A stretch of DNA of 64,000 nt from Terebella lapidaria (Eukaryota; Annelida; Polychaeta; Terebellida; Terebellidae), in assembly GCA_949152475.1 (NCBI GenBank), contig OX424559.1, positions 20,677,809 to 20,741,808 of the forward strand, in the 5' to 3' direction. This document shows positions 1-64,000 of this stretch, one piece after another (positions within the stretch are counted from its first letter, which is position 1; every line of letters begins with the position of its first letter). The translations under genes were made by a program, and so were the position numbers. A model generated the notes under the pieces. The model saw only the letters and a list, made by a program, of their open reading frames with translations. It did not search any database and was not told the DNA's origin.

Positions 1-681
1 GCGAAGTGAGTGACGTTGTGTGAATCTTGCAAAAGCCAATAATCAAAAGCTGGTGAAATTGTGGTACTTAGTCTAGTGTATAGATTTCATCAATAGAACT
101 GATAAATAAGCACAAACTATCTTTATGAGCTCTACGATTTTATTTCCATAAATTCAGTATCTATTATCAGTATCATATTTAAATCATTCATTAGTCAATG
201 GCGCAAATACTTCCGGTATTCCGAAGAAAGCCATTCATGTTTCAATCATTACATTTTTTATATCGTTATATCAAGTTACCAGTGGGCCTACAAAGCAAAC
301 TCTGATGACACAAATATACCTCTTGAAGATCACTCAATAATAACATTTCAGTGTTATTTTCATGAATAAAATAGTCATTGTTAGCATACTTATCAGAAAG
401 CCATTACCATGCAAGTAATGAATTGCATTACCATCATCTCAGTCATATTGAATGCATCAATTTGTTAATGGCACATTTACTTCTGGTATTCCGAGGTACG
501 CCATCTTCATTTGAATCATTACTTATTCATATAGCGTTATACATATTAGATGTAGGTCAATAACTTCAACAAACTATCGGGAGTGTAACATCTGTTATCC
601 CGGGGAGGGTGGGAGTGGACGTTTATACCTAATATACTGCAAAGTGTTTCGACGTGATTTATTGTCTGCAACGTTCCCAAA
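1..681. other. AT-rich flank with a diverged direct duplication
   Basis: No gene is visible. Two diverged direct copies of about 85 bp lie at about 191-275 and 457-541; both contain a 'tggtattccga' or 'ccggtattccga' core followed by similar 'cgccat' and 'atcattac' words, so the spacing is about 265 bp. The last ~70 bp holds a TATA-like stretch (tatacctaatata near 626-638) that could serve the gene starting at 682. Confidence 0.4.
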
Positions 682-1545
682 ATGGCTTCCTTGCCGATGG
701 ATGACATTGAATTGGATGTAAGCGATGTTGACTTTCACTTGTTGGCATTGAAGTCTGACTATTTCAGAGCTCTCAGGCGATACGACCTGGAATCACCTGA
801 GGATATCCCCGAGCTCATCCAGGTCCCCTGTTGGATGAATGACATAGATAGCCAGAAAACAATTGTGTTTCATTTTCAACAGGCATTGTATATAATAGGA
901 GAGCGTATAGATTTAGTTGATGATATAAGCTTGGATTTTTCTATTTTATTACACATAGCCGAGTTTCTCTGTTGTGATTATTTATATTATTTTATTATAT
1001 TCAACGTCAAAGAAACCAGTAATATAAATCCAGTGGATCTTTTCGTTTCTCTTCTAACAACAGGAACGTTTTCCAATAATCACCCCCTTGTTCTCCATAT
1101 GTTAAAGTATTTTCAAATAAATTTTTTACTATCCTCAGCAAAAGTGTGGCAATATTTGACGCCAACTCACAATTGTAGGCCCAAGAAGAAATATGTTTTG
1201 TCTCACTTGAAAAAAATAATTCGTGATTTCACTCGATGTCGTAATCAATTTTGGGGAAAGGCAACACGTTATGGAAAGGTGTGTATTTGCATACTATGCA
1301 CGGAAAAACTGACTATTACTGAAAGTTTTCATGGTGATCACGCCACAATACGATTCCTTCCATGTTGTCTCCCAAACCTGGTCCATATAGAATGCTTTGA
1401 CAATTTTATCGCTACACCAGCACGTTTCCGCTATCATTCTTGTCCGAATTGTCACCAAATTTGGAATTTGGATTTCATTGGTAACTTCATGGCAAATGCC
1501 TATTATGGTACGTTTCAAAAGAGACTGTTCGAAAACTGGACTTGA
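682..1545 (+). CDS. RING-finger-like protein, single exon (putative E3 ligase)
   Basis: A 287-residue open frame with a good start context (aaaATGG). The C-terminal third has a RING-like metal pattern: C-x2-C at about residues 203-206, an LPCC segment near 226-229, H-x2-C (HIEC) near 235-238, and a typical CPNC at 254-257. The spacing between the third ligand and HIEC is a few residues longer than the classical C-x-H-x2-[CH]-x2-C, so a variant RING or other cross-brace finger is possible. The N-terminal half (SDYFRAL near residue 25, then an FSILLHIAEFL helix) loosely resembles a BTB/POZ fold, but the match is weak. RING proteins usually act as E3 ubiquitin ligases; that role is inferred here. 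No introns are evident. A polyadenylation signal AATAAA occurs near 2114. The family was not recognised. Confidence 0.6.
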   Translation: MASLPMDDIELDVSDVDFHLLALKSDYFRALRRYDLESPEDIPELIQVPCWMNDIDSQKTIVFHFQQALYIIGERIDLVDDISLDFSILLHIAEFLCCDYLYYFIIFNVKETSNINPVDLFVSLLTTGTFSNNHPLVLHMLKYFQINFLLSSAKVWQYLTPTHNCRPKKKYVLSHLKKIIRDFTRCRNQFWGKATRYGKVCICILCTEKLTITESFHGDHATIRFLPCCLPNLVHIECFDNFIATPARFRYHSCPNCHQIWNLDFIGNFMANAYYGTFQKRLFENWT

Positions 1546-2290
1546 CTACCTTATGTGCCATTTTATTCTCATGCATTGTGTGCTTTTTTTTGGTGATATT
1601 CGTAGTTCGAAACAGTCACGCGTTCATATGATCAAATAATAGCCTATGACAAATTACAGTGAAGATTTTTAGGAATTTAGAAAACACATAATATTATTGT
1701 ATTACGATTTTTCTTTGCTATCAGAGAGACATCATATTAGTGTCTGGTATGTTTAGAAATGTATTCAATGCAGTGTTTGTACTTTATTACTTATTCATCC
1801 ATGGGTTTATTGAATACTTATTATCATGATGTGGGCAAAAATGTACTTAGTTATTTTGTGCATTAGTTTATACAAGTTATTAAATTTATATGTATTTTAT
1901 GGTTTCAGCATCACGAAGTTTAAAATTTGTTGCATGGAATTTAAAGCATTTTTCATAATATTATAGGGCTGCATTATCTAGGTACGTTATGCATTGTGTT
2001 TACATGTGGAATCTTGTGTTATATGTGAATACATATTATATTAGTTTAGTGATACATATTATATTTTTTATTGATACATATTATCATCATGTATCTGATG
2101 TAGCAGTGTGAAAATAAAATATATATATTCTTGTTATATTCCGTATCCTCAGTGTCAAGTCTAACTGCCAAGTCGTCTAGATTTGAACTGACTATTGTAC
2201 CCTATGGATATGGATAAAGCATAATTTTAAAAAGAACATTCATTCAACTGAATTATTCCAGACATTCACTGGTGTCTGATCAGTCCCCAT
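1546..2290. other. AT-rich 3' flank of the RING-like gene
   Basis: No coding signal. It holds repeated 'tacatattat' words around 2025-2090 and an AATAAA at about 2114, compatible with a long 3' UTR for the upstream open frame. Confidence 0.35.
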
Positions 2291-2295
2291 TCGGT

Positions 2296-3960
2296 CAACT
2301 GGCTGTATGTGTGAGGTGACTGGCTGTATGTGTGAGGTGACTGGCTGTATGTGTGAGGTGACTGGCTGTAGGTGTGAGGTGACTGGCTGTAGGTGTGGGG
2401 TGACTGGCTGTATGTGTGAGGTGACTGGCTGTAGGTGTGAGGTGACTGGCTGTATGTGTGAGGTGACTGACTGTAGGTGTGAGGTGACTGGCTGTATGTG
2501 TGAGGTGACTGGCTGTATGTGTGAGGTGACTGGCTGTAGGTGTAAGGTGACTGGCTGTATGTGTGAGGTGACTGGCTGTAGGTGTGAGGTGACTGGCTGT
2601 AGGTGTGAGGTGACTGGCTGTATGTGTGAGGTGACTGACTGTAGGTGTGAGGTGACTGGCTGTAGGTGTGAGGTGACTGGCTGTATGTGTGAGGTGACTG
2701 GCTGTAGGTGTGAGGTGCTGGCTGTAGGTGTGAGGTGACTGGCTGTATGTGTGAGGTGACTGGCTGTAGGTGTGAGGTGACTGGCTGTAGGTGTGAGGTG
2801 ACTGGCTGTATGTGTGAGGTGACTGGCTGTAGGTGTGAGGTGACTGGCTGTATGTGTGAGGTGACTGACTGTAGGTGTGAGGTGACTGGCTGTATGTGTG
2901 AGGTGACTGGCTGTATGTGTGAGGTGACTGGCTGTAGGTGTAAGGTGACTGGCTGTATGTGTGAGGTGACTGGCTGTAGGTGTGAGGTGACTGGCTGTAG
3001 GTGTGAGGTGACTGGCTGTATGTGTGAGGTGACTGACTGTAGGTGTGAGGTGACTGGCTGTAGGTGTGAGGTGACTGGCTGTATGTGTGAGGTGACTGGC
3101 TGTAGGTGTGAGGTGACTGGCTGTATGTGTGAGGTGCTGGCTGTAGGTGTGAGGTGACTGGCTGTAGGTGTGAGGTGACTGGCTGTATGTGTGAGGTGAC
3201 TGGCTGTATGTGTGAGGTGCCTGGCTGTAGGTGTAAGGTGACTGGCTGTAGGTGTGAGGTGACTGGATGTAAGTGTGAGGTGACTGGCTGTAGGTGTCAG
3301 GTGACTGGCTGTAGGTGTCATGTGACGGGCTGTAGGTGTCATGTGACGGGCTGTAGGTGTCATGTGACTGGCTGTAGGTGTCAGGTGACTGGCTGTAGGT
3401 GTGAGGTGACTGGATGTAAGTGTGAGGTGATTGGCTGTAGGTGTAAGGTGACTGGCTGTAGGTGTGAGGTGACTGGATGTAAGTGTGAGGTGACTGGCTG
3501 TAGGTGTGAGTTGACTGGCTTTAGGTGTCAGGTGACTGGCTGTAGGTGTCAGGTGATTGGATGCAAGTGTGAGGTGACTGGCTGTAGGTGTCAGGTGACT
3601 GGCTGTAGGTGTCAGGTGACTGGCTCTATGTGTCAGGTGAATGGCTGAAGGTGTCAGGTGACTGGCTGTAGGTGCCAGGTGACTGGCTCTATGTGTCAGG
3701 TGAATGGCTGTAGCTGTCAGGTGACAGGCTGTAGGTGTCAGGTGATTGGATGCAAGTGTGAGGTGACTGGCTGTAGGTGTCAGGTGACTGGCTGTAGGTG
3801 TGGGGTGACTGGGTGTAGGTGTAAGGTGGCTGGCTGTAGGTGTGGGTTGACTGGGTGTAGGTGTAAGGTGACTGGCTGTAGGTGGCAGGTGACTGGCTGT
3901 AGGTGTTATGCGATTGGTTGTAGTTGTAGAGCGACTGGATGTAGCTGCAGGTGGACGGTG
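2296..3960. repeat. 21-bp minisatellite, about 79 units
   Basis: Tandem copies of a 21-bp unit (core ggctgtaggtgtgaggtgact with g/t variants). Since 21 is a multiple of three, every frame stays open and both strands show long spurious proteins (plus strand TGC[MR]CEV repeats, minus strand SHLQPVT or SPHTYSQ repeats). Unit order shows a higher-order period: the block starting at 2412 recurs at 2810 (398 bp, 19 units minus one base), and single-base deletions that shift the frame occur near 2717 and 3136. Units become more diverged after about 3220 (gtgtcaggtga and gtgtaaggtga variants), as expected for the older edge of an array. Confidence 0.95.
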
Positions 3961-5153
3961 GTACTTTGTTAAACAGCTGTTTGGATTGTTGTGTGGCAGG
4001 CGCTGGCACGTGAACATACGTTTTGACGGTTGCGTATGTGAATTGAGAAATACCCAACTCAACAACTTTGATTTAATACAGGCGGAATATATTAACAAAA
4101 TTATATCATTCCAGCTTTTCACTAATCAAAGTTCCAGTTTAACATATTTTCAGTTTTAATGTTAACAATAATTGTGAGTATACACACACCCACGCACATC
4201 CCCCCTCCAATAAAAAAGGTAACTGGTCTTCCACTGAGGATGCGTCCCTCGAAGCGTCCCACGTGTATTTCTTCTTGCGGCCTACGCATAGGTGAATGGG
4301 GTCCACGTGGTACCAACGACGTGCCGCCAAAGACTGCACTTCAGTGCACTCGGTGCGATGAGAAAGAGGCGACGTAGTATGACGTACTGGACGTGGGTAC
4401 CCTCCCGAGTAACTGGACTTGCAGGCAGACCCAGCTAGAATTTTGTCGCGTGATGTGCGCTTCTGTCTATCATATTCCGTGTTTCTCAGTTCCGTCCTCG
4501 AGCTCCGGTCTCCAGTTCTTATCAGTTGGCAAATCACGCTCGCGTCGAGATATCACCATCTCGACCTGTCGGATTTACGCATGTAGGATAATCGCTTTGT
4601 CGGGTTATCGGTTCGTCGAATTATTGTATCGAATTATCGGCTTGTCGACCTATCGATCCACACCTGCCAAAGCAACAGAGCGGTGGCCGTTTCAGAACAC
4701 CATAGAAATTGCACAAAATGGGGAAACGTTATTTTGATGCTATTAAGTGAAATTTAAGTGTAGATTAATTATATATTAATATACAAAGTGGTCCCCGTAA
4801 TAATTATGCCCATATATATATATATATATGGTCTCTTTAATGCTACAATGTGGGTCTCCTTAATGCTGAAATGTGGGTCTCCTTAATGCTAATATATGCT
4901 GGTCTCCTCAAATCTGTTCTGGTCTCTCTATTGCTGGAGAAAGACTTGAGTGGAATTAAGGAGACCAATAAAATTGTATATTTGTTAATAGTGATCAATG
5001 ATCATTGATATTGCACAATTTTGTTACCTATGGAGATCTGAAATGAAATAACTCAGTGGTTGGAACCAGCCGTGCATAGTACTCCCAAAAATCACATATT
5101 ATCGTCGGTCTCTCTAAGTCTGTGATTTAGGCATGGTCCCCCTAATCCTGGAA

Positions 5154-5155
<2 letters not shown>
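3961..5155. other. Gene-poor stretch with short degenerate repeats
   Basis: No convincing gene. 4190-4740 is richer in GC and CpG with overlapping short open frames on both strands but no recognisable domain. 4825-4930 carries about four diverged copies of 'ggtctccttaatgct'. A short TA run lies at about 4814-4828. Confidence 0.4.

Positions 5156-5157
<2 letters not shown>

Positions 5158-5192
<35 letters not shown>
5158..5192. repeat. (TA)n microsatellite
   Basis: A pure TA dinucleotide run of about 35 bp. Confidence 0.9.
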
Positions 5193-5194
<2 letters not shown>

Positions 5195-6870
5195 ACTAAA
5201 AGCGATATTAGCTGTACTGTACAGCTAATGTTAACATTAGCTGTGCATATACTTATATAGCTATTACTAGAGAAATATAAGTGTTATATATTATCGGTTC
5301 ACTTTTTTAAAAAGCATTTTCAAGGACATAATCGCAGTGAAAAACTATTCTCTCAACAACTAATATCTGAAGATATCATTTTTTTCGTGTACATCTAATG
5401 TTTTACTTGCCGTTTTATCTCTATATTGTATATTAGCTGCCGGATTTTCTCTAAAGTGTGTATTAGCTGTACATCTGAATATATGTACAGCTAATATTAC
5501 CTGAACATATACATCTGAATATATGTACAGCTAATGTTGCATGAACATAAACAAAGGATCTACAGATAATATTCTGGACGGGTCCAGGCTTTAAGAAATA
5601 CTAAACTTAGGGCTGGGGGATAGAGTGGACTTTTTTCTTTGACTATTCTGAGGATATCGTTCATAAACAATAGACGATGACACGGTATGGTACTAACATG
5701 ATGAGTTATCACACGGATTAACATTCATAATGATGAAAACGCATTTGCGAAATATCGCGAAATAACGCAATAGAAAAATTTTGTGGCGTCTGTGCTTCTG
5801 TACTTCTGTTCTCAGGCGAGTTCTTATCTCTTCGCATTGTGAAATGCAATCACTATACCTCCTGTAAGAATCATGCTCTGTGATATGTCAATTGCAATGA
5901 AATAATTTGCTCTGCTGGAGCCGCCCGCAATGTCGAGAGAGTAAACTATATACTGACCGGATGGTAATTTTGATATACTATAACCGGCAGCCTTCGGATG
6001 TTGCATTGTTCACATGTTGCTGATAGAGATTGACAATCATTTTTCCGTCAATGACATTACATCAGAACAGATATTCGGTATAGTGAAATAAATACATACC
6101 TGTGTGCATATTGGCACAGCGGAATATTCCCTTTGTGATACATTACCATTAGTATTTCTCTCGGAGAATAATCCGCTGTACCAATATACATACAGTGTTG
6201 TATTTATATAATATCGTAATGGCTCGATTAAGCGCTGGGACGCTCAATTATTTGTCAGTGAAGTTTCCCCCACCTCCCCCCCCCCCCCCCCCCCGGCGCT
6301 CTCTCAAGACAGGCTCATTCAAGGGAGGCGCTGGTAAATTAATGGTAAAACTGATAAAAGCTCAAACAAAGCGCAATTTAAGTGTTCTTTATTTCCAGTT
6401 TTGATAACTGATCATGCACGCTGTGAGAATCATTGATATCAATGTTATTTTTCGTGCAATGTCGGCGGTCATTTGAGAGAATTTATACCATAATATGTGA
6501 ATGATTAGATTCACTTCAGAAGACAAGTGTTCCACTGTAGACATACTTTTATTATTTGGCACAAAACGCACGAAAGCAAATTCATATAACATCGGCATCA
6601 TTCATTTTCATTAGGGCCTATCCGTATGCAACAGGGGAACTTTAAAAACAAACATATCATATAAAAATGTACAGTAATTAAAGTAGAGCAATGCAGGGTC
6701 CGTTGACAGTCGAACAATTCTTGAGGAAATCCTTCACGGAGATGCTGCCTTTTCTCAGTTCTTCCCAGCAGGTGATGATCTTTGATTGGGTCTTCTTGTA
6801 AGACTTTTGTGAATTTTACGATATGAATTTACGATATGTAGATTTTACGATATGATTTTACACGTTACTA
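5193..6870. other. Gene-poor, with repeated ATTAGCTGTACA words and a poly-C tract
   Basis: The words 'attagctgtaca' and 'tgtacagctaat' recur in both orientations between 5200 and 5540, and again near 12710-12760 and 12945, suggesting fragments of one dispersed palindromic repeat. A C-rich homopolymer occupies about 6268-6294. Nothing coding is supported. Confidence 0.4.
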
Positions 6871-9800
6871 CACGAGTATTATAGGTAATACTGTACAGAA
6901 GTGCGATATGGGTCTACTTGAAATTCCCATAAAATTCCGGCAAGTGTAAGGGTAGCTTTTTACCTTCAAAATGATGTATTATACATGCCGATAAAACTGA
7001 CGATTGTTAGGTGTTATTGCATGTATAGAAGTGCGATATACTTGTATTTCTCCCATAATAGTAAATTCCGATAAGTAAAAATGACAGTTAGCACAACCGT
7101 TTTAGCGGTGGTCATTCTTTTTTATTTTTTGTTTTATATGTACTCTAAAAACACATTGGTTGATATTTCAACCAATCTTCCTGGTTAGGGGGAAATTGGT
7201 TAAGACAACCAAAACATTGTTCAAGGTAATGACATGGTGTTGGTCAAAACTTAACGGATACACTTGGTCATCCACTTAACCAATTGCATCTGTCGGACGT
7301 TGCTAGTGTTGTCATGCTATTTACGTATTTACGTGTATGCGCAATTGTTGCGTCAGAAGTTTTAAAATCAGACATGTGTCACTTCGTCAGGCACTCGTGA
7401 TCAACCATGTTTCACAAAGAATCTAAATTTACTTTAGTCTGTTAGTTCAGCATTTTCTATGGGAGTTAGTAGACTAAATCCCAAACTTAGTCGGCAAGAG
7501 TAGTTATCGCAAACTTAGTCAGCTAAAGTAGTTTAGATTTTTTGGTGAAACAGGATCGCACATGATTCGGCAGGACACGGCGAGCAAGCTTCACTTGTGT
7601 CTATTCTAGATCTAGTCGTCTTGCGTTTTTATGAAACGAAATATGCAGCATGGACACTACTACTCAGGCCCAGTGACAAAAATACATTTATAGCTGAAAC
7701 TACCACGTATTATGCATATATGGCCATATCAACCATTCTTCATTGATTAGATCATGCAATCAATTATTTGGTTATGAATATCAACGAGTTTGATTCCTTT
7801 AACTAATCAGATATATAGGGATAATCAAATCAGTGGTAACTGTAAACGATTAGAAATGGTTAAAAAATCAGGAAACTGATCAAAACAAACAATTAATCTT
7901 GGTTGATATAGTAACAAACATTGATTGGTTGTTTCAACCATCAGATTGTTTGGACACATATTGACCAGTTACTATGGTTAAATATAACCAGCTTATTGGT
8001 TGAACTAACCAAGCTGTTTACGTTCAAAATGGTATATTACACATGCGGATAAAATTGACAATCGTCAGGTAATACTGTATAGAAGTGCAATGTATTCCCT
8101 ATAAACCGTAGATTCCGGCAAGTAAAAAATGCCAATTAGCGCAAAAATTCTAAAGGTGAAACTGATTTTTTTTGTCTAATATGTAAAGGTAGCTTTTTAC
8201 CTTCAAAATGATGTAGGGGCCTATTACACATGCCGATAAAACTGACGTTATAGGTAATATTGCAAGTACAGAAGTTCGATATACTTGTATTTTTCCCAAA
8301 TCGTAAATTCCGGTAAAAATGACAATTAGCACAACAGTTTTAACGGTGATCATTCTTTTTTATTTTTAGTTTTATATGTAAGGGTAGCTGTTTACGTACA
8401 AACTGGTATATTACACATGCAGATAAAACTGACAATCGTCACGCAGGTAATACTGTACAGAAGTGCGATGTAGCCTATTTCCCCTAAATCGTAGATTCCG
8501 GCATGAAAAAAATGCCAATTAGCACAACAATTCTAACGGTGACCCCATATTTTTGGAGTTTCATTTGTAAGGGTAGCTTCTATCCTTCAACATGAATATT
8601 ACACATGCCGATAAAACTGACGATTGTTTAGTAGTATTGTACAGAATTGCGATATATACGTTCCCCTGAATCGTAACATGTCAGATTCCGGCGAATAAAA
8701 ATGCCAATAGCGCAACAATTCTAACGGTGACACCATATTTTTTTGGTTTCATATGTAAGGATAGCTTCTTCCCTTCAACATCCTGTATCACACATGCCGA
8801 TAAAACTGACGATTGTTAATTAATATTGTACAGAAATGCGAGATATGCCTCCGTTTATTTCCTCTCAATCGTTATGTGTCAGATTTCGTCGAGTAAAAAT
8901 GCCAATTAGCGCAACAATTCTAACGGAAACCTCATATTTTTGTTGTTTCATATGTAAGGTCAGCTTCTTTCCTTGAACATGATGTATTACACATGCAGAT
9001 AAAACTGACAATCGTCAATTAATATTGCACAGAAATGCGATAATAGGCCTATGCGTTATTTCCTTTGAATTGTTACATGTCAGATTCCGGCGAGTAAAAA
9101 TGCCAATTAAAACTGACGATTGTTTAGTAGTATTGTACAGAATTGCGATATATACGTTCCCCTAAATCGTAACATGTCAGATTCCGGCGAATAAAAATGC
9201 CAATAGCGCAACAATTCTAACGGTGACACCATATTTTTTTGGTTTCATATGTAAGGATAGCTTCTTCCCTTCAACATGATGTATTACACATGCCAATAAA
9301 ACTGACGATTGCTAATTAATATTGTACAGAAATTCGATATATGCCTCCGTTTGTTTCCTCTGAATCGTTATGTGTCAGATTCCGGCGAGTAAAAATGCCA
9401 ATTAGCGCAACAATTCTAACGGAGACCTCATATTTTTTTGTTGTTGCATATGTTAGGTCAGATTCTTTCCTCCAACATGATGTATTACATATGCCGATAA
9501 AATTGACGATTGTTAATAAATATTGTACAGAAATGCGATATATACTTTATTTCCTCTGAAAGAATCAGAATTTCCTCTGTCAGATTCTGCCGAGTAAAAA
9601 TGCCAATTAGCGCAACAATTCTAACGGTGACCCCATATTTTTTGGGTTTCATATGTAAGGGTAGCTTCTTTCCTTCAACATGATGTATTACACATGCCGA
9701 TAAAACTGACGATTGTTTAGTAGTATTGTACAGAAATGCGATAGGCCTACATACGTTTATTTCCCCTAAATCGTAGTATGTCATATTCCAGCGAGTAAAA

Positions 9801-9960
9801 TGTCAAAAATTAGTGCAACAATTCTAACGGTGACCCCATATTTTTTTAGTTTCATATGTAAGGGTAGCTTCTTCCCTTCAACATGATCTGTTACACATGT
9901 CGGTAATATTGACAATTGTTAAATAGTATTGTACAGAAATGTGATATATAAATTATTGTC
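6870..9960. repeat. ~200-bp satellite array, interrupted
   Basis: About eleven diverged tandem monomers of 185-205 bp. Landmarks repeat in order: 'cttcaacatgatgtattaca', 'gataaaactgacgattg', 'attgtacagaaatgcgat', 'gattccggcgagtaaaaatg', 'caattctaacggtga', then 'catatgtaagg'. Monomer landmarks sit near 6965, 8025, 8195, 8395, 8585, 8775, 8970, 9270, 9470, 9672 and 9880, with one partial copy at 9105. A foreign segment splits the array at about 7140-8010. The array stops at 9960 and resumes at about 11410. The small open frames inside it are by-products. Confidence 0.85.
7140..8010. mobile_element. AACCAA/TTGGTT-rich insertion within the satellite
   Basis: This segment separates satellite text ending 'ttttatatgta' from text resuming 'gtttacgttcaaaatgg'. 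Both edges are rich in TTGGTT and AACCAA words (ttggttgatatttcaaccaa on the left, ttggttgaactaaccaag on the right), giving imperfect inverted ends. No transposase frame is present, so it would be non-autonomous. Family unknown. Confidence 0.5.
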
Positions 9961-11399
9961 CTATACATTACCTCCATAATACTACACGGGTAACTCCTAA
10001 CAGCCTACTTAAATTAGGCTCCCCCATAGAGAAGCCTCTCATATGGGGAAGAATAGAGAATGACCATTCCATTGCTGCCACCAGGGGCAGCACCGTAGCT
10101 ACTTCCTCAATTCTCAATTCTCCTTTTGAAGGAAGCAGACCTACTTTATGCCTACTCTAACTTTTTATTTAATTTTGTGGATTGGATTGTTCCACTATTG
10201 TAGAAACTTGGCAGGAAAGGACTATTAGTGTTACGGGTGTCCTTTTTATCACGTGAGACGGTAGTCCACGCCCAGGGTTTCCTGTTTGAGTGAGCTGAGC
10301 CGACCATGCCCACGCGTGTGTGTGGCTGATGCCACGTGTTTCTACCGGTGTGGGAGGTCCACGATTTCTGCTGGCGGTGCGTGGAGACGTTCTGCATTGA
10401 CGACATCCCTTGTGACCAGTGCGCCTCTCGCTCCGCGGAAGACTGATCGACGGTGTATGGGGCGTTGAGGGATTTACCTCACCTCCGTTCACGCCCTTCC
10501 CCACCTGAGGTCGACTGTTCCAGATCCGCCCGAGTGCGTCGTCTCGCCGCCATCCGCCTCTTTGACACCGAGTCGGCTCAGCTTAATCTAGCTTTACAAT
10601 CCCCAGTGAGTTTAGACGCCCTGTCCCTCTTAGACTCACAGGAATTTTGTCATAAATTTGATTGTAATGTCATGTTTGTTCCTCCCTCTCCCCCACCTGT
10701 GTGTGCGGCTCTGGCCCCATCAGGTGTGGTGGGTGATGTGGTGGGCCGCTCACTGCTTTCGGCCTTGCGCCTTCAGCATCCGAGTGTTCAGAGTTTGTTG
10801 GATTTTCCAGCTAGCCTGGTTAATCTTTTTCGCTCCTTCCACTCTGAGCGTCGTGTTTCTGAGTCCATGCCTGGCGTGGGCGCTCGGAGCCCGGGTTCCG
10901 TTTGGGGCCCGGGACCCGGGACCCGGGACCCGGTAGGAACACTCCGTTCGTTCCCGCGCTCTCTTCTGACTCGCACATGTCAGAGGACGGTGCTCAGCTC
11001 CCGGGTCCCGATCGGGACCCGGGTCCCGGTGGGTATACGGAATCGGGTTTCGAGTCACTGTCAGCTATACAGTTACATGTTGGCGCTCGGCTCCTGGGCC
11101 CCGGTCGGGGCCCAGGCTCCGATGGGAACCCGGGTTCCGATAGGAACACGACTCTCAATTTTACTATACTTACCTCCATAATACTACCAAAGTGCCCACC
11201 CTACCTACCCCGTTACCTTTGTACTCGTCCCTGAGACAAGGAATTGGGAATGGAGGAAGTGGCTACGGTGCTGCCCCTGGTGGCAGCAATGGAAGGGTCA
11301 TTCTTCATTCTTCCCCATATGAGAGGTTTCTTTATGGGGGAGCCTAATTTAAGTAGGCTGTTAGGAGTTACCGGTGTAGTATTATGGAGGTAAGTATAG
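9961..11399. mobile_element. Non-autonomous element with ~165-bp terminal inverted repeats
   Basis: The left end (ctatacattacctccataa, then agcctacttaaattaggct) is the reverse complement of the right end (aagtaggctgttaggagtta, then ggaggtaagtatag). The arms run about 9961-10130 and 11235-11399, with a matching 'gtgctgcccctggtggcagc' block. The element sits inside the ~200-bp satellite, which resumes beyond it. A third copy of the terminus begins at 11164, so 11164-11399 could be a smaller MITE of the same family. The GC-rich core holds repeats of the pentamer 'gaccc' flanked by G and C runs near 10910-10930. No transposase was seen and no clear target duplication could be read. Confidence 0.75.
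10310..11160 (+). pseudogene. Decayed gag-like fragment with a Cys cluster
   Basis: Near 10349-10438 one frame reads C-x2-C-x4-C-x5-C-x2-C (CWRC, then C, then CDQC) preceded by FLPVWEVHDF, and ends in a TGA. An upstream in-frame stop breaks the same frame just before CHVFLP. This spacing resembles the Cys-rich N-terminal domain of gag-like proteins of invertebrate retroelements, which I recall from family knowledge and could not check. A 242-residue open frame follows at 10453-11181, GC-rich and unlike its AT-rich surroundings; its second half is repetitive (GTRVP-type repeats) and probably not functional. Best read as captured, broken retroelement sequence inside the long-TIR element. Confidence 0.4.
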
Positions 11400-11409
11400 T
11401 AAATAATAC

Positions 11410-11690
11410 TAGTTTTAACCTTTAAAACGACGAGTTTATTTCCGTTAAAATCGTAACATGTTAGTTTCCGGCAAGTAAAATGTCAGAAATTAGTGCAACA
11501 ATTCTAACGGTGACGCGATATTTTCTTGGCTTCATATGTAAGGGTAGCTTTTTTCCTTAAAATGATGTATTATCACGCTGGTATAACTGGCAATTGTTCG
11601 GTAATATTGCACGTTCAAATGGACGATATAGCCTACTTGTATTTCCCTTCTACTCTCCATTATAAAATGGCATTCAAGATTCGTTGCCTG
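11410..11690. repeat. ~200-bp satellite, resumed
   Basis: Satellite landmarks (gtaacatgttagtttccggc, caattctaacggtgac, catatgtaagggtagc) reappear directly after the long-TIR element, showing that the element was inserted into the array. Confidence 0.75.
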
Positions 11691-13125
11691 AATTGTTCCC
11701 TAACGAAAAAAAACCACGCACGATCACTATACTTTTCTCGGTTGTTTTATTCTCAATCATACCAAAATGTTGACATTTGATTAATTCTTTTTTGAGCAAA
11801 TATAGGACTACGCTTTTGCGTTTTAGAAAGTGCCACCTTTGAGCCTTCAATTTGATGTGTGAGATAACTCATCAACGACATATAGCTGATAATTCGTCGC
11901 GCGCGAATTATTCTATGCCGCCGCATAGAATAGTCGTTACCACAAAAATATTGGTTAAAAAATATAATTACATCAATAAACGTGCAAGTTGGCGTCAAAT
12001 CTACGTGCTATTATATATATCATCAGGTCTGAAGTCACTGTAAAAAATATTATCCGGCACTTGTCATAAGAAGTGAAGAGATAGATCCAGACATGTTGAC
12101 AAAATGAGTGATATCGCAAGACCACACATTTTGTGGCATTGATTGTGATCATGGGATGAACTATTAGCGTGTCAAACAGAGATTTCTGGACAGGGGATAT
12201 GCCTTAAAGTTCCGTCGTCAGACTTTTATTTATTGACAATTCACATGAATACAAGAAAATGTACAAAGAACCGTGTTGTCTCGGATTTTGTTTACTTGTT
12301 GCCGCCGAGAATATTCTGCACTAACGCCGAGAGGCGGCGTTGCCGCCCAGAACAGGCGTGAAACGGCCGTTTGCCGCCGAGAATAGGCGAAACCATTACC
12401 TGGTGTGAATATTGGCGGGAGGAGGTGGGGGGGGGGGGATACGCGTATCTGTGGGCGCAGAGGTGCATGGATCCTCCCTTTGTCTGCATGTCAGTGCAGA
12501 ATAGTCAGTAGGCCTACGTTGCACAATGTCGCCCATTATCATACAACGGAGTGCCCGGAATCCCGCATTTGAGTTGTAGATCTACTGCTATAGGGTGATT
12601 TAGCCAAAATAATAGGCCCACAAAATTGCAGTAGGCCTAGGGGTGGATATAACTGCAATGCAACGTAACACACAACCTACACAGTCAATGAGGTTATGAG
12701 GTTATTAGCTGTACATATATGCCGGGTATATTTTTTAGCAAGAAGTGGTTATTAGCTGTACATTCGGACAAAGTATATTTTTTTGCATGATTTCACAGTG
12801 ACATTTTTATCACTTTTCACAATGATTGGTATTTTGTCTTACTGTTGCAGTTGAGTCATGTAAAACATGTGGTATGATAATATACTGATTCAAACTTTCA
12901 AGTATACTCCATTTATGGCACTAAAATTCGTATAAAATATTATGTACAGCTAATAGCACGAACGAAGTATACTCCCATGATTGGAGTCGTTGGTGTGTAG
13001 TCTTTTCTATTGATGAAAAGTCAATAATATTGCGGAAACAGGTAAAGGTGGTCACATTGGTCTCAAGTTATGGACGGCTATGCCAAAAAATAAACGAGCC
13101 ATGCAGGAGACGCACACCATTGCGG
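11691..13125. other. No gene recognised
   Basis: Contains a GC-rich patch with repeated 'gccgccgagaata' words at 12300-12390, a G run at about 12428-12438, and two 'attagctgtaca' words at 12708-12760 of the family also seen at 5.2-5.5 kb. No supported coding region. Confidence 0.35.
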
Positions 13126-13126
13126 A

Positions 13127-13127
<1 letters not shown>

Positions 13128-13221
<94 letters not shown>
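13128..13221. repeat. (AT)n microsatellite
   Basis: An uninterrupted AT dinucleotide run of about 94 bp. Short open frames of alternating Ile and Tyr across it are artefacts. Confidence 0.95.
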
Positions 13222-13225
<4 letters not shown>

Positions 13226-14180
13226 TCCTTTGCGAGAAGTCGGATCTGAGATCCAAAATATATACAAAAGATTATTTCCCACTGAACTATACTGCCCCTG
13301 GTGAGTGATCAGCACAACACGGCCAGCAAACCCAGATGATTTTTGTCTAACAGTTTGGCCCGTATGGGGGCAGCACTTTAACGAGCGATCGCGGCCTGGT
13401 CTCACGGTCTGAGATGCAGTGGGCTTGCCCAGGGCCGGATCTGGGGAAGAAATCTGACAGATCTATGGACAAATTGTCACTGAAGCGAGCAAAGCTACTC
13501 CGTGTAGGGGGGGGGGGGGGTGTAGGTGTGTGTGTGTGTTTTAAATTGGGTCTCTTGAACCTATGAGACATGTTTTGATGAGGTAAAACAGACATTTGAA
13601 AATTAGTGTAACTCAAAATACTATTCAATTGTCGAAGAATTATTTCTAATGACGTCGAACAAATCATATTCATCTTTTATATGTTCAAACTTCACAATTC
13701 AGAATTGACACCCCGAATTGATTCTCTATCTAGCACGTCCAGAATTGATTTTTTTTTTAAATCTATACTGGCATTCAAACTAATGATTAAGAATGCTGCT
13801 AACATAAATATGTCTAAAATTATGTAATACCGTCTGGAGAATATCGAGTTGTGTTTACATTACAGAGAATCCATGTATACATGCAAATTAAATCATACAT
13901 CATGAATATTTTCCAACTTATTAGATATATTTTTACAACAATAACTTAAGTGTAAGTGTTTAAACATTGTCGTTATAAATATGTTAACATGCTAGATGTA
14001 GCGGGAAACACCAAAAATTCTTCACGGTGAATTCACGGTGAATTCATAACATAGCCGATAGTCGGGTCTTTGTTTTCATCGAGGGCAGCATGTAAAAATT
14101 TCACTTCGTTCATGAATCCCACGGGAATTGTTGGCCGAGAGACCACGCGTGGTCAGTACATAACGCTTAGCGCACCACCA
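13222..14180. other. No gene recognised
   Basis: A G run followed by GT repeats at 13507-13540 and AT-rich sequence up to 14000. A direct repeat 'tcacggtgaat' occurs twice at about 14024-14046. Confidence 0.3.
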
Positions 14181-14194
14181 CTGACGGCCACCTG

Positions 14195-14300
14195 TTAGGG
14201 TCACAGAGCGCTCCTGACATATCTTGACCTAATGCTGTGATATCGGGGTTTAATTCCCGGCCCCTCAGGGCCGGGTATATGTGATTGTCGTTGACCTCAT
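14195..14300 (+). repeat. Possible tRNA-derived SINE remnant
   Basis: A 'gggtcacagagcgctcctgac' stretch resembling an A-box region is followed about 45 bp later by 'ggggtttaattcccggccc', close to a B-box (GGTTCRANTCC) with its flanking arm. The body is too degenerate to be a working tRNA gene. A SINE head is the simplest reading, but chance is possible. Confidence 0.3.
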
Positions 14301-15780
14301 CCCATGTATTTCCTGTCTTCCGACTTCACCAGACGACTCTCTTACATTCAGCATACACTGGTGTTGGTTTCGCGAATTTGAAATAGAAGCCGATATATTC
14401 TGTTAAGCTGATACAAAAGCATTGCTAATAATAATTCTTCAAACAACAATCATCATATGACAATGGAAACTGATGTTTTAAATTAGATCGCATGTCGAAT
14501 GCGCAAGTGCAATTACCGATTCTCCTGCCAGTTATCTTAGAACTCGCAAAGTATGACCGCTCCAATTGTGTGGTTGTAATTACTGTAATTACTTATATTG
14601 CTACGCCAAGAAGTAACCACTAGAAATATGTTGTATTGCAGCGGTTAACAAGGACGAATTACTTTTAAGCATTTTAGACAATAGTTTTAGATACTCATTC
14701 CGAATTATTTCGACTGTGTTGAGCTAATATTAAGCCATTTCTCTCGAAACGACCAGGGACTAATTGTCGCAGCGCATGTGCATGTGTATGAGGTCTATGA
14801 ATCTAGGCGGAGAGTAGGCAGAGTAGGCCCCTTAAATTCCGATCCGCAAGAGAGTGTACACTCTGGCTTCAATGGCTTGGCTCAGTCGGATGCCCGCATA
14901 TCCAACTCCTGATACATCCCTGCCCCTCCCCCCCCCCCGCCCAATTCTCACTGCATATCGCTCGAAACACGGCATCCTACAGGGAGGGGAATACACGGCC
15001 CTATACGTCTACATGGTCTACGGATATTTGTCCGGCATGACGCCCGGTAGGACTACTACTATATTCGTGGCAAGTTGAATGGGCAACGAGCGATCCCACG
15101 GTGGTCATACGTTGCGCGCTATTGTGCGGGCTTCGATGTATTCTGTGAAATGTAATTGTACTACTGTACATGTACTCTGATTTTCTCTAACTCGTTTTTC
15201 ACTGATATTATTTCGATGCTAAATGATATCATATTATAACTTAGCATATTCATCTGGGTATCATACGGCAAATTTTTGCATAATTTTAGATTTCCAACTC
15301 GAGAATTGAAAAAGCTGGTAATCTACCCCAATGCTGTTAAGTTTCAGTCCCAATATCGTATATATGCCAAGCTATGGGCCTAGTGTGCAGGAACTATACA
15401 TTTGTTCATTGTAATAGGCCTGCACATATTCATCAAATCCTGCCACCTGTTTATGAATATTTAAAGGGAGTGGAAATTGGTTTTTGTTCATCATTCTTGA
15501 TAGGCTGTTATGCCCTATCGATAATTTTCTTGCATATCTACGGGAAGGGTTTAGACCTGGTTAGATTGTGGAAAGTCTTAAGAATATTATAAAGGCGTTT
15601 CGTGTGCCTATATATGTTTGGAGGATATTGGTAATGCCGCGTGTTAAACTGGAAGATAGGTTCTGGGGAGACTTATGGAACTGGAATTCAGTAGGATGTT
15701 TTTAACAGAGCTGCCGACGGATAGTAAACTCACGGTCAAAGACCGGTACCTGGGTACTGCCATGGCGATCTAACAAGGAT
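14301..15780. other. No gene recognised
   Basis: AT-rich with a C-rich run at 14922-14940. About 15230-15350 carries a partial copy of the inverted-repeat family present at 15.8-16.4 kb (shared 'aatctaccccaatg' and 'gggtatcat'). Confidence 0.4.
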
Positions 15781-15784
15781 ACGG

Positions 15785-16362
15785 TACATCTGAAGTCAAA
15801 TTCATCTATCAGTGAAACACGCTTTTTGGCCGTAGTTTGTTTTGGATATTCAGATCAACTTGAAATTTGGTGTGTCTTCATTGGGTATCATCCCGTAATT
15901 TTGCACCAAATTTCAGAATTCTATCTCAAAAAATGAAAAAGTTTGCAATCTACCCCAATGTTTAATTTCAGTCCAAATAGGATCAAATAAATTCCAACAA
16001 ATTCATGGCTTTAATCGTGTTTATGCTCGTACAGAATGAACCTATTGCGCTGATTTTGGAGTCTGAATGCGTAGTTGATGTATATTAAGTTAGATATGTT
16101 TATTTTGAAAAACTATATAACTCGTACATCGAAAAAAAGTTGGGTTTTTATGCAGTCTCTGAAATTCCATGTAGAGGCTGAAATTTAACATTGGGGTGGA
16201 TTGCCAACTTCTTCAATCTTTTAGATAAAATTCTGAAATTTGGGGACAAATTACGGCATGATACATGATTAAGATACACAAAATTTCAGCTTGATACGAT
16301 GATCCAAAACAAAACTATAGCCAAAAAGCGGGTTTCACTGATAAATGAAGTTGCCTTTAAAT
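15785..16362. repeat. Inverted-repeat (foldback) element
   Basis: The arm at about 15785-15985 is the reverse complement, with scattered mismatches, of 16171-16362. Landmarks in the left arm are 'tatcagtgaaacacgctttt', 'atttcagaattctatctcaa' and 'aatctaccccaatgtttaat'; their complements appear in reverse order in the right arm. The centre is about 185 bp and contains no gene. Confidence 0.75.
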
Positions 16363-16639
16363 AGACTTGGAGGAGATAAATTGGCTGAGGATGTAACAGT
16401 TTCTCGCATCAGTTACTTTGATGTGGCTGATTGTCTGACTTTCTATTTGAACTGTATAAATATTAGTGCGACTTATTCATATGGAAATAAAACTGTGTAA
16501 TCACGTTTTATGGGACATCTTCTTACAATTTGAACTCGATATTCAGTATTGTGATTCCATGGAAAACATGTGCACATAAAAGGGCCGGGTTTTCTGCCAT
16601 GTTTTTCTAGAAACATGGCGTTATACTTGTACTATCTAC

Positions 16640-18480
16640 AGTCAAGATCTTCGTCGTGTAAACGCGATAGAGGAACACCTAAGAGAGGGGTAGCGCTGGT
16701 AATTAAGCCCCAGTCCCATATGAGGCCGGTACACTGCGGTAATACACGGTGAAGCACGGCAGCTGGGCCTCCAAGATCGGGGTGCTCCGGCATGAACCGG
16801 CATGTGTTTTGTGCGAAAATGATTCCGTTTAACCATGTTAAGCCCGGTGAGTATTGAAGCCGACATTAGCACGGCTCATCACGGCAGATCAAGATGGAGC
16901 CCTGGTTGAAGCCGGCACCAAAACGATATCAACACGGTGAATTCTGATATTCCCCGGAGGCCATCCAGTAACAAGCAAGCACGGTGTACCTCGATATAAG
17001 ACTGCCAATACCGGAGCAACACGGTGGTTGCCGGCAGTAACACGACGTCCGCATGGCTAATGCCGTTGTATCACGGCGGAGCCCCGCTAGAGCCCCGGCG
17101 TTTCACGATAAACCCCAATTGATAATAAATATTTGAATAATTTAATGGAATGTCTTTCATTTTGAAATTAGATTTGTTTCACTACGATAAATGGTATAAG
17201 AAATTAAAAATAAATTAAGTAGAGCGGAGTTATTAGAAAAACAAGAAAGTGAATATGAAGAGTAAATATTTTGGAGGTTAATACACTACATTGAAGGTGG
17301 TTGAAAATTTTATATCCATATATTCTGAATTTCTTATACGAGTGTAAATGTGCGGAATCTTGCACCATGTGTACTTCTATATACCGATCAGAAAATAGAG
17401 AATTGATCAGGGCACATGAATTACATTTCAAATGTTAAGATTGTTTCAACATTCGTTGCCCTCTCGTCACATGAAAATACATTAATGAACTCGTGGTCAT
17501 TGCTTGGTTCTGAATGAAACGTTCATAATGTAATTGTTAACATTTTCCAACAACTGTCAAATTGTCAAATTCTATGTACAGAAGAGTTTGTACAGTTTCT
17601 AACTATTCAAAGAGAGTCCTTTGACTGTAATCCTCAAAAGCGCAATGAAATGAACATACATGTACATGTATATTGAAATTCAGGTTATTTGAGGCTTTTC
17701 ACGACTCTCATAATTTAAGAGGTGAGAAAAAAAAGATAAGAAAATCTAGCCCAAGGCTATAAACCATCATGCGTCTTGAAATAAATGAATTTGTATTTAA
17801 ACAATAAGCCTTTAATTTTTATCAGTTCTTTTTATGAAGTAACAAAGAAGTTTTAACGCCGCGTGTAACCGTGTTGGTTCCGGCTGTCAGTCGTGTTTCT
17901 CCTGCAGTCTCCGTGACGAAAGGTCATTCACCGTGTCTTCCACCGGCCTATGCCGTGTTGACATTGGGCCCCATCGTAATGGTCACCGTATTTCACCGCC
18001 ATGAACCGTATAATGCCGTCCTGTACCGTGCATATAATTCCTCGACCGTGTATCAACGTGTTGGTGCTATGTGGCCTCCGGTGACAAACGGGACTTATCG
18101 TGTTCCACAAAGAAAATCTATGGGACCCAGGTCCACCACGGCGCCAACCGCAACTCACCGGCGCTGCTACATTTCATCACATCGCCAACACGGCGTCACA
18201 CGGTGCTTGCCGGAAAGAGTCACAGAGCCGGTGCATCCCGGATGTTTTTGAAAGTTAAAAACCTCCGGGCTCGACTGACGGTCACTTGCGGTGCACCATT
18301 TTCAACCCCGGAGCATCACGTCACATCCTGACTCATTCCGACGTCCACACGGCGTCAACACGGTGCAAAGGCCGTTCAACCCCGGCACTCCTCCGGGATG
18401 CACCTTGTTCCACCGGTAGCTATATGGGACTGTACCTTAACTACATACATAAACTTAGAAGATCAGGGAGGGGATAATTT
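16640..18480. repeat. GC-rich repeat with CACGGTG motifs, roughly inverted halves
   Basis: 16700-17110 and 17860-18430 are dense in 'cacggtg', 'ccggcat' and their complements every 20-30 bp, separated by an AT-rich 750-bp spacer. The outer edges match in inverted orientation around 'agtcccatatgaggccgg' on the left and its diverged complement near 18418 on the right. A further copy of the left edge lies at 18706-18779, outside the giant element. The text at 16760-16790 is the uninterrupted form of the site that the giant element occupies. Confidence 0.55.
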
Positions 18481-18700
18481 ATAACTGATTATCCTAACGA
18501 AGCAATAGATGGTTTGCTACTGCTCAACTCAACGTCATTTATCAAAATAATTTACTGGACGGCAACACCTTGAGTGGACGGCAATACAATACCAATCTTA
18601 TTCTCAAAACAGGATTATGACGTCATCTGCAAAGCATCTATACGAAATCTGACATATGCACTTGCTTGTTTAAACCGCTTTCTGGAGACATTTCGCGATG
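18481..18700. other. AT-rich spacer
   Basis: No feature seen between the CACGGTG repeat and the copy that flanks the giant element. Confidence 0.4.
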
Positions 18701-18773
18701 CTATTTGTTAAGCCAGTCCCATATGAGGCCGGTGCGTTGCGGCCATACACGGTGAAACACGGCAGCTGGGCCT

Positions 18774-18779
18774 CGAAGA
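18774..18779. other. Target-site duplication CGAAGA, left copy
   Basis: CGAAGA directly precedes TATGCCGTGCC. The same hexamer follows the mirrored end at 48127-48132. The flanks gggcct on the left and tcggggtgctcc on the right rejoin across one CGAAGA into the sequence seen uninterrupted, with a few mismatches, at 16760-16790. Confidence 0.75.
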
Positions 18780-19600
18780 TATGCCGTGCCGACAGTTTCA
18801 AAACTTTCGGAGCGCGCAGTGACACTCCCACTGCGCGCTCCGAGAGTCTCAGAGCGCGCAGTGAAATCTCGGAGCGTGCTGGGACATTTGGGAGCGCGCA
18901 GTGAGAACTGTCAGAGTGTGCTGGTGAATCTGGGAGCGCGCAGTGAAATCTCAGAGCGTGCTGGGACATCTGGGAGCGCGCAGTGAAATCTCAGAGCGTC
19001 TTGGTAAGTCTGGGAGCGCGCAGTGAGAACTGGAAACACTCCCACTGCGCGCTCCGAGAGTCTCAGAGCGCGCAGTGAAATCTCGGAGCGTGCTGGGACA
19101 TTTGGAAGCGCGCAGTGAGAACTGTCAGAGTGTGCTGTTGAATCTGGGAGCGCGCAGTGAAATCTCAGAGCGTGCTGGGACATCTGGGAGCGCGCAGTGA
19201 AATCTCAGAGCGTCTTGGTAAGTCTGGGAGCGCGCAGTGAAAACTGGAAGCACTCCCACTGCGCGCTCCGAGAGTCTCAGAGCGCGCAGTGAAATCTCGG
19301 AGCGTGCTGGGACATTTGGGAGCGCGCAGTGAGAACTGGAAACACTCTCACTGCGCGCTCCGAGAGTCTCAGAGCGCGCAGTAAAATCTCAGAGCGTCTT
19401 GGTAAGTCTGGGAGCGCGCAGTGAGATCTGGAAACACTCCCACTGCGCGCTCCGGGAGTCTCAGAGCGCGCAGTGAAATCTCATAGCATGCTGGGACATT
19501 TGGGAGCGCGCAGTGAGAACTCTCAGACCGTGCTGGTGAATCTTGGAGCGCGCAGTGATATGTGAAAGCGTATTAGGTTTTCTGGGAGATTGCAGTGATC
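18780..19600 (+). repeat. Left terminal array of the giant element (~40-bp units)
   Basis: After an 18-bp unique tip the segment is a tandem array of 40-42-bp units, each starting 'ggagcgcgcagtga'. Two types alternate: one continuing 'aatctcagagcgtgctggg', the other 'gaactgtcagagtgtgctgg'. Local inversions (cccactgcgcgctccgagag) recur every few units, making small hairpins. Units decay after 19500 toward the promoter of the integrase gene. Repeated units at both ends could be transposase binding sites (inference). Confidence 0.85.
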
Positions 19601-19640
19601 GAGCAGTGATCTCGCGCTGCCAAATTTCCCGCTCTGAGAG

Positions 19641-19654
19641 CTATATATATATAG
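19641..19654 (+). promoter_or_regulatory. TATA box of the integrase gene
   Basis: A ctatatatatatag block lies 32-45 bp upstream of the first ATG (19686) and about 75 bp upstream of the second (19731), immediately inside the left terminal array. If transcription starts about 30 bp downstream (~19680), the first ATG would be at the very 5' end of the mRNA, which favours 19731 as the start. Confidence 0.5.
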
Positions 19655-19730
19655 TCGCGTCACTTGGATCAAAAGCGGGACACGAATGCTGGTTTTTCGG
19701 CATTTTATGTTTGACTGTCTTGCATGTAAC

Positions 19731-22153
19731 ATGTCAGATATATCGCGTTTCCTTGATGTAGCAAACGAACTTCTGATTGATATTAAACGCCGACAAGATT
19801 CATTGGACCCAAATGTACATGAATATTTTTATAAGAGGCTGAAGATTGTAGACACTGCTGTTTCACGCTTATTATTGAAGGAAGTATCCAGTTCTCCTGC
19901 AGCCCAAATCAAGGTAAGAACGAGAGATCAATAGCCTGAAAATGTATGAGAGATGCTATTTTTTTTCACATTTTGTCCCACACCTAATGGCATGGCGTAA
20001 CGTCCGTCTTCGTCCATCAAAAATTAGGATATTTAAAGACTGGAACAGATTTGTGAAAATCACCAAATAGTCCAACCTTCAAACCATTCAAAATGGGCAC
20101 ACCTTCTATTTGTCTGAGCTTACCGAACCTATGGTACTCCTATGTTGTTTGAACATAGAACACAAATAGCCTAACATACCAAGAGGCAACAATTAGCTGA
20201 CCACTCTTTTACTGACCATTTCATATACTCACAACCCAAATCTTATATATGTGTTTCTGATACATTTATACTAACAATATGTTGACAACTGGTGTCAAAG
20301 TGACATTGTCACTCCTTCTAAGGCGATATTGATTTTCTGTTACATTCTTCACTAGGTCAAATGAATTTTACCTTCTATGACTTCTTGTCATAGATTTGGA
20401 ATAATTCTATTTGGAATAACATTTCTTAGACCCTTCAAGGGCTCTTTCAAAAAAAATGTTCTAAATCAAATTACACTGTGTTTTAAATGAGCCCGTAAAT
20501 GTGTTTGACCGTCAATTTATTTTGTCTTAAAATGCCAATTTATGGATGCACTTGAATTAGTCATTCGGTGATCTTGAAATCAAAACGGTCATATTGCCGT
20601 TTTTGTCAGCCATTTCTGTTGGCCTTATTACAATTGTCGGCCATTTAATATTATTACAATCCTATGGTGATTTGGAATTTGGTCTTCGATAAACTTGAAA
20701 GGTCAAAACGGCCTCATTATATTCTTCCTGTAATATTTATAGCCCTGAGATCACGTTTTATCCTTTTATTTTTGTGTCAATAGAAATAGATCTAAGATAT
20801 GAATTCATATATATCTATTTATTCCAGGATTTATTGGCAGAGTACCAATCGTTAGTACGAAGAATATCTTCTGAAGTAAAAGGGAGGCGTGTACGCTTGC
20901 TTCGCGGTAATATCAATAGAGGAGCGTATCAATCACAAACTCGGTCATCTGGTGGAAGACCAAAGTTCATCGTTACTAGAGAACAACTGGAACGTCTGTT
21001 TGCCTTGAATTTTTCTTGTTCTCGGATTTCCACTTTGCTTGGGATAAGTCGCGTCACGCTGTGGCGTCGGCGGAAAGAATTTAGACTTCTTAAACAGTAC
21101 ACCGATATAACAGATGATGACATTGACATAATTGTTTCAAACTATAGAGAGGAGCACCCCTTCACTGGAGAAAGAGAGTTGATAGGACATATAAGGAGTT
21201 GTGGGCTAAGCATTCAAAGATTCAGAGTACGAGAGAGTATTCAGCGATGTGATCCAATCAACACGGCTCTAAGGTGGAACGAGCCTCTTAAACGCAGACC
21301 TTACTCCGTACCTGCCCCTAATGCTCTCTGGCATATAGACTCGAACCTGAAGCTTATCAGGTGGGGCTTCGTCATCCAAGGAGGAATTGATGGATATTCA
21401 AGGTTTATCGTGTATATGCATTGCAGCTTAGACAACAAAGCAGCTACAACATTTGATTTATTCAAAAAGGCCGTTAATGATTTTGGACTTCCCTCCCGTG
21501 TGCGTTGTGACTACGGAGGTGAAAATCAAATGGTGGGCAGATATATGCTGGAAAATCGTGGACTCAACAGAGGAAGCATTCTCACCGGACCAAGCACACA
21601 TAACACTCGCATTGAACGGATTTGGAGAGAATCCGGCAGATCTGTCATTCACTTGTTTTCTCGCATTTTCTCTTTTCTGGAAAATAGGCTCAAGTCACTA
21701 GACCTAACAAATCCAGTCCATCTGTTCAGTTTGCAATACATATATCTGCCACGAATTAACAGAGCAACCAAGGAGTGGATTTCTGCTTGGAACAGTCATC
21801 CGTTGTCCAGCTGTAAAAATCTGTCACCCCTTCAAATGAGAGAACGAGGATTTCTGGAAAATTACTCGAGCACCACGGACACTGTGTGTGAAACGTTCCG
21901 CCCGTCTGGTCCTTCGTCCTCACTGGATGAGTTCGGAATAGATGTTGACGAAACACCACCAGACAATGACGACGAAGAAAATGACGATGGACGCCCTCTG
22001 CAGTTGCCTCGTGTTAACTTGCCCATAAGTAATGAGATAGGCCACGAACTACTCCAGGAAAAAATTGATCCTTTGCAGCAAGACGACAACTACGGCATAA
22101 ATTTGTACAACGATTGTGTTTCAATTCTCACTGCTCATATAAATTCGCTATGA
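19731..22153 (+). CDS. DDE integrase/transposase (rve fold), two exons
   Basis: Exon 1 runs 19731-19913 (or from ATG 19686) and ends AAG|gtaaga. The 914-bp intron ends ttccag. Exon 2 is 20828-22153. Both junctions are phase 0, giving about 502 residues. Exon 1 is helical (SDISRFLDVANELL). Exon 2 has a helix-turn-helix (LGISRVTLWRRR), then an integrase core: WHID (Asp codon 21338), CDYGGEN (Asp 21509) and NTRIERIWRE (Glu 21614). Residue offsets are 57 and 35, the D,D(35)E arrangement of the retroviral integrase superfamily. All three catalytic residues are intact. The C-terminus is acidic (DNDDEENDD). It resembles a widely dispersed animal integrase-like family, probably related to IS3EU-type transposons; that assignment is from memory. 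AATAAA lies at 22675. It sits just inside the left terminal array. Confidence 0.85.
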
Positions 22154-23775
22154 AATTGGTTTTATGTTTTGTCTACCTTTTTGTTTTGTTCATTGTTGTC
22201 AAGACCATTTTGTTCTGTCGAAACCAATGTTTTAAAAATTATGTAATACGTTTCAACATGATAGGGACACTGAAAACATCACGTGGAAATAGGGCGTGTT
22301 GATCACCACAATTTATACCTTCAAAATAATGCATGTCATATATTTAAAACAAAAAGTATCAAGCATATATTGGAAGATACTGATATGGCTGAACTTACAT
22401 TGCCTATCCAAACATTTTTACGAACCGACTTGTACACGGAAACATAGGTGTTTAGCTGTTTGGAATGAAAACTATTTGAATACTTTTGTGTACTAAACCC
22501 TCATGCATGTCCATTGAAATGTTCGTTGCTCGAATCAAAATGACTGCGTGTAAAAACATGAACCCTTTATCATTTATTGGCAATAACGATTCCTAAAGGG
22601 TGAGTTTCCAACCATATTCATGTATTTGTTGTATTAGTAATATATATTTTTTGTATTTATGTAGTAAACGACACAATAAATTTGGAATCGCGGAATGTAC
22701 ATTATTTTATTATTAAACGTTGAGTGATATAATTCCTACATTCGAACAACATACACATTGCACACATTTCTAGTCAAAAATAGCCAAATTGGTGGTAATA
22801 TCTAGCAAAATTTACACAATATTGAATTATAACGCTACTGATCATGATACACCTGTGTTGTGTATAGATCCATGTTTTTACATTCCATGACTGGAAAGAC
22901 GACGACAGACTTCGAAGTAACATTACTTACATATCAATTGTTCCCTGCCCGAAACATTACGATTATCATTACGATAACAAACAAAACTTCAAGTTTACAA
23001 CATATACATCAATCTTCTATCCAATGAGTTACTCATTATCTATGCATATTGTCATCACAAATCAATGGCGATACCATTTTGAGAATATATTTGTCATGAA
23101 ATAGGAACAGCCTTGAATATCTTAAATAGGTACCCATTACATATATATTCTCGTGATCAATAATAAGGTATTCAATCACAGTGTCCATCATCAACATGCA
23201 ATGGTGTAAATCACTACCGCACACTGGGGGAAGGGTGTGAATAGTTGCCGCAAGATGTTCGCTGCAGGCGGACCCATATTCGTTTGATGATTTTCAGACT
23301 TTCAAACAATCATCAAAATGAAATCATCAGCTCGAGAACAGAAAAGACATGAAAATTGAGTCATTTTCAACCAAATATTTTTTTCAATATTAACTGATGC
23401 AAAACAAAATCTGTAATTTTGTTATTTATCAATAAAACAATGCTAATTTTTCCAATACATGCATCCATATTATTTCATACTAGAAAGAAAATACCGAAAA
23501 TGCCCAAATCATATAGAATTTGTGACCCAAATTTTTAGAGAAAAAAAATTGCACACTGTTTCCTTAATAAATAAGCAGAATCTCAGGTCTTGTTTTGCAG
23601 CAGTTGTTATCAAGAACAATTGGCTAAAATGACCCATTCTATTGGTATTTTTTGGGTCAAAATACCCATATTTCCACATTAAAGAAAACATTTGATTCTT
23701 CACTTCTGTTTTCGAATGCACAATGTCATCATGATGATTGTTTCATAGTCCGAAAATCATCAAATGATTTACAAA
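22154..23775. other. 3' flank of the integrase gene; no further gene seen
   Basis: AT-rich. An AATAAA at 22675-22680 is a plausible polyadenylation signal for the integrase. Short open frames on both strands have no recognisable domain. Confidence 0.5.
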
Positions 23776-23780
23776 TTTCA

Positions 23781-23919
23781 GGCCCTGGGAGTGTGACGAC
23801 TTAGACTGAACCTCCTTAAGGTAGGCCGCTCCAAACAGTGAGGGGCGGGCTCTAAAATTTCTTTCTTTTTAAAATAAATAATGAGGCCCTCGGAGTGTGA
23901 CGACTTAGACTGAACCTCC
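23781..23919. repeat. 104-bp tandem duplication containing an empty TTAA site
   Basis: The text starting ggccctgggagtgtgacgac at 23781 repeats at 23885. The first copy is intact across cctccTTAAggtaggccgct (TTAA at 23816-23819). The second copy is interrupted at its TTAA by the element at 23924, and its remainder (ggtaggccgctccaaacag) resumes at 25008. Confidence 0.85.
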
Positions 23920-23923
23920 TTAA

Positions 23924-25003
23924 AGAGCATGTGTCACGAAAATTGGGTATTGGGTTTTTCTGTGTATGTGAAAGCACAATTTGAACTGAATAAAACGGTC
24001 TTTACAGCATATTGATATCATGATTTCTTCCAAAGTTATGGCACTTCAAACATTTACATATTCACAGAATCTGACAACAGAATCTGACAGCTAATTAATA
24101 TGCAAATGAGATGTGTGATGTCATTGACAGACTGGTTTTTAATTAGACATTTTAAAATGGAATAATGAGAATGTTTCTTTTCATAATTGTTCACCAGAAC
24201 CCACTTTTTATGTTTCATGGTTAAAATAGTCAGTGATTTCATGAAATTTTTGGCTACCATGGCAACCATTGGCCGGCTGGGTCCCTTAGCAACCACGGTT
24301 GCTAAGGTCAATATCTAATTAAAAACAGGACATACAGGAATGAAACTATTTCAGACAATGAATAATGACAATATATTGTGGAATATATCAGCAAAATGCT
24401 TGAACACAACACTTAGCAACCAATAAAGGCATAGGAAACCAGTGGTAATGGTATCCATTCACTTGCGATGGCTTTAAACATTGGTGATTTCTCAGGCCTG
24501 TATCGGTTGCTATGGTGTGTAGTTGAACAATTTGTTTATTAATTCCACTAGATATTGTCATTATCTCGTTATTTGTGTTGGTTTCATACTTTCATTTCGT
24601 GTTTTGACGTTAATATTAGCCTTAGCAACCACGTCGCTAAGGCCCAAATCAGCCTATTGGTTGCCATGGCAACCAAGATTGACATGCACTCACTGACTAT
24701 TCCTACTGGACAATATTTCTGATGGGTGTTGGTGACCAAATGTGAACATGAAAAGCTCCATTTTGTCATGTTAAGACACTTAATTAAAAACCAGTCTGTC
24801 AATGACGTCACACATCTCATTTGCATATTAATTAATTGTCAGATTCTGTTGTCAGATTCTGTGAATATGTAAATGTTTGAAGTGCCATAACTTTGGAAGA
24901 AATCATGATATCAATATGCTGTAAAGACTGTTTTGTTCAGTTCAAATAGTGCTTTCACATACACCTAAAGAACCAATACCCAATTTTTAGTGACACATGC
25001 TCT
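23924..25003. mobile_element. TTAA-flanked foldback MITE, 1080 bp
   Basis: Terminal inverted repeats begin AGAGCATGTGTCAC and run well matched for about 215 bp, then more diverged to about 380 bp, including 'ggttgccatggcaacc' and 'ccttagcaaccacg' blocks near the centre. TTAA is present on both sides (23920-23923 and 25004-25007). Because TA lies inside TTAA, a TA duplication cannot be told apart from TTAA by this site alone. piggyBac elements use TTAA, but the terminal bases are not the usual CCC. No coding region. Confidence 0.85.
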
Positions 25004-25007
25004 TTAA

Positions 25008-25511
25008 GGTAGGCCGCTCCAAACAGTGAGGGGCGGGCTCCAAAATTTCTTTTTAAAATAAATAATGTATAAACATTTTTTCTAGAACTTCAAAATGACA
25101 TAATTTATAGAGTAACTGTTTAGCATTCTAAAACTGAAAAGAAAATACGGGGTCATCGTATTCGTTCGCATGGAAAATATGATGCAAGATGTGAATATAG
25201 ACAAAAAAATGTGCAAAAATGTAAAGCAGATATGTCATTTTAGGTGATGCCATTTTTGATCGAATATGTCGAAGAACAGCACGGTGACCCGCTATTTTGT
25301 TTTAGTATTAGGAAGTTGATCAGTTATTATTATAAAATAGGTCATTTTGAAGAGATAATATTCAAGAAATTATTTTTGAATTTTCGCTCTTCGTTACCTC
25401 ACTGTTCGTAGCGGACTACGTTGACGATGCGAATATAATTTGTCCAAATAAAAATACTCCATGAACTGTGATATAAATTTGATCACTGTTACATTTTACA
25501 CACACATAGTA
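25008..25511. other. Flank of the AAA+ gene
   Basis: The rest of the duplicated flank lies at 25008-25070; beyond it is AT-rich sequence, probably including the 3' UTR of the AAA+ gene. No other feature. Confidence 0.35.
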
Positions 25512-26577
25512 TTACAAGTTTTTCAGAACTCCCAGTATCGCAAGTTCGATGTCCTTGATTGAGATGGTCCGATAATCGTCCTGTGAAGGTGTCTGATCTG
25601 ACAGGATCATCTCAGCAAGTCGTTTGCTTGCTTCCATCTTGGATTTCACATACAGCCGGCAACTGTACCCAGCATTGTGCTGCGACAACGTTTCCGTTGA
25701 CGTGGAGTTAACGATAAGCCTCGATATTAATTGAGTATCTGCACTAATGATGTAGTTTTCTTTGTTTGCCATTTTGAACATGATGAGAATCAGTTCCTCC
25801 ACATCGTAATCTGGAAACTCAAATCTGTCAGTGATGCGACGAGCAAGACCAGGGTTGACAGCCAGCACACGTTCCATAGAGGATGGGTAACCCGCGAGTA
25901 TGATGGCTGGTCTGTCATCAGTAGTATGCGGCCCACCTTCCATGACCGCCATAAGAGTGTCCAAGGCCTCAGGTCCGAAGTCCTTGCCACATTCGGGGGG
26001 CACGAGACGGTAGACTTCGTCGACCAGGAGTGTCCCACCTCTTGCACCGTCGATGACGTTCTGAGTCTTGTCGGCTGTTTCCCCGATGTGTTGCCCCACC
26101 AAATCTTCCCTCTGGACAATAGTGAGCTTTTTGTCCTCAACAAGCCCCGTCATGTGCATGATATCTGCAATAATAGCCAGGTAATAAACCACTTTAATAC
26201 TAAGATTTGTATGGGTATGAATGTTTTAGTTAATTAGATACATTTTGCAATTGTATGACAGTTCAATTCAGGTAGAAAATAACCTTGTATTGTATGTCCA
26301 TCTATAACACACCACGATCTTTTGCACATCTTCCTAAGAATAAATTTAGGCTCACCTGCAACAATTTCCGCAATTGCTGTTTTGCCCGTTCCCGGGTTCC
26401 CGGCAAACAGGAATATAGGGCGCTTAATTGGTGTCAGGAAACATGTAGCTTCTCTCTGCCGGATCTTATTAATGGCGGCCATGGTTGAGAACTCCATGAG
26501 CTGGGTTTTAAGGGCATGCAATCCAACAATATCCTTGAGTTTATTGTCCAGTTGATTTTGGATATCTTCCAGTATTT
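25512..26577 (-). CDS. CbxX/CfqX-type AAA+ ATPase, 5' end not found
   Basis: Two exons. The upstream exon 26356-26577 follows acceptor acatag and ends GTTGCAG|gtgagc; the second, 25512-26164, follows attgcag and ends in a stop. The joint is phase 1 and restores an Asp codon. The product is about 290 residues. It shows Walker A GNPGTGKT, Walker B GGTLLVDEVYRL, the family-typical DFGPEALDTLMAVMEGG, then ILAGYPSSME and NPGLARRITDRF (arginine-finger region). These order and motifs fit CbxX/CfqX AAA+ proteins (relatives of SpoVK and rubisco activase CbbX), hexameric remodelling ATPases; some animals carry expanded sets. The first visible exon begins inside a codon, so at least one 5' exon is missing or lies in the 26.6-27.9 kb interval. 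It is on the same strand as, and about 1.3 kb downstream of, the USP gene. Confidence 0.8.
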
Positions 26578-26599
26578 CTATGTAGAAGTAAAAAAAAAA

Positions 26600-27860
26600 C
26601 ATCCTGTACAACTATCATGTACTCATGAGTAGTATTTCACTTTTAATATTTCAGATTGAGTATTCAGTAGTTAGCACTTTGAGAACATACTCGATTGATG
26701 CTCACAATGTTATTTAAATGATATGCAGTGGAATGATTTTTTTGGTTTTAAGCAATGCGGTTGACATATGACTTGAGAATCACAAATAAAAGTCATCTTT
26801 GTGAACTTGATCGTACCATTAGGTATTTTGCATATGACTATATGCTCACAATGCAAACATAAGCCCTGTCTACAAATACCTTAGTAGGGCATTTCTGCAC
26901 TAAATGTTTTTTCTTCGTTTTTTCTTTTTTTTTTCTTTTCCTTTTTCGGATGATAACTCAAGAACGCCTCGATGAATCTTAGAGAAATGTTCACCAGTGA
27001 TCACACATATTACGTAGATGGATCTCATTGTTTTGGAGCCGACTGCATGGTCCGGTTAGCCCTGGGTCAATTTATTTTATTGCCGAGTCAGCATTTTTTT
27101 TTTCATTTTCGGCCATATTTTGAATGAGTGTGTCTTAGAGTGGAACGGACGTTATTTTCGGACTCGTGGCACTAGACAAACAGGTCTTTGGTGGTATGTT
27201 GGGTGAACTTGGCCCTGGTTGAGATTTTTTTGTTACTGCTTCGGCCTTTTTCATTTTCGGCCATATCTCGGTATTATTTTCGGACGCATGACTCGGACTC
27301 ATCTTATTTTCGGACTCGTGGCACTAGACAGGCATGTTTGAGGGGTATGTTGGGTGAACTTGGCCCTGGGCCAAATTTTTTGTCTGCCAATTCAGTATTT
27401 TTCATGTTTTGCCTCAAGGCATCTTCAGGCCTTGACGTCTGGTTTGTACTGACAAATTTACGCACTCCAGGTAAGGAGGTATATGACTTCTCATCAGCTG
27501 GTAGTACAATCCTAAGCCACAGAGGCCGGATTACACATTTCAGATCAAACATTCAGAACTCAGGATCATCATAATGTGATTTCGGGTCGCACAGTACCTT
27601 TCGGAGTTTTAGTTGACTTTAGGGGTTTCTTCCGCGATAGACGGCCCTTTTTACGGGGCATCAACTGAAATATAGACCGATAAATTCATTGAATCGCCAA
27701 GTTCAATAAATAATAATAATTATTATTGTATCATGTACACGCAATCTGTGCTAGCACAGACAGGAAGACAAAATATGAATTTTTTTAAAATTCTGACAAG
27801 AGATATTATATTCAGCACGTTTCGTTCAGAGCTGTCATCCGTAGTCTCGTCTGTAACAGG
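26600..27860. repeat. Intergenic repeat with a ~155-bp duplication
   Basis: 'ttttcggactcgtggcacta' occurs at about 27152 and 27307, each followed by 'gtatgttgggtgaacttggc', giving two diverged copies. Near 26945, 'cggatgataactcaagaacg' resembles 'cggatgataactgttgaaca' at 29389, so both belong to one dispersed family. A minus-strand segment near 27420-27510 (DEKSYTSLPGVRKF) could be an exon following a ctaccag acceptor, but this is weak. Confidence 0.45.
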
Positions 27861-27865
27861 AAATG

Positions 27866-30280
27866 TCATCGGATTTCTTGGGTTGGGGAGGCCAATGTCT
27901 TCTGAGGACGCATATAGAAAACCGCCTGCAAAAATACATATGTTCAAAACTGGTTGATCTACATGTTACGATGTTCGCAGTTTGGTCTTATCCATATATA
28001 TTACCTCTGAACTTATTGTTTTGCACAATAAGTATGCCTTTGGCATATATGTTGAACAAAAAAGGAAACCTACACCTGAATATTACAAAACAAATAAAAC
28101 GCACATGGTATATTAGCATCGTTTTCCACAAGATCCTTCACGTGCGGTGCTGAGGACAGTTTCGTATTATCCACGATCGTCCTTTTAAGGAAATGAACAT
28201 AAGAAGCATCATGTTTGTTCGCCTTTGTGGTATTTGCATGCAACAATTTAAATTCCATCAAAGTCATAAGAACAAATACTTGACAACATGGCATAGTCCA
28301 GATCTGTTGTCATGCTTTCACTAAAAAGAACACCACAAGAATGTATTATTAATCATTCAATGCTTCTCACCAAGAGTCCTTTTCTTTTTTGACGAAGATG
28401 TAGTGAGGGGCCGGTGCCTTCTTGTCCACCATTAATACAAGTCCACGCAGGGTCATCACGCCACTGAATTTTGCGTTGAAAACGCTTTTTTGGATAGTTT
28501 CCAGTGGCATCATACGCTTGTAGGTATGAAAATGTATGTAAGCGATATATATATATATAGTTATTCATTATTGGAGACGGGTATTCACTAAACATTAAGG
28601 TGTCAGTATTTTGAATACCTTTGCGTCGACATCAGCAGGGCTATGCCGCAACACAATCCAATCGGGCAGGTGGGTGATTTGCGTCTCTATACTGGTGTTG
28701 GTTTCCTTGAAATATATAGAATAATAAATATATAATATTTTTTCGTGACTTTTATGTCGACATCGTTAAAAAATCATTAATTGAGATGTAGAATGTATGA
28801 ACGCAGAAAGCTTAACATCCATCGGAGATTGGCATAAATTATACATGCGGATTGGTTTGAAATTGAGCGGATATGAATCTGACCTTATATGTCCGTGTGA
28901 GGCTGTCTTTGATCGCGGCATTCATGTCGTCTGATGAACCACCAGAAATATCATGGACGAAGGCTGTTGTGCTCAGGATAAACAATTATCTGCATGATCT
29001 CAGCGGAACCAATTACACCAAATGGGCAATATCAGTATTGTAATGGCATGTATGAGATACTATAGATTGAGTTTGAAAACATATTTAAATGTTCTCTGTT
29101 CATTTTTGTCTGAAAGGATACAACTCTGGAGGGTGGATCGGGTAGCGCCAATTTGCGTTTCAGAGATTACTTTTTTCACTTTCATATCGTCCAGTGGTGC
29201 AGTTACATCGTCTTGGATGGCCTTAAATGTACCGGTACATGTATGGTATAATTATTTTTTAGTAAATAACAATTGCACGTATTAGGCATGTATTCTATAT
29301 TTAATTAGGCAACCCGATTGAACATCGGGAGGCCTTATGTTTCTGTCTGTTTTTTTTTGTTTTGTTTTTTCTTCCGCCGTTTGGTTCCCGGATGATAACT
29401 GTTGAACACCTGGACCGATCGTTCTAAAATTTTCACAGCTTATCCGGAATACTTTGCTACAGCCCCCTATTGTCTTTCATCGAGATCCCAAATCCAAGAT
29501 GGCCGCGAGCGGCCATTTTCTGAAAAAAATTGGCCAACTTCTGTCAATGTCAAAATTAGATTCAGGCAATTTCCAGGAGAAAAAAAATTTGCCTAACCTA
29601 GATTTTTTTTCCTCAATTTTCAACCCCTTTACCCCCCCCCCCTTTACCCCCCCCCCCTCTTCACCCCCCCCCCCCCCCCTCTGGTGCTGATTGCCTGGAG
29701 ACACTACCCCCACCCCTCCTGACCCAGTGCCTGGTCTGTCAGGTCAGTCAAGTCTGGACTGGTATTTGTATACAATGTGAATACAGCTATGAGGCTCCAA
29801 CTTTCCCTGTGTATAGAAGACAAAAGGTGATTATGTAATTAACTGACAGACATGACATAAGGTGCTTGGGACAATTGATTGGCTATGTGGCCAGCAGTAT
29901 ATCCAGTACCTGTATTTAAAGCTGCGGTAGCCGTATATAAGGGGAAAGCACCCCCCTACCCATGCTCTGCTGTGGCCTAAGCCATCACTTGGTCCAGAAT
30001 TAAAAAAGAACAGAAAAAAATTGGGGATGCCACAAAGCCTCTAGGCTTTAATTTCTAGTTCATTTCATGAAATATATGAATCACTGCACATTATAATGGT
30101 ATACAAACCTGTCGACTTGTGAACAGCATGTCCATCATCGATGAAAAAAATTCCACTGAGTCCATCTGCACACCAATGTCGTATTTACATACTTTGAGCA
30201 AATCCTCTGCTGGCTGAAGAACATTATCCTGGGATGATATACAAATATTAAATACATATTGGTACATCTTTCACCAAATA

Positions 30281-30328
<48 letters not shown>

Positions 30329-30331
30329 TGC

Positions 30332-30408
<77 letters not shown>

Positions 30409-31078
30409 TGTGCCATTAACTGGTATGAAGTAGTAAATAGTAAGTTTCCAAAGGGTTATTTTGTGGACAAAAAATACATTGGTAATACACGACAGCTTCA
30501 TTATTCTTACCAATTCGTTATCAAGCTTTGCGGCTATCATCAGTTTTTGAATGCAAGTACAGATGTCTGCGTTCGGTAGGGCAGGTGCCAGCATTACGTC
30601 CTCAAACACCGGTAAGCTTTGCAGCAAAGCCATTGCCGCTGACAAAAAGCAGGAGTTGCCAATGGATGGAAGGCCAAGCACTATAAATTAAACAATTATC
30701 AAAACAATTATGTAAATTATGCATTAAAAAATTAAACAATTATAAAATATGTTAAAAACAACCTGCCATGACCAGTTTTCGGGATGATCCCTCAGGACCT
30801 ATGTTCAGACGGAGACCGGGCCCTGGTGTCTCATCCGGGATACTAACTATTTTGTGATATGACAAATTTCTTGCACGGAGGAGTTATGGTTCATCCAGAG
30901 CGCCATATTGCGGTTAAGGAGATTGTATATAGATATTGTATATATATGTACTGCTTCATACATGGTTCAATAGAAATCATCGATATGGAGATTACGAAAA
31001 CCAAGAAACACATGTTCAAAAGCATCATATTCCTTGCATACCTGGTTCATCCGTTCCTGTGCTCCGAGGGGAAGCTGA

Positions 31079-31142
<64 letters not shown>

Positions 31143-31513
31143 TAATAGGAAAATGTATTTTACATGTTGATGAAGGCTCTCCAAAAAAAGGAAGAGTGTC
31201 ATTGACGTCGAAGTTCGACACTGGGTCCACAGAACCTCCGATCTGCACCTGGCAAAATGAGTCAATGCCTATCACCAGAAATACACAGCTGATTTCACAC
31301 AAACATATCGAACTATAATTACCATCACTACCGTACATTATATAACTACAGGTGTGTATAACTATTATCAATAGATCATAGATTGAAGTATATTCCTGTG
31401 ACGCATATCGTTGTCAATTATAAAAAAACTACCAACAAATCTTACCACACCACTGTCGTCCGAAATAATCTCTGTCTCCTCTTCGTCAGCCTGCATGGAA
31501 TAACACATATAAA

Positions 31514-31608
<95 letters not shown>

Positions 31609-33978
31609 TATAGGGATAATTATATATATTGCTTCAGAGTTGGGTTGTACCAGAAGTTGGGTTGGGTATATTATTCAATATCCAGGGGCGCAGGAGCCTG
31701 TTCACCGGATGATTTCTATCGGTATTTTTGTTCGCATCAATTTTTTCAATTGAAGGGAACAATTTTATATTTTACAGTTGAAACATTAATGTTTTAAAGT
31801 TGAAGCGTGACCCACACATTCGTGTTATTTGGATCATAAGTATTGTAAATACGTGGGGTTAACCATTCTATTTCGTGACAGTGAACGATGTGATCGATCT
31901 TTAAACAAAAGAAAGTTAAAATAGGGCTAATTTATTGTTCAATCCTATATTGCAACATCATTGGAATATACTATTTGAGATGCTGAATGTACTTGTGTTT
32001 GTTTATCCCCCCCCCCCCCCCCCCGAAAAAAAACGTGTCGCAAATAGTCACAGAAAGTAAGCTAGTTACTTAATTATGGCCGTGATCATCATATTTATTG
32101 TAATTAAACTTATTCGTAGTAATAACTGAACTGTACTGTTATTGTTGTTGTACCAGACGACATGTATTAATAAAATTAGTTGGAAATTTACACACCTACA
32201 CGGGGCATAGAGGCCATTACCATTTCAATTCCAGATATATATAGCCTTCATTTTGAGAGACGAAGCTTAGGATAATATTTGTGCGATTTGTGCTCAAGAT
32301 ACATATGTTGTAACCGGCGACTCATATCATACAACTACCATTATCGCCATATCAATTCTTATTGGCTTCCGACGCCCCTGGTAAAATCTTCAACGCATTC
32401 ATTGAGACTGGCCTTTATTATATATATCCAATTGCCTCTCTTGTATGACGAGAGTAACTGTGCCGCGGTCGGCTCGGCAAGGACCCTCAGATGCGAATAC
32501 GGTCTGCCCGCCTCAGTGGAACATGGGGCCAAGAACCGCACACCCTCTGGCACATGCACCGACAGCATGTTGGCCAACTGAACGCTGGACCAGGCCTTGT
32601 TTATGGACAGGTCATGATACGTCATTCCAGCTTCTTTCAGCTGTTTCAGCCGATGAGATGTTGGGGCCGAAACCTTCCCGTCGATAAGTGTACTCGGGAT
32701 GAGGGCAAAGTTTCGCTTTAAGGGCCGCGGGGTACCGTGGATCCTCTTCTTCTTCGCGCGTTGTGGTCCGCTGTCCAGGGTGGCATCGTTTGGCCGGAAT
32801 GTCTTGCTTAGGCCTGCCAAATCTGGACCAAGAATTTTGGGGGCGAATTTCTTTCTCATCTCCTCTTGAACGGTTTGGAATACCTGTGTTAAAAAGTTTC
32901 ATGGATAAGAAATCTTAAGAGTAGATCTAAGACATCAAGCTGTGTAGAATACATGGCCCCCTTAACAGGTTTGCGGCTATGGCGTGGAACATTATCTGCT
33001 GCCACTCTCAACAATTTGCTGAGTTTCCTCCACCTGGCCATATCTTGCCCATTTCTGTGTGTGTACCTAAATTGAATTTGACACTAAATGTTTCAACCAA
33101 AGGTCTTGGTTAGGATTATTTTACGTTTTTGCCAATTCATTTCATTCCTACTGCCGTGGCCAACCTTAGATCATATGCTGAAAATCCACCTCAGTTTTCA
33201 ATTGTAGAACATGACTGGTATTTTGTTGTGTTGTTTTTGTAAAGCATTGAAATCGTACAAATGGTCAATGTGCTCTAACCTGGGGTCGGTTGTCGGCTTG
33301 ATTGTCTGATTGTCCGCATGATGCTTCATCCTGCTAAACAGAGAAGTATAATAATGAGCATTTTATAGTCTAGTATCACCATATCATACTAGAGTCTAGT
33401 ATAGATTATGCATGTAATAAAAATGTATTTAGATTACAATTTGGACACGCGTCAGATATTAACTCAACATGGCTATTCCCGGTATTTGTTCTTTGGAGAT
33501 TAAAATTTAGTTAAAAATTTATATTATCGAATATACCTTGCATAATCATTATATTAAGTCCATATACACTATTCGATATGTATCTGGTTTACTTGCATTT
33601 TCATGACTTACTGCTCAAGGGAAAATTAATAATTTACACAAAATTACCTAACTAATTACCAAACATGAAATGGTATGGTCACATTTTCACTAACGTACCG
33701 AAGCGTGTTCCTCGCACTCATCCGACATGACATGAGCCTTGAGAAAGAACAATTTCTAAAATGAATCACGGTCACATTACCAACAATCCGTTTTAGTACG
33801 TGTCAGACTATTTAGTACGATCAACTGTACAGATGAACGTTGGAAAAGCATGACGCGATTGTAATTTTTTTCGGGATACCAATACAAAATAGCAATATTT
33901 TGTTTATATATGGAAGTACTTACAATCCGCTTTTTTATCAACTCTGATAATCCTAAAGTTTTATCGACAAATCCAGAC
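27866..33978 (-). CDS. Ubiquitin-specific protease (peptidase C19), multi-exon, 5' partial
   Basis: Exons in transcript order, most with GT-AG borders and matching phases: 33924-33978, 33699-33737, 33280-33330, 32883 down to an unresolved end, 31446-31490, 31164-31248, 31042-31074 (33-bp microexon), 30511-30680, 30109-30228, a gap, part of 28884-28989, 28619-28705, 28371-28516, 28076-28181, 27866-27925 (stop). USP signatures: Cys box GLPSIGNSCFLSA (Cys codon 30649-30651), DSVEFFSSMMDMLF matching the QQDAHEF helix, ITHLPDWIVLRHSP matching the LP..L...L.RF strand, and His box APHYIFVKKEKDSW (His codon 28403-28405) followed by a VDN and an FYLFC end. The zinc-ribbon cysteines of many USPs were not seen, and one middle exon is unaccounted for where a repeat is inserted (29.3-30.05 kb). 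Function (inferred from family): cleaves ubiquitin from proteins. Confidence 0.75.
28371..28516 (-). CDS. USP catalytic-His exon
   Basis: 146 bp between acceptor cctacaag and donor CTCTTG|gtgaga. It encodes FNAKFSGVMTLRGLVLMV and then APHYIFVKKEKDSW. H-Y-x-x-[FY]-V with a Trp nine residues after the His is the USP His-box layout. Its two trailing bases join the next exon (28076-28181) to give TGG and then TIVDN, which fits the D/N-bearing strand after the box. An open frame in a different register across this exon is an artefact. Confidence 0.75.
29310..30060. repeat. Dispersed repeat with poly-C tracts inside the USP gene
   Basis: Starts near 'ggcaacccgattgaacatcg' and contains 'cggatgataactgttgaaca', then 'ccaagatggccgc', three C runs at 29633-29680, and an A-rich end near 30003-30022. 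It lies where USP exons between the two parts of the catalytic core would be expected, so it is either intronic or has replaced an exon. Confidence 0.45.
30285..30411. repeat. (GT)n/(GCGT)n microsatellite
   Basis: GT dinucleotides followed by a GCGT tetranucleotide run in the intron next to the Cys-box exon. Similarity between copies A and B of the duplicated region ends here. Confidence 0.9.
30511..30680 (-). CDS. USP catalytic-Cys exon, copy A
   Basis: 170 bp, beginning after tttatag with two bases that complete a codon started by the microexon, and ending GAATTG|gtaaga in phase 0. It encodes the nucleophile box GLPSIGNSCF. Copies with the same borders occur at 53304-53473 (plus) and 61243-61412 (minus). 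Confidence 0.85.
31080..31147. repeat. (AAT)n microsatellite in a USP intron
   Basis: Trinucleotide run immediately beside the acceptor of the 33-bp microexon, shared with different lengths by all three copies (also at about 52908-52950 and 61812-61867). Confidence 0.9.
31517..31606. repeat. (TA)n microsatellite
   Basis: TA run of about 90 bp upstream of the ADEEETE exon. The corresponding runs are at about 52458-52528 and 62255-62318. Copy C stops resembling copies A and B at this point. Confidence 0.9.
32359..32883 (-). CDS. USP gene exon with a possible ubiquitin-like domain
   Basis: Follows acceptor ttaacacag in phase 0. The frame stays open for about 174 codons to a stop at 32359-32361. 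A basic linker (RAKKKRIHG) precedes a segment LIDGKVSAPTSHRLKQLKEA, then SINKAWSSVQLANMLSVHVP and HLRVLAEPTAAQLLSSYKRG. The strand-helix-strand order and wording recall the beta-grasp-like domain found ahead of HECT or similar modules in repeated animal 'G2E3-like' proteins; this is from memory and uncertain. No good phase-0 donor was found near its end, so either the true donor is upstream in the exon or a separate isoform ends here. Confidence 0.55.
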   Translation of the reverse strand, partial: VFQTVQEEMRKKFAPKILGPDLAGLSKTFRPNDATLDSGPQRAKKKRIHGTPRPLKRNFALIPSTLIDGKVSAPTSHRLKQLKEAGMTYHDLSINKAWSSVQLANMLSVHVPEGVRFLAPCSTEAGRPYSHLRVLAEPTAAQLLSSYKRGNWIYIIKASLNECVEDFTRGVGSQ

Positions 33979-35140
33979 CTATAACAATAGAAAACATCAA
34001 TTCTTACAAACAAATAGCGCAATGGATGAGATAGCTTTCTGCACAAACGTACACATGTACAAGAATGTCAAGAACAAAATTTAATCGCAAAATACATGTA
34101 TGAGAACTAATTTCAATGTGACAATAAATATCTTAAGCTGTATCGTCAAGCATTCCAGGAGTAGACCCTAGAATTGACCAACACCATCAAACTGAAATTG
34201 GCAATAGTACGACGCTGCGAGGCCACGGGACAGCGATGCGAGAACACTAGGCATCAACCCCTAGCAACCTCGCATCGCCCTCTCGCAAATGGGGGGGGGG
34301 GGGGGGGCACGTGGCACATGCCCCCCCCCCCTTCCCGATGACTTTTGCTTGCTCATAGTTCATTTGAATATTCACAAAATTGGTCTGATTTATGCTGCAA
34401 ATACTATATTTAGCAATCAAAATTAGCATATTCATTTTCATCAAATGTTCCGATCATACATCTGTTTGCTTATAATACCCAATATTTCCAATTGTTCGCT
34501 AAGATTGAATTAACAACCGATTATTTTTCGATATCCCCCGCTACAATACGCCATATCGGTGTGATTAAACTACAAGCAACAAGATAATGCTCAATTGTAT
34601 CTAATACGTTACACGATAGACAGTTATCAGTATTTTCATCTTATGCAACAGCAATCTAAATATATCCCATGCAAAACTTTCCACTGTAGCGTTATTTTTA
34701 ATCGTACCTTTTTAATTATCCCACTCGCTAAACCACTTTCCAAAGACGACGAAAAATCAATACCAAATTTTTGTGACTATTATTTCGTAGATCGAGTGGT
34801 CATTTCCTTCACTTTTCGCGAGTATTAAATCCCTCTCTAACTTGGCTTTGACCTTCACGATTGGCAAATTATTGAAATAAATTGTGTTATTGTGAGGCAT
34901 GACTTGCAATATATCAGCCTTCAAAGCAATGTTGACTATATTATTTTCAAATTGAGTCTCGCCAAATAAAGCTGCTACTTTTTTTACATTGGAAGATATA
35001 TACTTTTTTTAATTTTTCAAGTACATCGCATAAATATATGATCTCCTATCAATCCATCTCCTAAGATAGGGTTTCGAAGGTACTGTGATCGCAACCCTAA
35101 TACTCCACTGTTTTACAAGAACTTCCATGATTTTTTTTGG
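33979..35140. other. AT-rich sequence upstream of the USP exons
   Basis: No further 5' exon could be identified. A G run and a C run flank 'cacgtggcacatgc' at 34291-34331. The segment is duplicated at about 48.93-50.09 kb. Confidence 0.4.
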
Positions 35141-35558
35141 CCATGTCAAGTCAAGTCAATTCAAATTTATTCAGAACTGTATGTCACATTTTTTACACAA
35201 TAATCCTTTCGAACATAAACTTGATACAGTCCAGAGCTGTGAATTTGAGTCTAAGACTGTACCCTCAATTTACAAGAAAGCAATTATGTACAAGAGTAAT
35301 AACAATATTTCCGCTCCCTGAGAGAAATTCACAACTCGATAGAACAAACAAAAAAGTTAAAACAAAACACATCAGAGTCATACCTAAAAAGAAAATACAG
35401 TTGTTTTTTTAAATACTCTTATTTCCAGATAATAACAGCTGTACATACATCTATATATTTAATGATGTGTCACACCCGGTGTCGCGTGTGCTCGTGCGCC
35501 TGGCGCGCTAGCGTAACAAATCCCCCCCCCCCCCGGCCAAAGAGGTCCAGGCCCGCCC

Positions 35559-35969
35559 TCATTGATCGCTATACCCCCGCAAAGTGGCCCGCCTGAAGCG
35601 CGAGGAGAAACAAGACTTTGTTACTAGTGTCTGATGAGTGGTATCTATATATAGTGATTCGGGTGTTTGATTCCATATTTCAGGTGCCATTTTTAGAATA
35701 CTGATTGATGTTGCAGCTGTGCGCGCTTTTATTGGTTTTAAATTGTAAGAAAGGCAGTGTCTAGTGTTGTGGAGATGTGTTGTTTTGGAAACTGTGAAAA
35801 GCTCATGCAGGGTTTTCGGCAGACTAGCACGTAAGAATGATAGAACATAACAGCATAAATATAATTTATAAATGTCTTGTAGTTTTAGAAGTTTCATATT
35901 TTTGAAGAGTGGCTCTGTGTGTGCATTGAATGGTGCTCCAGCTATGATTCTTATTATTTTCTTTTGCAT
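35559..35969 (-). pseudogene. LINE ORF2, C-terminal part
   Basis: 136-residue frame (ARTAATSISILKMAPEIWNQ-like sequence followed by a Cys-free tail) typical of the region after reverse transcriptase in Jockey/CR1-like elements. Separated by a stop or frameshift from the RT part. Confidence 0.7.
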
Positions 35970-35979
35970 AGTGGTTAAT

Positions 35980-36660
35980 TTATAACCCCAGGAATTTTAC
36001 GTCATGACATCTTGATATGGTGGTCCCAGCTAGTCTAAGGTCTGTTGTATCATTAATTTCCATGTTTGTGAAAAGCATATAGTTCGTTTTTGATACGTTT
36101 AAAGAAAGTTTGTTCGCTCTGAACCAATCAGATAGTTTGTGTAATTCTGCATTCATGGTATCGTAGAGTTGTGCTGTGTTTGATGATGACTGGTATACTG
36201 TCGTGTCATCGGCGAAAAGAATGGATTTAGTAGAATTTAGAATACAGGGAAGGTCATTGGTGTATATAATAAAAAGAAATGGTCCAAGTACAGAACCTTG
36301 TGGAACTCCACACTTAATAATTTGAGTTTTAGATTTTACACCTTTATAACTAACATATTGTTTACGTTGTGATAAATAACTTTTAAACCATTCTTGGGCC
36401 ACACCTCTAATTCCATAAAAATCAAGTTTATTGAGTAGTATAATGTGGTCTATGGTGTCGAAAGCTTTTGAAAGATCAAGGAAAAGAGCTATAGTGGATT
36501 GTTTATTGTCGAGTGCGGTTGCTGTGTCAGTAATAAATCTAGTTATTGCGTCTATAGTGCTATGTTTAGTAATCCAAATTGGTTTTCATACAGAATATTG
36601 TTTTGTTGAAGGAAATAAGATACACGTTTATGAACAATTTTTTCAATTTCTTTAGATATC
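35980..36660 (-). pseudogene. LINE reverse transcriptase core
   Basis: Contains LDLSKAFDTIDH (first catalytic Asp), CGVPQGSVLGP and FADDT (catalytic pair) in order. A frameshift near 36580 (around NQFG, then TKHSTID) splits it, so the copy is inactive. Confidence 0.85.
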
Positions 36661-37707
36661 GAGGGCAAGATGGAAATGGGTCGATAGTCCGAGAAGTCGT
36701 TTTTTTTCTTTTGCTTTGTAAATCGGTATATTTTTTCCTGTCTTGAGGGTGTCAGGCATAATTCCAGTACGTAGAGATTGATTGATAATCATGCTTAGCG
36801 GTGAACACACAGCTGGTCCTATTGTTTTCAAAAGATTTGTGCTGATGTTGTCGTGTCCTGTACTGTTTTTGGATTTCAATTTATTGATTATGGTTAATAC
36901 TTCATTTGGGTCGGTAGGTGAGAGAAACAGGGATTTGGGATTATTTTTATTGTTTGCGTGCAGGTAGTGGTGCGAGTTGTTTGAGGGTGCTGGGATTTTG
37001 TTGGCATAGCTAGGTCCGATTTCGGTGAAAAACTCACAGAATTTGTTTGAGATAGTTTCCGGATTTGTTATATTTTCACCGTTAATAAGGAAGTTATGAG
37101 CGATTTCTGATTTGTTGTTGCTGTGTTTATAATTTTTGTGTTCTTCAAGTAGTGAAGCGTAGTAGTTTTGTTTTGCTTTTTGTTTGAGTCTATTAAGTGT
37201 ATTCCTATATTGGGTGTAGAATTTGTATGCTGGGTCAGTTTTAGATTTTTTTACACACTCACGGTATAGTTTCGAACAGTTTTTTGAGGACTTCACTAGT
37301 CCTTTGGTAATCCAAGGTGTCCTAATGATATGTTTATGGGATATTACTGTTCTAATAGGTGCATAAGTGCTTAATATATTATTTATTTTAGTGATAAGGT
37401 CTTGACACGAGTCATTGACAGACATATTTTCTAAGTGGCTCCAATTGATCAGTCGGAGGGCTTCAGTAATATTTTCTTTTGCAACGTTTGTTAGTTTTCT
37501 ACTATATATCTCTACGGGTTTACCTTTACTGGATTGTGATTTGCTATACGTGGTTGTACAAAAAGTCGGCAGATGGTCAGATATGTCACTGATTAGAAGA
37601 GCAGATTTAATTTTTATATTTGTGTTATATTTCACATAGATGTTGTCAATAAGTGTGGCAGTTGAGGGAGTAATGCGAGTTAGTTTTTTGTGATAGTTGG
37701 AATTCAA
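36652..37707 (-). pseudogene. LINE endonuclease C-terminus and RT N-terminus
   Basis: 351-residue frame with SDHLP (endonuclease catalytic His region) and, at its end, LKSKNSTGHDNIS (RT domain 0/1) and LKTGKNIPIYK. It joins, after frameshift, the RT core downstream. Confidence 0.85.
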
Positions 37708-37896
37708 ATTCCCCTTCTACAAATATGTTTAGTTCTTCCCTTATCTTGAAATCAATATGTTCTTGCCATATACATGGCCACCCCACCCCTTGTCATTTTT
37801 GTTCTATTTTTGCAGACAAACTTATATCCCGGTAATTGATATAAATCACTATTTGCTTCATGCAAGAACGTTTCACAAAGCAAAATGAAATCTATA

Positions 37897-38791
37897 TGTG
37901 ACGTTTGGTAATGACTTGTTTTCGGTGTGGCCCAAAAAACCTGGTTTCTCTGATCGTATAGACTTTATGTAACTCCCGCTCGTTGTGATTCGAGAGCCGT
38001 CACTAAATTGGTGTCCCCCAACGCTGGTGTATCATCACTCCGTAGCTTACCGGCTTCACTTAGGCAAGAAGCAACTCAGATGTAAATAAATTGAAGATTT
38101 ATATACATCAAATCAACTTACAATTGTATGGCTGGTCACCCACGTGACGTACAAATATGAAGTTCAGACATGGAGCACTGTATGATCACATTTCAAAAAT
38201 AAATAGTGCACGAGGGCACAACTAAAAAGAGTTCTTAGCCGGCGGCGTCTCTCTGTCCCTTCCCGTTGAAGTTTCCCGTCCCGTTTAGTCGAATGGTTTC
38301 TCCAGGTAGTCGGTCTAATCCCGGTTGACTCTAAGGCCCTGAAGAAGGAGTCGTCCGCACGGAGTTCGTCGAGTCCCTTGGCTGTGGCGGTGACGATCTC
38401 CCCACGGTCGATGTCACTGTTGCAGTGCTCTCAGAGCGGCCGTCCGCTCTCCCTTATATAGCCAGGGTGGCTGCGCGCGCATCTTCGTCCGCGAACGTAT
38501 CTTCCGCACTCTTCTCCACGTGGTGAAGACTGCGTCCGCGAACGGTTCTTCCGCGAAGGCTCCTCTTCCGCGAACGGTGCTTCCGCGACTGATGCTTCCG
38601 CTGATGATGCTTCCGCAATCGTGCTTCCGCGAACGGTTCTTCCGCGAACGATGCTTCCGCTGATGATGCTTCCGCAATCGTGCTTCCGCGAACGGTTCTT
38701 CCGCGAACGGTGTCTTCGCAAGTGGACTTTGTAGATCACGTGACCGTTCCTAACGAACGTTTCAGCGCGGCAGTTGCATGGTTTTGTTACA
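37897..38791 (-). mobile_element. Solo LTR, 895 bp, inserted in the LINE endonuclease
   Basis: On the minus strand it begins TGTAACAAAACC and ends CGTCACA (TG...CA), flanked by TATA on both sides (37893-37896 and 38792-38795). Removing it with one TATA brings the two halves of the LINE endonuclease into one reading frame, an independent check of the borders. It contains a tandem GC-rich 'ttccgcgaacggt'-type repeat in the U3 half, then a TATA box (ctatataagg, minus strand, near 38452-38461). No internal retroelement genes remain. A Ty3/gypsy origin is plausible but unproven. Confidence 0.8.
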
Positions 38792-39099
38792 TATATATAC
38801 ATTTTTAGTTTCAATGTCAGAAATAAGTTCTTGTAATGATGTATACTTTGAAGGTAGAGATTGAATGTTAAGATGAAGCATTGTATATTTTAGTTCCTCC
38901 GATTCACCCGATCCGATTGTTTTTATTAAGCTGTCAAAATCATGATATTGGCTGCTGCTAAGGGAAGCTAGTATTGGATTTGTAGAATTTTCAGAATCAT
39001 CAAGATACTCATTCAGACAGTTATTCAAGTTCGGTGCATTAGTGTCGTTCAGGTTAATCAAGTCTGTGTTATCCATGGTCATTGATAGGGTGGGGATGT

Positions 39100-40165
39100 A
39101 TCAGTTGTTGAAACTCCACACCCTTCAGGCCAACCACCACACGGAGACTTAGCGACCAAACACACGCGCCCGACCCACCCCAGACCGAGAGGAGTGAAGG
39201 GGAAATGACAGCCAACTCCCAGCACCCGAGCACACACAAGACGACGGGATACATCAGTAAAATACGAACAGTTGACTTATCCATTAGTCAGTTTCAATGA
39301 ACAGTTTCCATGTGAAGGACTTATGGTGTCATATTTGTGTGTGATGTATATCACTTGCTTGACTTTCGTTGTCAAATGATAGTACTCTACCGAAAACGAC
39401 AGGTTAATATTGTGCACGCGAGAGAGCTAACCATTAGTAGATGAGACGGGTGGCACGTGACCACCATTTGACCAATGATAACACAGGATGTGCAGGATGA
39501 AGAAGGATTCATTCGCTTGGCGTAACGAAGGTGGGTGGAGGTGGAGAGGGGGGGGGGAGGGGGGGGGGGGGTGCGTGGCAGGCGAGGCTTTGGAAAGCGC
39601 TAAAGGGAATCCGCTGAAAGATGAGCAGGAAACAGCAGCTCATGGATATGGCCTTCACGTTTATATTGTATAGATTTATCGGTGCAGGCCATCATATATA
39701 AGCTTTGCCACTCAAATTGAAAAAAATGTTACAGAAAAAGTTACTTATAGTTAGGGCCTACCGTCCTATGTACCAATAAGTTATGTTAGTTAAAATTTCA
39801 CCTAGGCCTACATATAATATATGAACTTTACATCGTTTCATATATTATAATATTCAGCTGCTATAATATTCTCTCTTCGGTATAATATGGTATCATATTT
39901 TCTGAGAAACCAATTTCGCGATCTTCTTTTTTACCAGAGCTGTATCGACAGTAGTAATATTTTCCAGGATGTGAAGAATGTACATAAAACACGTAAATGT
40001 ATAGTGCAATATAATCAGTATTCGTCAGCACGGCCTAATAGATCCACTGTATAATCACAATAAATGTTCAAGGGTTTATTCCCAAAATACGCTCCGGGAT
40101 TTCAATTTTATAGTTCTCTGATGGCGATCTTCCGTAAAAACACCCGGGGCTTCTATAGGGGGGTT
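39100..40165. other. No gene recognised
   Basis: Possible LINE 5' UTR near 39100-39290, G runs at 39550-39571, then AT-rich sequence. Nothing coding is supported. Confidence 0.35.
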
Positions 40166-40169
40166 CCCA

Positions 40170-41393
40170 GAGGCGGATCCAGGAATTCTGATTAGGGGGG
40201 GGGGGGGGGGCGCAAACAAAGTAAATGCGGTCTGGGGGTTGGGGGGGGGGGCGCCGTAAGCCCCCCGAGAAAAAATAGCATTTTGGTGTTTTATGAGAGC
40301 ATTTGGGGTGGTTTCCGGAGACGTTTCTGGGACTATTGGATGCCTATTTCGTATATCAATCAGGGACGAGTACAAGGTGCTTGGTTCCAGGTTGTGTGTG
40401 TGTGGGAGGGGGGGGGGTGCGCTGTAAGCCCCCTTTAGTAATTGAAGTAGTATGAATGTATATCATACTAAATGAAGAGAGTAGTACATCCAGGGGAAGA
40501 TCCAGGTTTTAAGGGAGTGGACCAATGCGAGCCCGGCAAGCACCTCGCGGCCGGGGGTCTGGGGCCCGCTGAAAGGCCCCAGAAGACAGAGCCCTTTTCA
40601 TGTTCTGTAGTAGCTTCCTGGCCTCTGCTGAGTATGAATTTCACTCAAACTCACTAAAACCACCTTTTGTAATCAAGCAATTGTTATTAAATCCAAATTA
40701 ATTATTTTTTTCACCATCAATACCAAATAATTCCAATACCAAATTTATTATATCTCAAAGCATTTGGTGACAAAAATGCATCAGAACTAATATTATATTC
40801 CCCATACATGTGCGCCATATCGCAATCAAGTATTTTGTCATTTCTGTACCGACACTACCCCCGAAATTTTCGATATTAATTGTGTGCGTGGGGTGGGGGG
40901 GGGGGGAGCAGGAGGAGTGGACAAGGCCCCCTTCCGTCCCCACCCCATGGATCTGCCTTTGGCACTTATAGTAGCAGAAATACATGTATTTCTGATAGTA
41001 TTTACCTTTTTAATCAGTAGATACAGGAGAAGTAGCACCAATTTAAGTCAAATCCCTGGGCCAAAATTGGAACTTGCATGGGAACGGTCAATCATGCTGA
41101 GTGAGAGGGTTCCAGTGGAAGAAAAAGGCAGAACCAGAACCCTTGGACACCCCCTCCCCCCAGATCCGCTCTTTTGGCCGACCATCGATGGGGATATAAC
41201 GGGATATTTTATGCTTGAAACGGACTCTTTTACTGTTGGATCAGTTGGGTTTAAGCCTGGAAAGCCCCCGAACAACCCCCCCCCCCCCCCCGTATCTACG
41301 CCCACGATTTATTCATATCAGCTCTTTATCTATAATAAATCCAGGGCCTATTTTTCTCTCTCTCTTTCCCTCTCTCTCTTTCTTTTTTTTTCT

Positions 41394-41427
<34 letters not shown>

Positions 41428-41483
41428 ATTTTAGGGGGGGGGGGGGCGCGCGCCGGGGGCGCCCCCCCCTCTGGATCCGCCTA
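40170..41483. mobile_element. GCGGATCCAG-ended repeat element, copy 1
   Basis: Begins agaggcggatccagg and ends ctggatccgccta, giving short inverted ends. It is rich in G and C homopolymers and has a TC-rich run at 41355-41427. It matches, in inverted orientation, 55748-56240 plus 59470-60157 and so represents the form lacking the 3.2-kb nested element found there. Open frames of 100-200 residues in it are not conserved as coding. Confidence 0.7.
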
Positions 41484-41543
41484 TGGTTCCCGGTAGTAGA
41501 TAACAAGTGACCTACAGTGGAGAGAATTACTTTTGTGACCAGC

Positions 41544-42260
41544 GGCTGGGGGCGGATCCAGGATGTTTGAATAGGGGGGGGGGGGGGGTGCTCTCCTTAA
41601 CTGTACGTAAGCTTGAAATTATGTGAGCGCGCGTAGCGAGCGAAGCCTTATGCCGTCTGGAGGTTCGGAGGTTGCGCCGTAAGCCCCCCCGGGAATTTTT
41701 TGGAATGTAGTGTCTCTGAGATGGTTTCTAAGGTGTATTTTACAATTGTACCTTGTGAAATCAATAAATAGAATTTTACTTTAGAAGTCTGCTTAGTTTT
41801 GTTGTAAATGAAGGATAGGTCTAATAGTCCCACCATTCTAAGGCTGTTCTAAGGTTCTTATGCACCAGACATGGTGATGATCAATCGTTTAATAAGAAAG
41901 ATGAGATATAATTATCTTCAAAGTTATGACGACATCCAGAGTTATATCCAGAGTTATACAGAACTCTGTCAGAAACAAACAAATAAATAAAATAAAAATA
42001 TCCCCTGTGTATATTCAATGACAGTTTCAGTGTGTCTGACTAGATTTATTATTGGAGGGAGGGCGCGGGTGGGGGTGGTCGTGGCAAGCTGGTTAGAGGA
42101 GTCAAACGACCGAGCGAAGTGAGGTGGATAGGTGGTAGCCTGCACGGCGTGGGGTCTGGGGCCCGCTCAAGGGCCCCAAAAGCCAGAGCTTTTTTCATGT
42201 TCTGTGGTTGATTCTGAGCTCTCTGTGGCTCTGATTGAGTATTTTTCATTCCACACATGC
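41544..42260. repeat. Fragments related to the GCGGATCCAG element
   Basis: 'ggggcggatccagga' at 41551 followed by a G run, and 'ggggtctggggcccgct' at about 42150, repeat words of the element at 40.17-41.48 kb in diverged form. Confidence 0.5.
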
Positions 42261-42644
42261 ATATAAATATTGCTGGTATTTAAATGTATTTATCCCAAAA
42301 CTATTCATTGCCACTTTACATATTATATGTCATAGAACTTAATGGCTGATTAAAGTTGGAATCAATTTTAAAATCAGCCAAATTTAGCATTCTTGTTTGT
42401 CACGCAAACTTGAAAGTACATCTCGAGATAGTCGGGAATTATAGGAAATATGCACAGTTCGACAACAGATACTCAGAAAATTGCCGTTAACCGTGCATGA
42501 AAACAGTGGAAAGAGAATGATCGGCCTGCCTACATTGCCGGTTGCCACAGTATCTAGACAAATACCAATGACGTCATGAGACTGTGTGTAGAACTCGCCC
42601 TCAAGGCGGGCCGCTTTGAGGAAAAAATTGTTGCGAGATTGACT

Positions 42645-42930
42645 GGCCCGAGTTTGAATCTTGATTTCGCAACTCAATTTAGGCACGTAATACACATTTT
42701 CAGACCCAAATTTTTACGATTTCTCATTCCATAGACAACACAGAGCTACGGCAGAATAAATACATTTTGTCTATTCTAAAAGTGATTATAGCTTTTAGAA
42801 TTGACAAAATTTTTTCATTCTGCGATAGCTTTATTTTGTTTATAGAATGAGAAATCGTACAAATTTGGGTCTGAAAATGTGTATTATGTGCCCAAATTGA
42901 GTTTCCAAATCATGATTCAAACTTAATTAA
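42645..42930. repeat. Small foldback MITE, ~285 bp
   Basis: Left arm 'cacattttcagacccaaatt', 'acgatttctcattc' is the complement of right arm 'gaatgagaaatcgt', 'aatttgggtctgaaaatgtg'. A further inverted pair (ttttagaat/attctaaaa) lies at the centre. No coding content. Confidence 0.75.
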
Positions 42931-43432
42931 CTTGTTTTATCATTGTGACGTCATGAATACTCAATATAGAATTGTTAATTAGGCACACGAAAGTTAGCCC
43001 AAAATTTCCACTAAAACTGTCATATCTTCATAAATAATCGAGATATTGACATACTGTAAAAACTATAATAATTCGTGAGATTCACTCTATCATCTGTCAA
43101 AAATAAGTATCCTGACTTTAGTTGGACTTTAATATAGAAGGAATGACTGCGGCTGCCTGGTGTGTGAATTGTTAATTCATGATCCAGATTGCGAATATAT
43201 TCCTACTAGATCTAGATCTAGTGTACATAAAATCAACAAATATTCTTGGAAATATTCGATAGAAAATGCATATACTAAGTAAGCGATTTACATAGGCACT
43301 TACATCAGAAGGCCATGATTCATGGATAGGCCCTTATGTATTCCCTGTTGGTTTTTTTTTTCGGTTCGAATGTATTGAGGAAGTGTGAACTTTCCGTTTT
43401 TGCGTTGTGACCACGGTCACATAATAATTATA

Positions 43433-45777
43433 CGGGAGAGACGGACAAAGCGGACCCTCCCGGCAAAGCGGATCATGGACCTGACTTGTTGAAATATTGA
43501 ATAACGTATATGTATAATAGCTATTAGATGATACTGAAAGATAGTATAAAGTGTTTAAAAACAAAATTCAGTTTGTTACGGTGGCTCTTTTAAGACATTG
43601 CTCTTTTATTTTTTTTTAAAAGTTAGAAATATTTGTGGCACGTATATAATCATTTTATACACGTATATAATCATTTTATACGCCTTTTTAATATTTTATA
43701 CGCGTATTAAATGATTTATTATGTATATTTAATATTTTATATGCATATTTAATCTTTTATTACACGTATTTAATATTTTATTTGCGTATTTAATATTTTT
43801 TATGCATATTTAATCATTCATTACGTGTATTTAATATTTTATATGCATATTCAATCATTTATTAGGCGTATTTAATATTTTATTTGCGTATTTAATATTT
43901 TTACGCATATTTAATATTTTTTATGCATATTTAATATTAAATACGCGTATTCAATCATTTATTACGTGTATTTAATATTTTATACGCGTATTTAATATTT
44001 TATATGCGTATTTAATCATTTATTATGCATATTTAATATTTTTATGCATATTTAATATTAAATACGCGTATTTAATCATTTATCACGTGTATTTAATATT
44101 TTATATGCGTATTTAATCATTTATGACGCATATTTAATATTTTGTATGCGTACTAATTAATTCAATATTAATGAAAATAATATTATTGAAAATTTCAAAT
44201 ACACATCAAAAAAATTTGAATACACGAATTAAATGATTAAATATGAATATAAAATAATAAATATGCGTAATAAATGATTAAGTACGCGTATAAAATATTA
44301 AAATTCCCAGTATAAAATATTAAATACACGTAATAAATGATTAAAAACGCGTATTTAATATTGAATATGCATGAAAAATATTGAATATGCGTAATAAATG
44401 ATTAAATATGCATATAAAATATTAAATACGCGTGATAAATGATAAAATACGCATATAAAATATTAAATACACGTAATAAATGATTAAATATGCGTAAAAA
44501 ATATTAAATACGCAAATAGAATATTAAATACGCCTAATAAATGATTGAATATGCATATAAAATATTAAATATGCGTAATAAATGATTAAATACGCGTATA
44601 AAATATTAAATACGCGCATAAATTAATTAAATACGCCCTACTAATATTTCAAACTTTTTTTTAAAAAAAATAATAAGGCAATGTCCTAAAAGAGCCACCG
44701 TAAATACGCCAAAAATTATTTAATTTTTATATTTTTTCTATTAAATAATGCAACGATATTGATTTCATTCCGACGCCATCAAATTCAATACGAGTCAGTA
44801 AAACATTGCTTCGCTGATGTATTTCATGTGTAATTAGGGGGAAAATATATCATACATAAATTAAATTATTTACTGGTGATGAATTACAAAGCGGACCAGG
44901 GCAAAGTTGTCCGTCAGAGCATTCCGCTTTGCCCGTCACTGCATGTCCGCTTTGCCCGTCTAGACTTCAGCTGCTTGTGGTTTGAACCAACGTAATAAAT
45001 ATCATAGTAAGCAAAATTTGTGTTTCTCTTAATGAAAATCAGCACACCTACTTTGAAATAGTGTTAAAAAATTATCCTGGGATGTATATTGATGTACCTT
45101 GGATAGAGCGGACAATGATCTTAATTACATTTTTCATACTAACGCCAATATATAATACGTAATACGTATTACTGATACGTAATATGTTCAAACTAACAAA
45201 TGAGGTGTGCATTACATGTTCAATCTATGATTACAATTTCATTCCAATCTACGTACATTTTGTTCATAATTAAGTGGTAAATGGTGTCACATATTTTTGG
45301 CGAGAATGGGTGCTAAAAATTGATGTTAAGTTCAAGTTAGTATTTCACTGTAGTCCTTGTTCTTGATGTCAAAAATAATAACAATTTTGTTTTTTATGAA
45401 GCAGAATGCAAATCCGACAATTACTAGTAACTTCTTGAACAACGGAGTCAAAACAATTGACACTGCAAAGAACAGCTAGTCTTTGTATACATAATGATGC
45501 CTTCAGTACTGTGAACGATTGATAAACGATTGATAAACACATTTTCGGCTCAAAATGTAGAGCTATTGTGTGCAATGAGCTGTAGCTAATTGATTGTATG
45601 CACATGGTCTGCACGTCGTCATCGCAGTGGTACTGAACATCCAATGAGATATTAAACGTTGAAACGAATTACGTCATAGGTAACAATTAATGTTACAAAA
45701 AAGAAACCAGGAGATATTATTTGATAGATAATAATGCGCCCTTCAATTAAGGTGGTCCGCTTTGCCCGTCTCTCCCG
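43433..45777. mobile_element. DNA-transposon-like element, TIR CGGGAGAGACGG, TA-flanked
   Basis: The left end CGGGAGAGACGGACAAAGCG mirrors the right end CGCTTTGCCCGTCTCTCCCG with one mismatch. TA is present on both sides (43431-43432 and 45778-45779). Internal copies of 'ccgctttgcccgt' occur at 44923-44960. TA targets suggest the Tc1/mariner/pogo group, but no transposase is encoded. A foldback element is nested at 43576-44703. Confidence 0.65.
43576..44703. repeat. Foldback element with AT minisatellite arms
   Basis: TTACGGTGGCTCTTTTAAGA at the left is mirrored by the right end (cctaaaagagccaccgtaa). The left arm is a tandem array of ~20-25-bp units based on 'acgcgtatttaatatttta'; the right arm is the complementary array (taaaatattaaatacgcgta). 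The centre is near 44160-44210. The 1.1 kb could form one long hairpin. Confidence 0.85.
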
Positions 45778-45779
45778 TA

Positions 45780-46190
45780 GGTGTTTTGGTTTGTTTACAC
45801 ATCCAGGCGGTGCACAAAGCGCGGCGGCTTGTGTTGTGAATAGTTCCGATGGAAATCGATTGAAATGACACGCATATGACATTTATTACCTGTGCGACGT
45901 TCATGTTTGTTGAATTATGGACAAATACAATATTTAGTTGCAAGCCGAGAAGCACATGGCTAACTTATATAGGTCTACAGCGGAGTAATATTCGAACGAG
46001 ATGACATGATAGTTTCACTATCATAGTCATTTTGGACAAGTGCTGGAAGAATGCTCCCATTTTAGGACTTGTTTGGCGCCGAAAAATAGGGAGAACGCAT
46101 GACCTCGTACATGCAGGCATTTCCAGCTAGAGCACGTGTCTCGTCATGACGACAGCAAAAGGTCTTCAAGGGGGGGGGGGGGGGGGTTGT
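45780..46190. other. No gene recognised
   Basis: AT-rich, followed by a G run at 46170-46186 just before the right terminal array of the giant element. Confidence 0.35.
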
Positions 46191-46194
46191 AAAT

Positions 46195-48126
46195 TTCACT
46201 GCCCAGCAAGTTCTGACATCTAACTGCGCGCTCCCAGACTTCCTGACACGCTCCGAGATTTCACTGCGCGCTCCCAGATTCACCAGCCATGGAAGGCTGA
46301 ATAGGACATCTTCTTCCGTGTGCCGCTTGAAGCTTGCCGCTTACCGCGTGTTGTATAGCGTACCGCCTACAGCTCACCGCTTGGAGCTTGCCGCTTGTTG
46401 TATAGCTTACCGCCTTCCGTCTGATACTTACCGCCTACGTCTTACCGTTCTCCGCCTAGCACAGGGATATATATATTAAAATACGTAAGCCTATATAATG
46501 ACATATTAATTTGAATTTTATTTCATTTTCACTGTAGGATCATCGAGCAGGCTAGTAATATGCCTAGGCCTACTATATATCATGTTATCTTCCCAGTAGT
46601 TACGACATATAAATACTGTCCGTTAGACATATGTTGAATCTCGGGAAACCGTCAAGCAGCACGCGGTGAGCGGCAAGCTGTAGGTGTTGTGCGCATTCTT
46701 GGGTATTTGGACACTCTCGGACATACCCAGCTTGCCCAGCACAATCTTGGAATATTAAATGTTTCTTGATTAAACACTAGCTATTATCATCGAACAATAG
46801 TTACAAATTTTCCTTCCCATTTAAAATGGCAGAATATTAATTCGTACAAGTTTCCCAAATGTTTAGTCGATGATTAAATAGGCTACAGTTAAATATGTAG
46901 GTTTTTTCATTCAAATTTATCAGTCAAATCCATCGTGTTTTATTGCTTGTCAATTTTCTGGTATTACGTATCCTTGTTGTCGTTTTAATTTAGGGCTTAC
47001 ATGGTAAGCGGCAAGCTCCAAGCGGCACACGATGTCCAATTTAGGCTACACATGACCAATTGATTTTTGTGTTCAACGAACATTCGCAGTGCGACCATGA
47101 AACAAAAAAGATCTCAATTGTTTCCATTTCATTGACTATTAGACCTATTAAGATAAACAATACTACATAATATAGGATGATAGGCCTAGCCTAGCTAGCA
47201 AGCGGCAGGCAGCGAGCGGAAAACGGCAAACAGGGAGAGGTTGAGCGGCAGGCGGCAAGCGGCACACGGAAGAAGGATTCCTATTCGGCCTTCCATACAC
47301 CAGCACACTAAGACTTCTCACTGCGCGCTCCCAGATAACTTCACACGCTCTCACATCTCGCTGCGCGCTCCAAGAAAACCTAACACGCTTCCACATCTCA
47401 CTGCGCGCTCCCAGATTCACCAGCACACTCTGACAGTTCTCACTGCGCGCTCCCAAATTCACCAGCACACTCTGACAGTTCTCACTGCGCGCTCCCAAAT
47501 GTCCCAGCACGCTATGAGATTTTACTGCGCGCTCTGAGACTCTCTGAGCGCGCAGTGGGAGTGTTTCCAGTTCTCACTGCGCGCTCCCAAAAGTCCCAGC
47601 ACGCTCCAAGAGTTCACTGCGCGCTCTGAGACTCTCGGAGCGCGCAGTGGGAGTGTTTCCAGTTCTGACTGCGCGCTCCCAAATGTCCCAGCACGCTCCG
47701 AGATTTCACTGCGCGCTCCCAGACTTCCTGACACGCTCTGAGATTTCACTGCGCGCTCCCAGATTCACCAGCACACTCTGACAGTTCTCACTGCGCGCTC
47801 CCAAATGTCACAGCACGCTCCAAGAGTTCACTGCGCGCTCTGAGACTCTCGGAGCGCGCAGTGGGAGTGTTTCCAGTTCTGACTGCGCGCTCCCAAATGT
47901 CCCAGCACGCTCCGAGATTTCACTGCGCGCTCCCAGACTTCCTGACACGCTCTGAGATTTCACTGCGCGCTCCCAGATTCACCAGCACACTCTGACAGTT
48001 CTCACTGCGCGCTCCCAAATGTCACAGCACGCTCCGAGATTTCACTGCGCGCTCTGAGACTCTCGGAGCGCGCAGTGGGAGTGTCACTGCGCGCTCCGAA
48101 AGTTTTGAAACTGTCGGCACGGCATA
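46195..48126 (-). repeat. Right terminal array of the giant element
   Basis: The same 40-42-bp units as the left array but in opposite orientation (cactgcgcgctccc...). The outer end (actgtcggcacggcata at 48110-48126) is the complement of the left tip. A 1010-bp element inserted at 46288-47297 splits it; without that and its duplicated target, the array is about 915 bp, close to the left one. Confidence 0.85.
46288..47297. mobile_element. MITE inserted in the right terminal array
   Basis: Inverted ends [C/T]ATGGAAGGC extend through 'gaatagga' and 'cttcttccgtgtgccgctt' for at least 45 bp. Target duplication CACCAGC (46281-46287 and 47298-47304). The intact array unit reads 'gattcaccagcacac', confirming the empty site. 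Sub-terminal 'gcttgccgctt' and 'taccgc' words repeat on both sides. No coding content. Confidence 0.8.
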
Positions 48127-48154
48127 CGAAGATCGGGGTGCTCCTGCATGGACC
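48127..48154. other. Target duplication CGAAGA, right copy, and 22 bp of host repeat
   Basis: CGAAGA (48127-48132) is followed by tcggggtgctcctgcatgg, matching 16772-16790 of the CACGGTG repeat. Only 22 bp of this host sequence remain before a second element end starts at 48155. Confidence 0.7.
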
Positions 48155-48512
48155 TATGCCGTGCCGACAGTTACAAAACTTTCGGAGCGCGCAGTGACAC
48201 TCCCACTGCGTGCTCCGAGAGTCTCAGAGCGCGCAGTGAAATCTCGGAGCGTGCTGTGACATTTGGGAGCGCGCAGTGAGAACTGTCAGAGTGTGCTGGT
48301 GAATCTGGGAGCGCGCAGTGAAATCTCAGAGCGTGTCAGGAAGTTTGGGAGCGCGCAGTGAAATCTCGGAGCGTGCTTGGACATTTGGGAGCGCGCAGTG
48401 AGAACTGGAAACACTCCCACTGCGCGCTCCGAGAGTCTCAGAGCGCGCAGTGAAATCTCGGAGCGTGCTGGGACATTTGGGAGCGCGCAGTCAGAACTGG
48501 AAACACTCCCAC
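48155..48512 (+). repeat. Terminal array of a second giant-element copy, truncated
   Basis: Starts TATGCCGTGCCGACAGTT, then ~358 bp of 40-42-bp units in plus orientation, stopping abruptly at 'cactcccac' where LINE 3' UTR sequence begins. With the preceding array it makes a near-perfect palindrome centred at about 48140. Confidence 0.8.
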
Positions 48513-51500
48513 AGGCCTGGACCTCTTTGGCCAGGGGGGGGGGGGGGGGTTGTTACGCTAGCGCGCCAGGCGCACGAGCACACGCGACACCGGGTGTGAC
48601 ACATCATTAAATATATAGATGTATGTACAGCTGTTATTATCTGGAAATAAGAGTATTTAAAAAAACAACTGTATTTTCTTTTTAGGTATGACTCTGATGT
48701 GTTTTGTTTTAACTTTTTTGTTTGTTCTATCGAGTTGTGAATTTCTCTCAGGGAGCGGAAATATTGTTATTACTCTTGTACATAATTGCTTTCTTGTAAA
48801 TTGAGGGTACAGTCTTAGACTTAAATTCACAGCTCTGGACTGTATCAAGTTTATGTTCGAAAGGATTATTGTGTAAAAAATGTGACATACAGTTCTGAAT
48901 AAATTTGAATTGACTTGACTTGACATGGCCAAAAAGAATCATGGAAGTTCTTGTAAAACAGTGGAGTATTAGGGTTGCGATCACAGTACCTTCGAAACCC
49001 TATTTATATCTTAGGAGATGGATTGATAGGAGATCATATATTTATTCGATGTACTTGAAAAATTAAAAAAAGTATATATCTTCCAATGTAAAAAAGTAGC
49101 AGCTTTATTTGGCGAGACTCAATTCGAATATAATATAGTCAACATTGCTTTGAAGGCTGATATATTGCAAGTCATGCCTCACAATAACACAATTTATTTC
49201 AATAATTTGCCAATCGTGAAGGTCAAAGCCAAGTTAGAGAGGGATTTAATACTCGCGAAAAGTGAAGGAAATGACCACTCGATCTACGAAATAATAGTCA
49301 CAAAAATTTGGTATTGATTTTTCGTCGTCTTTGGAAAGTGGTTTAGCGAGTGGGATAATTAAAAAGGTACGATTAAAAATTACGCTACAGTGGAAAGTTT
49401 TCCATGGGATATATTGCATAAGATGAAAATACTGATAACTGTCTATCGTGTAACGTATTAGATACAATTGAGCATTATCTTGTTGCTTGTAGTTTAATCA
49501 CACCGATATGGCGTATTGTAGCGGGGGATATCGAAATAATAATCGGTTGTTAATTCAATCTTAGCGAACAATTGGAAATATTGGGTATTATAAGCAAACA
49601 GATGTATGATCGGAACATTTGATGAAAATGAATATGCTAATTTTGATTGCTAAATATAGTATTTGCAGCATAAATCAGACCAATTTTGTGAATATTCAAA
49701 TGAACTATGAGCAAGCAAAAGTCATCGGGAAGGGGGGGGGGGGGGGGGCACAGGGCCACGTGCCCCCCTCCCCCCCCCCCCCCATTTGCGAGAGGGCGAT
49801 GCGAGGTTGCTAGGGGTTGATGCCTAGTGTTCTCGCATCGCTGTCCCTTGGCCTCGCAGCGTCGTACTATTGCCAATTTCAGTTTGATGGTGTTGGTCAA
49901 TTCTAGGGTCTACTCCTGGAATGCTTGACGATACAGCTTAAGATATTTATTGTCACATTGAAATTAGTTCTCATACATGTATTTTGCGATTAAATTTTGT
50001 TCTTGACATTCTTGTACATGTGTACGTTTGTGCAGAAAGCTATCTCATCCATTGCGCTATTTGTTTGTAAGAATTGATGTTTTCTATTGTTATAGGTCTG
50101 GATTTGTCGATAAAACTTTAGGATTATCAGAGTTGATAAAAAAGCGGATTGTAAGTACTTCCATATATAAACAAAATATTGCTATTTTGTATTGGTATCC
50201 CGAAAAAAATTACAATCGCGTCATGCTTTTCCAACGTTCATCTGTACAGTTGATCGTACTAAATAGTCTGACACGTATTAAAACGGATTGTTGGTAATGT
50301 GACCGTGATTCATTTTAGAAATTGTTCTTTCTCAAGGCTCATGTCATGTCGGATGAGTGCTAGGAACACGCTTCGGTACGTTAGTGAAAATGTGACCATA
50401 CCATTTCATGTTTGGTAATTAGTTAGGTAATTTTGTGTAAATTATTAATTTTCCCTTGAGCAGTAAGTCATGAAAATGCAAGTAAACCAGATACATATCG
50501 AATAGTGTATATGGACTTAATATAATGATTATGCAAGGTATATTCGATAATATAAATTTTTAACTAAATTTTAATCTCCAAAGAAAAAATATCGGGAATA
50601 GCCATGTTGAGTTAATATCTGACGCGTGTCCAAATTGTAATCTAAATACATTTTTATTACATGCATAATCTATACTAGACTCTAGTATGATATGGTGATA
50701 CTAGATTATAAAATGCTCATTATTATACTTCTCTGTGAAGCATCATGCCGACAATCAGACAATCAAGCAGACAACCGACCCCAGGTTAGAGCACATCGAC
50801 CATTTGTACGATTTCAATGCTTTACAAAAACAACACAACAAAATACCAGTCATGTTCTACAATTGAAAACTGAGGTGGATTTTCAACATATGATCTAAGG
50901 TTGGCCACGGCAGTAGGAATGAAATGAATTGGCAAAAACGTAAAAATAATCCTAACCAAGACCTTTGGTTGAAACATTTAGTGTCAAATTCAATTTAGGT
51001 ACACACACAGAAATGGGCAAGATATGGCCAGGTGGAGGAAACTCAGCAAATTGTTGAGAGTGGCAGCAGATAATGTTCCACGCCATAGCCGCAAACCTGT
51101 TAAGGGGGCCATGTATTCTACACAGCTTGATGTCTTAGATCTACTCTTAAGATTTCTTATCCATGAAACTTTTTAACACAGGTATTCCAAATGAGAAATG
51201 AGATGAGAAAGAAATTCGCCCCCAAAATTCTTGGTCCAGATTTGGCAGGCCTAAGCAAGACATTCCGGCCAAACGATGCCACCCTGGACAGCGGACCACA
51301 ACGCGCGAAGAAGAAGAGGATCCATGGTACCCCGCGGCCCTTAAAGCGAAACTTTGCCCTCATCCCGAGTACACTTATCGACGGGAAGGTTTCGGCCCCA
51401 ACATCTCATCGGCTGAAACAGCTGAAAGAAGCTGGAATGACGTATCATGACCTGTCCATAAACAAGGCCTGGTCCAGCGTTCAGTTGGCCAACATGCTGT

Positions 51501-52456
51501 CGGTGCATGTGCCAGAGGGTGTGCGGTTCTTGGTCCCATGTTCCACTGAGGCGGGCAGACCGTATTCGCATCTGAGGGTCCTTGCCGAGCCGACCGCGGC
51601 ACAGTTACTCTCGTCATACAAGAGAGGCAATTGGATATACCATAATAAAGGCCAGTCTCAATGAATGCATTGAAGATTTTACCAGGGGCGTCGGAAGCCA
51701 ATTAGAATTGATATGGCGATAATGGTAGTTGTATGATATGAGGCGCCGGTTACAACATATGTATCTTGAGCACAAATCGCACAAATATTATCCTAAGCTT
51801 CGTCTCTCAAAATCTGATGAAGGCTATATATATCTGGAATTGAAATGGTAATGGCCTCTATGCCCCGTGTAGGTGTGTAAATTTCCAACTAATTTTATTA
51901 ATACATGTCGTCTGGTACAACAACAATAATAACAGTACAGTTCAGTTATTACTACGAATAAGTTTAATTACATTAAATATGATGATCACGGCCATAATTA
52001 AGTAACTAGCTTACTTTTTGTGACTATTTGCGACACGTTTTTTTTCGGGGGGGGGGGGGATAAACAAACAAGTACATTCAGCATCTCAAATAGTATATTC
52101 CAATGATGTTGCAATATAGGATTGAACAATAATTTAGCCCTATTTTAACTTTCTTTTGTTTAAAGATCGATCACATCGTTCACTGACATGAAATAGAATG
52201 GTTAACCCCCACGTATTTACAATACTTATGATCCAAATAACACGAATGTGTGGGTCACGCTTCAACTTTATAACATTAATGTTTCAACTGTAAAATATAA
52301 AATTGTTCCCTTCAATTGAAAAAATTGATGCGAACAAAAATACCGATAGAAATCGTCCGGTGAACAGGCTCCTGCGCCCCTGGATATTGAATAATATACC
52401 CAACCCAACTTCTGGTACAACCCAACTCTGAAGCAATATATATAATTATCCCTATA

Positions 52457-52521
<65 letters not shown>

Positions 52522-52915
52522 CATATATATAATTATTTATATGTGTTATTCCATGCAGGCTGACGAAGAGGAGACAGAGATTATTTCGGACGACAGTGGT
52601 GTGGTAAGATTTGTTGGTAGTTTTTTTATAATTGACGACGATATGCATCACAGGAATATACTTCAATCTATGATCTATTGATAATAGTTATACACACCTG
52701 TAGTTATATAATGTACGGTAGTGATGGTAATTATAGTTCGATATGTTTGTGTGAAATCAGCTGTGTATTTCTGGTGATAGGCATTGACTCATTTTGCCAG
52801 GTGCAGATCGGAGGTTCTGTGGACCCAGTGTCGAACTTCGACGTCAATGACACTCTTCCTTTTTTTGGAGAGCCTTCATCAACATGTAAAATACATTTTC
52901 CTATTATTGTTATTA

Positions 52916-52949
<34 letters not shown>

Positions 52950-53553
52950 TCAGCTTCCCCTCGGAGCACAGGAACGGATGAACCAGGTATGCAAGGAATA
53001 TGATGCTTTTGAACATGTGTTTCTTGGTTTTCGTAATCTCCATATCGATGATTTCTATTGAACCATGTATGAAGCAGTACATATATATACAATATCTATA
53101 TACAATCTCCTTAACCGCAATATGGCGCTCTGGATGAACCATAACTCCTCCGTGCAAGAAATTTGTCATATCACAAAATAGTTAGTATCCCGGATGAGAC
53201 ACCAGGGCCCGGTCTCCGTCTGAACATAGGTCCTGGGGGATCATCCCGAAAACTGGTCATGGCAGGTTGTTTTTGACATATTTGATAATTGTTTAATTTA
53301 TAGTGCTTGGCCTTCCATCCATTGGCAACTCCTGCTTTTTGTCAGCGGCAATGGCTTTGCTGCAAAGCTTACCGGTGTTTGAGGACGAAATGCTGGCACC
53401 TGCCCTACCGAACGCAGACATCTGTACTTGCATTCAAAAACTGATGATAGCCGCAAAGCTTGATAACGAATTGGTAAGAATAATAAAGCTGTCGTGTATT
53501 ACCAATGTATTTTTTGTCCACAAAATAACCCTTTGGAAACTTACTATTTACTA
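48513..53553 (+). repeat. Inverted duplicate, copy B
   Basis: Reverse-complement counterpart of 30420-35552. It begins inside the LINE 3' UTR, keeps the LINE tail (AATAAA then TTGAC repeats at 48897-48925), and ends at a GCAC tetranucleotide run near 53555-53594. Compared with copy A it has a shorter AAT run and several disabling changes in the USP exons. Confidence 0.9.
50096..53473 (+). pseudogene. USP gene copy B, disabled
   Basis: Exon equivalents: 50096-50150, 50337-50375, about 50736-50785, 51183-51664, 52559-52603, 52801-52885, 52954-52986 and 53304-53473. In 50337-50375 a GAG codon of copy A is TAG (50361-50363). The acceptor of the next exon is gone: about ten bases, including tttagcag, are missing after 50735. 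The long exon shifts frame near its end (isoleucine run replaced by IYHNKGQSQ and a stop). The Cys-box exon is intact (one substitution, FEDE for FEDV). No downstream exons follow; the sequence departs from copy A after the tetranucleotide run. Confidence 0.75.
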
Positions 53554-53554
53554 G

Positions 53555-53557
53555 TAA

Positions 53558-53592
<35 letters not shown>

Positions 53593-53594
53593 CG
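53555..53594. repeat. (GCAC)n microsatellite
   Basis: Short tetranucleotide run at the end of copy B, the counterpart of the longer run at 30285-30411 and of 60955-61143. Confidence 0.9.
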
Positions 53595-55745
53595 TAATCT
53601 TTATCATTTCTCTTATGTATATCGGATTAAGGCGCTACCTATTTTTTAAAAACTAAATGTTCAACTCAGTAGGCACCTTCGCGCCATTACTCAACCCGAC
53701 ACTGGTTCCAGGAGAAAGCAATTATAGAACAACTGAGAAAATGTTGTCAAAATTTCGAGTATGCAATGATGTGCTATGTAATGAATTCAATAGAAGCGTG
53801 AAACCTTTCATTATTCCAGGGACAATTCTCATTTATCATATCCGTAATAACCATAGAACGCCTTGGAATGTTGTCTCAACATTGAGACGCCTAGCAAACA
53901 TTCACCAATAGGGCATGCGAACCAACAATACACAACGAGCATCTCGTATTCACGCCAACACGCATCTCGTATTCACGCCAACACGGTTCTTATTGACACC
54001 ATCAGTAGAATGATCACGAACGTGGGATATTACCGTATTCAAGTATAGTGTTTATTAGGAATCCACATTCAGTTAACACTGTTGAGGTGGAGCCTTCAGA
54101 CATGACATATATAACAAAATGAGTATGACAGTACAAATAAGTACAAGGTAAAGTAACATGAGAATATAATAAACATGACAAGATAAAACATAATATGCAG
54201 GCACACACTGGATGAGTGAAACAAATATAATACTGGACTAGTTAACCACTGGGAAGTGTGAATTTTATAGAAGATGGAGTTTGACAAACACTGGCGGGTG
54301 GAGGTTAAGGTGAGATGTTAAACACCACCGTATTACCAAAGAGATTCATCCTGCAAATAACAGTGTGTCGGTTAAGGGGTTATTTACTGCAGTAAAACTA
54401 GGGTCATCATTCCTCATACGTGTTTGTAAAAAAATATTGATTAACTGATAACATAGAGTGGTTAGCGACAAATCTGGATGATATGTACGGTGATAGAAGT
54501 AATTAGTCATGTCAAAACTAGCAACTCAAAGCCACAATAACACAATTACCTTTGTGTATTCAACGAAATATTGTTACAAAATATGGTCCGGCATTATATA
54601 GTTAGAACATTTTTTTTTCGAGAAAATCATACTACATTGTATCCCGAAGTGAGAGCTCATAACCAGACAAAATCAGTAGAGTAAAAGTATAATTTAAATG
54701 TGTGTCATTTTCAGGTACAACACTAGGAAAGATCATCGAGTTTTATTCTTAAAATGTGCGATAATTACACGCGACTTGCTAAGAGATCAATTTCCTAATC
54801 AAGCGGAAAGATGTGAATGAGCCAACTGTCTGCGAGAATGATGTCATCAGCATGAGCCACAGAGAGCTGAACGAAATCAACCAATGATAAACAAATACTG
54901 CCCTATAATTATGTCATTTAATTTTGCCGGGGGTCGTTTACACGAACCTGAGCTTGCGAGGGCAAAATAAAAGCAGGTGTATGCAGTATTTGGTTAAGTA
55001 TATATCCACAATACCCCTTTTCAGTGTGTAAATATTCGAATATACTTACAACTATGTATACCTAATTGTTTACACGGCGTTTGACATTGAATAATGGACC
55101 GGCAACACAAAGAGATATATAATAATTCACTTGGTTTGCATGAGTAAATAAGGGATATATATGTATATGTATATACATATTTCCTCTACTAATGGGCTGA
55201 TGATTTGATCCCATAGATATCGACGCTTGGATATTAATTGTCACGTTATATTCTAGCATCATAAAATCAAGATAAAATTCAGATCAAGATTGATATATCA
55301 AAATATTTTACCTGTTGCCGAGTGGATATTGCTCACAGATATAAAAACTGTCATCATCAGGATTAAAGTGGGGAGATGTTTGATATTCATCCTTTCTTCC
55401 ATCCGAGCCGAATAAGTTTCACAACTATGTTTTCATGTCACGTTGATATTGTGCAAACATGGAGTCTAGCTGACTCGGCTAGAAATGTAGATATATACTA
55501 TATTCTCGCGACTATGATACTTTAGCTGATCAATTTTGATGGACGATTGGAGTGGGGCAGATTATAATGTTCAATCACCAATGGAAAGAGACAAATGCGA
55601 TGGACGTGGGTGTCTTTTTCAGTTGCCTGTAGTTTGATTACAGTGCTTATCTAATAAATACACTCGGATTAGATATCTCCTAATGTCGCGGCACAGAAAA
55701 CTTCAAGTTGTTTGATTAATAGATTCCAGAAGTGCATATATCTCA
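53595..55745. other. Gene-poor; part of an inverted duplicate with 60.16-60.95 kb
   Basis: 53865-54648 is the reverse complement of 60161-60955, with 'cacgccaacacg' repeated near 53955-53985. 53595-53865 is absent from the other copy. 54649-55745 is AT-rich without a visible gene. Confidence 0.6.
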
Positions 55746-57199
55746 CAGGCGGATCCAGGGGGGGGGGCGCACCCGTCGCGCGCCCCCCCCCCCCCCTAAA
55801 ATGAGAAAAAGAGAGAGAGAAAGAAAGAGAGAGGGAGAGAGAGAGAGAGAGAGGGAAAAAAAGGCCCTAGACTTAATAGGCCCTAGAGATAATATAAATA
55901 TAATATCTAAGAGCTGATATGAATAAATCATGGGCGTAGATAGGGAGCGGAGGGGATGTCGGGGGTCGAACCCCCCTTTTCACCTGAAATTCCAGACTTA
56001 AACCCAACTGATCCAACAGCAAAAGAGTCAGTTTCAAGCATAAAATATCCCGTTATATCCCCATCGATGGTCGGCCACAAGAGCGGATTTGGGGGGAGGG
56101 GGTGCCCAAGGGTTCTGGTTCTGCCTTTTTCTTCCACTGGAACCCTCTCATTGATTGACCGTTCCCGTGCAAGTTCCAAGTTTGGCCCAAGGATTTGACT
56201 TAAATTGGTGCTACTTCTCCTGTATCTACTGATGATTAAAAAATTAGCCCAAGGGCTAAGATAGGTTACCGGACAATTTTGGCTTTTACCATTGCAAGTG
56301 ACATATGACAAGTATTTTGTCTGTAGAGGCCAATTTACACATGTCGGGTCAGGCAAGGTTGTGAGATTTGGATTTCAAGGTCATATATAAGGTCAAATTC
56401 AAGGTCTCCAAGAGATGTGCTATAAATACATGACTTCTTGTTAGCTTATACACCATCCTAACCTGTATGTGCAAGTGTTTAAGCCTTGGCTAATTTACAT
56501 ATTTCACATCAGACATTTAGCACTCAAAATCATCTGAGGTCAAGGTCATCATCAGTTGTTCCATATATGACTTCCTATATGCTCATAATGCAAACTTTTA
56601 AAGCTCTATCTACAAGCATTTCATCTGTAGAGGCAAATCTGTGCATTTTTTTCTACCCCAAAATGGCTGTTTTGACCTTTCAAGGTCATCAAAGGTCAAA
56701 TTCAAGGTCACCACACAAGTCGCCATATATGACTTCCCATTTGAAAGTGCCAATTTCTAAGCTCTATCTTCAAGCGTTCTATGAGTACAATCCGCGCAGC
56801 TCCCATTATGAAGGAAAAAAGTGTCGAAAATTTTCTAAGTCCAAAATTTTTTTCACAGGTTTTTTTGTCTAGAAATGGCCCTAAATGGATAGTAATGCGA
56901 TTTGGGCCGAAAAATGTTTTTTTCGTCGACCCGTCGAAAATTCAAAATGGCAGCCATACGCAGACCGGCGATTCAAGGGCAACCAAACTTATACACATCA
57001 CAGAGGTACATAACTAGAATCTTTTGAAACAAAAATCTCAAATCTGATCAGACAGTTTTCGAGAAAAGACAGACAAGGTGCTAATTTGGACATTTTTCGA
57101 CCAAAAAATGGCTGTTTTGACCTTTCAAGGTCATCCAAGGTCAAATTCAAGGTCACCACACAAGTCCCCATATATGACTTTCCATTTGAAAGTGCCAAT

Positions 57200-57330
57200 T
57201 TCTAGGGCCTGCACGATTAATGGGTTAACCGCCGACGGCTAGCATTTTTTTAATAACCGCGAATAACTGGCTATTAATTCTCCAAACGATTAACCGGTTA
57301 ACCGTCAAACACCGGTTAACTGTCTTTTAT
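57200..57330 (+). mobile_element. Possible hAT-type terminus
   Basis: 'tagggcctgcacgattaat' interrupts a repeated block at 57202 and is followed by 'ttaaccggttaaccg' words. The wording resembles ends of animal hAT non-autonomous elements (recalled, unchecked). No matching right end was found, so it is probably truncated. Confidence 0.35.
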
Positions 57331-57885
57331 AACCTTGATCAGTGATCACCAAACTGTCTGCTCATGCTCCTGAGGCATGCTTTTGAGGGCATTTAAACTC
57401 GTTAACTTTGTCGCCATGGGGCCATAAAGCAATCTGCGGTTTGTTGCGGTCGCGTGGATGCGTGCCACCTGCTAAAGGGATTATGTGTGTGCATCTTTCA
57501 CAGATACACAGGCTCGCGGCTTTCTCTCATATTAATATCGAAATTAACGAAGTTAAATAGGGGAAATACAAGTTTTCTTAAATGAAACATAAAGACACCT
57601 AAACACACATAGACATATAGCAATCAAAACCATTCGGGGGACGTATTAAGAAGTGAACCCCAAACACTTCGCCTCAGGCTTAACTTCGAATGGTAAGGAT
57701 TGTATATGTGAAAGAATGTGCAATGTCAGGTATAACGCAATCAGAACTGGAAAGAGAACATATATTCAGTAATATGCAAAATATGTACAGTTAATACAGT
57801 TTAGTTCATTGAGTTATACATATATGTTGAGGTTATATTTCAATAGTTTCCAAATCTTCAGCAAGAAGTAAAAGATTTAAAAAAA

Positions 57886-58640
57886 AGAGGTCAAAGGTCA
57901 AATTCAAGGTCATCAGAATATTAGGCGTTTATCATTTCCTATATGCCCACAACTGATTCCTAAGCTATAAAGTCGACCATAAGTGAGATATTAGCCATTT
58001 TGTGTTCTTGACCTTGAAAATGAGGTCAGAGGTCAAATTCAAAGTCACAAGAATATTCAGCATATATCATTTCCTACATGTCCACAAATGATCCCTAAGC
58101 TGTAAAATCGATAATAAGTGAGATATTAATCATTTTGTCCTGTGACCTTGAAAATGAGGTCAAAGGTCAAATTCGAGGTCATGACAATAATCTGCATATA
58201 TCATTTCCTATATGTTCATAATTGATTCCTAAGCTGTAAAGTCGATAAGAAGCGAGATATTAGCCATTTTGCCCTGTGACCTTGAAAATGAGGTCAAAGG
58301 TCAAATTCATGGTCATGACAATAATCTGCATATATCATTTCCTACATGTTCATAATTGATTCCTAAGCTGTAAAGTCGATAATAAGTGAGATATTAGCCA
58401 TTTTGCCCTGTGACCTTGAAAATGAGGTCAAAGGTCAAATTCAAGGTCATGACAATAATCTGCATATATCATTTCCTATACGTCCACAATTGATTCCTAA
58501 GCTGTAAAGTCGATAATAAGCAAGATATAGGCCATTTTGTTCTCTGACCTTGAAACTGAGGTCAGAGGTCAAATTCAAGGTCACGAGAATATTCAGCATA
58601 TATCATTTCCTATATGTCCAGAATTGATTCCTAGTCTCTA
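57886..58640. repeat. 134-bp tandem repeat, about 5.6 copies
   Basis: The unit starts 'gaggtcaaaggtcaaattc' and recurs at 57887, 58021, 58156, 58290, 58424 and 58558. It contains 'atatatcatttcctatatg', 'ctaagctgtaaagtcgataa' and 'tgaccttgaaaatgaggtc'; the last joins one unit to the next. Confidence 0.9.
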
Positions 58641-59387
58641 ATCTGAATATTAAGTAAGATATTAGGCTTTAATGTGTCACATTATAAAGCATAGGAGAAT
58701 TTAACATGGTAAAGTCCCATTTGGGCCGAGTTTGGGCCCAAAATGGCCCACTTCGAGCGATTAAATCGAAACGAAATTTATAGACACCATAGGAGTACAT
58801 ATGAGGAGTGTTATGCATCAATAAGAAAAAAAGTTACTGAACAGATTTTGAGAAAACGACCGTCAAAGTCCAAAACTGGCCATTTTTCGACAAAAACGGC
58901 CGCTCTGACATTGAAACCGAGGTCAGAGGTCAAATTCAAGGTCACGAGAATATTCAGCATATACCATTTCCTATATGTCCACAATTGATTCCTAGTCTCT
59001 AATCTCAATATTAAATGAGATATAAGGCTTAATGTGTCCCATTATAAAGCATAGGAGAATTTAACATGGGAAAGTCCCATTTGGGCCGCGTTTGGGCCAA
59101 AATGGCCCACTTCGAGCGATTCAATCGAAACAAAATTTATAGACATTATAGAAGTACATATGAGGAGTGTTATGTATCAAAAAGAAAAAAAGTTACTGAA
59201 CAGATTTTGAGAAAATGGCCGCCAAAGTCCAAAATTGGCCGATTTTCGACGGAAACGGCCGCCATTTTGAAAAAAATGCGAAAATCAAAAAACTAAAAAA
59301 TACCTCCTTCTTGAATTATTTTTGTGCATTTTTGTGCAAAATTTCAGAAAGATTGGTCCGTAAACAAAAAAGATAAAAATGTGGACG

Positions 59388-59418
<31 letters not shown>

Positions 59419-60954
59419 GACGCAACGCCATGCCAATAGGTTAGCGGACCAAAGGTCCGGTAACCTAAAAAGTAACTACATGTATTTCTGCTACTATAAG
59501 TGCCAAAGGCAGATCCAGGGGGTGGGGGACGGAAGCGGGCCTTGTCCACCCCTCCCGCTCCCCCCCCCCCCACCCCCACACACACACAATTAATATCGAA
59601 AATGATGATGGTGATGAAAATAATTAGTCTGGATTTAATAACAATTGCTTGATTAAAAAAGGTGGTTTTAGTGAGTTTGTGTGAAATTTATACTCAGGAG
59701 AGGCCAGCAAGCTAATACAGAACATGAAAAGGGCTCTGTCTTCTGGGGCCTTTCAGCGGACCCCAGACCCCCGGCCACGAGGTGCTTGCCGGGCTCGCAT
59801 TGTTCCACTCCCTTAAATCCTGGATCTTCCCCTGGATGCACTACTCTCTTCATTTAGTATGATATACATTCATACTACTTCAATTACTAAAGGGGGCTTA
59901 CGACGCAACCCCCCCCCCCCCCACTCACACACACACGCCCTGGAACCAAGCACCCTGTACTCGTCCCTGATTAGTACTCGAAATAGGCATCCAATAGTCC
60001 CAGAAACGTCTCCAGAAACCACCCCAAATGCTCTCATAAAACAAAAACAAATGCTAATTTTTCTCGGGGGGCTTACGGCGCCCCCGAAACCCCCAGACCG
60101 CATGCACTTTGTTTGCGCCCCCCCCCCCCTAATCAAAATTCCTGGATCCGCCTCTGACTTCGGGATACAATGTAGTATGATTTTCTCGAAAAAAAAATGT
60201 TCTAACTATAAAATGCCGTCCAATATTTTGTAACAATATTTCGTTGAATACACAAAGGTAATTGTGTTATTGTGGCTTTGAGTTGCTAGTTTTGACATGA
60301 CTAATTACTTCTATCACCGTACATATCATCCAGATTTGTCGCTAACCACTCTATGTTATCAGTGGATCAATATTTTTTTTACAAACACGTATGAGGAATG
60401 ATGACCCTAGTTTTACTGCAGTAAATAACCCCTTAACCGACACACTGTTATTTGCAGGATGAATCTCTTTGGTAATACGGTGGTGTTTAACATCTCACCT
60501 TAACCTCCACCCGCCAGTGTTTGTCAAACTCCATCTTCTATAAACATCACACTTCCCAGTGGTTAACTAGTCCAGTATTATATTTGTTTCACTCATCCAG
60601 TGTGTGCCTGCATATTATGTTTTATCTTGTCATGTTTATTATATTCTCATGTTACTTTACCGTGTACTTATTTGTACTGTCATACTCATTTTGTTATATA
60701 TGTCATGTCTGAAGGCTCCACCTCAACAGTGTTAACTGAATGTGGATTCCTAATAAATACTATACTTGAATACGGTAATATCCCACGTTCGTGATCATTC
60801 TACTGATGGTGTCAATAAGAACCGTGTTGGCGTGAATACGAGATGCGTGTTGGCGTGAATACGAGATGCTCGTTGTGTATTGTTGGTTCGCATGCCCTAT
60901 TAGTGAATCTTTGCTAGGCGTCTCAATGTTGAGACAACATTCCAAGGCGTTTGG

Positions 60955-61146
<192 letters not shown>

Positions 61147-61242
61147 ATTAACTGGTATGAAGTAGTAAATAGTAAGTTTCCAAAGGGTTATTTTGTGGAC
61201 AAAAAATACATTGGTAATACACGACAGCTTTATTATTCTTAC

Positions 61243-61810
61243 CAATTCGTTATCAAGCTTTGCGGCTATCATCAGTTTTTGAATGCAAGTACAGATGTCT
61301 GCGTTCGGTAGGGCAGGTGCCAGCATTACGTCCTCAAACACCGGTAAGCTTTGCAGCAAAGCCATTGCCGCTGACAAAAAGCAGGAGTTGCCAATGGATG
61401 GAAGGCCAAGCACTATAAATTAAACAATTATCAAAGCAATTATGTAAATTATGCATTAAAAAATTAAACAATTATAAAATATGTCAAAAACAACCTGCCA
61501 TGACCAGTTTTCGGGATGATCCCCCAGGACCTATGTTCAGACGGAGACCGGGCCCTGGTGTCTCATCCGGGATACTAACTATTTTGTGATATGACAAATT
61601 TCTTGCACGGAGGAGTTATGGTTCATCCAGAGCGCCATATTGCGGTTAAGGAGATTGTATATAGATATTGTATATATATGTACTGCTTCATACATGGTTC
61701 AATAGAAATCATCGATATGGAGATTACGAAAACCAAGAAACACATGTTCAAAAGCATCATATTCCTTGCATACCTGGTTCATCCGTTCCTGTGCTCCGAG
61801 GGGAAGCTGA

Positions 61811-61853
<43 letters not shown>

Positions 61854-62210
61854 TAATAACAATAATAGGAAAATGTATTTTACATGTTGATGAAGGCTCT
61901 CCAAAAAAAGGAAGAGTGTCATTGACGTCGAAGTTCGACACTGGGTCCACAGAACCTCCGATCTGCACCTGGCAAAATGAGTCAATGCCTATCACCAGAA
62001 ATACACAGCTGATTTCACACAAACATATCAAACTATAATTACCATCACTACCGTACATTATATAACTACAGGTGTGTATAACTATTATCAATAGATCATA
62101 GATTGAAGTATATTCCTGTGACGCATATCGTTGTCAATTATAAAAAAACTACCAACAAATCTTACCACACCACTGTCGTCCGAAATAATCTCTGTCTCCT
62201 CTTCGTCAGC
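61243..62210 (-). pseudogene. USP gene copy C, four-exon fragment
   Basis: Equivalents of the ADEEETE exon (62166-62210), the VQIGG exon (61884-61968), the 33-bp microexon (61774-61806) and the Cys-box exon (61243-61412), all with intact borders and no disabling change seen. Neither the 5' exons nor the His-box half is present, so the copy cannot encode a full protease from this locus. Confidence 0.7.
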
Positions 62211-62261
62211 CTGCATGGAATAACACATATGAATAATTATATATATGTACATATATATATA

Positions 62262-62324
<63 letters not shown>

Positions 62325-62326
<2 letters not shown>

Positions 62327-64000
62327 TCGGCGCATATGAGATGTCATGCCTGAACCTACATTATAAGAATTTGGCTTTCTGTCGATATAATTGTATTATT
62401 TACACGATATATTCGTTAAGTACAACTCAATGATGTCAAATATGGTTTGTTTCTTCTTCATAATCATACGATAAAAAAGTTCCTTGTGAGACATATTTTA
62501 TAAGTTTTGGGAGAATTAAAGGGAGATTATGAGATCCTACCCTTTGACCTTTGACTGACCTAAATAAAAATTCTCATAAGGGATATGTCTGTATGAGATG
62601 TTACATATGACTCATATTACCGCTTTTAAATTTTGTGTAGTAGTTATTATTGACTCTCAGAATGGCGTTTCAGTACTGACGTGTATCAGTCATACGTTAA
62701 TAGTAGTAGTACCCATTTTCATGTTTGTTTCCAGTGTAGCATCTTTCCGGAATTTTACAAAATTATTGGCTGTGCGGGTTTTACTCATAAATTCGTGAGA
62801 ACTTCCCTTGGGCGAGATCTACAAGTTCTTCGTTGTTTCTCAAATTATGTTATGTTTTCAAATTATGTTATCATGTTCTCTCTCCACGATTACTGGTGAT
62901 TTACATCAGTAGACCCTGGTGACTAACTATATACGTGTCTGAAGTGATGTTTGTAATGCCGTTTCGTCACTTTTCACCAAACTGTGTAGTTAAACACCAA
63001 TATCACTCAAAACAATGGGGTCGACAAATGGAATGGCCGAATACACACACGTTTCCTAATAGCCTCAGTGCATCCAGAGATGTACTTTCATAATTTACAG
63101 ACTTTAGTACGCTGTTGCCCAGAATGGTGTGTGACTTCAATATTTGTTACGTAGTGCAATACTAGGTGAAAAGAACTGTTATTATCTTGACAAGTGTCTA
63201 TGACAAACTTTTACCAGTGTGATGTAATGGGAAAATATAATCGAATTGTGCTTTCCAAATGAAAAGAACAAGAAAAATTGCATTATTCAACATTGTAATT
63301 ACCCTTAGTTTTCACTTAGCCATAAAACATACATGCCTCGTCAGATGAGGATAAATAAGAGTTTGGCATCCAGAATACAGAGTGGCCACATATTGAGCCT
63401 TAGCTCAAAGAGACAGATTGTCATTTGCTATACCAAAGCAAAAGTAGAAGATAATTCATCTGACAGACTTTGAGAAAATTGCTATTCAATTCAGAATGGC
63501 CCAAAATCACATGAAAGGTCCCATCAAATGGCCCAAACGATTAATAAAAAAAATTGAAGTACGCCTTTTGGATATTTCCACAAGGAACATGTAGACAAAA
63601 GGTTTGGTAAAAAAAATTGATCAGACAGATTTTGAGATTTCGTCTGATGGACAGACGGTGGATGGACGGACTATCCGCCAGACGACAAAGCAGGACGTAC
63701 AGTTATCAAGTCATATGGCCCGGAAAGCTAATATTTATTAATAACAAATCACTATATATATATATGGAACAGAAGGAAGTTAGGTTGCCTGGTCCGGGAC
63801 TATGTGATGCTCATGGTATGACATACAGTGATGTACTTTCTGGGATTCCATATAAAACATGATTTCACCAAAATGAAAGTTACATTTATTCGTTCACCAA
63901 ACCGTTTATTGTATACAAGATTGCTTTACAAGTCGCGGAGCATGAACTGGATACTAGAGATTGCAGTTGTATGATATTGTCCTCTCTATTGAAAAATAAG
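62325..64000. other. No gene recognised; repeat fragment at 63.36-63.69 kb
   Basis: AT-rich. Near 63600-63700, 'cagacagattttgagat' followed by 'gatggacagacggtggatgg' resembles the terminal part of elements like that at 59.2-59.47 kb. Short open frames have no recognisable domain. Confidence 0.4.

Follow-up and report, generated by a model that had tools for sequence, protein, structure and literature searches.

A 29-kb, array-ended DNA transposon of probable IS3EU/GingerRoot type with an integrase, a USP-like gene and an AAA+ gene in Terebella lapidaria

Results

Ends and arms of the inserted unit

The window analysed here, a stretch of 64,000 nt from Terebella lapidaria contig OX424559.1 (GCA_949152475.1; positions 20,677,809-20,741,808, forward strand), contains no N and carries a unit of 29,347 bp at 18780-48126. 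Its ends and arms comprise the following features.

18774..18779, strand not applicable: left copy of the target-site duplication (TSD), CGAAGA, exact match to 48127-48132
18780..19640, + strand: left arm, a 30-bp tip region and then an array of 40-42-bp units, with 16 exact forward and 5 inverted copies of GAGCGCGCAGTG and a 214-bp higher-order repeat
46222..46283, - strand: detached array fragment, found by repeat and motif search
47251..48126, - strand: right arm, array and tip, with 15 exact copies of GAGCGCGCAGTG on the - strand and 4 inverted
48127..48132, strand not applicable: right TSD copy, CGAAGA, exact match to the left copy

The 18-bp tip TATGCCGTGCCGACAGTT was found exactly at 18780 (+) and at 48109-48126 (-), and the left and right ends are identical over 102 bp counted from the tip. 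A third exact tip lies at 48155 (+), where identity to the left or right end is confined to the 18 bp; the window holds no further site at ≤3 mismatches. The unit begins with TATGCC at 18780 and ends with GGCATA at 48126, and thus has TA..TA termini as IS3EU/GingerRoot elements do. The flanking CGAAGA agreed in register 0 only when seven registers were tried at this one locus. Furthermore, when the outer flanks were joined with one CGAAGA removed, they aligned over 96 columns with 88.5% identity (E = 2e-30) to a host repeat that is intact at 16703-16798, a paralogous and not an orthologous empty site. The CGAAGA copies and the rejoined flanks together give the 6-bp TSD of IS3EU/GingerRoot. An initial annotation of this DNA had reported inverted identical tips, CGAAGA on both sides and flanks that rejoin into a repeat at 16760-16790; all of this was recovered, and the repeat proved longer. 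Within the 64-kb window there is no second complete copy of the element.

Each arm consists of a 30-bp tip region and an array of ~0.8 kb whose 40-42-bp units begin with GAGCGCGCAGTG, and the left and right arms align at 87.6% identity over 821 columns; this alignment and the motif counts agree with the opposed arrays of ~0.9 kb described earlier. The 214-bp higher-order repeat, absent from the initial annotation, is present in both main arms (2.4 copies each, 98%). Outside the three arms, an exact GAGCGCGCAGTG occurs only once, at 46262. The variant GCGTCTTGG was found three times in the left arm and in neither the right nor the third arm, and the variant GTGTCAGG in the right (two copies) and third (one copy) arms but not in the left. 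These arm-specific variants suggest that the left and right arms probably expanded independently of each other, and they mark the third end as right-type.

The integrase gene

Directly inside the left array lies a two-exon gene for a complete 502-aa DDE protein with no internal stop, starting ~90 bp past the inner edge of the array.

19642..19653, + strand: TATA-like stretch, candidate promoter picked by eye, just inside the array and ~80 bp before the integrase start codon
19731..19913, + strand: integrase exon 1, 61 codons, followed by a GT donor
20828..22153, + strand: integrase exon 2, helix-turn-helix region and DDE core (Pfam, NCBIfam, alignments, structure model)

In the Pfam scan, the frame 20699-22153 matched PF24764 rva_4 at 2.1e-69. 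The nearest bacterial models were IS481 (5.3e-14) and IS3 (6.6e-6; NCBIfam), both below those bacterial families' own cut-offs; the two matches identify an IS3/IS481-related DDE transposase, as in IS3EU/GingerRoot. No zinc-motif family was detected before the core at E ≤ 0.1 (Pfam scan of frame 20699-22153, which leaves out exon 1), and no CxxC was seen by eye in the 502-aa sequence; the HHCC zinc motif is thus missing, as it is in that superfamily. The structure model reached a pLDDT of 88.3. Its fold comparison (Foldseek) was informative, with low query-normalised TM-scores of 0.21-0.34 among the 50 matches listed. Sequence alignment to solved structures returned no integrase at E ≤ 1, and its matches were mainly helical designs and helix-turn-helix chains. 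Phage records gave no integrase match, and in viral contigs no relative was confirmed by protein scans. The tip 18-mer had three exact matches in viral contigs, which shared one context and contained neither the remaining tip nor the array; we regard them as chance. Taken together, the precise ends, the TSD, the rejoined flanks and the complete integrase gene, clearly present by Pfam and NCBIfam, uphold the earlier proposal of one inserted unit with an integrase of its own.

Related integrases are also encoded by four short contigs filed under sponge symbionts (L001-L004). On L003, the integrase is convergent with a frame matching part of the HECT ubiquitin-ligase model (PF00632, 1.5e-6, profile 213-285 of 306). 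Around the integrases of L001-L004, a search for TA..TA inverted ends bordered by an exact 6-bp duplication found none.

USP-like and AAA+ genes on the opposite strand

Two further genes were found on the strand opposite the integrase.

25515..26164, - strand: last AAA+ exon found, with the presumed Walker B and arginine-finger region; acceptor splice score 3.2
26356..26577, - strand: AAA+ exon with Walker A GNPGTGKT; splice scores 6.1 and 6.5
28070..30671, - strand: USP-like (UCH) domain, provisional exons i-j-l-m-n-o-p, joined by eye
to about 28070, - strand: USP exon p, provisional
ending at 28371 (exon o), - strand: USP exons l, m, n and o, provisional
30228-30109, - strand: USP exon j, provisional
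30671-30511, - strand: USP exon i, provisional
31163..32888, - strand: probable upstream USP exons c, e and f, copied at 48514-53594
31248-31163, - strand: USP exon f, probable
31490-31446, - strand: USP exon e, probable
32888-32421, - strand: USP exon c, no Pfam match

Joining the AAA+ exons 26577-26356 and 26164-25515 gave a 291-residue piece that matched PF00004 at 1.7e-12 (Pfam) and the SpoVK and CbbX models at 1.4e-50 and 7.2e-50 (NCBIfam), under both families' own cut-offs. Residues 5-280 of the 291 align to the CbbX model, that is, nearly the full length of the piece, and a solved CbbX structure was matched at 8.3e-41. An AAA+ cargo gene, as annotated initially, is therefore clearly present.

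Moderate evidence points to a divergent USP-like gene with provisional exons. The by-eye model contains, in UCH order, GLPSIGNSC, QMDSVEFF and APAPHYIF, which we take to be the Cys box, the QxDxxEF-type motif and the His box of USP (UCH) deubiquitinases. With the exons joined by eye, it matched PF00443 at 1.4e-6, above the curated cut-off, over profile positions 2-239 of 254; a first version had scored 1.5e-5 before exon p was added and the joints were altered, again by eye. In the controls, four exons alone scored 2.5e-5, the reversed exon order scored 0.084 with the Cys-box piece only, and UCH matches were absent from the two neighbour sets and the one shuffled set. A by-eye check of splice phase covered the joints e-f, f-i, i-j and o-p, and exons c, l, m and n had no splice site scoring >3. 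Among 7,733 candidates, no relative of the 473-aa USP model appeared at E ≤ 1, and among solved structures the best USP (E = 0.12) ranked below a chance match at 0.017. A search with the joined USP and AAA+ sequences returned AAA-domain proteins, many of them bacterial, among the best 120 of 479 matches (8,000 candidates scored), and is uninformative on the USP part. A likeness of exon c to a frame of contig L003 did not rise above shuffles and was dropped. Thus, the part of the initial annotation that named a USP cargo gene is borne out by the UCH-domain match and the motifs, but the support is weaker than for the integrase and AAA+ genes, and the exons were picked by eye.

A large element that combines a 6-bp TSD with an integrase, an ATPase and a protease-like gene could also suggest a relative of Maverick/Polinton elements, whose genes include a protein-primed DNA polymerase B, a packaging ATPase, a protease and a capsid. 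However, the ATPase is CbbX-type and the protease UCH-type, unlike the Polinton kinds, and the integrase is nearest to IS481/IS3. Pfam matched no Polinton-type gene in the 15 element frames scanned, a set that includes 12 of the 20 frames with ≥110 aa; spliced genes may escape such a scan. No open frame in 18700-49500 exceeds that of the integrase (484 aa), which leaves no long polymerase frame, with the same proviso for spliced genes. We consider this origin exceedingly unlikely.

Passenger DNA

Three insertions were recognised in the interior.

23924..25003, strand not applicable: passenger, palindrome of ~1.1 kb with TTAA on both sides
35100..39100 (limits approximate), - strand: passenger, non-LTR retrotransposon (LINE), RVT_1 1.3e-28 at 35980-36585
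43577..44702, strand not applicable: passenger, foldback-like unit; inverted ends TACGG..CCGTA, arrays AT-rich (20/41 bp)

The region from ~33 to 47 kb, including the LINE, looks like passenger DNA and contains repeats that recur at 55-60 kb. Later passenger DNA seems to make up about half of the 29 kb; the original element probably measured 15-20 kb. The ~29-kb size given initially therefore stands for the distance between the ends, but later insertions have inflated it. The unit at 43577-44702 was considered as a second IS3EU family on account of its ends, but a search of these ends gave no 4-9-bp direct duplication, and it is not claimed as one. Rfam (gathering threshold) and tRNA scans gave no matches.

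A second, broken element and the mobility of the USP region

A second end of the same type lies just beyond the right end of the unit.

48155..53594, + strand: broken second element, with a right-type tip and an array truncated at 48512, followed by a LINE 3' end and the reversed USP region

The third arm is 97.4% identical to the right arm over 345 columns and 95.1% identical to the left arm over 346. Behind it, 48514-53594 repeats 35553-30371 in reverse orientation (95.9% over 5,214 gapped columns; 97.9% over 5,153 aligned bases), and USP exons e, f and i are present once more at 61244-62210. The second element lacks about 12 kb of the first copy and stops at a microsatellite; its other end lies outside the window. 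In addition, large inverted repeats at 48-62 kb share 93-98% identity, and such repeats next to a tail-to-tail pair might reflect misassembly or a segmental duplication. In the first element, however, the ends, TSD and rejoined flanks are consistent to the base, and across the 28 bp between its right end and the tip at 48155 the host repeat runs on, collinear with 16773-16798, which makes such an artefact very unlikely.

Two ends of the same type lead to a LINE 3' end and USP exons in a shared order; travel of the USP region with the element is therefore favoured, and the region has probably been mobile along with it. A local inverted duplication is a possible alternative origin of the second USP region. 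Between the copies, the USP exons gave no sign of selection (10/755 versus 35/3,831 sites, p = 0.31; indels, p = 1.0), and six of the 10 exon differences are clustered where exon c begins. A cleaner-looking comparison of the copies had relied on an exon c shortened to exclude a cluster of differences. USP exons j-p, the AAA+ gene and the integrase gene are single-copy in the window, so that for the AAA+ gene the argument for co-mobility comes solely from its position.

These comparisons bear on two other readings of the unit. In the first, a composite, two non-autonomous foldback-type ends enclosed and moved host DNA, with USP and AAA+ as trapped host genes. The arms do resemble foldback arms with internal tandem repeats, as far as the accessible part of the source describes them (PMC4079207), much of the interior consists of unrelated repeats, and the AAA+ gene has no second copy in the window. 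However, no tips face inwards anywhere in the window at ≤3 mismatches, and the arms are therefore not two short foldback elements; a transposase of the superfamily that fits these ends sits directly inside the left arm; the arm-specific variants differ between the left and right arms; and the second copy has its USP region close to a right-type end. On balance, a composite is improbable.

In the second, the integrase and arms form a real transposon, and USP and AAA+ came with other insertions as passengers without a role. The inserted LINE, TTAA-flanked palindrome and other repeats fit this, as do the divergence of the USP gene and the missing selection signal. Nevertheless, key motifs are present, two ends of one type each have part of the USP gene next to them, and both genes lie opposite the transposase strand, like the fungal IS3EU alpha-kinase gene in the accessible text of PMC12730594 and like the HECT gene of L003. 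We regard role-less passengers as possible but rather unlikely. By analogy, the L003 and fungal genes also hint at an IS3EU-type habit of pairing a transposase with an opposite-strand signalling or ubiquitin-related gene.

Discussion

The TA..TA ends, the 6-bp TSD and the IS481/IS3-like transposase together place the 29-kb unit as a large, array-ended member of the known IS3EU/GingerRoot superfamily. Comparing its sequence with published features, we put the probability that it is a single cut-and-paste DNA transposon of this type at roughly 85%. Few studies have dealt with IS3EU, a eukaryotic superfamily whose integrases are retrovirus-like, and an apparently complete copy with array arms and ubiquitin and AAA+ genes suggests that large, gene-bearing IS3EU-type units exist, probably in animals. 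It also offers a case for the origin of foldback-like arms on an element that retains its transposase gene, and a case of a transposon that may control the stability of its own transposase.

In the mechanism we propose, the transposase would bind the many GAGCGCGCAGTG sites of the arrays, as their position and number suggest, pair the ends and cut at TA..TA; the paired ends would then undergo strand transfer into a target with a 6-bp stagger, in keeping with the fold. The arrays would be subterminal clusters of binding sites, grown by tandem duplication inside each arm. With low confidence, we further suggest that the USP-like deubiquitinase and the CbbX-type AAA+ remodeller may act as accessory proteins that shield or recycle the transposase-DNA complex or weaken silencing by the host. 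ClpX takes apart the phage Mu transposase complex after strand transfer. By analogy, the ~19-21 exact motif copies per end might create a very stable complex that needs a remodeller, so that remodelling genes and long arrays would have coevolved as an element-borne protein-quality-control module: the CbbX-type AAA+ protein would dismantle the integrase-DNA complex after strand transfer, and the USP-like enzyme would deubiquitinate the transposase or host silencing factors. This last proposal is speculative, and we hold it to be unlikely.

The initial annotation had viewed the unit in the frame of foldback elements and of Maverick, Teratorn and Starships, a frame that the TA..TA termini, 6-bp TSD and IS481/IS3-like integrase replace with IS3EU/GingerRoot. 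FB and TU are foldback elements with long tandem-repeat inverted ends. The Tetris foldback elements likewise have long inverted ends built of tandem repeats; in the accessible part of the source, however, they are described without conserved open frames and with TSDs of 8-10 bp (PMC4079207), whereas the unit described here has a 6-bp TSD and an intact transposase. Comparisons with giant transposons draw on the accessible part of PMC6431247. Ginger1 resembles the unit in linking an integrase-type transposase to a ubiquitin- or SUMO-related protease (OTU or Ulp1); it differs, as far as its accessible description goes, in its CCGG/CCGT TSDs, zinc finger, GPY/F motif and fusion of the protease to the transposase (PMC2836005), whereas here the TSD is CGAAGA and there is no CxxC.

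In the accessible text of PMC10045372, complete IS3EU families always have TA..TA termini and usually a 6-bp TSD, and the HHCC motif is absent from IS3EU and GingerRoot. The Terebella element shares these termini, this TSD and an IS3/IS481-like DDE transposase without HHCC; it differs in its 29-kb length and ~0.8-kb array arms and in its USP and AAA+ genes, which go unmentioned for that superfamily in the portions of the sources at hand. The combination of IS3EU type, array arms and USP and AAA+ genes was not found in the open-access literature among the matches listed. IS3EU elements with other accessory genes are already published, on the accessible evidence of PMC12730594 and PMC10853768. 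The former describes fungal IS3EU elements with TAYGG..CCRTA ends, terminal inverted repeats (TIRs) >30 bp and 6-bp TSDs, which carry an alpha-kinase gene opposite the transposase and TET/JBP dioxygenase genes. The Terebella element is like them in combining a transposase with accessory genes, one of them opposite, and in its 6-bp TSD; its accessory genes are USP and AAA+ where theirs are alpha-kinase and TET/JBP dioxygenase (PMC12730594), and its ends are TATGCC..GGCATA and not TAYGG..CCRTA, which puts it outside the fungal TAYGG subgroup as there described. Styx of Zymoseptoria, in the accessible part of PMC10853768, is IS3EU-related, was searched with a 6-bp TSD and occurs in clustered copies with tandem-inverted neighbours. 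It shares with the Terebella element an IS3EU-related transposase, extra genes and inverted neighbours like the pair at 48.1 kb; it differs in measuring 7.9 kb, in its 36-bp TIR and in its four genes, which include GATA, CCHC and DUF3577 domain genes (PMC10853768).

Elements bordering the first transposon

A second, broken element was found to the right of the first element (the IS3EU/GingerRoot-type transposon), together with an inverted repeat:

48155-64000 (region): second broken element, in opposite orientation to the first and starting 28 bp past it
52453-54655 and 60152-62315: inverted repeat, ~2.2 kb

Reading from 48155, the second element leads into the 3' end of the LINE (the passenger non-LTR retrotransposon) and provisional exons of the USP-like gene, and then into the inverted repeat, which itself carries copies of these exons. 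The repeat aligns as two matched blocks (93.5% and 98.3%), with the break marked by (GTGC)n microsatellites; it is either an assembly effect or a real palindrome.

Left of the first element, a minisatellite (2298-3944; 21-bp unit, 78.5 copies) stays open in several reading frames, and 8034-9950 contains tandem arrays of 188-203-bp units. An open frame of 295 aa (658-1542, + strand) gave no match in a Pfam scan at E <= 0.1.

Related integrases and small inverted units

Four short contigs deposited under bacterial symbiont genomes (L001-L004: LWTN01000118, LWTN01000139, QPIL01000069 and LWTN01000127) encode integrases of eukaryotic transposon type; they are probably sponge DNA that was binned together with the symbiont.

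Two small inverted units lie inside the first element:

23924-25003: palindrome, ~1.1 kb, TTAA on both flanks
43577-44702: small foldback-like unit, inverted ends TACGG..CCGTA, AT-rich 20/41-bp arrays

The palindrome is possibly a non-autonomous element within the transposon. For the foldback-like unit, an end search for direct duplications of 4-9 bp found none, and its ends match the fungal IS3EU consensus TAYGG..CCRTA (PMC12730594).
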